Shown here: positions 1 to 36,136 of the stretch, piece after piece
How the letters are laid out: the number at the start of each line of letters is the position of its first letter
Position numbering within the stretch: position 1 is the stretch's first letter
Source: Alistipes sp.
GTDB taxonomy: Bacteria; Bacteroidota; Bacteroidia; Bacteroidales; Rikenellaceae
Length of the DNA stretch: 36,136 nt
Direction of reading: 5' to 3'
Assembly (NCBI GenBank): GCA_017502025.1
Contig: JAFVVS010000008.1
Coordinates: 1-36,136 of the forward strand
The notes under the pieces: generated by a model
Seen by the model: the letters and a program-made list of their open reading frames with translations, nothing else
Databases searched by the model: none
Told to the model about the DNA's origin: nothing
Made by a program: the position numbers and the translations under genes

Positions 1-1
1 C

Positions 2-532
2 CCTGTTAATCCGGGTGTCTGCTCGTCGTATATCTACTCGCTCAAACCGGGCGATAAGATCACTATGTCGGGTCCTTACGGAGAGTTCTTCCTCCCTGAT
101 AACTTGCCGGATACTCAGGAGCTCATCTTTATCGGTGGTGGTGCAGGTATGGCGCCTATGCGTTCGCACATTATGCATCTGTTCAAGACCGAGAAGACCA
201 AGCGCCCTGTTACCTTCTGGTATGGTGCTCGTTCGCTCAAAGAGGCGTTCTATTTGGAGGACTACGCAGAGATCGAGCGTGAGTTCCCTAACTTCAAGTT
301 CAACCTTGCTCTCGACCGTCCGGATCCGGAGGCAGATGCAGCAGGCGTTGACTACAAGGTAGGTTTCGTACACAATGTTCTCTTCGAGAACTACCTCAAA
401 AACCACGAGGATCCAGAGGGATGTATCTACCTTATGTGCGGACCTCCAATGATGGTCGGAGCAGTTGAAAAGCTCCTCGACTCTCTCGGCGTTCCACCGG
501 AGAATATCTTGTACGATAACTTCGGCGCATAA
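2..532 (+). CDS. nqrF: NqrF, Na+-translocating NADH:quinone reductase subunit F (C-terminal part)
   Basis: The gene enters from the left edge, so only the last ~176 residues are present; the first full codon is at base 2. NqrF is the NADH-oxidising subunit of the Nqr sodium pump: it passes hydride to FAD and then electrons to a 2Fe-2S centre. What is visible is the ferredoxin-reductase-like FAD/NAD module: [16 protein letters not shown] and GPYGEFFLP in the FAD-binding barrel, [12 protein letters not shown] in the NAD-binding fold, [13 protein letters not shown], and the C-terminal CGPPMM motif. The protein ends normally with a TAA, and a strong intrinsic terminator follows, so nqrF is the last gene of its operon. 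The rest of the nqr operon is expected to the left of the window. Family assignment is secure. Confidence 0.96.
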
Positions 533-571
533 CGCTAATTTTTAGCGGTAAATTTTGCACCGCTCTTCAAT

Positions 572-617
572 AACCGAGTCCTCACATAGGTCTACTATGC
601 TGCGGACTCGGTTTTTT
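572..617 (+). terminator. Intrinsic terminator after nqrF
   Basis: Arms AACCGAGTCC (572-581) and GGACTCGGTT (604-613) are perfectly complementary and run into TTTTTT. Inside, CATAG and CTATG form a second short stem. Two weaker hairpins (533-547 and 544-564) precede it directly after the nqrF stop. Confidence 0.93.
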
Positions 618-811
618 GTTTGGCACAAAATTTCCTCACTAAAAATTAGTGTTATGTTGTTGTGTTGTATGCTGCGCAAGCGGATTTCTTGTGCGCCTTA
701 TATTTGCCTCCTTAAAATGCGTTTTACCGTATTGCACTGTATGCTGCGCATCGGGCTTCTTGTTTGCCTCAAAAATAGCTCAATCAAAATGCGTTTTATG
801 TTATTGTGGAG
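596..811 (+). repeat. Three degenerate 72-bp tandem units
   Basis: The anchor TATGCTGCG recurs at 596, 668 and 740, exactly 72 bases apart. Units 2 and 3 also share CTTCTTGT-like text and AAAATGCGTTTTA at equivalent positions; unit 1 is more diverged and its start is the right arm of the nqr terminator. 72 is divisible by three, so short open frames here look like repeating peptides, but no start, bias or homology supports a gene. Confidence 0.75.
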
Positions 812-819
812 GTCTTTGC

Positions 820-1020
820 TTATTCTCCCTATTTCCCCTATAACCCCTATCGCCCCTAAAAAGTTAGAGAGTCTAATGACTTGCTATCACTAAACTCCCT
901 AAACTCCCTAATTTCCCTAAATTCTCTTTGCGCTTTCAGGACTCCGAAGGTTATCACGGCGCAACCGAATTAAGGGCGATTAACGGCTAGTAACGACTAG
1001 TAAAGAAAAGCGCAGCCCCT
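820..1020 (-). repeat. Composite dispersed element, copy 1
   Basis: The core lies at 939-964 in reverse orientation (GGACTCC ... GGCGCAA). To its right is a TAAGGGC/CTAGTAA-type array ending at AAAGCGCAG (about 1003). To its left are runs of TCCCTAA-like 9-mers (about 890-925) and CCCCTAT-like units (about 825-860). The element sits between the convergent ends of nqrF and the phosphoesterase gene. I see no gene between 618 and 1155. Confidence 0.7.
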
Positions 1021-1044
1021 TACTTGCCCTTACTAAATTCAACC

Positions 1045-1103
1045 AACTCCTAACTCCTAACTCCTAACTGCCCTCAAAAGCTAATGGCTAATGGCTAATA
1101 GCC
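1045..1103. repeat. Heptamer arrays (CTCCTAA and GCTAATG)
   Basis: CTCCTAA repeats at 1045-1069 and GCTAATG at 1080-1103, both with an exact 7-bp period. Confidence 0.85.
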
Positions 1104-1105
1104 AA

Positions 1106-1137
1106 AAAAAGTGGAGAGCCTAAACTCTCCACTTTTT
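1106..1137 (-). terminator. Intrinsic terminator of the lpx/phosphoesterase operon
   Basis: AAAAAGTGGAGAG (1106-1118) and CTCTCCACTTTTT (1125-1137) form a 13-bp stem with a 6-base loop. Read on the minus strand it follows the stop at 1156 and runs into a T tract; it may also act on plus-strand transcripts. Confidence 0.85.
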
Positions 1138-1155
1138 AACTCTCCACTCTCAACT

Positions 1156-2316
1156 CTATCTGAAAATGTGGCTCTTAACAACCTTGCCTGTCATATCAAT
1201 CATATCGACCTTCACGCCGTTGTTGTTGATATTCACCTTTGCTGCGGTGTTGTGGGCATTCACAAGGATAGGGAAGTTTGCGCCTGTCTCCTCCGGTTTG
1301 TTGTAGGAGTAGCGATGGGTGTGACCTCCGAGCATAAGGGTGATGTTCGCCTTATTGAGGATAGGGAGGAACAACTCGCCCGAATATTTAGGACCGTGCC
1401 ACATATTCTTGCCACCGATAGGTGCCATATGCATAAGCACGATGCGGTGCTTTGCGCTCTTGCACTCCTCGCTCTCTACGACCTTTTTGAGCCACTCTGC
1501 CTCCTCACGACGGAATTGGTCATAAACGGCTGTCTCGTAGTATTCGAGGTCGCTATCCGGCTTATCTTCGCCACCATCGAGGATGATGAAGAAGGTGTCG
1601 GCGTGCTTCAATGTGAAGTATGTCTTACCTGTCGGAGTAGGGAAGTAGTCGAGGAACTTGGTAGCGAAAACGCCACGGGTTTCGTGGTTACCACGCACGA
1701 GGTAGAACGGAATTTGGCGTGCGAAACGCTCAATCGAGGCATTTACGAAGCCATTGAAGAGAATCTCCACATTTGGCACCTGGCTCACCATATCGCCATT
1801 GTAGAATACCATCTCGGTCTTGCCATCCTCGAAGGTGTTGAGCAGTGCATCCATCTTCTCCTGCTTGGCGTGGATGTCGTTCAAGACGATAAACTGAGTG
1901 CTCTCCTTCTTTGGATCGAGGGTGTTGAAGCCCGGGTATCTCCTGCCATAGATGCGAGCGGTAACGATGTCGCCATAGTGCAAGCGGTGACGGCGGGTGC
2001 CGAGAACCTCCTTCGACGATACGGAGTAGCAATACTTCTTGCCCGGCTCCAAACCTGTGATGCGTACCTGATGCTCGGTGCCGAATACTCGCTTACCGAG
2101 GTAGGTCTGGTAGAACTTAGGGCGCTCCACATTGTAGAAGTTGGTGCCATCTACGGGTGCAACCTCAACCCACGACATAGCCTGCTGGTCGGTCACCCAA
2201 ACGATAGTAGCCTCGGTGTCGGTTACCGCCTGCAAGTAGGGACCATAGATAATCTTGATTGCCTGTGCCGAATATACGCCACAAAACAACGCTGCAACTA
2301 AAAGTAACTTTTTCAT
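1156..2316 (-). CDS. Secreted calcineurin-like metallophosphoesterase (paralogue 1)
   Basis: A 386-residue exported protein. Residues 1-19 are a signal peptide ending SAQA. Residues about 20-120 resemble the fibronectin-III-like N-domain of purple acid phosphatases (GPYLQAVTDTEATIVWVT). The calcineurin-like catalytic domain follows with the full metal set: D147 and H149 (NDIHA), D175 (NGDM), N210 and H211 in RGNHE, H296 (LMHM), and GGHTH at 330-334. The substrate is unknown; family members cleave phosphomonoesters or diesters. It follows a close paralogue by 32 bases and lies last in a minus-strand run headed by lpxC/fabZ and lpxA, so envelope co-transcription is likely. Start ATG chosen because it opens the signal peptide. 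Family confident, function not known. Confidence 0.88.
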   Translation of the reverse strand: MKKLLLVAALFCGVYSAQAIKIIYGPYLQAVTDTEATIVWVTDQQAMSWVEVAPVDGTNFYNVERPKFYQTYLGKRVFGTEHQVRITGLEPGKKYCYSVSSKEVLGTRRHRLHYGDIVTARIYGRRYPGFNTLDPKKESTQFIVLNDIHAKQEKMDALLNTFEDGKTEMVFYNGDMVSQVPNVEILFNGFVNASIERFARQIPFYLVRGNHETRGVFATKFLDYFPTPTGKTYFTLKHADTFFIILDGGEDKPDSDLEYYETAVYDQFRREEAEWLKKVVESEECKSAKHRIVLMHMAPIGGKNMWHGPKYSGELFLPILNKANITLMLGGHTHRYSYNKPEETGANFPILVNAHNTAAKVNINNNGVKVDMIDMTGKVVKSHIFR

Positions 2317-2348
2317 ATTGGTTTGGTTTTAGGTTTTTACTTTTTCGT

Positions 2349-3503
2349 CTATTTGAACGAGTGGGTGTGCTTGACTGCGCCATCCATACCCACAACTTCG
2401 ACCTTCACGCCACCATTGTCGACCTTAACCTTCAAGGCATCCTCGAACGAATTGACTACGATAGGGAATGCGGCTTGGTCGTCGTGGAACGAGTACTTAT
2501 GAACATGTCCGCACAACATTACCGAGATGTTCGCCTTATTTAATATAGGTATGAACAACTCTCTAATCTGCTTGGTGCCGTGCCACATCTTGTGACCATC
2601 GACAGGTGGCATATGCAGGAGCACGATGCGACGCTTTGCGCTCTTGCACTCCTCGCTCTCTACAACCTTTTTGAGCCACTCAGCCTCCTCCTTACGATAG
2701 GCATCGTAAGCGGCAGTCTCGTAGTACTCGATATTGCTATCGGGCTTATCCTCGCCACCATCGAGCGCAATAAAGAAGGTGTTGCCGTGTGTGAAGGTGT
2801 AGTATGGCTTGCCCGTAGTCGTAGGGAAGTAGTCCGAGAATTTGAGGGCGCACTTGCCACGAGTCTCGTGGTTACCACGCACATAGAAGAATGGAACATC
2901 GCTTGCGAAGTGCTTCACCGCAGTGTCGAGGAAGCCGTCGAAGATAATCTTCTCGCTCGGTACGCTGCTCACCATATCGCCATTGAAAATCACCATATCG
3001 GTCGTATTCTTGTCGAAGCAGTGGGTGAGGTAAGCCTCCATCTTCTCTATCTTGGCGTGCACATCGTTCATCACCACGAACTCGATGCTCTCCTTCTTCG
3101 GGTCGAGCGTAGGGATGGTCTGCGCACCCTTGCGATAGACATTTGTCGAGACAATTTGACCGTAACTTATGCGGTGACCCTTCTGTTCGAGTACCTCCTT
3201 CGAGGCTATGGCGTAGCGATACTTCGTGCCGGGTTTCAAGCCCGTAACACGCACCTGATGCAGAGTGCCGATAACTCGCTTGCCAAAGTGGGTCTGGTAG
3301 AACTTCTCTCGGTCGAGGTAGTAGAAGTGCTTGCCATCTTCGGGTGCAACCTCCACCCACGACAATGCATCCACATCGGTAACCCAGATAATGGTAGCCT
3401 CGGTGTCGCTAACCGCCTGCAAGTAGGGTCCGTGGATAATCTTGATAGCCTGTGCCGACCATACGCCACAGAGCAACATCGCAACGAGAAGGAGTCGTTT
3501 CAT
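2349..3503 (-). CDS. Secreted calcineurin-like metallophosphoesterase (paralogue 2)
   Basis: A 384-residue tandem paralogue of the gene at 1156-2316, similar along its full length. I place the start at the ATG at 3503, which opens a signal peptide (MKRLLLVAMLL, cleavage after SAQA) and matches the neighbour's length. The frame is open to another ATG at 3536 that would add 11 polar residues before the signal peptide and overlap the end of lpxA by 11 bases; this is less likely. All metal-site motifs are kept: NDVHA, NGDMVS, RGNHETRG, LLHMPP and CGHVH. It probably acts in the periplasm or at the cell surface. Tandem duplication next to lipid A genes is suggestive but does not identify a substrate. 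Confidence 0.87.
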   Translation of the reverse strand: MKRLLLVAMLLCGVWSAQAIKIIHGPYLQAVSDTEATIIWVTDVDALSWVEVAPEDGKHFYYLDREKFYQTHFGKRVIGTLHQVRVTGLKPGTKYRYAIASKEVLEQKGHRISYGQIVSTNVYRKGAQTIPTLDPKKESIEFVVMNDVHAKIEKMEAYLTHCFDKNTTDMVIFNGDMVSSVPSEKIIFDGFLDTAVKHFASDVPFFYVRGNHETRGKCALKFSDYFPTTTGKPYYTFTHGNTFFIALDGGEDKPDSNIEYYETAAYDAYRKEEAEWLKKVVESEECKSAKRRIVLLHMPPVDGHKMWHGTKQIRELFIPILNKANISVMLCGHVHKYSFHDDQAAFPIVVNSFEDALKVKVDNGGVKVEVVGMDGAVKHTHSFK

Positions 3504-3525
3504 ACTATTCTGCTTTTTTGTGTTG

Positions 3526-4308
3526 TTATCTGCCATACTTCTTAATCACGCCACGACCGCCCAGCGATGCACGCACGAATGCCAAAATCTGGTCACGCTC
3601 GGGCGACTGCGGAAGGGTGTTTTCCACCTCGTTGCAAGCGTTCGAGAAGTTCAAATCGCTCTGGAAAATGATGCGGTAGGCGTTGTGAATATCCTCAATC
3701 TGCTCCGCAGTGAAGCCACGACGCTGCAAGCCCAACTTGTTGATGCCGGCATACGAGCCTGTCTCACGCATAGTAACAAACGGTGGTATATCCTGACGCA
3801 CCAGCGATCCGCCCTGTACCATCGAGTGGTCGCCAATCTTGCACCACTGATGAACTGCCGAGTGACCGCCAATTACTACCCAGTCGCCAACCTCGACCTC
3901 GCCCGCAAGCGATACTCGGTTTGCGATAACGCAGTGGCTACCCACAACATCGTCGTGAGCCACATGGACATACGCCATCAAGAGGTTTCCATTGCCCACA
4001 ACGGTAGTGCCACGAGATGCGGTACCACGGCTGATGGTTACACACTCACGGATGTCGTTGTCGTCGCCAATTACGGCAGTGGTCTTCTCGCCCACGAACT
4101 TCAAATCCTGTGGAAGGCACGAAATCGAAGCCGCAGTGTGAATCTTGTTGCGCTTACCAATGCGTGCGCCGTCGTGAATTACGGCACCCGGGCCAATCCA
4201 GCAATCATCGCCGATCTCAACATCGCCTGCGATGTAGGCGAATGGTTCTACTGTAACATTCTCTCCCAATTTAGCGTCTGGGTGAACATAAGCCAAAGGA
4301 CTAATCAT
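3526..4308 (-). CDS. lpxA: LpxA, UDP-N-acetylglucosamine acyltransferase
   Basis: First enzyme of lipid A synthesis: transfers a 3-hydroxyacyl chain from acyl-carrier protein to O3 of UDP-GlcNAc in the cytoplasm. The 260-residue length is normal. Residues 1-180 are left-handed beta-helix hexapeptide repeats (for example VEIGDDCWIGPGAVI), followed by the helical C-domain (RRGFTAEQIEDIHNAYRI). H118 in VHVAHDD matches the catalytic histidine (H125) of the E. coli enzyme. It is 82 bases downstream of lpxC/fabZ, so the first two committed lipid A steps are made from one transcript. The stop codon lies just inside a possible upstream start of the next gene, so translation may be coupled. Confidence 0.96.
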   Translation of the reverse strand: MISPLAYVHPDAKLGENVTVEPFAYIAGDVEIGDDCWIGPGAVIHDGARIGKRNKIHTAASISCLPQDLKFVGEKTTAVIGDDNDIRECVTISRGTASRGTTVVGNGNLLMAYVHVAHDDVVGSHCVIANRVSLAGEVEVGDWVVIGGHSAVHQWCKIGDHSMVQGGSLVRQDIPPFVTMRETGSYAGINKLGLQRRGFTAEQIEDIHNAYRIIFQSDLNFSNACNEVENTLPQSPERDQILAFVRASLGGRGVIKKYGR

Positions 4309-4311
4309 ATC

Positions 4312-4380
4312 TAAAATTCAAAATTAAAAATTCAAAATGCAAAATTGCCATTAGCCATTAGCTATTGGCTATTAGCTTTT
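4312..4380. repeat. Heptamer arrays between lpxA and lpxC/fabZ
   Basis: TTCAAAA/AAAATGC-type heptamers (4313-4345) adjoin ATTAGCC/TTGGCTA-type heptamers (4345-4379) and a TTTTTT run. They sit inside a probable operon. AGCCA/TGGCT within the second array can pair, so a weak hairpin is possible. Confidence 0.7.
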
Positions 4381-4390
4381 TTATTGAAAT

Positions 4391-5779
4391 TTATTTATTT
4401 TTGATAATTTGTGCTACGATGGTCGCCTCGCAAGCGAGGGTGTCGCCTACGAAGACCTTACACTCCACATCTGCCAAGTTGCGACGAGGCAACTCTGCCA
4501 ATACACACTCAATCTGCATAGTGTCGCCCGGCACAATCTTGTGGCGGAAGCGAACATTATCGATGCGGAGGAAGTAGGTCGAGTAGTTCTCCGGATCCTC
4601 AACCTTGCTCAATACATACAGACCGCTCACCTGTGCCATCGCCTCTACAATCAACACTCCAGGCATAATAGGCTCACTTGGGAAGTGACCCTGGAAGAAT
4701 GGCTCGTTGATAGTTACCTGCTTGATACCCGCAATCGAGAGGTCGTCCATATGGTAAATTCTATCGACCAAGAGGAACGGAAAACGATGTGGCAACATTC
4801 GCTGAATATCCATAATGTCGAGCAACGGCGCCTTCTTGCGGTCGTACTTGAAGCGAGGCTTTACACCCTCTCGACGAATCGAGTTGCGGATTTGCTTCAT
4901 AAACTCGGTGTTGGCATAGTGACCAGGGCGTGTTGCCATAACGCTACCCTTGATGCGCATACCGAGCAGTGCGAAGTCGCCGAGGAGGTCCAACAACTTG
5001 TGGCGTGCCATCTCGTTGGTCGAACGGAGTTCGAGGTTGTTGAGATATCCACCCGTAACCTTTATATCCTTCTTGTCGAAGAGGGTCGAGAGTCGCTGCA
5101 ACTGCTCCTCCGTAACGGGGTTTTCCACAATTACGATGGCATTATCTACATCGCCACCCTTTACCAAGCCTGCTGCTGCCAACATCTCAATCTCGTGAAG
5201 GAATACGAAGGTGCGGTTTGGAGCAATCTTCTCCTGATAGTTGTCCTCGGGGTTGAAGGTGGCGTATTGGTTGCCGATAACCTTCGAGTTGAAGTCGATA
5301 TGTACCGAAGCGGAGAACTCCTCGTTGGGATAGATAGCCAACATCACACCCTTCTCGGGAATAGCATAGACCTGCTTCTCGGTCACCTCGTAGAACTTGC
5401 GGTCGGCAGACTGCTCAACCACGCCTACACGCAAAATCTCGGCTGCATACTCTCGTGCCGAGCCATCCATAATCGGAGTCTCGGGTGCGTTGATATCAAT
5501 CAAAGCATTATCCACGCCGAGAGTCCAGAGTGCCGACATAATATGCTCGATTGTGCTGACACGAGCCTCGCCCTGTGCGATGGTCGTACCTCGTGAGGTG
5601 TCTATAACATAGTCGCAAAGCGCAGGTACCGAAGGTGCGCCTGCAAGGTCGATGCGGCGGAAGACTATTCCGTGGTTTTCGGGTGCAGGGCTAACGGTCA
5701 TTGTCACCTGCTTTCCGGTGTGGAGTCCCTTACCCGAAAAGGTAATCGGAGCACCAAGTGTATTCTGTTTTACCGACAT
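4391..5779 (-). CDS. lpxC/fabZ: Bifunctional LpxC deacetylase / FabZ dehydratase
   Basis: A 462-residue fusion typical of Bacteroidetes. Residues 1-310 are LpxC, the Zn-dependent deacetylase for the committed step of lipid A synthesis: zinc ligands H79 (TIEHIMSAL), H260 and D264 (MARHKLLD), and H287 in the GHYAN segment as probable catalytic histidine. Residues about 320-462 are FabZ, the beta-hydroxyacyl-ACP dehydratase of fatty-acid synthesis: [12 protein letters not shown] at 329-340, catalytic H365 (FFQGHFP) and E379 (VEAMAQ). The fusion couples supply of acyl chains with their use in lipid A. First gene of the minus-strand operon with lpxA. A TATCTTTG -7 box lies 40 bases upstream, and the TonB-like gene is divergent. 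Family assignment is secure. Confidence 0.96.
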
Positions 5780-5818
5780 AATGTTCCAAATTTTACAAAA
5801 TGGTAAGTATAATCTTCA

Positions 5819-5826
5819 CAAAGATA
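5819..5826 (-). promoter_or_regulatory. -7 box for lpxC/fabZ
   Basis: TATCTTTG on the minus strand fits the Bacteroidetes TAnnTTTG -7 element, 40 bases before the start codon. I find no good TTTG at the usual upstream distance. Confidence 0.6.
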
Positions 5827-5847
5827 GTATTTTTTCCTCAAAATTGT

Positions 5848-5855
5848 TAATTTTG
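5848..5855 (+). promoter_or_regulatory. -7 box for the TonB-like gene
   Basis: TAATTTTG on the plus strand, 20 bases before the ATG at 5876; the -33 element is weak. It is divergent from the lpxC/fabZ box, and the two transcripts would share less than 100 bases of control region. Confidence 0.5.
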
Positions 5856-5875
5856 CATATTATTTTACGCAGGCT

Positions 5876-6688
5876 ATGGAGCAAAAGAGCGATAATAGAG
5901 AAAAAGAGCAGCAACAACCCCCTCGACAGCGCAGGCAGAGACTTCGTTTGCCATTCGATAATCGCAGGGAGGACCCTGTAAGTTGGATATACGACAACCG
6001 AGTAGGTTTGTGCGTAACCGTCATCGTATATCTGGTCTTTGCCATAGTCTTCGTGTCGGCAAAAATCAGCTCCTCGAAGCGTGCTGTAAATGAGACGATG
6101 TATATCGACCTGGGCGAGGTGGAGCTCGTATCGGAGGAGCTCGAACGCCTCAAAGAGGAGGTGCGCCGAAAGAGCGATATCGATTGGAAGTCGATTCGCA
6201 ATCTCTCCTCGAATGAGAATGCCTTGAACGAGAATCTCGAAGACGAGAAGGGTACCGATGTGTCGGAGTTGAACGCTGCTGCCGAGGCGGTCGAAAAGGA
6301 GCGCAGAGCCAATCAGGAGGCATACGAGCGAGGTCTGCGTGAGGCGAATGCCATAGGCGAAAATCGCAAATCGGGCGAGGGTGATGCCGAGCGCAAAGAC
6401 TCCAAGCGCAAGGGTAGTGTGACGGTGAGCTTCTCGTTCAAAAATCCTGTCCGATATAGCCGCCATTTGGTCAAACCTGCATACCGCTGCGAGGGTGGTG
6501 GCGAGGTTGTTGTATCGGTGGTGGTAAATCAGCGTGGCGAGGTTATCTCGGCGGTGGTTACGAGTGGTGGCGATGAGTGTATGCGCCAAACGGCTGTCGA
6601 GTCGGCTCGCAACTCACGCTTCGACATAAACAATAACGCTCCTGCCAAGCAACAAGGAACGATAACTTATATCTTTATTCCGCAATAG
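5876..6688 (+). CDS. TonB-family energy transducer-like protein
   Basis: A 270-residue inner-membrane protein: basic Gln/Arg-rich N-terminus (1-40), one membrane span at about 43-62 (VGLCVTVIVYLVFAIVFVSA), a charged probably helical stretch (about 75-190, rich in Glu/Lys/Arg), and a C-terminal TonB-like domain (about 200-270) with GGEVVVSVVVNQRGEV and the closing ITYIFIP strand. TonB proteins carry proton-motive energy from the ExbBD complex to outer-membrane receptors; no exbB/exbD is beside it. The spacer lacks the usual Pro-rich repeats, so it may belong to a TonB/TolA-like subgroup. The stop codon lies in the loop of a perfect 10-bp hairpin. Fairly sure of the fold, unsure of the partner. 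Confidence 0.8.
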   Translation: MEQKSDNREKEQQQPPRQRRQRLRLPFDNRREDPVSWIYDNRVGLCVTVIVYLVFAIVFVSAKISSSKRAVNETMYIDLGEVELVSEELERLKEEVRRKSDIDWKSIRNLSSNENALNENLEDEKGTDVSELNAAAEAVEKERRANQEAYERGLREANAIGENRKSGEGDAERKDSKRKGSVTVSFSFKNPVRYSRHLVKPAYRCEGGGEVVVSVVVNQRGEVISAVVTSGGDECMRQTAVESARNSRFDINNNAPAKQQGTITYIFIPQ

Positions 6689-6697
6689 CGGAATAAA
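6674..6697 (+). other. Stop-centred inverted repeat of the TonB-like gene
   Basis: TTTATTCCGC (6674-6683) and GCGGAATAAA (6688-6697) pair perfectly around a 4-base loop; the TAG stop is 6686-6688. There is no T tract, so it is not a classical terminator. Confidence 0.85.
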
Positions 6698-6698
6698 A

Positions 6699-6733
6699 TA
6701 GTTGAGAGTTTAGAACGAAGAGTTGAGAGTTAA
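6699..6733 (+). repeat. Degenerate GTTGAGA heptamers
   Basis: Interrupted GTTGAGA units between the TonB-like gene and the phospholipase gene. Confidence 0.65.
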
Positions 6734-6747
6734 ATAGCTTTTTGTAT

Positions 6748-7596
6748 ATGCGTAAAGTTTTGGCAATAGTATTCGTTATGCTCTGTTTTGCCGTATCGGC
6801 AAAGCAGACCGACTCGCTATCGCTCAATAAAAAAGATAAAAATCTCTCCACTCTCAACTCTCCACTCTCAACTCCAAAGAGCCAATATCCCGTAATCGGA
6901 ATGTGGAAGCAGAACTATATGGTGACGGGCTTTGCTACCAACCACCCTGTGTCGCAATACTCCTCGGATATAAAATTTCAGTTGAGTTTGGCGTTGCGAC
7001 TGTGGAATATCAATGGCAAGGTTGATTTTCTTGCAACCTACTCGCAACGAAGCGTTTGGGATGTCTATCAGAAGTCGTGCCCCTTCCGTGAGACGGCATA
7101 TAACCCCGGCTTTTGGGTGGCGTGGCAGACGAGCGAAAAGGTGCGTTTGCTCTTCGCTATCGAGCACGAATCGAACGGTATTGGACTCGAAAGCGGGCAA
7201 TCCCGCTCATTCAACTACGCTACCGTGGCTTGTCTTTACGAGCCGACTGCCCATTGGCGATTGGGTGCAAGGGCGTGGTATGGCTACTTCTTTCACGATG
7301 AGGATATAAATCAGAAGTACTTTCGTTATCGTGGCGTGATGCAGTTGTGGGGTACATTCCACACCCTCAATGACCGTTTTTCGGTTACGGCACTCGTAAA
7401 TCCGACCGTGACTTTCGCCCGCTACAATGTGCAACTCGAAGCGTCGTGGCGAATGGCAAAGCGAGGCGATTGGTTGCCCTGTCTGTTCGTGCAGTACAAC
7501 TACGGCTACGGTGAAACAATGATAGACTACGATAAGTTGCATAGCAAAATACGCATCGGTATCTCGCTGATGAACAACAAACTAAATCTATATTAG
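6748..7596 (+). CDS. pldA: Outer-membrane phospholipase A (PldA/OMPLA)
   Basis: A 282-residue outer-membrane beta-barrel phospholipase that hydrolyses phospholipids reaching the outer leaflet. ATG 6748 is preferred; a TTG six bases earlier is in frame but adds nothing. Residues 1-18 are a signal peptide (ending VSA). The catalytic signature is clear: H140 and S142 in EHESNG, and N156 in SRSFN, matching the His-Ser-Asn triad of OMPLA. Further family motifs are YSQRSVWDVY and PFRETAYNPGF. Between signal peptide and barrel, residues 32-42 are encoded by a heptamer array (CTCTCMA), so a change of one unit would shift the frame. It lies 59 bases after the TonB-like gene and may be co-transcribed. 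Confidence 0.88.
   Translation: MRKVLAIVFVMLCFAVSAKQTDSLSLNKKDKNLSTLNSPLSTPKSQYPVIGMWKQNYMVTGFATNHPVSQYSSDIKFQLSLALRLWNINGKVDFLATYSQRSVWDVYQKSCPFRETAYNPGFWVAWQTSEKVRLLFAIEHESNGIGLESGQSRSFNYATVACLYEPTAHWRLGARAWYGYFFHDEDINQKYFRYRGVMQLWGTFHTLNDRFSVTALVNPTVTFARYNVQLEASWRMAKRGDWLPCLFVQYNYGYGETMIDYDKLHSKIRIGISLMNNKLNLY
6845..6875 (+). repeat. Heptamer array inside pldA coding sequence
   Basis: About four CTCTCCA/CTCTCAA heptamers in frame, encoding STLNSPLST-type residues just after the signal peptide. The same repeat family is otherwise intergenic in this window. Confidence 0.85.
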
Positions 7597-7700
7597 TTGA
7601 GAGTTGAGAGTTGAGAGTTGAGAGACGAAAGACGAGAGACGAAAGACGAGAGACGAGAGACGAGAGACGAGAGGAACGGAAAACGGAAAACTGAGAACTG
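7597..7700 (+). repeat. Heptamer arrays (GTTGAGA, GACGAAA/GACGAGA, CGGAAAA)
   Basis: Three successive arrays with a 7-bp period between pldA and the antiporter gene: GTTGAGA (to ~7622), GACGAAA/GACGAGA (to ~7674), and CGGAAAA. Confidence 0.9.
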
Positions 7701-7702
7701 AG

Positions 7703-7784
7703 AGCGCACTCCTTAAACTCCCTAAATTCCCTAAATTCCTTAAACTCCTTAACAAGGTTTGCGCCTTGACAAGGGTTGGAGTTC
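7703..7784 (+). repeat. Composite dispersed element, copy 2
   Basis: AGCGCACTCC (from 7703), then CTCCTTAAA/TTCCCTAAA 9-mers, then the core at 7759-7784 (TTGCGCCTTGA ... GGAGTTC), and an A-rich tail up to the next start codon. The GGAGTTC end faces the antiporter gene. Confidence 0.85.
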
Positions 7785-7811
7785 AGAAAACTAAAAAAAA
7801 GACAAACTATA

Positions 7812-9302
7812 ATGATAAATGCAGAACACTTCCTACTGATTGGAGCCATACTACTCTTTGTGGCGGTTATGGCGGGCAAGGTGGCGTACCGTTTTAACGC
7901 CCCTGCGCTCTTGCTCTTTTTGGCGGTAGGTCTGTTCTTTGGCTACGATATTCTCTCGTTCAACTCACCCGAGCTGACCCAATTTATCGGTATGGTGTCG
8001 CTCTGTATCATCCTCTTCTCGGGTGGTATGGATACCAAATTCTCGGAGATTAAGCCCGTGCTTGCCGAGGGTATAACCCTCGCTACGGCAGGCGTTTTGA
8101 TGACCGCTATGTTGCTTGGCGGTTTTATCTATCTGGTGTCGCCTTGGCTTGGCGTGGAGTTGTCGTTCCCGCTGGCGCTGCTTCTCGCATCGACCATATC
8201 TTCAACCGACTCGGCATCGGTCTTTTCGATTTTGCGTACTCGCCGACAGGGCTTGCGTGAGAATTTGCGACCATTGTTGGAGTTGGAGAGCGGCTCGAAC
8301 GACCCTATGGCATATATTCTGGTTATTCTGCTTATCAGAATGCTCGGTGGCAATGGCGAAGAGATTAGCGCAGGCGGTGCCGTGCTTATGCTGGTGGTAC
8401 AGATGGCAGTCGGAGCGTTAGTGGGCTACCTCTTTGGTCGTGCTTCGGTGTGGATTATCAACAAAATAAATATCAACAACGCATCGCTCTACTCGGTGTT
8501 GCTGTTGGCGTGTGTATTCTTCACCTTCTCATTCACCTCGCTCATCAAGGGCAACGGCTACTTGGCGGTCTATATTGCAGGTCTTATCGTGGGTAACAAC
8601 AAACTCGTGAATAAGCGCACCGTGACCACCTTCTTCGACGGAATAACCTGGTTGTTCCAGATTATTATGTTCCTTATGCTAGGTCTGTTGGTTACGCTCG
8701 AAGATGCTCTGCAACCGCAAATTCTGCTCCTTGGCGCAGTGGCAGGCTTGTTCCTGATGTTTGTAGCACGCCCTGTGGCGGTGATTTTGGCACTATCGCC
8801 CTTCCGTAAGCTATCGAAGAAGGCTCGTGGCTACATCTCGTGGGTGGGTCTGCGAGGTGCTGTGCCGATTATCTTTGCGACCTATCCGTGGGTGGCAAAA
8901 ATCGAGGGTGCCGAGGTTATCTTCAATGTGGTATTCATTATGACCATCCTCTCTCTGGTGGTGCAGGGTACCACAGTCAGCAGTATGGCGGAGTTGTTCG
9001 GCTTGGCATTCACCGAGAAGGAGAGTAAGTTCGAGAGTGCCTTGCAGGATAAGGTGAAGTCCGCCTTCACCGAGATTGCCGTAACCGAGCAGATGCTTTC
9101 GGCAGGAAATACGCTTAACAAGGTGGCTCTGCCCGACAATACTCTGGTGGTGATGGTGTGTCGTGATGGCGACTACTTCGTGCCGAAGGGTGGTGCTGAG
9201 TTGCACTTGGGCGATAAGTTATTGATTTTGTCTGATAGAAATGACGAACTCGCAGCCCACTACAAGGAATACGGTGTAGAGGATATAATTTCGTTCAAGT
9301 AG
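7812..9302 (+). CDS. CPA1-type K+/H+ (or Na+/H+) antiporter, NhaP2/CvrA-like
   Basis: A 496-residue inner-membrane exchanger. The ATG at 7812 is the start; the upstream extension to a TTG at 7776 lies in the dispersed repeat and is rejected. Residues 1-390 carry about 12 hydrophobic spans of the Na_H_Exchanger fold, including FSGGMDTKFSEIKPV, LLASTISSTDSASVFSIL and LELESGSNDPMAYILVILL, where the ND pair marks the CPA1 ion site. Residues about 400-490 form a soluble TrkA_C/RCK-type domain (LPDNTLVVMVCRDGDYFVP, LGDKLLILSD) typical of NhaP2, which binds a regulatory ligand. Likely exports K+ or Na+ in exchange for protons. The specific cation cannot be read from sequence. Confidence 0.9.
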   Translation: MINAEHFLLIGAILLFVAVMAGKVAYRFNAPALLLFLAVGLFFGYDILSFNSPELTQFIGMVSLCIILFSGGMDTKFSEIKPVLAEGITLATAGVLMTAMLLGGFIYLVSPWLGVELSFPLALLLASTISSTDSASVFSILRTRRQGLRENLRPLLELESGSNDPMAYILVILLIRMLGGNGEEISAGGAVLMLVVQMAVGALVGYLFGRASVWIINKININNASLYSVLLLACVFFTFSFTSLIKGNGYLAVYIAGLIVGNNKLVNKRTVTTFFDGITWLFQIIMFLMLGLLVTLEDALQPQILLLGAVAGLFLMFVARPVAVILALSPFRKLSKKARGYISWVGLRGAVPIIFATYPWVAKIEGAEVIFNVVFIMTILSLVVQGTTVSSMAELFGLAFTEKESKFESALQDKVKSAFTEIAVTEQMLSAGNTLNKVALPDNTLVVMVCRDGDYFVPKGGAELHLGDKLLILSDRNDELAAHYKEYGVEDIISFK

Positions 9303-9322
9303 GGACAAATCCTTTCTAAACC

Positions 9323-9352
9323 TTTGTAAGTAGAATAAATTCCCTATCTTTG
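9323..9352 (+). promoter_or_regulatory. Promoter of upxY-rmlC-rmlD
   Basis: TTTG (9323-9326), 18 bases, then TATCTTTG (9345-9352): a full Bacteroidetes housekeeping promoter. The -7 box ends only 4 bases before the ATG at 9357, so transcription would begin at or next to the start codon. Confidence 0.8.
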
Positions 9353-9356
9353 CATT

Positions 9357-9896
9357 ATGGAGTTGTGCGAAACGGAGAAGAGTTGGTTTGCTATGCGTGC
9401 GACCTATGGTCGTAACCTTATGGCGCAGAGGGTGCTCGAAGTGCAGAAAATCGAGAGCTTTGTGCCTATGCGCAAGCGTACCGTCAAGCTCGGTCGTCGC
9501 ATCAAAACCGACACTATTCCCGTGGTGCGAGATTTGATTTTCGTGCTTGCCGAGCGAGATGCAATTCAGGAGGCAAAGGGCAAAATACCATATCTCCACT
9601 ACATAACACGCCCCGAGGGTGGCAGAAATATCCCTGTGGAGGTACCTATCGAGCAGATGCAGAGTTTTATCGCTGTCTGCAACGAGATGGATGACAAAGC
9701 TGACCTGCTCTCGGGTGAGGAGGCACACTTCGAGGTGGGCGAGCGTGTGGAGGTTGTCAGCGGTGCATTCAAGGGGTGCCGAGGTAGCCTCGTGAAGATT
9801 GAGGGCAAACGCTCGAAACGCTTTGTAGTGGCTATTGACGGCATCATAGCAGTGGCGGTGTCGGGCATTACAGCAAACGATATAAAACACATTTAG
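9357..9896 (+). CDS. UpxY-type NusG paralogue (transcription antiterminator)
   Basis: A 179-residue NusG-family protein. The N-terminal NGN domain begins with the family signature WFAMRATYGRN (residues 10-20) and includes FVPMRKRTVKLGRR; a KOW motif is in the C-terminal domain (FEVGERVEVVSGAFKGCRGSLV, about 123-144). UpxY proteins in Bacteroides bind RNA polymerase and prevent early termination in their own surface-polysaccharide operon. The stop codon abuts the ATG of rmlC, so the three genes form one transcript. Here only two sugar-nucleotide genes follow and no glycosyltransferases, so the target could be this short operon or a distant locus. The mRNA may be almost leaderless. Confidence 0.87.
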   Translation: MELCETEKSWFAMRATYGRNLMAQRVLEVQKIESFVPMRKRTVKLGRRIKTDTIPVVRDLIFVLAERDAIQEAKGKIPYLHYITRPEGGRNIPVEVPIEQMQSFIAVCNEMDDKADLLSGEEAHFEVGERVEVVSGAFKGCRGSLVKIEGKRSKRFVVAIDGIIAVAVSGITANDIKHI

Positions 9897-10448
9897 ATGA
9901 ATATTATAAAGACAGCGATTGAGGGTGTGGTGGTCATCGAGCCACGAGTATTCGAGGATGAACGAGGTTACTTCTTCGAGTCCTTCTCCGAGCGTGAGTT
10001 CTCGGCGGAGGTGGGGGAGTACCACTTCGTGCAGAGCAACGAGGCGAAGTCGTCGTATGGCGTGGTGCGAGGTCTGCACTTTCAGCTTCCCCCTCACGCC
10101 CAGAGCAAGTTGGTGCGTGTGGCAAAGGGTCGCATCTTGGATGTGGCGGTCGATATTCGCCGTTCGTCGCCAACCTTTGGCAAGTATGTCGCTGTGGAAC
10201 TCTCGTCGGAAAATCATCGCCAAGTGTTTATCCCTCAGGGCTTTGCGCACGGCTACTCGGTATTGAGCGAGGAGGCGGTCGTGGAGTATAAGTGTGACAA
10301 CTACTACGCACCCGAGAGCGAGGGCGCAGTGGCGTGGAACGATGCCGACCTCGCCATAGATTGGCAGATTCCGGCAGATAAAATCATCCTCTCGGCAAAG
10401 GATAAGGCGCACCCTTCGCTTGCCGAGTGCAAAACATTGTTCGAATAG
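9897..10448 (+). CDS. rmlC: dTDP-4-dehydrorhamnose 3,5-epimerase
   Basis: Third enzyme of dTDP-L-rhamnose synthesis (also named rfbC): epimerises C3 and C5 of dTDP-4-keto-6-deoxyglucose. 183 residues, normal length. Cupin fold with the hallmarks ERGYFFESF (22-30), VRGLHFQ with catalytic H61, GRILDVAVDIRRSSPTFGKY (78-97) and FIPQGFAHGYSVLS (111-124). Starts immediately after the upxY stop and ends 2 bases before rmlD, so translation is probably coupled. rmlA and rmlB, needed for the first two steps, are not in the window. Confidence 0.95.
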   Translation: MNIIKTAIEGVVVIEPRVFEDERGYFFESFSEREFSAEVGEYHFVQSNEAKSSYGVVRGLHFQLPPHAQSKLVRVAKGRILDVAVDIRRSSPTFGKYVAVELSSENHRQVFIPQGFAHGYSVLSEEAVVEYKCDNYYAPESEGAVAWNDADLAIDWQIPADKIILSAKDKAHPSLAECKTLFE

Positions 10449-10450
10449 CT

Positions 10451-11296
10451 ATGACGATATTGGTAACGGGTGGAAATGGGCAGTTGGGCTGCTCGCTGCG
10501 CTTGGCGACGGCCGAGAGCCCGCATCGCTACATCTTTACCGATGTCGAGGAGTTGGATATAACCTCTGCCGAGGCAATTGATGCGTTTTTCCAAAGCGAA
10601 CGCCCCGATGTGGTGGTCAATTGCGCCGCCTATACTGCGGTAGAGAGGGCAGAGGAGGATGAGGTAAGAGCCGACCTTATAAACTATAAGGCGGTGGCAA
10701 TATTGGCTGCTGCTTGTAAACGCCACGACGCTACGCTTATCCATATTTCGACCGACTATATCTTCTCGGGCGAGGGCTACACGCCATACACCGAGGAGGT
10801 CGCTCCTGCACCGATTAATGCCTACGGTCGCACCAAACTCTCGGGCGAGAGGGCGGTCGAGGAGTCGGGCTGTCGCCACATTATTCTGCGCACCTCGTGG
10901 CTCTATTCGGAGTTTGGAAACAACTTTGTCAAGACTATGCAGTCGCTAATGACAACTCGCTCGGAGGTGAGGGTTGTAGCCGACCAGATCGGCACACCGA
11001 CCTATGCGGGCGACCTGGCTGCGGCGATTACCTATATTATAAATAGCAACCAACTCGCCAAATGTGGTACCTACCACTACTCGAACGAGGGAGCGTGCTC
11101 GTGGTACGACTTTGCGTGCGAGATTGCCCGATTGAGCGAGAACAACTGCAAGGTAACACCTTGCACTACCGAGGAGTATCCCACCAAGGCGCAACGCCCC
11201 CGCTACTCGGTGCTCGACAAGAGCAAATTCATTTCAACCTTCGGCATCACTATCCCCGAGTGGCACGAGTCGCTTGCGCAAATGATAAAACGATAG
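10451..11296 (+). CDS. rmlD: dTDP-4-dehydrorhamnose reductase
   Basis: Final step of dTDP-L-rhamnose synthesis (rfbD): NAD(P)H-dependent reduction of the 4-keto group. 281 residues from the ATG at 10451; an in-frame upstream ATG at 10427 lies inside rmlC and is less likely. SDR fold: GGNGQLG (7-13) binds the nucleotide; HISTDYIFSG (98-107) contains the catalytic Thr/Ser region; YGRTK (125-129) is the YxxxK catalytic pair. The C-terminal substrate domain has TYHYSNEGACSWYDFA. Last gene of the upxY operon; it faces the CoA-transferase gene across a short convergent gap. Confidence 0.95.
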   Translation: MTILVTGGNGQLGCSLRLATAESPHRYIFTDVEELDITSAEAIDAFFQSERPDVVVNCAAYTAVERAEEDEVRADLINYKAVAILAAACKRHDATLIHISTDYIFSGEGYTPYTEEVAPAPINAYGRTKLSGERAVEESGCRHIILRTSWLYSEFGNNFVKTMQSLMTTRSEVRVVADQIGTPTYAGDLAAAITYIINSNQLAKCGTYHYSNEGACSWYDFACEIARLSENNCKVTPCTTEEYPTKAQRPRYSVLDKSKFISTFGITIPEWHESLAQMIKR

Positions 11297-11395
11297 AGAA
11301 TTTAGGGAATTTAATGAAATTAGGGAGTTTAGAGAGTTTAGAGAAAATTCACTAAATTCACTAATTTCCCTAAACTCCTTAAATTTTCTTTGATG
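11297..11395. repeat. TTAGGGA-type imperfect array
   Basis: GAGAATTTAGGGAATT-like units on one side and ACTAAATTC/CCCTAAACTCC units on the other face each other and could pair into a long imperfect stem. No 26-bp core is present. Confidence 0.55.
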
Positions 11396-11404
11396 CTAAA
11401 AGCA

Positions 11405-11432
11405 ACAAAGGCTTCCCGAAGGAAGCCTTTGT
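11405..11432 (-). terminator. Terminator between convergent rmlD and CoA-transferase
   Basis: ACAAAGGCTTCC (11405-11416), CGAA loop, GGAAGCCTTTGT (11421-11432): a perfect 12-bp stem. The minus-strand side is followed by TGCTTTTAGC, so it best serves the CoA-transferase gene, but it can act both ways. Confidence 0.8.
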
Positions 11433-11436
11433 GATT

Positions 11437-11464
11437 ATATGAAGAAATCGTTATTTCTTCATAT
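11437..11464 (-). other. Stop-centred inverted repeat of the CoA-transferase gene
   Basis: ATATGAAGAAAT (11437-11448) and ATTTCTTCATAT (11453-11464) pair perfectly around a CGTT loop; the stop codon occupies 11451-11453. Confidence 0.85.
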
Positions 11465-12764
11465 AGCTTTTAATATAGTGGTGGTGCGAGCCATATCTAT
11501 TGAACGCTGCCTCGTCAAGGGCCTCCTGAGCTGATGGGTGAGCCACCGAGATGATAAGGCGAGCACGCTCCTGCAAGCTCTTGCCATACAAATCAACAGC
11601 ACCATTCTCGGTTACGAACCAGTGAATGTGGTTACGGGTAGTAACAACACCTGCACCCTCGGTCAAGACATCCGAAATCTTCGATACACCCTTGTTAGTG
11701 ATTGAAGGCATAGCGATAATAGCCTTACCGCCCTTTGACAACGATGCACCATAGATGAAGTCGATCTGACCACCTACGCCCGAGTAGAACTTGCGACCGA
11801 GCGAGTCAGCGCAAACCTGACCTGTGAGGTCAACCTGCAATGCCGAGTTGATAGCGGTTACACGGTCGTTCTTTGCGATGATGAATGGGTCGTTGGTGTA
11901 GCCAACATCCATCATCATAACGCTTGGGTTGTCGTCGATGAAGTCGTAAACCTTCTGCGAACCCATCAAGAAGGTCGAAACCATCTTACCCTTGTCGATA
12001 TTCTTTGCCTCGCCATTGATTACGCCCTTCTCAACGAGTGGGAGAACGCCATCGGCGAACATCTCGGTGTGGATACCGAGGTTCTTGTGGCCGCCGAGCT
12101 GTGCGAGTACGGCGTTAGGAATAGCACCGATACCCATCTGCAAGGTTGCACCATCCTCGATAAGACCTGCGCAGAGGTTACCAATCTTAACCTCGGTCTC
12201 GTTTGGCTCCGAGAAGTGAGCCTCTTCGAGTGGCTGGTCGTCTTGCACGAAGATATCAATCTTCGACGAGTGAATCATAGCATCACCCCACGCACGAGGT
12301 ACATACTTGTTGATAACTGCGATTACGGTGTCTGCGCACTCAACAGCTGCGAGGGTAGCATCTACCGAAGTACCGAGCGAAACATAGCCGTGCTTGTCAG
12401 GTGTCGAAACCTGAATCATTGCAACATTGCAAGGCACTGCACCCGAGCGATACAACTTCTGGGTCTCGCTGAGGAAAATTGGAATATAGTCAGCATAGCC
12501 GCTCTGGGTAACCTTGCGGACATTGCCACCTACGAAGAACGAATCCAACTGGAATACGCCCTCGAACTCTGGGTCTGCATACGGTGCAGGACCCTCGGTG
12601 TGGAGGTGGTGGATGTGAACATCCTTCAACTCGCCAGCACGACCTCTCTCGCACATAGCCTTAATCAAACACTGCGGTGCCGAAGCAACCGACGAAAGGT
12701 GGATGTGGTCGCCCGACTTAATTGCTTTGACGGCCTCTTCCGGAGTTACAAACTTAATTGCCAT
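11451..12764 (-). CDS. Acetyl-CoA hydrolase/transferase family CoA-transferase
   Basis: A 437-residue cytoplasmic CoA-transferase of the family that includes 4-hydroxybutyrate and butyryl-CoA:acetate CoA-transferases, whose length it matches. The active-site glutamate is E234 in GIHTEMFADG, which forms the glutamyl-CoA thioester. Other conserved segments are GIGAIPNAVLAQLG (211-224), SVDATLAAVE and the C-terminal EGAGVVTTRNHIHW. It would move CoA between short-chain acids in anaerobic fermentation; the exact substrates cannot be assigned. It lies 91 bases after infB in the same direction but is separated by a hairpin and a heptamer array, so co-transcription with infB is uncertain. Its own end has two hairpins. 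Confidence 0.85.
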   Translation of the reverse strand: MAIKFVTPEEAVKAIKSGDHIHLSSVASAPQCLIKAMCERGRAGELKDVHIHHLHTEGPAPYADPEFEGVFQLDSFFVGGNVRKVTQSGYADYIPIFLSETQKLYRSGAVPCNVAMIQVSTPDKHGYVSLGTSVDATLAAVECADTVIAVINKYVPRAWGDAMIHSSKIDIFVQDDQPLEEAHFSEPNETEVKIGNLCAGLIEDGATLQMGIGAIPNAVLAQLGGHKNLGIHTEMFADGVLPLVEKGVINGEAKNIDKGKMVSTFLMGSQKVYDFIDDNPSVMMMDVGYTNDPFIIAKNDRVTAINSALQVDLTGQVCADSLGRKFYSGVGGQIDFIYGASLSKGGKAIIAMPSITNKGVSKISDVLTEGAGVVTTRNHIHWFVTENGAVDLYGKSLQERARLIISVAHPSAQEALDEAAFNRYGSHHHYIKSYMKK

Positions 12765-12792
12765 TTTACTTAAAGTTTTTAGGTTATTTGTA

Positions 12793-12842
12793 TTTTAATT
12801 TTGAATTCTGCATTTTGAATTTTGCATTCTGCATTTTGCATT
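12793..12842. repeat. ATTTTGA/ATTTTGC heptamer array
   Basis: About seven heptamers with a strict 7-bp period between infB and the CoA-transferase gene. Confidence 0.9.
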
Positions 12843-12843
12843 G

Positions 12844-12870
12844 GTTAAGCGCAAATTATTTGCGCTTAAC
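12844..12870 (-). other. Stop-centred inverted repeat of infB
   Basis: GTTAAGCGCAAA (12844-12855) and TTTGCGCTTAAC (12859-12870) pair perfectly; the 3-base loop is exactly the TAA stop codon of infB. No T tract follows. Confidence 0.88.
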
Positions 12871-15537
12871 TTCAACCTGCTCGTATCCCTCGATGATATC
12901 GCCAACCTTGATATCGTTGTACGACTCGATGTTCAAACCGCAATCCATACCCGAAGTAACCTCCTTTACATCGTCCTTGAATCGCTTCAACGAGCCAAGA
13001 CGACCGGTGTGGATAACGATACCGTCACGAATTACACGAATTGGGGTGTGGCGGGTAATCTTACCCTCACGCACAACACCTCCGGCGATAGTTCCAACCT
13101 TCGAGATGCGGAATGTTTCGAGTACCTCTACCGAGCATACAATCTCCTCCTTCATCACAGGCTCCAACATACCCTCGATAGCATCCTTGATATCGTTGAT
13201 AGCGTCGTAGATGATAGAGTAGAGACGAATCTCGATCTCCTCCTGCTCGGCAACCTTGCGAGCCGAAGCCGAAGGTCGTACCTGGAAACCTACGATGATG
13301 GCGTTCGATGCAGCAGCCAACAATACATCGCTCTCCGAAATCTGACCTACCGCAGCGTGGATAACATTCACCTGAACGCTCTCCTTCGACAACTTGATGA
13401 GCGAGCCCGACATAGCCTCAACCGAGCCATCCACATCACCCTTAACGATGATATTCAACTCCTTGAACGAGCCGATAGCGATACGACGACCAATCTCGTC
13501 GAGTGTCACGTGCTTCTGAGTCATAATACCCTGCATACGCTGCAACTGCTCACGCTTGTTGGCAATCTCACGAGCCGAGCGGTCATCCTCCATCACATTG
13601 ATAGAGTCTCCCGCCTGTGGCGCACCGTTCAATCCGAGCAACTGAACAGGTGTCGAAGGACCTGCCTCCTTAACCTTGTTACCATTCTCGTCGAACATAG
13701 CCTTGACACGACCTGTGTAGATACCCGAGAGGATAACATCACCCACACGGAGTGTTCCCTCCTGTACGAGTACGGTCGATACATATCCACGACCCTTATC
13801 CAAGGTCGACTCGATGATAGTACCCTTAGCCTTTTTGTTAGGGTTAGCCTTCAAGTCGAGCATCTCTGCCTCCAACAACACCTTTTCGAGCAACTTGTCG
13901 AGGTTAAGACCCTGCTTTGCCGAAACATCCTGACTCTGGTACTTACCACCCCAATCCTCCACGAGCAAGTTCATCTGCGAGAGCTGCTCCTTGATGTGGT
14001 CAGGGTTAGCCTGTGGCTTATCAATCTTGTTGATTGCAAATACCATAGGAACGCCAGCCGCCTGGGCGTGGTTGATAGCCTCCACGGTCTGCGGCATCAC
14101 ACGGTCGTCGGCCGCAACGATGATAATCGCCACATCGGTAATCTTCGCACCACGGGCACGCATTGCGGTAAATGCCTCGTGACCCGGGGTATCGAGGAAG
14201 GTGATCTTCTGACCGTTGAGATTTACCGAGTAAGCACCGATGTGCTGGGTGATACCTCCCGCCTCGCCAGCGGTTACATTGGTCTTACGGATGTTGTCCA
14301 AGAGCGATGTCTTACCGTGGTCAACGTGACCCATTACGGTTACGATTGGTGGGCGTGGGAGCAAATCCTCGGCACTATCCACCTCGTCGTCGTTGATAGC
14401 CTCCTGAATTTCGGCCGATACGAACTCTACGGTGAAGCCGAACTCCTCGGCAACCACTACCAAAGCCTCGGCATCGAGACGCTGGTTAATCGACACCATC
14501 AAACCGAGATTCATACAAGCCGAGATAACCTCCATAGGCGAGATATTCATCATTGTTGCCACCTCACTTACGGTTACGAACTCGGTAACTTTGAGAATCT
14601 TCTGTTCTGCTGCCTCCTGCTCGAAAGCTTCGTTCATACGCTCACGAATCTCGTCACGCTTCTCACGACGATACTTTGCGCCCTTATTCTTTGCACCCTT
14701 GGCAGTCAAACGAGCCAAGGTATCCTTCACCTGCTTCGATACCTCCTCGTCGCTCACCTCTGGTCGAACAACAGGCTTTGGCTGTGGCTTCTGCTTGTTC
14801 TTCTTGCCACCACCCTGATTCTGCTGGTTCTGGTTGTTCTGCTTGTTATTGTTGAACTTATTGTTCTTGTCGCCCTGCTGGTTGTTGCCACCCTTCTGAG
14901 CGTTGTTCTGCTGCTTGTTGATATCAACCTTCGCCTTCTCCAAACGCTTGCGGTGACGCTTGCCACCGGCTACCATACCCGAAACATCCATTGTTCCGAG
15001 AATCTGCGGACCTGCAAGGGTTGGTGCCTCGGTAGCACGGAAAACCTCGCTCTTCTTTGGCTCCTCTGCAACAACAGGCTCTGCCTTTGGTGCCGGCGCA
15101 GGCTTAACCTCCTCCTTCGGAGCTTCAACCTTTGGCTCAACCTTCGGAGTCTCCACCGCCTTAGGCTCAGCCTTTGGTGCAGGTGCCGACTCCTCCTTCT
15201 TCTTTGGCGAGAGGTCAATCTTGCCGAGAACTTTCGGCTGAACTATCTCCTCCTTAACCTCGATAGTGCGCTTCTCCTCCTTTGGTGCTACCTCCGGCTC
15301 GATGCTTACCGACGACTTCTTATTCATCTTCTCTCGTACAGAGTCGAGCTCGTTGCCACTTGGGCGATTTTTGCCAAACTCCTTCTCTACGATGGCGTAG
15401 GTGTCGGCATCAATCTGCGTATTTGGCGACGAATCGACCTCGATGCCCTTGCGGTGCAAGAAGTCAGTGATGGTGTTCAAACCAACATTAAACTCCTTTG
15501 CAACCTTAATAAGGCGTAACTTCTTTTCGTTTCCCAT
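12856..15537 (-). CDS. infB: Translation initiation factor IF-2
   Basis: GTPase that places initiator fMet-tRNA on the 30S subunit and promotes subunit joining. 893 residues. N-terminal IF2_N-like helical segment (1-55: [21 protein letters not shown]), a long charged linker rich in Pro/Lys/Glu (90-170) and an Asn/Gln/Gly/Lys low-complexity stretch (about 205-260), a second IF2_N module (about 315-375), then the G domain: GHVDHGKT near residue 402, DTPGHE near 448 and NKID near 501. The beta-barrel and C-terminal tRNA-binding domains follow. Third gene of the conserved rimP-nusA-infB run; 81 bases separate it from nusA. The stop codon is the loop of a perfect hairpin. Confidence 0.97.
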
Positions 15538-15572
15538 TATATCTTTCTTTACTTATTCAACAAAATACCTTT

Positions 15573-15606
15573 AATTGTCAATTGTCATTATCAATTGTCA
15601 ATTAAT
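15573..15606. repeat. ATTGTCA heptamer array between nusA and infB
   Basis: Units of CAATTGT/ATTGTCA with a 7-bp period; because the unit is partly self-complementary the array can fold. It is followed by GTAGCC-GTA-GGCTAC (15608-15622), a short hairpin over the nusA stop. Confidence 0.8.
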
Positions 15607-15618
15607 TGTAGCCGTAGG

Positions 15619-16854
15619 CTACTCCTCCTCGAACTCTGCTTTGAGAATATTGATGATATTCTCGGCCTGCTCGATTTCGAGGTCGGCACGCTTTGCCAAC
15701 ACCTCTGCGCTCATTTCGAGTACGCTCTTTGCGGTGTCGCAACCCATATTGTGGAGCGTGTCGATAATCCAACCCTCGATCTCGTCAGAGAACTCGGTGA
15801 GTGCCACATCCTCCTCGTCAAGCTCACGGAATACATCGATATCGAAGCCTGTGAGCAACTTCGCAAGGCGAATGTTCAAACCGCCCTTACCGATAGCCAA
15901 CGAAACCTGGTCTGGTTGGAGATATACCTGTGCGGTATTCTTCTCCTCATCAACGGTAATCGACGAAATCTTTGCAGGTGCCAATGCACGCTGAATAAGC
16001 AACGAAGTGTTCGAGGTGTACTGGATGACATCGATATTCTCGTTGCGCAACTCCTTAACGATGGTGTAGATACGAGCACCCTTAACACCTACGCAAGCAC
16101 CTACCGGATCAACACGGTCGTCATACGACTCTACGGCAACCTTAGCACGCTCGCCTGGGATACGGGCAATCTTCTTGATGGTGATAAGTCCGTCGTTAAT
16201 CTCGGGTACCTCCTGCTCGAACAACCTTTCGAGGAAGAGATTTGCGGTACGAGAGAGAATTACTCGTGGCTTGTTATTTACCATCTCTACGCTCTTGATG
16301 ATAGCCTTGATGGTGTCGCCCTTGCGGTAGAAGTCGTTAGGAATCTGCTCGTTCTTTGGCATTACCAACTCATTCTCATCCTCGTCGAGTACCATCATAT
16401 CACGCTTCCAAACCTGATAAACCTCGCCCGAGATCAACTCGCCAACCTTCGATGTGTAGTCCTCGAAGATACCTGCATTCTCCAAGTCGAGGATGCGTGA
16501 TGCGAGGTTCTGACGCAACGACAATACCGCACGACGGCCGAATGCCGAGAATGGAATCTCGTCGGTATACTCATCGCCAACCTCGAACGAGTCGTCGATC
16601 TTCTGCATATCCGAGAGCTTAATCTGCGATACCTCATCCTCGAAATCCTCGTCGGCTACAACCTCACGGTTACGCCAAATTTCGAGGTCGCCCTTGTCGT
16701 CGTTGATGATGATGTCGAAATTCTCGTCGGTGCCATACTGCTTCTGCAATGCGTGGCGGAATACATCCTCCAACACACCAATCATTGTTGCTTTGTCGAT
16801 GTTCTTCAACTCCTTGAACTCGGCAAAATTGCTGATAAGATTAAGATTGTTCAT
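15619..16854 (-). CDS. nusA: Transcription termination/antitermination factor NusA
   Basis: RNA-polymerase-bound factor acting in pausing, termination and rRNA antitermination. 411 residues. N-terminal polymerase-binding domain (1-125, with KATMIGVLEDVFRHAL), S1 RNA-binding domain (about 135-200, ISGEVYQVWKRDMMVL), KH1 (DPVGACVGVKGARI) and KH2 (SLAIGKGGLNIRLAKLL, about 325-341), and a short acidic C-terminal region rather than the two long acidic repeats of gamma-proteobacteria. Second gene of rimP-nusA-infB. The 197-base gap from rimP is unusually long for this operon and is filled by a dispersed repeat and heptamers. A 6-bp hairpin spans the stop codon. Confidence 0.96.
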   Translation of the reverse strand: MNNLNLISNFAEFKELKNIDKATMIGVLEDVFRHALQKQYGTDENFDIIINDDKGDLEIWRNREVVADEDFEDEVSQIKLSDMQKIDDSFEVGDEYTDEIPFSAFGRRAVLSLRQNLASRILDLENAGIFEDYTSKVGELISGEVYQVWKRDMMVLDEDENELVMPKNEQIPNDFYRKGDTIKAIIKSVEMVNNKPRVILSRTANLFLERLFEQEVPEINDGLITIKKIARIPGERAKVAVESYDDRVDPVGACVGVKGARIYTIVKELRNENIDVIQYTSNTSLLIQRALAPAKISSITVDEEKNTAQVYLQPDQVSLAIGKGGLNIRLAKLLTGFDIDVFRELDEEDVALTEFSDEIEGWIIDTLHNMGCDTAKSVLEMSAEVLAKRADLEIEQAENIINILKAEFEEE

Positions 16855-16889
16855 TGTCTTTTTTTGTTTGTTTATATTGTTTTGTTTGT

Positions 16890-17050
16890 TGTTTTTTTGT
16901 TTTGCGGACTCCTAGGGTTATCACGGCGCAACCATTCTGGGAATTACTGGGGTCGGGCGTTCCGCCCTTACTGGGGGCGCTCACTTTGTTCGCTTACTGG
17001 GGAGCGCTTTGGCTTTTTTAGTTTTCCGTTTTCCGTTTTCCGTTTTCCGT
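16890..17050 (-). repeat. Composite dispersed element, copy 3, plus TTTTCCG heptamers, inside the rimP-nusA operon
   Basis: Core at 16906-16931 in reverse orientation, its GGACTCC end facing the nusA start across a T-rich tract; then TACTGGGG units with a small GGGCG-TTC-CGCCC hairpin (16955-16967) and closing AGCGC-like sites; then TTTTCCG heptamers (17018-17050) reaching the rimP stop. Confidence 0.85.
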
Positions 17051-17051
17051 T

Positions 17052-17516
17052 CTACTTGTAGTCAAGGTACTCTTTTGTCCACTTTATCTCGTCGAACGAG
17101 TAGGTATGGGTGGTGCGCTGCATCTGCTTCTTCTTTTTGCCCTCCACAACTACCGCCTCGTCGTAGGATATGGTGATATTTTCGTCGCTAACCTCGTCGA
17201 GTGTAGCCAAAATCTTAACGCCGCTTTTGAGCAACACCTCCACGCTCTCGCCAACGAGCTTCTTGTACTGACGCACCAACTTCAACGGCTCGCCAATGCC
17301 TGCCGAAGCCACAGTCAAAGAGTAGTCCTCCTCATCCCTGTTGAACTTCTCTCCAATTGCGTGGTTGAGCATAGCGCAAGCATCAATCGAAACCGATGTG
17401 TCGCTGTCCAAAACAAGGTCGATGGTGTTGTCAGGTGTGATTGTGCAATCCACCACAAACATATCCGTACCCTTCAAAGCCTCCTCGGCTACTGCTACTA
17501 CTTCTTTGATATCCAT
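17052..17516 (-). CDS. rimP: Ribosome maturation factor RimP
   Basis: Assists assembly of the 30S ribosomal subunit. 154 residues, normal length. N-terminal alpha/beta domain with VVDCTITPDNTIDLVLDSDTSVSIDACAML split here as the strand-loop-strand region (22-51), the conserved YSLTVASAGIGEPLKLVRQY segment (62-81; equivalent of the family's S-SPG-RPL motif) and a C-terminal SH3-like domain (85-154). Upstream gene of rimP-nusA-infB, a near-universal bacterial order. A clear promoter lies at 17607-17638, and a hairpin followed by T residues lies in the leader. Confidence 0.93.
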   Translation of the reverse strand: MDIKEVVAVAEEALKGTDMFVVDCTITPDNTIDLVLDSDTSVSIDACAMLNHAIGEKFNRDEEDYSLTVASAGIGEPLKLVRQYKKLVGESVEVLLKSGVKILATLDEVSDENITISYDEAVVVEGKKKKQMQRTTHTYSFDEIKWTKEYLDYK

Positions 17517-17558
17517 ATAGTTGAGTGTTGTTTATTAGTCAATTTTCCTTTACAAAAA

Positions 17559-17581
17559 TGAGGGGACTCACTGTCCCCTCA
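17559..17581 (-). terminator. Terminator-like hairpin in the rimP leader
   Basis: TGAGGGGAC (17573-17581 read on minus) and GTCCCCTCA form a 9-bp stem with a 5-base loop; on the minus strand TTTTTGT follows. It is downstream of the rimP promoter, so besides ending the terminase transcript it could attenuate rimP-nusA-infB. Confidence 0.75.
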
Positions 17582-17606
17582 CCTCGCTCCTCTCTCATTT
17601 CGACTA

Positions 17607-17638
17607 CAAAAGTACACTTATATTTATAAATAACCAAA
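17607..17638 (-). promoter_or_regulatory. Promoter of rimP-nusA-infB
   Basis: On the minus strand: TTTG (17638-17635), 20 bases, TACTTTTG (17614-17607). Both elements and the spacing fit the Bacteroidetes promoter. The leader to the rimP ATG would be about 85 bases. Confidence 0.7.
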
Positions 17639-17662
17639 TTTTTTTATTGTTTTTTTAGCTTT

Positions 17663-19060
17663 TTATCTCACAAACGAAATCCTTGTGCGGAACGAATCTC
17701 TTGTTTCACGCTCGACAATGCCGGTTATAACATCCGCAGCATCGTGCCATCGGTTGGAGTGAAAGGTGCGACGATAGGTGGTGAGGTGGGTGTATAGATC
17801 TCGCCATCGCTGCTGCCAACCATGAGGGAAACGGAGCAGGTGTAGAGCCGTTGCCGAGTTCGAGAGGATGCGGGCCTCCTTGTTGCCCGACTGATGAAAC
17901 CACTCAACCTTTGTTGAGGGTGCCATACGCTGCACGGCACGGGCAAAACCTCGACCTCCGTTGTTGCTCTCGATGGCGGCTGTGCGGGTGCGATTTCGGC
18001 ACAGCATCTCCGCCACCTCTCGCTCCGTAACCTCCATAGGCTCACGGGAATAGACCGCATCGCAGATGTAGATTATACCGTCGGTATCCACCGCATAGCA
18101 GAGTGAGCAGAGATAGTCGTCGCCCGTGTCGGCAGTGTCGGTGTAGTTGCCATAGCGAACAATATCTCGTGGTAGGGTGTCGTACTCGCCAAATGAGTCG
18201 CCATATAGCAACCCTTCACGAGAGGAAGGGTGCCCCTGATACATACACTCAAAGCGTAGGGTGTCGAGGTTGCGCTTCTGTTTGAGAAGGTCGGCGGAGT
18301 GGCGCTCCTCCCACAACGCTTCGCCCGGATTGCGAGGGTCTATCTCGGAGGCCGGCGATGCCTTCAAAGCCTCGAAATTGAGATAGAGCCACTCGTTCTC
18401 GCCAACATCCTCCAAGTCGCTGAAACTCCGCAACTCACGGCACGGCTCCTTGCTCGTAATTGTGCCGATAAGGTCCTCTTCGTGCCAGCGGGTAAAGACT
18501 ATCAACTCACGGGAAAAATTGTGCATTCTGGTGCGTACAACCGAGGTGTACCACTCCCAGCAATTTTCACGAATTATGGGCGAATTTGCCTCCATCGCAT
18601 CCTTGTATAAATCGTCGAGAATGAAGCAATCGACACGGTTGCCCGTAAGCGATCCTTCACGACCCACCGAGAGAAGTGCGCCATCGTGTCCGATAATCTC
18701 CACCTCGTCGGCTGTGCGGATGTAATTTGCAGGTTTGGCACCCCTCTTTATGGTAGTATCGGGGAAGAGTTCGGCATATTCACGGCTCTCCAAAATGCGC
18801 TGTACTCGTCGATTAAATCGGGATGCCAATGAGCCTGAATATGAGGCTATTGCAATGCGCAGATTGGGGTCAAGCCCAAGCATATATGCAGGCAGTAGGG
18901 TGGTGGCTCCTACCGACTTTCCGTGTTGTGGCGGCATAGTTATGATTAGTCGTTTTATAACCCCCTTTGCGAAGGCGTCAAGTACCCGATAATAGACCGA
19001 ATGGAAGGGCTGAATCTCCAAAAACGGATAGATCTCGGTGGCAAATTTTGCGAACTCCAT
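17663..19060 (-). CDS. Phage-type large terminase (TerL), orphan
   Basis: A 465-residue protein with a complete terminase plan. ATPase domain: Walker A MPPQHGKS (42-49), Walker B CFILDDLYKD with D149/D150, and a coupling-type motif TRWHEEDL (190-197). RNase-H-like nuclease domain: acidic residues in YTDTADTGDDY (306-316), E363 in AAIESNNGGRGFA, and D440/D443 in HDAADVITG. TerL proteins pump DNA into phage heads and cut it. There is no portal, capsid, protease or tail gene beside it: the neighbours are a 105-residue gene 3 bases upstream, a divergent S24 repressor, and rimP. Nothing looks decayed. It may be a prophage remnant, a satellite element or a domesticated nuclease. Confidence 0.88.
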   Translation of the reverse strand: MEFAKFATEIYPFLEIQPFHSVYYRVLDAFAKGVIKRLIITMPPQHGKSVGATTLLPAYMLGLDPNLRIAIASYSGSLASRFNRRVQRILESREYAELFPDTTIKRGAKPANYIRTADEVEIIGHDGALLSVGREGSLTGNRVDCFILDDLYKDAMEANSPIIRENCWEWYTSVVRTRMHNFSRELIVFTRWHEEDLIGTITSKEPCRELRSFSDLEDVGENEWLYLNFEALKASPASEIDPRNPGEALWEERHSADLLKQKRNLDTLRFECMYQGHPSSREGLLYGDSFGEYDTLPRDIVRYGNYTDTADTGDDYLCSLCYAVDTDGIIYICDAVYSREPMEVTEREVAEMLCRNRTRTAAIESNNGGRGFARAVQRMAPSTKVEWFHQSGNKEARILSNSATALHLLRFPHGWQQRWRDLYTHLTTYRRTFHSNRWHDAADVITGIVERETRDSFRTRISFVR

Positions 19061-19063
19061 CGG

Positions 19064-19381
19064 CTACTCCTCCTCGATTAAAAAATTGATAAATCGCTTG
19101 AAGTCGAAGTCGTCGAGTATCACTCCCTCTTCGCCCTCGCAGAGAAAGTCCCACCACACTGCCGAAACATCGCAGATTGTGTCGTAGCGCTCGTAGTGGT
19201 TGCGGTAGTCGGGGCGACGACGATAGAGAATAAGCGAGGCTGTCAGACGCAAAATCTCGCCACACGCACCAACCGCTTCGACCACTCCCGTAAAGTAGCA
19301 GGGCGAGAGCAGTCGCCCCTTGATTTCGCTCGCCAAAGCGGCATAATCCTCGTCGGATAGTTTGTAAATAATTGAATTCAT
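19064..19381 (-). CDS. Small protein of unknown function, upstream of terL
   Basis: A 105-residue acidic protein, not recognised. It starts MNSIIYKLSDEDYAAL, has a middle hydrophobic/helical segment (VVEAVGACGEILRLTASLIL, 33-52), aromatic residues (Tyr, Trp) and a strongly acidic end (DDFDFKRFINFLIEEE). No DNA-binding motif, signal peptide or transmembrane segment is evident. It ends 3 bases before the terL start and is therefore in the same transcript. By position and size it could be a small-terminase-like partner or a regulator of TerL, but I see no sequence proof of either. Its promoter region is shared with the divergent S24 repressor. Confidence 0.7.
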   Translation of the reverse strand: MNSIIYKLSDEDYAALASEIKGRLLSPCYFTGVVEAVGACGEILRLTASLILYRRRPDYRNHYERYDTICDVSAVWWDFLCEGEEGVILDDFDFKRFINFLIEEE

Positions 19382-19411
19382 ATTAAAATTTTGTTAGAAG
19401 GTTAATAAAAA

Positions 19412-19456
19412 CTTGTTTTTATAGAAAAAAAAATGTAACTTTGCATTGCAAAGGTA
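19412..19456. promoter_or_regulatory. Divergent promoters with a shared palindromic operator
   Basis: Plus promoter: CTTG (19412-19415), 20 bases, TAACTTTG (19436-19443). Minus -7 box: TACCTTTG (19456-19449). The 15-bp palindrome CTTTGCATTGCAAAG (19439-19453; arms of 7, central T) overlaps both -7 boxes, so one bound repressor could block both transcripts. The minus -33 element is not clear. Confidence 0.7.
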
Positions 19457-19514
19457 ATTCAAAAAATGAATTTTGATACCGAGTTAAGTTCAAAAATTGT
19501 ATAAAAAGATTTGA

Positions 19515-20198
19515 ATGAAAAATATGGGAGAGCGATTAAAACTTATACGCAAGAGTTTGGGTTTGACGCAAGAGCAATTGGCTCAGCGACTTGGCGTCGG
19601 CAAGACCGCTTTGTCGATGATCGAAACGGGCAAGGCACGCCTCTCCACTCGTAATCGAAATATTCTTATTCAAGATTTGAATGTCAATCCTTCGTGGCTC
19701 GAAACGGGCAAGGGCGAGATTTTCAATGCCGACCCGGCTTTGACCGCCTCGTTTGGTCGTGGCTCGGAGATGCAGATGCCGTTGCAGTCGGTGCCGCTCT
19801 ACTCGATAGAGGCTACTGCGGGCTTGGTGCCGTTGTTCGAGCAGCGTGAGCAATGCACTCCTGTAAATTATATCCATATTCCGAACCTTCCGAAGTGCGA
19901 TGGTGCGGTATATGTTGCCGGCGACTCGATGTATCCTTTGTTGAAGAGTGGAGATATCGTGTTGTATAAGCAGTTGCACGACTTGGAGGATATCTTCTGG
20001 GGCGATATGTATCTGCTCTCGATGGATATTGATGGCGAGGAGTATGTTACTATAAAGTATATTCAGCGCTCGGAGCGTGAGGGTTATGTGCGCCTTGTGT
20101 CGCAGAATCCGCACCACGCTGACAAAGATGTGCAGATGAGTCGCATTCGTGCTATTGCGCTGGTGAAGGCGAGCATCCGTATGAACTCGATGAGGTAG
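19515..20198 (+). CDS. XRE-HTH / S24 peptidase repressor (LexA/CI-like)
   Basis: A 227-residue two-domain regulator. N-terminal XRE helix-turn-helix (5-60; GLTQEQLAQRLGVGKTALSMIE), linker, then an S24 self-cleaving domain: probable cleavage bond A102-G103 (EATAGL), nucleophile S138 in VAGDSMYP and general base K181 (TIKYI). The 35-residue gap from bond to serine is like that of LexA and lambda CI. Such proteins repress until RecA filaments trigger self-cleavage after DNA damage. It is divergent from the orf105-terL pair, with a palindrome over both -7 boxes, so autoregulation and damage-induced derepression of terL is the natural reading. It is not LexA itself by HTH type. Confidence 0.88.
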   Translation: MKNMGERLKLIRKSLGLTQEQLAQRLGVGKTALSMIETGKARLSTRNRNILIQDLNVNPSWLETGKGEIFNADPALTASFGRGSEMQMPLQSVPLYSIEATAGLVPLFEQREQCTPVNYIHIPNLPKCDGAVYVAGDSMYPLLKSGDIVLYKQLHDLEDIFWGDMYLLSMDIDGEEYVTIKYIQRSEREGYVRLVSQNPHHADKDVQMSRIRAIALVKASIRMNSMR

Positions 20199-20205
20199 AT
20201 AAAGT

Positions 20206-20390
<185 letters not shown>

Positions 20391-20431
20391 GCAAAACACA
20401 GAAAACAATAGACAAAACAATATATTTTTAA

Positions 20432-23611
<3,180 letters not shown>

Positions 23612-23653
23612 TTTCTTGTGATAAGCCGCAATCTGCGGCACATCGCTAAAAGT

Positions 23654-23703
23654 AATAGTCCTCGGGCTGTACGATTTAGTACTATCCCGAGGACTATTCT
23701 TTT
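23654..23703 (+). terminator. Intrinsic terminator after lacZ
   Basis: AATAGTCCTCGGG (23654-23666) and CCCGAGGACTATT (23686-23698) form a perfect 13-bp stem, with an inner GTAC/GTAC stem, then CTTTT. A smaller GCCGCA-ATC-TGCGGC hairpin precedes it. Confidence 0.92.
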
Positions 23704-23737
23704 GCGATGCACCACATCTCACGACTTCTGACAAGAA

Positions 23738-23855
23738 ATAGTGAGTAGTGAGTAGTTCTTAATCCCTAAACTCCCTAAACTCCCTAAACTCCCTAAATTC
23801 CCTATTACCCCTATTACCCCTATTACCCCTAACGCCCCTAACGCCTCTAATAATT
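23738..23855. repeat. GTGAGTA heptamers and CTCCCTAAA / CCCTATTAC 9-mers
   Basis: Short GTGAGTA array (to ~23757), then CTCCCTAAA units, then CCCCTATTA and CCCCTAACG units directly upstream of the sigma-54 promoter. No 26-bp core is present. No gene is seen between 23612 and 23916. Confidence 0.8.
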
Positions 23856-23861
23856 TCCCTC

Positions 23862-23878
23862 TTGGCACGCACTTTGCT
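23862..23878 (+). promoter_or_regulatory. Sigma-54 (RpoN) promoter
   Basis: TTGGCACG-CACT-TTGCT matches the -24/-12 consensus at every defined position, with 10 bases between GG (23864-23865) and GC (23876-23877). Expected transcription start is near 23889, 28 bases before the lipoprotein ATG. Confidence 0.82.
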
Positions 23879-23916
23879 CCTTCATCGGATGGTTTAACAC
23901 ATAAAAGATTTACACG

Positions 23917-24483
23917 ATGAAAAAGTTTATCCTTTCGTTTGCCGTTGTGGCACTTGTTTTTGGTGGTCTGTTGGCGTGTGGTGAGCAGACAAAGTGGAAC
24001 CGTGAGGAGCGTCAGGCTATGCGCAACCTCCTGCGTGATTATCGCAAGATGGTCTATCTGAACGATTTGAGCGAGGCGGAGTATATGCTCTTTACCGACG
24101 ATGTCATAGCCTCGGTCGAGGAGGCGTACCCCGTCTATACGACATTTGTCGAGATGCCTGCCGTGAATGATACGGTGCAGGTATATGTCGTGACGACCAT
24201 CGTCGAGCAGTTGGCTGCCGATGCCTCGAATATGCGTCACCTCTATCCCTATCGTGACCTCGTGTCGGCAAATATCCTGCCCGATGGTTTGAGTCGAGCG
24301 CAGCAAAATGCCTTCTATCAGTGCTTTGCCAATGCTGTGGATAACACCTACGCAACGCCCGAGCAGCTGGTGAATGCAATAGTTGCCGACACGGTGCAGA
24401 CCTCGCAGATAGCGCAGATGCAGGCGACCTGCGCCAACGAACTCTTCGGCTGGACAATAGAAATCATAGAGGTTGGCAATTAG
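23917..24483 (+). CDS. Putative lipoprotein of unknown function
   Basis: A 188-residue protein with a lipoprotein signal: hydrophobic core then GLLAC, lipidated cysteine at C21. The next residues (GEQTKW) lack a clear inner-membrane retention signal. The mature part is helical and acidic with no family I recognise (REERQAMRNLLRDYRKMVYL; AYPVYTTFVEMPAVNDTVQVYVV). It is monocistronic by appearance: a sigma-54 promoter in front, a 16-bp perfect stem-loop over its stop codon behind. Sigma-54 control means a dedicated enhancer-binding activator must switch it on, so it likely answers a specific signal such as envelope stress or nutrient state. Function unknown. Confidence 0.82.
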   Translation: MKKFILSFAVVALVFGGLLACGEQTKWNREERQAMRNLLRDYRKMVYLNDLSEAEYMLFTDDVIASVEEAYPVYTTFVEMPAVNDTVQVYVVTTIVEQLAADASNMRHLYPYRDLVSANILPDGLSRAQQNAFYQCFANAVDNTYATPEQLVNAIVADTVQTSQIAQMQATCANELFGWTIEIIEVGN

Positions 24484-24498
24484 CCAACCTCTATGATT
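24462..24498 (+). other. Stop-centred inverted repeat of the lipoprotein gene
   Basis: AATCATAGAGGTTGGC (24462-24477) and GCCAACCTCTATGATT (24483-24498) pair perfectly over 16 bp around AATTA; the TAG stop (24481-24483) is in the loop and first arm base. No T tract; it may terminate or stabilise the mRNA. Confidence 0.9.
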
Positions 24499-24598
24499 TA
24501 ATTAAAAATTAAAAATTAAAAATTCCTTTAATTGTCAATTGTCAATTATCAATTGTCAATTTGAGTTTCTCACTCCTCACTCCTCACTCCTCACTCTC
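24499..24598. repeat. Heptamer arrays (TTAAAAA, ATTGTCA, TCACTCC)
   Basis: Three successive arrays of different 7-bp units fill the convergent gap between the lipoprotein gene and the HsdR_N-like gene. Confidence 0.9.
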
Positions 24599-25033
24599 TT
24601 AAAACTCCTTTAAGCCTCGATATTTGCCGTCGGCATACTCGTAACAGTAGAGTTTTAGCCCGTTGGTCAGTAGGATATATCGTGCGCCAACAACGGCGTT
24701 GTAGCGTATGGCCTGCATCACCACTTCTTGGTCAATCGCCACCTCAGGGGCTTTGCACTCGACCAAAATATGGGGCTTGGCACACTCGTCAATAACCACT
24801 ATATCGGCTCTCTGGTGTTGTCCGTTGATATTTACAGGGTACTCCTGCGAGATGCGCAATTCGGGGATATGACGCTCCCTCACAAGCCACGCAATGGTGT
24901 GTTGGCGCACCCACTCCTCGGGAGTCAGCACCAGCCACTTTCCTCGTAGCGAGTCCCAGATATACTTAACCCCTTCCTCCTCCTTTGTTCGGGCGGAAAT
25001 GGCGGGAAATATGAGTTTTACATCCTCGGACAT
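24599..25033 (-). CDS. HsdR_N-type nuclease-fold protein
   Basis: A 144-residue protein resembling the N-terminal endonuclease domain of type I restriction HsdR, a small stand-alone family common in Bacteroidetes. The ATG at 25033 (MSEDVKL) is used; an upstream in-frame TTG at 25048 is less likely. Motifs: LTPEEWVRQH (36-45) and a PD-(D/E)xK-like core with D77 (RADIVVID), E92 and K94 (LVECKAP), then Q107 (MQAIRYN). No HsdM, HsdS or helicase is nearby, so this is not a restriction system; such orphans may act in DNA repair or have lost activity. It shares a control region with the divergent GH2-like gene. Function uncertain. Confidence 0.82.
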   Translation of the reverse strand: MSEDVKLIFPAISARTKEEEGVKYIWDSLRGKWLVLTPEEWVRQHTIAWLVRERHIPELRISQEYPVNINGQHQRADIVVIDECAKPHILVECKAPEVAIDQEVVMQAIRYNAVVGARYILLTNGLKLYCYEYADGKYRGLKEF

Positions 25034-25055
25034 AGTGTTTTTCTGCAAAAAGTCT

Positions 25056-25074
25056 TATCTTTGCCACAAAGATA
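25056..25074. promoter_or_regulatory. Back-to-back -7 boxes in one palindrome
   Basis: TATCTTTGCCACAAAGATA: TATCTTTG reads as a -7 box on the plus strand (25056-25063) and again on the minus strand (25074-25067). The starts at 25084 (+) and 25033 (-) lie at suitable distances. -33 elements are weak on both sides. Confidence 0.6.
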
Positions 25075-25083
25075 GTCAAAATT

Positions 25084-26373
25084 ATGAAGAGATACACACT
25101 TTTCTTTGCGATATTGTTCTCGGCGATTGCAGTGTCGGCACAATCTTCCTACGACCTCTCGGCTCGTGGTGTGGAGCCTGCACGCCCACGCCTTATACCT
25201 TATAATAATATGGCGGGTGCGCTCAAAGGCGACGCTTCGCAATCTCGCTTTGTGGCGGTGGTTGAGGAACCAACCCGTAGCGAGGGCGGAACATCCGCAA
25301 CCGTAACAACCCACTATGCACTCCCTGTTGCGTGGCTCAATCGCCAGGTGCTGTTGCGTGTGGGCTACGCCTCGTCGGCATACACCGTATATGTAAATGG
25401 CCGTGAGGTGGGCTTTGCTCCGTCGGGGGCGATGGGTGCCGAGTTCAACATCACAAAGGCTTCGAAAGAGGGTCGCAACGAGATATCCATTATGCTCGAT
25501 AAGTCGCTCTTGGCTAATAAGTTGTACGAGCCGAAGTCGCTGACAGTGGAGGGTATCGAGATCTTCTCGCAGCCTACCATCCGCATCCGAGATATCGCAG
25601 TCAAGACCACGCTCAACGAGCAGGGCGAGGGCGTTGCCGAGTTTGCAGTGCCTGTAAAGTGCGATGCGCTGAATCGCAAGGAGATGCGTATGCACTACGC
25701 TCTGCGACTCAACGATACTACGGTTGTGGCGGAGGGTTATCGTGAAATGGCTCTCGATATGCGCCGTGAGGATACTATTCGCTTTGCGTGTGTGGTGCCA
25801 GCCAAGGCGTTGTGGAGCGCAAAGAGTCCTACGATGTTGCGCCTTGACTTGGAGAGCCGTATCGACAACCGAATTGTCGAGTGTGTGAGCCGTAAGGTCG
25901 GCTTGCGAGAGCAGAAACTGCGCAATGGCAAACTCTATATCAACAACGAACTCATCTCGCCAAACCTTGCAGAGTGGGAGGCGATAAAGTCGCTCGACGA
26001 GGCGAAGAAATATGGCTACGACGGCATCGTCATAACCCTTGACCGAGGAGCAGAGCGAGTTATCGAGGAGTGTGCCGAGCGAGGTCTGTATGTGGTGGTG
26101 CGCACGCCTATCGACACCACGCTGTTGGGCGATGATATCCGTCGTGGCGGAAACCCGAGCAACGACCCGCAATGGAACGAGAGCTACCTCTGGCGCAATA
26201 GCCACGCACTCAACTCGGTAAAGGCGAATGCAGCCGTTATCGGCTACGCCATTGCGAAGGGTAAAACCTCGGGCTTGAATATCTACGACACCTATCTCTT
26301 GCTGAAATCGCTCGCACCAAACCACCTCGTAATCTACGAAGGTGCAAAAGGGGAGTGGGCAACGGACAAATAG
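25084..26373 (+). CDS. Exported GH2-like protein with a truncated, inactive barrel
   Basis: A 429-residue protein with signal peptide (1-19, ending VSA). Residues about 75-150 match a GH2 jelly-roll sugar-binding domain (LLRVGYASSAYTVYVNGREVGFAPSG in two strands, then AEFNITKASKEGRNEISIML), and about 165-280 an Ig-like domain. The rest resembles the first half of a GH2 barrel. Its NAAVIGYAIAKG segment aligns with [14 protein letters not shown] of the beta-galactosidase upstream, but the acid/base Glu is gone, and the chain stops just after VIYEGA, before the nucleophile strand. I infer a non-catalytic sugar-binding protein or a decayed enzyme; the frame is clean, with no frameshift seen. Confidence 0.75.
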   Translation: MKRYTLFFAILFSAIAVSAQSSYDLSARGVEPARPRLIPYNNMAGALKGDASQSRFVAVVEEPTRSEGGTSATVTTHYALPVAWLNRQVLLRVGYASSAYTVYVNGREVGFAPSGAMGAEFNITKASKEGRNEISIMLDKSLLANKLYEPKSLTVEGIEIFSQPTIRIRDIAVKTTLNEQGEGVAEFAVPVKCDALNRKEMRMHYALRLNDTTVVAEGYREMALDMRREDTIRFACVVPAKALWSAKSPTMLRLDLESRIDNRIVECVSRKVGLREQKLRNGKLYINNELISPNLAEWEAIKSLDEAKKYGYDGIVITLDRGAERVIEECAERGLYVVVRTPIDTTLLGDDIRRGGNPSNDPQWNESYLWRNSHALNSVKANAAVIGYAIAKGKTSGLNIYDTYLLLKSLAPNHLVIYEGAKGEWATDK

Positions 26374-26609
26374 GAGTTGAGAGTTGAGAGTTGAGAGGTT
26401 GAGAATAGTTAGGAATTAGGAGTTAGAAGTTAAAAACTTTAAGCGCACCTCTAACAACCTCTAACAGCCTCTAACAACCTCTAATCCTGTTGCGCCTTGA
26501 CCACACTCGGAGTTCCTAACCAAAAAAAAACTCTCAGCGCTCCCTTAATAGCCCTTAATAGCCATTACTAGCCCTTAATTTCGTTGCGCCTTGACCACCG
26601 TAGGAGTTC
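26374..26609 (+). repeat. GTTGAGA heptamers and two tandem composite elements (copies 5 and 6)
   Basis: GTTGAGA units (26375-26400) and AGGAATT/AGGAGTT units. Copy 5: AGCGCACC (from 26442), CCTCTAACAA 10-mers, core 26490-26515, A-run. Copy 6: AGCGCTCCC (from 26536), CCCTTAATAG 10-mers, core 26584-26609, A-run. The two units share order and core but have different array monomers. No gene is present in 26374-26669. Confidence 0.9.
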
Positions 26610-26615
26610 CCACAA

Positions 26616-26653
26616 CCACAAAAAAAGAGGTCCAAAGACCTCTTTTTTTGTGG
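26616..26653 (-). terminator. Bidirectional intrinsic terminator
   Basis: CCACAAAAAAAGAGGTC (26616-26632), CAAA loop, GACCTCTTTTTTTGTGG (26637-26653): a perfect 17-bp stem with T tracts on both strands, between convergent genes. Confidence 0.88.
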
Positions 26654-26669
26654 TAATGATACAAAAACT

Positions 26670-28097
26670 CTACTCCACTCCTATGAGCGACCTGTCGCAG
26701 ATGACTATCGGCGAGTCGTAGTAAGGGGTGTTCTTGAATTTGAAATTCTTGCCGAGTTTGCGGTGCGGTAATTCGTAGACTACGCCGGTAAGGATATCAA
26801 CGCACACAGGCTCGTTGCAGTTGAAATTCTCGATAACAATCTCGGCACAATTCTCGCATTCGCAGTAGATCGGCACTTCACCTCCTCGCCATACAACAAG
26901 CGACTGTAAGGCGGTTTCGTCGTCCTCGAATAGATAGTATAACGGTTTGGAGTTGGCGTTGTAGATTGGAGCCGACACCTCGATGCCCGACTTGTCGCAC
27001 ACCTTATCGAGATTATCAAATACCGAGACAAAATTACGAATTGCGTGGTATGCAATCTTTGGTCGCGACACTTTGTTGCTCGCTCGGGTTGCGAGAATGC
27101 CTTTCAGGTTTTTAATCTTTATCTCATCCTTCGTTCCGTAATTCATATCGGCAATCGAAAAGATGCTGGTACGCACGCCATTTCCGTGGTCGTTCATCAT
27201 TTTGCGGACGTCCCACTTTGCCTGTGTCTGCTCGGTCCAAGAGTACTCTGCCAATGCACCACCCATATAACCGGCGGAAGGAGCGCCACTCTCACCCTGC
27301 CATATCGCAATGTCGAGGTCGCAACGCTCGATTACGTTACGCAGTGCAACGCCATCAATAAAGTAGGTATCCTCTGGCACATAGTGGTATCCGTGATATG
27401 TTATCCAATCAATCAGATGCTCCTCGTTGTTCGCCTTCAACTTCGCTGCCAAGTCGGAGATAATAGCCTCCGCATAGACTTCATAGCGAGGTACTGCCAA
27501 ACCAAATGCAGCAATCTTTGCATCGGGGTCTACCGATTTTATCACTCGTGCCGTAGCGATTGTTAAATCGACAATGCTCTTTGGATCGGCGTTGTTGTAA
27601 CGCACGGTGTTGTCCGGCTCGTTCCAAATCTCCCACTGATGCACCTTACCTTTGTATCGCTCTACGGAAGCCTTTGTCCAGCGCAACCAGGCATCTATGG
27701 CGACTTTCGATGTCGGCCAACCGCCATTTAAGAATATAGTTCCACCACCTGGGTAGATGGGGTTGCCATACGAGAGTTCAACCCAAGGCTCCAATCCTCG
27801 CGATACGGCGTCGTCGATAATCGTGTCGAGCCAAGCAAAGTCGTAGACACCCTTCGCCTTTTCAGTCTTTGCCCATCCTGCCTGCAAGCGGATATAGCGC
27901 ATTCCAAGAGGCTCGAGATACTCCTTATATTTTTGATAATCGGCGTAATCTCTATCGAGCGTTTCGCAACCAATGGCGAGGTCGTTTTGTACCTCCGAGA
28001 GGGTTTTCTGGCGCAGAGTTCCAATCTGTTGAGGGGATCTCTCTGCGCAACTCGCAAATATTGCCAATGCCAATAGGCATAAAGAGACTCTTTTCAT
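26670..28097 (-). CDS. Lipoprotein glycosidase of clan GH-A (GH39-like)
   Basis: A 475-residue TIM-barrel glycosidase anchored as a lipoprotein (IFASC, lipidated C17). The clan GH-A pair is present: acid/base E160 in WEIWNEPDN, preceded by the HQW strand, and likely nucleophile E269 in IWQGESGAPS. Other barrel signs are MRYIRLQAGWAKTEKAKGVYDFAWLD (66-91, as two segments) and ITYHGYHY. The C-terminal ~120 residues look like a small beta-sandwich. The layout is nearest to GH39 and related xylosidase/iduronidase families, but I cannot set the family or substrate. It starts 1 base after the lipid kinase stop, so the two are translationally coupled. Confidence 0.8.
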   Translation of the reverse strand: MKRVSLCLLALAIFASCAERSPQQIGTLRQKTLSEVQNDLAIGCETLDRDYADYQKYKEYLEPLGMRYIRLQAGWAKTEKAKGVYDFAWLDTIIDDAVSRGLEPWVELSYGNPIYPGGGTIFLNGGWPTSKVAIDAWLRWTKASVERYKGKVHQWEIWNEPDNTVRYNNADPKSIVDLTIATARVIKSVDPDAKIAAFGLAVPRYEVYAEAIISDLAAKLKANNEEHLIDWITYHGYHYVPEDTYFIDGVALRNVIERCDLDIAIWQGESGAPSAGYMGGALAEYSWTEQTQAKWDVRKMMNDHGNGVRTSIFSIADMNYGTKDEIKIKNLKGILATRASNKVSRPKIAYHAIRNFVSVFDNLDKVCDKSGIEVSAPIYNANSKPLYYLFEDDETALQSLVVWRGGEVPIYCECENCAEIVIENFNCNEPVCVDILTGVVYELPHRKLGKNFKFKNTPYYDSPIVICDRSLIGVE

Positions 28098-28098
28098 A

Positions 28099-29055
28099 CT
28101 ATTTGTGACAGTTTTGTTGTAACGACTCCTCTGTTACCACTACCTTTATGGCTTGTGGCACTACCGATATTGTTACTGGTGTTACGCCTTGCAACTCGCC
28201 ATCCGTTTCGATAGGGATATGCGGTGCCGAGGTTATCTTTACCACCTTGCCCTGAGCGTGTTGCACATGTCCGATAGAGTAGATTTTGCCATTAAAGAGT
28301 CGTGCTGCACGGAATATTACATGCCACCAATGGACAGGGCGGATGATTGTCAGGTCGAGCAAGCCGTCGTTTGCTACGGCACGAGGCAACTGCTGAATAC
28401 CTCCGCCATTGTAGCGACAGATGCCCACTGCCAACGAGAAGAGCAACTTGTTGTAGATGACCTTGCCATCGACCTCGATAGTTGCACCCGCAGGCTTTGC
28501 CGAGATGTAACCCTTCAATAGGCTGACAATGTAGAGCCACTTGCCCTTCCAACCCTTCAATTTGAGGTGGTTGAATATCTGAATGACATAGGCATCGAAG
28601 CCTAAACCAGCCACATTTGCCATATAGCGAGTATGCTCTACCTTCGACTCGGTGTAGGTCACCTTGCCGACATCCTGCAAGAAGGAGTGCCCCTCCTTTA
28701 TTGCACGAATTGCAGCGGTATAGTTGCGTGGAATGCCGAATGTGCGCACCCAATCATTGCCTGTACCTACGGCGATAACGCCCACCAATATCTCCTTAGG
28801 CTCGCACTGCTTCTGGATGAATAGTCCATTGACCACCTCGTTCAGAGTGCCGTCGCCACCCACAACAATAATCTTGCGGTAGCCACGATTTACTGCCTCG
28901 ACAGCCAACTCGGTGGCGTGGTAGCGATGCTCGGTGAAGGCTGGGTCGTGCTCGATGCCGTTTTCACGCAGGAGGTGGGAGATTTTCGGAAAATCTACCA
29001 ATCCTTTGCCTCCGCCCGATACGGGATTAACTATTACGAACCAACGGTTAGTCAT
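28099..29055 (-). CDS. Diacylglycerol-kinase-family lipid kinase (DagK/YegS-like)
   Basis: A 318-residue soluble or peripheral kinase that phosphorylates diacylglycerol or related lipids. ATG 29055 (MTNRWFVIVNPVSGGGKG) is the start; a longer frame to 29073 reads through a heptamer array and is rejected. Motifs: VNPVSGGGKG (9-18), the nucleotide-binding GGDGTLNEVVNG (66-77), GTGNDWVR, and the C-terminal PIETDGE segment. All fit the DAGK catalytic family. It stops one base before the glycosidase gene, a tight two-gene unit. Physiological substrate is not readable; in Gram-negative bacteria a role in recycling lipids released by envelope synthesis is plausible. Confidence 0.92.
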   Translation of the reverse strand: MTNRWFVIVNPVSGGGKGLVDFPKISHLLRENGIEHDPAFTEHRYHATELAVEAVNRGYRKIIVVGGDGTLNEVVNGLFIQKQCEPKEILVGVIAVGTGNDWVRTFGIPRNYTAAIRAIKEGHSFLQDVGKVTYTESKVEHTRYMANVAGLGFDAYVIQIFNHLKLKGWKGKWLYIVSLLKGYISAKPAGATIEVDGKVIYNKLLFSLAVGICRYNGGGIQQLPRAVANDGLLDLTIIRPVHWWHVIFRAARLFNGKIYSIGHVQHAQGKVVKITSAPHIPIETDGELQGVTPVTISVVPQAIKVVVTEESLQQNCHK

Positions 29056-29056
29056 A

Positions 29057-29142
29057 ATAAATTCAAAATGCAAAATTCAAAATGCAGAATTCAGAATTCA
29101 GAATTCAAAATGCAGAATTATCTCTCAACTCTCAACTTTCAA
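29057..29142. repeat. ATTTTGA/ATTCTGC and CTCTCAA heptamer arrays
   Basis: About nine AAAATGC/AATTCAG-type heptamers followed by CTCTCAA heptamers between pepD and the lipid kinase gene. Confidence 0.9.
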
Positions 29143-30591
29143 CTATTTTGCAGGAGCGTTTTTGAGGGTGTGGAGCAAGAACTCGTAGAACTTCGCAACC
29201 GAAGCAATCTCCACCTTCTCGTCTGGCGAGTGAGGGTAGCAGATTGTAGGACCAAACGAAATCATATCGAGGTTAGGGTATACACCGCCAATGATACCGC
29301 ACTCCAAGCCTGCGTGGATAGCAGTTACGGCAGGTTTTTTGCCATACAACGCCTCGTAAGATGCCAACATAGCCTTCAAGATTGGCGACTCCATATTTGG
29401 CTTCCAACCGTCATACGAGCCCGAGAGCTCAACCTCGGCACCTGCCAACTCGAATACGCCCTTGATAGCCTCTGCCAAAGCAAACTTCTCGCTCGAAACC
29501 GACGAGCGGAGCAAGCACTGAATCTTCACATTTTCGCCATTCGACACTACACGAGCCAAGTTGGTTGAGGTCTGCACCAAGCCCTCCATCTCTACCGACA
29601 TCTTCACTACGCCGTTAGGTGCGCCAACAACAGCCTTTACGAGGTTGAGAGCCGTTGCGGTAGGGACAATCTCGGTAGGGTAGGCAACCTCCTCCACAAG
29701 CACTGCAATCGAATCCTCGATATTCTCGAACTCTGACTGCAAAGTCTTCTCGTATGCCGCAGCCTCTGCCTTGAACGCCGCTACATCCTTAACGAGGAGC
29801 ACCGCCTGAGCCTCACGAGGGATAGCATTTCTCAAACCACCACCGTCGATAGATGCGAGCAACCACTCCTGCTCGGTGTGGAGCAACAAACGGCACAATA
29901 GGCGGTTGGCATTTCCACGCTGGAAGCCAATCTGAATGCCCGAGTGACCACCCTTCAAGCCCTTAACTTCGAGTTTGAGTGCCGACCAACCCTGTGGAGC
30001 AACCTCTGCGGTGTAAGGGAGGGTGATATTTGCATCCGTTCCACCTGCGCAACCAACATACAACTCGCCCTCGGTCTCCGAGTCGAGGTTTAACAAAATA
30101 TCGCCTTTGAGCAAGCCGCCCTTCAAGCCGAATGCACCGTCCATACCGGTCTCCTCGGTTGCGGTGAAGAGTCCCTCGATCGCGCCGTGCTCCAATGTGT
30201 TATCCTCCAAAACTGCGAGGATGCAGGCGGCACCAATACCGTTGTCGGCACCGAGAGTAGTGCCATTAGCGGTTACCCACTCGCCATCGATATACGCCTC
30301 GATAGGGTCGTTCTCGAAGTCGAAAACCTTGTCGTTGTTCTTCTGTGGCACCATATCGAGGTGCGCCTGCAAAACGATACCCTTGCGACCCTCATAGCCT
30401 GGTGTCGCAGGCTTTGCGATATATACATTGCAAGCCTCATCCACCGAGTATTCGAGGTTGTGAGCCTTAGCAAACTCCACTACATACTCACGAATCTTCT
30501 CCTCGTGGTGCGATGGGTGAGGGATCTGGCAGATTGCCTTAAAGTGTTTCCAAACCAATTCAGGTTTGAGTTGTTCCAAATTGTAATTCAT
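29143..30591 (-). CDS. pepD: Cytosolic aminoacyl-histidine dipeptidase (PepD, M20C)
   Basis: A 482-residue zinc dipeptidase (carnosinase-like) that splits Xaa-His and other dipeptides. No signal peptide. Metal and catalytic residues of the M20 family: H77 and D79 in QAHLDMV, D116 in LGADNGIG (bridging), E146/E147 in ATEETGMDGAF, a LDSE motif (about 175) and the C-terminal histidine in CYPHSPDEK. The inserted dimerisation domain (about 200-390) includes KGGHSGIQIGFQRGNAN in its first strand-loop. Length and order fit E. coli PepD. Flanked by repeat arrays on both sides, so it is probably transcribed alone. Confidence 0.94.
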   Translation of the reverse strand: MNYNLEQLKPELVWKHFKAICQIPHPSHHEEKIREYVVEFAKAHNLEYSVDEACNVYIAKPATPGYEGRKGIVLQAHLDMVPQKNNDKVFDFENDPIEAYIDGEWVTANGTTLGADNGIGAACILAVLEDNTLEHGAIEGLFTATEETGMDGAFGLKGGLLKGDILLNLDSETEGELYVGCAGGTDANITLPYTAEVAPQGWSALKLEVKGLKGGHSGIQIGFQRGNANRLLCRLLLHTEQEWLLASIDGGGLRNAIPREAQAVLLVKDVAAFKAEAAAYEKTLQSEFENIEDSIAVLVEEVAYPTEIVPTATALNLVKAVVGAPNGVVKMSVEMEGLVQTSTNLARVVSNGENVKIQCLLRSSVSSEKFALAEAIKGVFELAGAEVELSGSYDGWKPNMESPILKAMLASYEALYGKKPAVTAIHAGLECGIIGGVYPNLDMISFGPTICYPHSPDEKVEIASVAKFYEFLLHTLKNAPAK

Positions 30592-30639
30592 AGTTGTATA
30601 ATTTAAGTTGTTATTTATTTGCTTTTTTAGGGGTTCTGG

Positions 30640-30750
30640 GGATTATGGGGGTTATAGGGTATTTGTTGTTAAGCGTCAGCGCACCCTATTATCCCTATTG
30701 CCCCTATTATCCCTATTCTTTGTTTGCGCCTTGACCACCCTTCGGAGTTC
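30640..30750 (+). repeat. Composite dispersed element, copy 7, overlapping the phoH 3' end
   Basis: AGCGCACCC (from 30678), CCCTATTAT 9-mers, then the core at 30724-30750 (27 bp). The core and part of the array are inside the phoH reading frame. GGGGTTCT/GGGGATTAT units (30636-30660) precede it. Confidence 0.88.
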
Positions 30751-31711
30751 TCGACTCGTCTTGTTTATCGAACGCCTCGACAATATGTTTAACCAATTCG
30801 TGGCGCACAATGTCGCCCTTGTTGAACTCCACAAAGCCGATGCCCTTAATGCCCTTTACGGTGTTCATTGCACGCACCAAACCGCTGTCGCTCTTGTGTG
30901 GCAAATCGACCTGCGTAACATCGCCCGTAACGATAAACTTGGCGTTGCGACCCATACGGGTAAGGAACATCTTTATCTGCGAGAGGGTGGTGTTCTGCGC
31001 CTCGTCGAGAATCACGAAGGCGTTATCCAAGGTGCGACCACGCATATAGGCGAGAGGTGCAATCTGCACCGTGCCGTCCTCCATAAACTTCTGCAACTTC
31101 GCAGGCGGAATCATATCGTTGAGCGCATCGTACAAAGGCTGCAAATATGGGTCTAACTTATCCTTCAAATCGCCAGGCAGAAAGCCCAACTTCTCGCCAG
31201 CCTCGACCGCAGGGCGTGTCAAAATCACTCGGCGTACCTGCTTATCTCGCAACGCTCTGACCGCCAACGCAATAGCCGTATAGGTCTTACCCGAGCCGGC
31301 AGGGCCTGTGGCAAAAATCAAATCGTTCTTGTCGTACAAATCGACCAACTTGCGCTGATTGGCTGTGCGAGCCTTGACGATTACGCCGTTGTTGCCATAG
31401 ACTATAACCTCCTTGTCGCTCTTGTGTGCCTGCTCGGCAGCCTCGGCAAAACCCGCTGCAAACGACTGCTCAACCACCTCCTTCGAGATGTGTCCGTAGC
31501 GGTCGTAGTAGGCAATCAAACCCGCCATCTGACGCTCAAATCGCTCCACATCGCCCTTTGCACCGAGCACCTTCAACGAAGAGCCTCGTGCCACTATTTT
31601 CAATTTCGGGTGCATCGCCACAATCTGTTGCAGGTAGCACTCCTTTGCTCCATACAACTCCCTTGTGTCAACACCCTCGATTATAATCTCTTTTCCTGTT
31701 GTTTCTGTCAT
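30713..31711 (-). CDS. phoH: PhoH-like ATPase
   Basis: A 332-residue PhoH-family protein. Residues 1-100 form the small N-domain typical of PhoH/YbeZ proteins; the P-loop ATPase has Walker A GPAGSGKT (136-143) and Walker B VILDEAQN (233-240), with TRPAVEAGEKLGFLPGD and the arginine-rich MRGRTLDNAF between. The YbeZ type works with the RNase YbeY in RNA metabolism; ybeY is not next to it here. The final ~15 residues (DESRTPKGGQGANKE) are encoded by the dispersed repeat core and the stop lies in its array, so the natural C-terminus has been replaced or extended. Another repeat pair lies just upstream. Confidence 0.93.
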   Translation of the reverse strand: MTETTGKEIIIEGVDTRELYGAKECYLQQIVAMHPKLKIVARGSSLKVLGAKGDVERFERQMAGLIAYYDRYGHISKEVVEQSFAAGFAEAAEQAHKSDKEVIVYGNNGVIVKARTANQRKLVDLYDKNDLIFATGPAGSGKTYTAIALAVRALRDKQVRRVILTRPAVEAGEKLGFLPGDLKDKLDPYLQPLYDALNDMIPPAKLQKFMEDGTVQIAPLAYMRGRTLDNAFVILDEAQNTTLSQIKMFLTRMGRNAKFIVTGDVTQVDLPHKSDSGLVRAMNTVKGIKGIGFVEFNKGDIVRHELVKHIVEAFDKQDESRTPKGGQGANKE

Positions 31712-31729
31712 TAATATATTTTTGTTTTT

Positions 31730-31985
<256 letters not shown>

Positions 31986-31987
31986 CT

Positions 31988-32746
31988 CTAAAACACCACT
32001 CCGTATCTCACCTGTATGCTTCGGCAGCTTGTGCGGAAGGTCTGCGCTGCGGGTTGCTTGGCAGTGTCGAGGGTCCAAACCCATTGATTCTCTCGCTTGT
32101 CCAAACTCTCTGCCCACGAACCTCTGAACTGGTCGGCATAGCGGATGTCGATTACAGACACCTTGCCGAGCTTGACGCTGACGCCTGCGGCATAGGTCAC
32201 CGTAGGGAACAATCTGCCCAGATGCATCTGCTGAATATCCTCGCCCAATGACAATTGGTATGTATTCTCGTCCATAAGCGTGAATACAGGGCCTGCATTG
32301 AAGCGGAACATCGCTATGCGGAACGAAAGCAACATCGGTATCTGCACGATATTCGACTTTGGCTTGATGTTGATATCCTTGCCATATTGCTTATCGCTGA
32401 TTTTAATGAAGTTGCGAGTGTAGGCAATCTCGGGCTGAATACCGAACGAGCGACCAATGTTGAGGCGGAACTGCAACGCCACCACAAACGATGCCGGCAT
32501 CTTGATTACGGGCGTAAAGTCTTTACAAGTGGGTGTAACGCCAAACTGAATGTTGTACCTTGCACCTGCGCTCAAACCGAACTCGGTCGACACCTTCGGA
32601 CCTTTATTCTGCGACTTCATCTTGCTGATAGGCTTCTCGGCAGAAGAAGTTGTCGGTTTGTCATACGACTCTTCCTGTGCCAGAGCCGTCGAGCCGATGG
32701 CAATCATTGCCAACAGAAGTGTAAATTTTGCAACTATGTGTTTCAT
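31988..32746 (-). CDS. PorT-like outer-membrane beta-barrel protein
   Basis: A 252-residue exported protein: signal peptide 1-23 (ending ALA), a short polar Ser/Lys-rich linker (25-50), then amphipathic beta-strands of an 8-10-strand barrel (VSTEFGLSAGARYNIQFG, FVVALQFRLNIGRSFGIQPEIAY, NIVQIPMLLSFRI, VSVKLGKVSVIDIRYADQF), ending with the strand IQVRYGVVF and a C-terminal Phe as is usual for barrels. It resembles the PorT/OMP_b-brl_2 families of Bacteroidetes. PorT in Porphyromonas serves type IX secretion, but most family members are unassigned, so I claim only the fold and location. Confidence 0.78.
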   Translation of the reverse strand: MKHIVAKFTLLLAMIAIGSTALAQEESYDKPTTSSAEKPISKMKSQNKGPKVSTEFGLSAGARYNIQFGVTPTCKDFTPVIKMPASFVVALQFRLNIGRSFGIQPEIAYTRNFIKISDKQYGKDINIKPKSNIVQIPMLLSFRIAMFRFNAGPVFTLMDENTYQLSLGEDIQQMHLGRLFPTVTYAAGVSVKLGKVSVIDIRYADQFRGSWAESLDKRENQWVWTLDTAKQPAAQTFRTSCRSIQVRYGVVF

Positions 32747-32814
32747 AAATAAAAACTATTCCAATCTATTAACTCCCAAAAATAATAAATATTTTTGAAA
32801 TAACCGCTAAGGAA

Positions 32815-32845
32815 TTGGTAAAATCTCAAATTTTTTCTACCTTTG
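32815..32845 (+). promoter_or_regulatory. Promoter upstream of der
   Basis: TTG (32815-32817), 20 bases, TACCTTTG (32838-32845). It reads toward der, leaving a leader of about 250 bases that holds the hairpin region and heptamers. No gene is supported in 32747-33103. Confidence 0.6.
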
Positions 32846-32885
32846 TAGCCGTAAAATTATGGCAAAATCGTTCTGATGAGTTCTT

Positions 32886-32966
32886 TTTGCACGAGAGCTT
32901 CGGTCGCCGAAATGCTCACATACGCCAGAGTATGCTCCGCTTTCGCTCCCTCGCCTCGCACAAAAA
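32886..32966. repeat. Imperfect inverted-repeat region in the der leader
   Basis: TTTTTGCACGAG on the left and CTCGCACAAAAA on the right are near-complementary ends of an ~80-base block whose centre, CATAC-GCCAGA-GTATG, is a stem-loop. It looks like a REP-type non-coding structure. Confidence 0.5.
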
Positions 32967-33008
32967 TAATCTCATCATCTCCGATTTTGAAGCTCTTTGG
33001 AAGGTAAT

Positions 33009-33100
33009 TTTGCATTTTGAATTTTGAATTTTGAATTCTGCATTTTGCATTTTGAATTATAAAAAAGCTAATGGCCAATGGCTAAAAGCTAAAAGCTAAA
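33009..33100. repeat. ATTTTGA and GCTAATG/GCTAAAA heptamer arrays before der
   Basis: Two heptamer arrays with 7-bp period, ending 4 bases before the der start codon. Confidence 0.88.
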
Positions 33101-33103
33101 AAT

Positions 33104-34408
33104 ATGAGTTTAGTAGCAATAGTAGGACGCCCGAATGTGGGCAAAAGTACGCTGTTTAACCGCCTTGTGGGCAATCGTCAGGCGATTGTCGACTCGACTG
33201 CCGGTACAACCCGTGACCGCCACTACGGTAAGACCGATTGGTGTGGTCGTGAGTTCTCGATTATCGACACGGGTGGTTACTCGGTGAATAGCGATGATAT
33301 CTTCGAGGATGAGATTCGCAAGCAGGTCTTGCTCGCCATCGAAGAGGCGGATGTTATCCTCTTTATGGTTGAGGTAGGCACAGGCGTTACCGACCTCGAT
33401 ATGATGATGGCAGAGGTGTTGCGTCGTGCAAAGAAGCGCACCATTTTGGTCTGCAACAAGGTCGATAACTACGACCTTATCTACTCGTCAAACGACTTCT
33501 ACTCGCTCGGTTTGGGCGACCCATTCTGCATCTCGTCGATGTCGGGTAGCGGCACGGGCGATTTGATGGATGAGATTTTGAAGCACCTCCCCGAGGATTG
33601 CGAGGCGGAGGAGATGGAGGATCTCCCACGCATCACCATTGTTGGTCGCCCGAATGTGGGTAAGTCGTCACTTACAAACGCCTTGCTCGGCACCGACCGC
33701 AACATTGTAACCAACATCGCAGGTACAACCCGTGACTCTATCCACACCCGCTACAACAAGTTCGGTATGGACTTCTACCTTGTAGATACCGCAGGTATGC
33801 GCAAGAAGGGCAAGACGATGGAGGACTTGGAGTTCTACTCGGTGATGCGCTCGATTCGTGCCATCGAGGCTTCGGATGTCTGCATCCTTATGCTCGATGC
33901 TCAGCAGGGCTTGGAGTCGCAGGATCTGAATATCCACAACCTCATCGTTCGCAACCGCAAGGGCTGCGTTATCGTGGTGAACAAGTGGGATTTGATCGAG
34001 AAGAGCAACAATACGATGAAGGAGTGGCGTGAGGCTTTGGAGAAGCGTCTTGCTCCGTTCAACGATATTCCGATTATCTTCACCTCGGCTCTGAACAAGC
34101 AGCGTATCTTGGATGTGTTGCAGACCGCAATTCGTGTCTATGAGTCACGCTCTCGTCGTATCCCTACATCGGAGTTCAACGACTATATGTTGCCGATTAT
34201 CGAGGAGACACCGCCACCATCGACCAAGGGTAAGTATATCCGCATCAAGTATGCAATGCAGTTGCCTACGCCTACTCCGCAGTTTGTATTCTTCTGCAAC
34301 CTGCCGCAGTATATCCGTGAGAACTACCGTCGCTTCTTGGAGAACCACCTCCGTGAGCATTGGGACTTCTCGGGCGTACCTATTCAGATTTACTTCCGTC
34401 AGAAATAA
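33104..34408 (+). CDS. der: Ribosome-associated double GTPase Der (EngA)
   Basis: Essential GTPase for 50S ribosomal subunit assembly. 434 residues with two G domains in tandem: G1 motifs GRPNVGKS at 8-15 and again at 181-188; DTGGY and DTAGM as G3; NKVD and NKWD as G4; then the KH-like C-terminal domain (about 350-434). Only the C-terminus is shorter than in E. coli, as usual. The stop codon lies in an 11-bp direct duplication (CGTCAGAAATA at 34397-34407 and 34410-34420). The phosphoesterase gene starts 35 bases later and is probably co-transcribed. Confidence 0.97.
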
Positions 34409-34443
34409 GCGTCAGAAATATTAAACCAAAATAACTTAAAACA

Positions 34444-35628
34444 ATGAAAAAGATTTTAACTCTCGCATTGATGCTTGCCGTATCGACTTCGGCATTTGCA
34501 ATCAAAATCACCTATGGCCCTTACATCCAGGCCGTAACCAAGGAGACTGTAACTATCGTATGGGGTACCGACAAGACCGCTATCTCGTGGGTGGAGACCG
34601 CTCCGAACGACAAGATGCACTTCTACGCTTTCGAGCGCCCTAAGTTCTACCAGACACAGCTCGGTCGTAAGTTGCCTACAAAGTATCACCAGATTACCAT
34701 TCCGAATCCAAACACCAATGGCAACGCAACCTTCCGCTATCGTGCATTCTCGCAGGAGATTACCAGCAACAAGGGCGGTCGTACAATGTATGGTCGTGTG
34801 GCTTCGACCCGTATCTTCGCTTATCGTCACATCTGGGTTAACACCCTCGACTACAACAAGAAGTCGGTGAACTTTATCCTGATGAACGACCAGCACGGCA
34901 ACGAGGGTACCTACGAGTTGCTCAACAAGCGCATCACCAAGGCTAAGAAATCCAACAAGAATTGGTCGGCAGATGCAGTACTCTTCGTTGGCGATATGGC
35001 GGGCTCGGTGGATGAGAAGCAGCGCTCGTTGTACTACAAGGTGTCGGGTGGTGTGAACAACTACCCTAAGTACAGAGAGACTCCGTTCCACGAGGTACCT
35101 ATGTTTATGACTCGTGGTGTGAATGAGTCTAAGGGTTGGCTTGGCGCTAACTATATGACCCTCTTCCCAACCTCGACAGGTAAGCCATACTACACCGTTC
35201 GCTACGGCTCGGTATGCTTCATCGTGCTCGACTCGGGTAACGACCAGAAGGATAAGGCTGCAAACACCGACTTCACCTCTTACCGCAAGGAGCAGGCTCA
35301 GTGGCTTGCAGAGGTTTTGCAGAGCGAGGATGTTAAGGGTGCGAAGTTCAAGGTTGCCCTTATGCACATCCCTCCTGTTGCAGGTCTTTCGCCTGTTGGC
35401 AAGGAGCTCAACGAGCTCTTCGTGCCAATTCTCAACGAGGCAGGTATCGACCTTATGATTTGTGGCTATACCCACGAGCACCACTATCACAAGGCTGACA
35501 AGAAGTGCAACTTCCCAATCTTGGAGAATGGCACAACCAACCTTCTTAACATCCGTGCAACACAGGAGAATATGGATGTAGTGGTTGAGGACTTCGCTGG
35601 TAACGAGATTAAGACCTTCAACTTCTAA
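34444..35628 (+). CDS. Metallophosphoesterase-like secreted protein with degraded metal site (paralogue 3)
   Basis: A 394-residue exported paralogue of the two phosphoesterases at 1156-3503. Signal peptide 1-19 (AFA), the same Fn3-like N-domain (GPYIQAVTKETVTIVWGT), then the calcineurin-like domain. D149/H151 (NDQHG), D184 (GDM) and H308 (LMHIPP) are kept, but RGNHE has become RGVNE (224-228), losing the metal-binding Asn and catalytic His at their usual positions, and GHTH has become GYTH (341-344), replacing one His by Tyr. It is therefore probably inactive or uses altered chemistry. Transcribed after der; a strong terminator follows. The frame is intact and codon use is good, so it appears to be kept by selection. 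Confidence 0.85.
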   Translation: MKKILTLALMLAVSTSAFAIKITYGPYIQAVTKETVTIVWGTDKTAISWVETAPNDKMHFYAFERPKFYQTQLGRKLPTKYHQITIPNPNTNGNATFRYRAFSQEITSNKGGRTMYGRVASTRIFAYRHIWVNTLDYNKKSVNFILMNDQHGNEGTYELLNKRITKAKKSNKNWSADAVLFVGDMAGSVDEKQRSLYYKVSGGVNNYPKYRETPFHEVPMFMTRGVNESKGWLGANYMTLFPTSTGKPYYTVRYGSVCFIVLDSGNDQKDKAANTDFTSYRKEQAQWLAEVLQSEDVKGAKFKVALMHIPPVAGLSPVGKELNELFVPILNEAGIDLMICGYTHEHHYHKADKKCNFPILENGTTNLLNIRATQENMDVVVEDFAGNEIKTFNF

Positions 35629-35634
35629 AAGTTG
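35619..35634 (+). other. Short stop-centred inverted repeat of paralogue 3
   Basis: CAACTT, loop CTAA (containing the TAA stop), AAGTTG: a 6-bp stem, weaker than the other stop-centred hairpins. Confidence 0.55.
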
Positions 35635-35650
35635 TAAGTTTTTGAATATG

Positions 35651-35687
35651 GGAGTTGGAAGCAGAGATGCTTCCAACTCCTTTTTTT
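35651..35687 (+). terminator. Intrinsic terminator after paralogue 3
   Basis: GGAGTTGGAAGC (35651-35662), AGAGAT loop, GCTTCCAACTCC (35669-35680), then seven T. Confidence 0.95.
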
Positions 35688-36020
<333 letters not shown>

Positions 36021-36136
36021 TCCGCTTTAATCCTGCTTCGCAGGCTTTTCCTCCTTGCGGCTCGGCATAGTGTGCAAGCAGCCTCTGCTCTCGCTCCGCT
36101 GCGTCGGTTCCGCTTTTCGCTCCAAACGAAAAACAA

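Follow-up and report, generated by a model that had tools for sequence, protein, structure and literature searches.

The question raised by this locus is why several unrelated genes in the genome of a gut Alistipes bacterium end in perfect inverted repeats centred on their stop codons. The window analysed (36,136 nt, the whole of the stretch taken from contig JAFVVS010000008.1 of assembly GCA_017502025.1) had been noted in a first-pass annotation for four such palindromes. All four lie where they were described, and two proved longer than claimed. The TonB-C-like gene (5948-6688, plus strand) ends in a hairpin at 6674-6697, with 10-bp arms (6674-6683 and 6688-6697), the loop AATA and the stop codon TAG at 6686-6688. 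The CoA-transferase gene (11451-12764, minus strand) carries 13-bp arms, not 12-bp, at 11436-11465, with a loop of 4 nt and the stop codon TAA (11451-11453) at the loop. In infB (12856-15537, minus strand), 12-bp arms at 12844-12870 enclose a loop consisting of the stop codon TAA itself (12856-12858), a palindrome that can alternatively be drawn as 13 bp with a 1-nt loop. A small lipoprotein-like gene (23917-24483, plus strand) ends in a hairpin at 24461-24499, with arms of 17 bp, not 16 bp (24461-24477 and 24483-24499), a loop of 5 nt and the stop codon TAG at 24481-24483. The weak 6-bp palindromes reported at the stops of nusA (15608-15622, minus strand) and a phosphoesterase gene (35619-35634, plus strand) are also present. 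The absence of a proper T tract, claimed for all the hairpins, holds for those of the TonB, infB and CoA-transferase genes; the 3' arm of the lipoprotein hairpin ends in GATTTAATT. The CoA-transferase stop hairpin itself has no T tract, yet a terminator-like hairpin of 12 bp (11405-11432), with the tail TGCTTTTAGC, adjoins it directly on the 3' side.

For counting, a stop hairpin was defined as a perfect stem with arms of at least 9 bp, a loop of 3-9 nt and a centre no more than 8 nt from the stop; stops too near a contig end were left out, and the chance expectation was obtained by swapping 3' flanks between genes. In a 743-kb sample of the source genome, 11/603 stops carry such a hairpin, against a mean of 0.48 and a maximum of 3 in 60 permutations with swapped flanks, and arms of at least 10 bp occur at 9 stops against 0.13 expected, in agreement with the earlier statement that these palindromes are beyond chance. 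One of the 11 (L031:14380-14802, centre at +8) has an arm with almost no coding sequence. Across four Alistipes genomes 17/885 stops carry a hairpin (0.93 expected), compared with 0/270 in four other families of the order and 1/260 in E. coli. When CDS ends were searched for complements in their own flanks, dropping genes with less than 40 nt downstream (349/598 kept), complements of at least 11 nt were found in 8/349 genes against 0.2 in permuted data, and in none when coding sequence 60 nt further up was used. By both counts, reverse-complement copies of adjacent sequence, as expected of template switching, exceed chance. No link was established with tandem heptamer repeats behind stops, which occur at 4/9 hairpin stops and 70/341 others in the source genome (p 0.10) and at 4/13 and 80/480 in the four genomes (p 0.25), and Rfam gave 0 matches at the gathering threshold in 6 sources.

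Orthologues indicate how the palindromes arose. The annotation had proposed reverse copying of the final codons into the sequence directly behind the stop, and the comparison supports this: the coding end is unchanged in relatives that have no palindrome, and each palindrome mirrors the codons of its own species. For the infB, TonB, L042 and Rnf genes, whose orthologous ends were read by eye and include relatives without the copy, the coding arm is ancestral and the 3' arm derived. For example, infB of G005, with a 98% identical tail, ends in GTTAAGCGCAAATAA as in the window, but then continues with ACGGAAAACGGAAA; the whole 3' flanks differ between such 98%-identical orthologues, whether through one event or several. 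The infB stems of different species (GTTAAGCGCAAA, GTTAAGCGCA, GTTAAGCGAAA and GTGAAACGCAA) each mirror their own codons, arms of at least 9 bp being present at 6/81 loci with their own flank versus 0.4 with the flank of another species, and decayed infB palindromes are seen in L097 and L099. The lipoprotein-like gene has a 10-17 bp stem at the same place in 4/5 close relatives, with paired differences ATC/GAT in the source genome, ATA/TAT in G005, ATCGAG/CTCGAT in G065 and GGTGGG/CCCACC in G074. The Rnf gene stem reads TCA/TGA in the source genome and TCT/AGA in G063, and is decayed in G073. Hairpins of the TonB gene (the only one with arms of at least 9 bp among 30 TonB loci) and the L042 AraC gene are confined to the source genome, and that of the Rnf gene also varies by species. 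Among CoA-transferase orthologues the stop hairpin is found at 14/80 loci, and arms of at least 9 bp at 15/82 with their own flank versus 4.2 with another species' flank. In the scan of close relatives, a hit in L325 was counted as the focal thioredoxin gene. Thus 3' arms track synonymous changes in their own gene and are gained and lost between congeners, turning over fast within a close clade.

These features point, on balance, to fold-back template switching during DNA replication as the probable origin of the stop palindromes, which would be inverted copies of gene ends. A nascent strand carrying a fresh copy of a gene end would fold back on itself, either across a few bases located at the stop or behind it or across an existing terminator hairpin, and pair through a short complement that would serve as the priming step. 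The last codons would then template an extension of 10-20 nt, so that the sequence immediately following the stop would read as the reverse complement of the gene's coding end. Such copies into the 3' flank would be tolerated as nearly neutral, whereas copies in the reverse direction would alter the protein. The flank could be copied again by the same process after codon changes, which would explain the species-specific mirroring. A template-switch mutation bias had been the last of the annotation's suggestions, and it is the one that the derived 3' arms and the mirroring of each species' own codons favour. The resulting mRNA hairpins are probably by-products for the most part, although some may have been adopted as 3'-end structures. 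Neutral copying would be expected to leave decayed palindromes in large numbers, while most of those seen are perfect, but the search itself selects perfect ones. The excess of stops over starts is not predicted by strand-blind mutation, unless selection disfavours structure at starts, and covariation as strong as that of the outer CoA-transferase stem, described below, is usually taken as a sign of selection for a helix.

Selection is the basis of a different account, in which the hairpin would form in the mRNA once the terminating ribosome leaves, block 3'-5' exonucleases or mark the cistron end (e.g. after Rho-dependent termination), and be kept by compensatory changes. We regard it as fairly unlikely, although it would accommodate the covariation in the lipoprotein and outer CoA-transferase stems, the rarity of hairpins with arms of at least 9 bp at starts (5/831, versus 17/879 at stops; for arms of at least 12 bp with a short loop in the source genome, 0 at starts and 9 at CDS ends), and the finding that 7 of the 9 hairpins without a U tract at -10 to +10 precede a co-directional gene. 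Two-sided compensatory changes occur in the lipoprotein-like, Rnf and outer CoA-transferase stems, and are predicted by template switching as well as by a selected helix. The outer stem spans about 20 bp around the CoA-transferase terminator, its far arm pairing with the last codons of the gene in many relatives; in the window the far arm is degenerate, with GCTTTTAGC at 11395-11403 as an apparent remnant. Its analysis left out 5/97 sequences without the motif and 38/92 with fewer than 15/21 matches. Matches average 15.5/21 with the own flank and 14.0 with swapped flanks, a modest contrast, and the 62 two-sided changes are a count inflated by linkage and tree error. The stem has 4 G.U versus 20 A.C pairs, compared with 55 versus 3 in terminators at the same loci, but this count was dropped as decisive evidence, being confounded by A/C-rich codons, and a genome-wide test was therefore used in its place. 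There, stop stems showed 2 G.U and 6 A.C against 53 and 22 in downstream hairpins (Fisher p 0.016), on a basis of only 8 stems, 3 of which extend perfect stems already counted. The preference for G.U over A.C expected of a selected mRNA 3' helix is thus not seen in these few stems, and the presence of the hairpin varies between species with near-identical proteins (TonB, L042 AraC, Rnf), both of which argue against selection for an mRNA helix. Judging from its position beyond the terminator U tract, most of the far arm of the outer stem should moreover be missing from the terminated transcript. A conserved convergent neighbour was rejected as the explanation of the outer stem: of 8 loci examined, 5 lack any called gene within 1 kb, and 3 end before one. 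In the window, a convergent gene ends 154 nt from the CoA-transferase gene.

The hairpins could also be terminators, intrinsic or bidirectional, displaced backwards onto the stop codon; they would then be the stop-proximal end of the usual spread of terminator positions. Hairpins with U tracts do peak at +30 to +40 and thin towards the stop, and the 3' arm of L042:11288-12187 contains CTCTTTTTG. The U tract is, however, absent from 9/12 hairpins with arms of at least 9 bp at -10 to +10, compared with 13/53 at +20 to +60, the CoA-transferase gene has its separate terminator-like hairpin just behind, and several stop stems are A/T-rich, making this reading improbable. Stop hairpins resemble intrinsic terminators in having a short, perfect stem close to the end of a gene, but mostly lack a U tract, have one coding arm and show no G.U preference. 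The same counts bear on the annotation's own test, an enrichment at stops relative to positions 20-60 nt further on: there is none (12 versus 53, or 9 versus 13 without a U tract), palindromes being commoner at the latter positions because terminators sit there. Taken to the letter, the outcome that the annotation named as refuting is therefore the one observed. The density of hairpins without U tracts at the stop is roughly double that deeper in intergenic sequence (9/1,034 versus 5/1,219 stop-bins, p 0.19), which may be nothing or may reflect a pull towards the stop. Nor does the stop codon appear to have a specific role, since it lies in the loop in some cases and in the stem in others, and hairpins are denser at +30. 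Chance, assembly artefact or mobile insertion is very improbable. The window, with stop hairpins in 4/29 called genes against 7/570 in the rest of the sample, is indeed a chosen, lucky cluster; against these sources stand the excess over swapped-flank controls, the species-specific versions in independent assemblies and a 3' arm that matches host codons, unlike any inserted element.

Fold-back template switching, the reading preferred here, has precedents. Template switching makes and repairs hairpins: Monttinen and Loytynoja 2022 (PMC8794818) describe single events that write an adjacent reverse-complement copy, giving a perfect stem, and that can restore pairing in existing stems. Their cases are RNA genes (rRNA, microRNA), whereas the Alistipes copies derive from the ends of protein genes and repeatedly occupy the first bases behind the stop codon, within a bacterial clade. 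Quasipalindrome-associated mutations in E. coli (PMC7202029) likewise involve template switching at imperfect inverted repeats that are mutation hotspots, but in the laboratory, as opposed to the evolutionary footprint at Alistipes gene ends. The coding palindromes of Nematomorpha mitochondria (PMC6649704) are perfect inverted repeats with coding arms, for which template switching is one possible cause, but both arms code and the repeats reach 284 bp, compared with one coding arm and 9-17 bp here. Judged by titles and the openings of abstracts, the papers found on stop-codon palindromes and template switching include no description of stop-centred inverted copies.

Because the template of each copy, the coding end, is known, the Alistipes gene ends form a naturally occurring bacterial series for tracing how hairpins are born, repaired and lost. 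They also caution that two-sided covariation near gene ends is not necessarily a sign of selected RNA structure. As far as the sequences allow, effects of these hairpins on mRNA protection or termination may exist, and the copying is a possible one-step route to new terminators or 3' hairpins. More speculatively, and with considerable doubt, snap-back copying could be a standing source of gene-end structure throughout the clade: one step would give a perfect mRNA hairpin, codon changes would be mirrored anew, terminators would grow outward by copying the codons that precede them, as in the outer CoA-transferase stem, and some of the hairpins made de novo would then serve as 3' ends.

The four stop-codon palindromes described in the window by the first-pass annotation are real when checked in the sequence, and the genes bearing them are mutually unrelated by Pfam: a TonB-like gene (weak match to TonB C-terminal, E 0.0004, under the family cut-off), a CoA-transferase (the CoA gene; acetyl-CoA hydrolase/transferase), infB (IF-2), and a small lipoprotein-like gene whose Pfam search gave no match. 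The source genome (G000) comprises 2.06 Mb in 151 contigs and is 85% complete; we assign it to an Alistipes species, since the CoA-transferase of the window shares 99-100% identity with those of Alistipes genomes assembled from sheep and yak gut metagenomes. Gene calling with a simple hexamer model yielded 605 genes in a 743-kb sample of this genome. Stop hairpins were defined by perfect arms of at least 9 bp, a loop of 3-9 nt and a centre no more than 8 nt from the stop, and chance was estimated by exchanging 3' flanks between genes. Such hairpins occur at 11 of 603 stops against 0.48 expected with swapped flanks, which bears out the earlier claim of an excess beyond chance. Seven lie outside the window, four at genes for an AraC-type regulator, a P-II-like protein, thioredoxin and an Rnf-Nqr protein, and three at genes in the loci L028, L034 and L031.

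With the genomes G005, G003 and G024 included, the count is 17/885 stops (0.93 with swapped flanks); G003 has 1/85, and G024 3/97, two of these three being one shared palindrome. By contrast, four genomes from other families of the same order have hairpins at 0/270 stops, with 0.3 expected (Fisher p 0.018 for Alistipes versus these families), and 300 kb of E. coli K-12 has one at 1/260. No hairpin with arms of at least 9 bp is centred 30-120 nt upstream of stops. Four genes were chosen for the stop hairpins that they bear in our genome; their counterparts have a hairpin in 7/20 loci of five close relatives and in 0/88 loci of other Alistipes, so that these hairpins are a close-clade matter; non-chosen genes in the same loci have none (0/41 and 0/221, respectively). 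The CoA stop hairpin is spread more widely: the 80 Alistipes loci surrounding this gene contain hairpins at 23/569 stops, 14 at the CoA gene, 4 at infB and 5 at two further, mostly overlapping, genes. In L158, L160 and L174, a single 9-bp palindrome spans both stops of two convergent genes that overlap by 4 nt.

Orthologues differ in their 3' arms. After the infB coding end GTTAAGCGCAAATAA the window reads TTTGCGCTTAAC, but G005, with a 98% identical tail, reads ACGGAAAACGG; infB stop hairpins of other species read GTTAAGCGCA-AGTAG-TGCGCTTAAC (L092), GTTAAGCGAAA-ATAG-TTTCGCTTAAC (L097 and L101) and GTGAAACGCAA-ATAAATC-TTGCGTTTCAC (L105). At the lipoprotein-like gene, our genome and four of the five close relatives have a stem, 10 bp or longer, that matches each one's own codons, with differences mirrored between the arms in G005, G065 and G074; it is absent from the fifth, G073. 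The Rnf gene stem, compared by eye, is 13 bp in our genome and 16 bp in G063, with a mirrored TCA/TCT change, is visibly decayed in G073, and is absent from G065, G005 and the more distant G046 and G044. The thioredoxin hairpin is present in our genome, G065, G005 and G063 and absent from G073 and G074, while those of the TonB and AraC genes were found only in our genome among the orthologue loci scanned. A species' coding end clearly scores higher when paired with its own flank than when paired with the flank of another species.

At the CoA gene, a terminator-like hairpin directly follows the stop hairpin, and in many Alistipes the HHHYIKS codons pair with a stretch ~50-80 nt past the stop, forming a ~20-bp outer stem that encloses the terminator. 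Among 97 sequences (some assemblies present twice), 92 carry the motif, and 54 of these have at least 15/21 pairs. On the gene tree of the 54, 62 changes are two-sided (55 from Watson-Crick to Watson-Crick), an upper figure because adjacent sites co-change and the tree is uncertain; one-sided changes number 11 coding-only and 60 flank-only. The far arm begins past the U tract, and should thus be mostly missing from the terminated transcript. The window copy of this stem is degenerate.

An interspersed fold-back element of ~130 nt (core CTCACATACGCCnAAGTATGCTGCG) lies at ~528-657 and 32863-32989 of the window. The 743-kb sample contains 25 copies of it, one of them in L015 near 3081; in ~15 of the 25, by reading, a called gene ends 35-55 nt before the core, so many start at or just after a stop. 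The outer arms vary among copies yet remain complementary, and 19/24 consensus pairs show two-sided change in the very alignment that was used to fit the structure. Rfam searches with six sources, among them the window, gave no match at gathering; the second window copy has one sub-threshold match. At L015:3139-6669 (-), the element directly follows the stop and has a mirror copy of the coding end AAAATGGAATT on its far side, possibly a hairpin extended outward by copying of host sequence. Tandem heptamers of many differing units occur in the window at ~1085-1104, 6710-6735, 12820-12843, 15580-15605, ~24499-24520, 26377-26400 and 35690-35715, and in 69/288 intergenic regions of at least 60 nt in the sample, with none in its coding control; arrays of the heptamer TAACTGA are described (PMC4679880) from Beggiatoaceae, Cyanobacteria and five Bacteroidetes. 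Between two convergent genes (~26440-26570) lie repeats spaced by decamers, CCTCTAACAA and CCCTTAATAG, near a perfect 18-bp hairpin (26615-26654). The intergenic motif CCCCCTAAATCCCCCT occurs soon after several stop hairpins (L039 ~4090, L042 ~11230, L201 ~17890, L355).

The stop codon is not clearly a special site. Hairpin density is maximal at +30..+40, where terminators sit. Counted in 10-nt stop-bins, hairpins free of a U tract number 9 in 1,034 bins at -10..+10 as against 10 in 1,219 bins at +50..+100, five of these ten extending into the next called gene; without those, the comparison is 9 versus 5, twofold (p 0.19). Some hairpins have the stop at the loop (infB, the lipoprotein gene), others inside the stem (the L042 AraC gene, thioredoxin). 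The stop appears to be the earliest position at which an arm can be rewritten without altering the protein.

A function of the stop hairpins in mRNA is possible. A helix formed by the sense RNA accommodates G.U pairs but not A.C. Imperfect stems of at least 10 pairs were counted around 587 stops from four Alistipes genomes: those entirely within the flank include 53 with G.U and 22 with A.C (2.4 and 2.0 in shuffled flanks), and those at the stop 2 and 6 (1.1 and 0.8 with swapped flanks), a contrast with p 0.016 in which the stop side comprises just eight stems. We regard inverted copying of DNA as the probable source, because of this contrast, the turnover of the hairpins and their derived 3' arms; fold-back template switching would best explain inverted copies at gene ends. 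The main fact requiring selection in addition is the scarcity of hairpins at starts (5/831 versus 17/879 at stops), where we assume that structure is purged. Gene ends bear a real footprint of inverted copying, concentrated in one clade within Alistipes.
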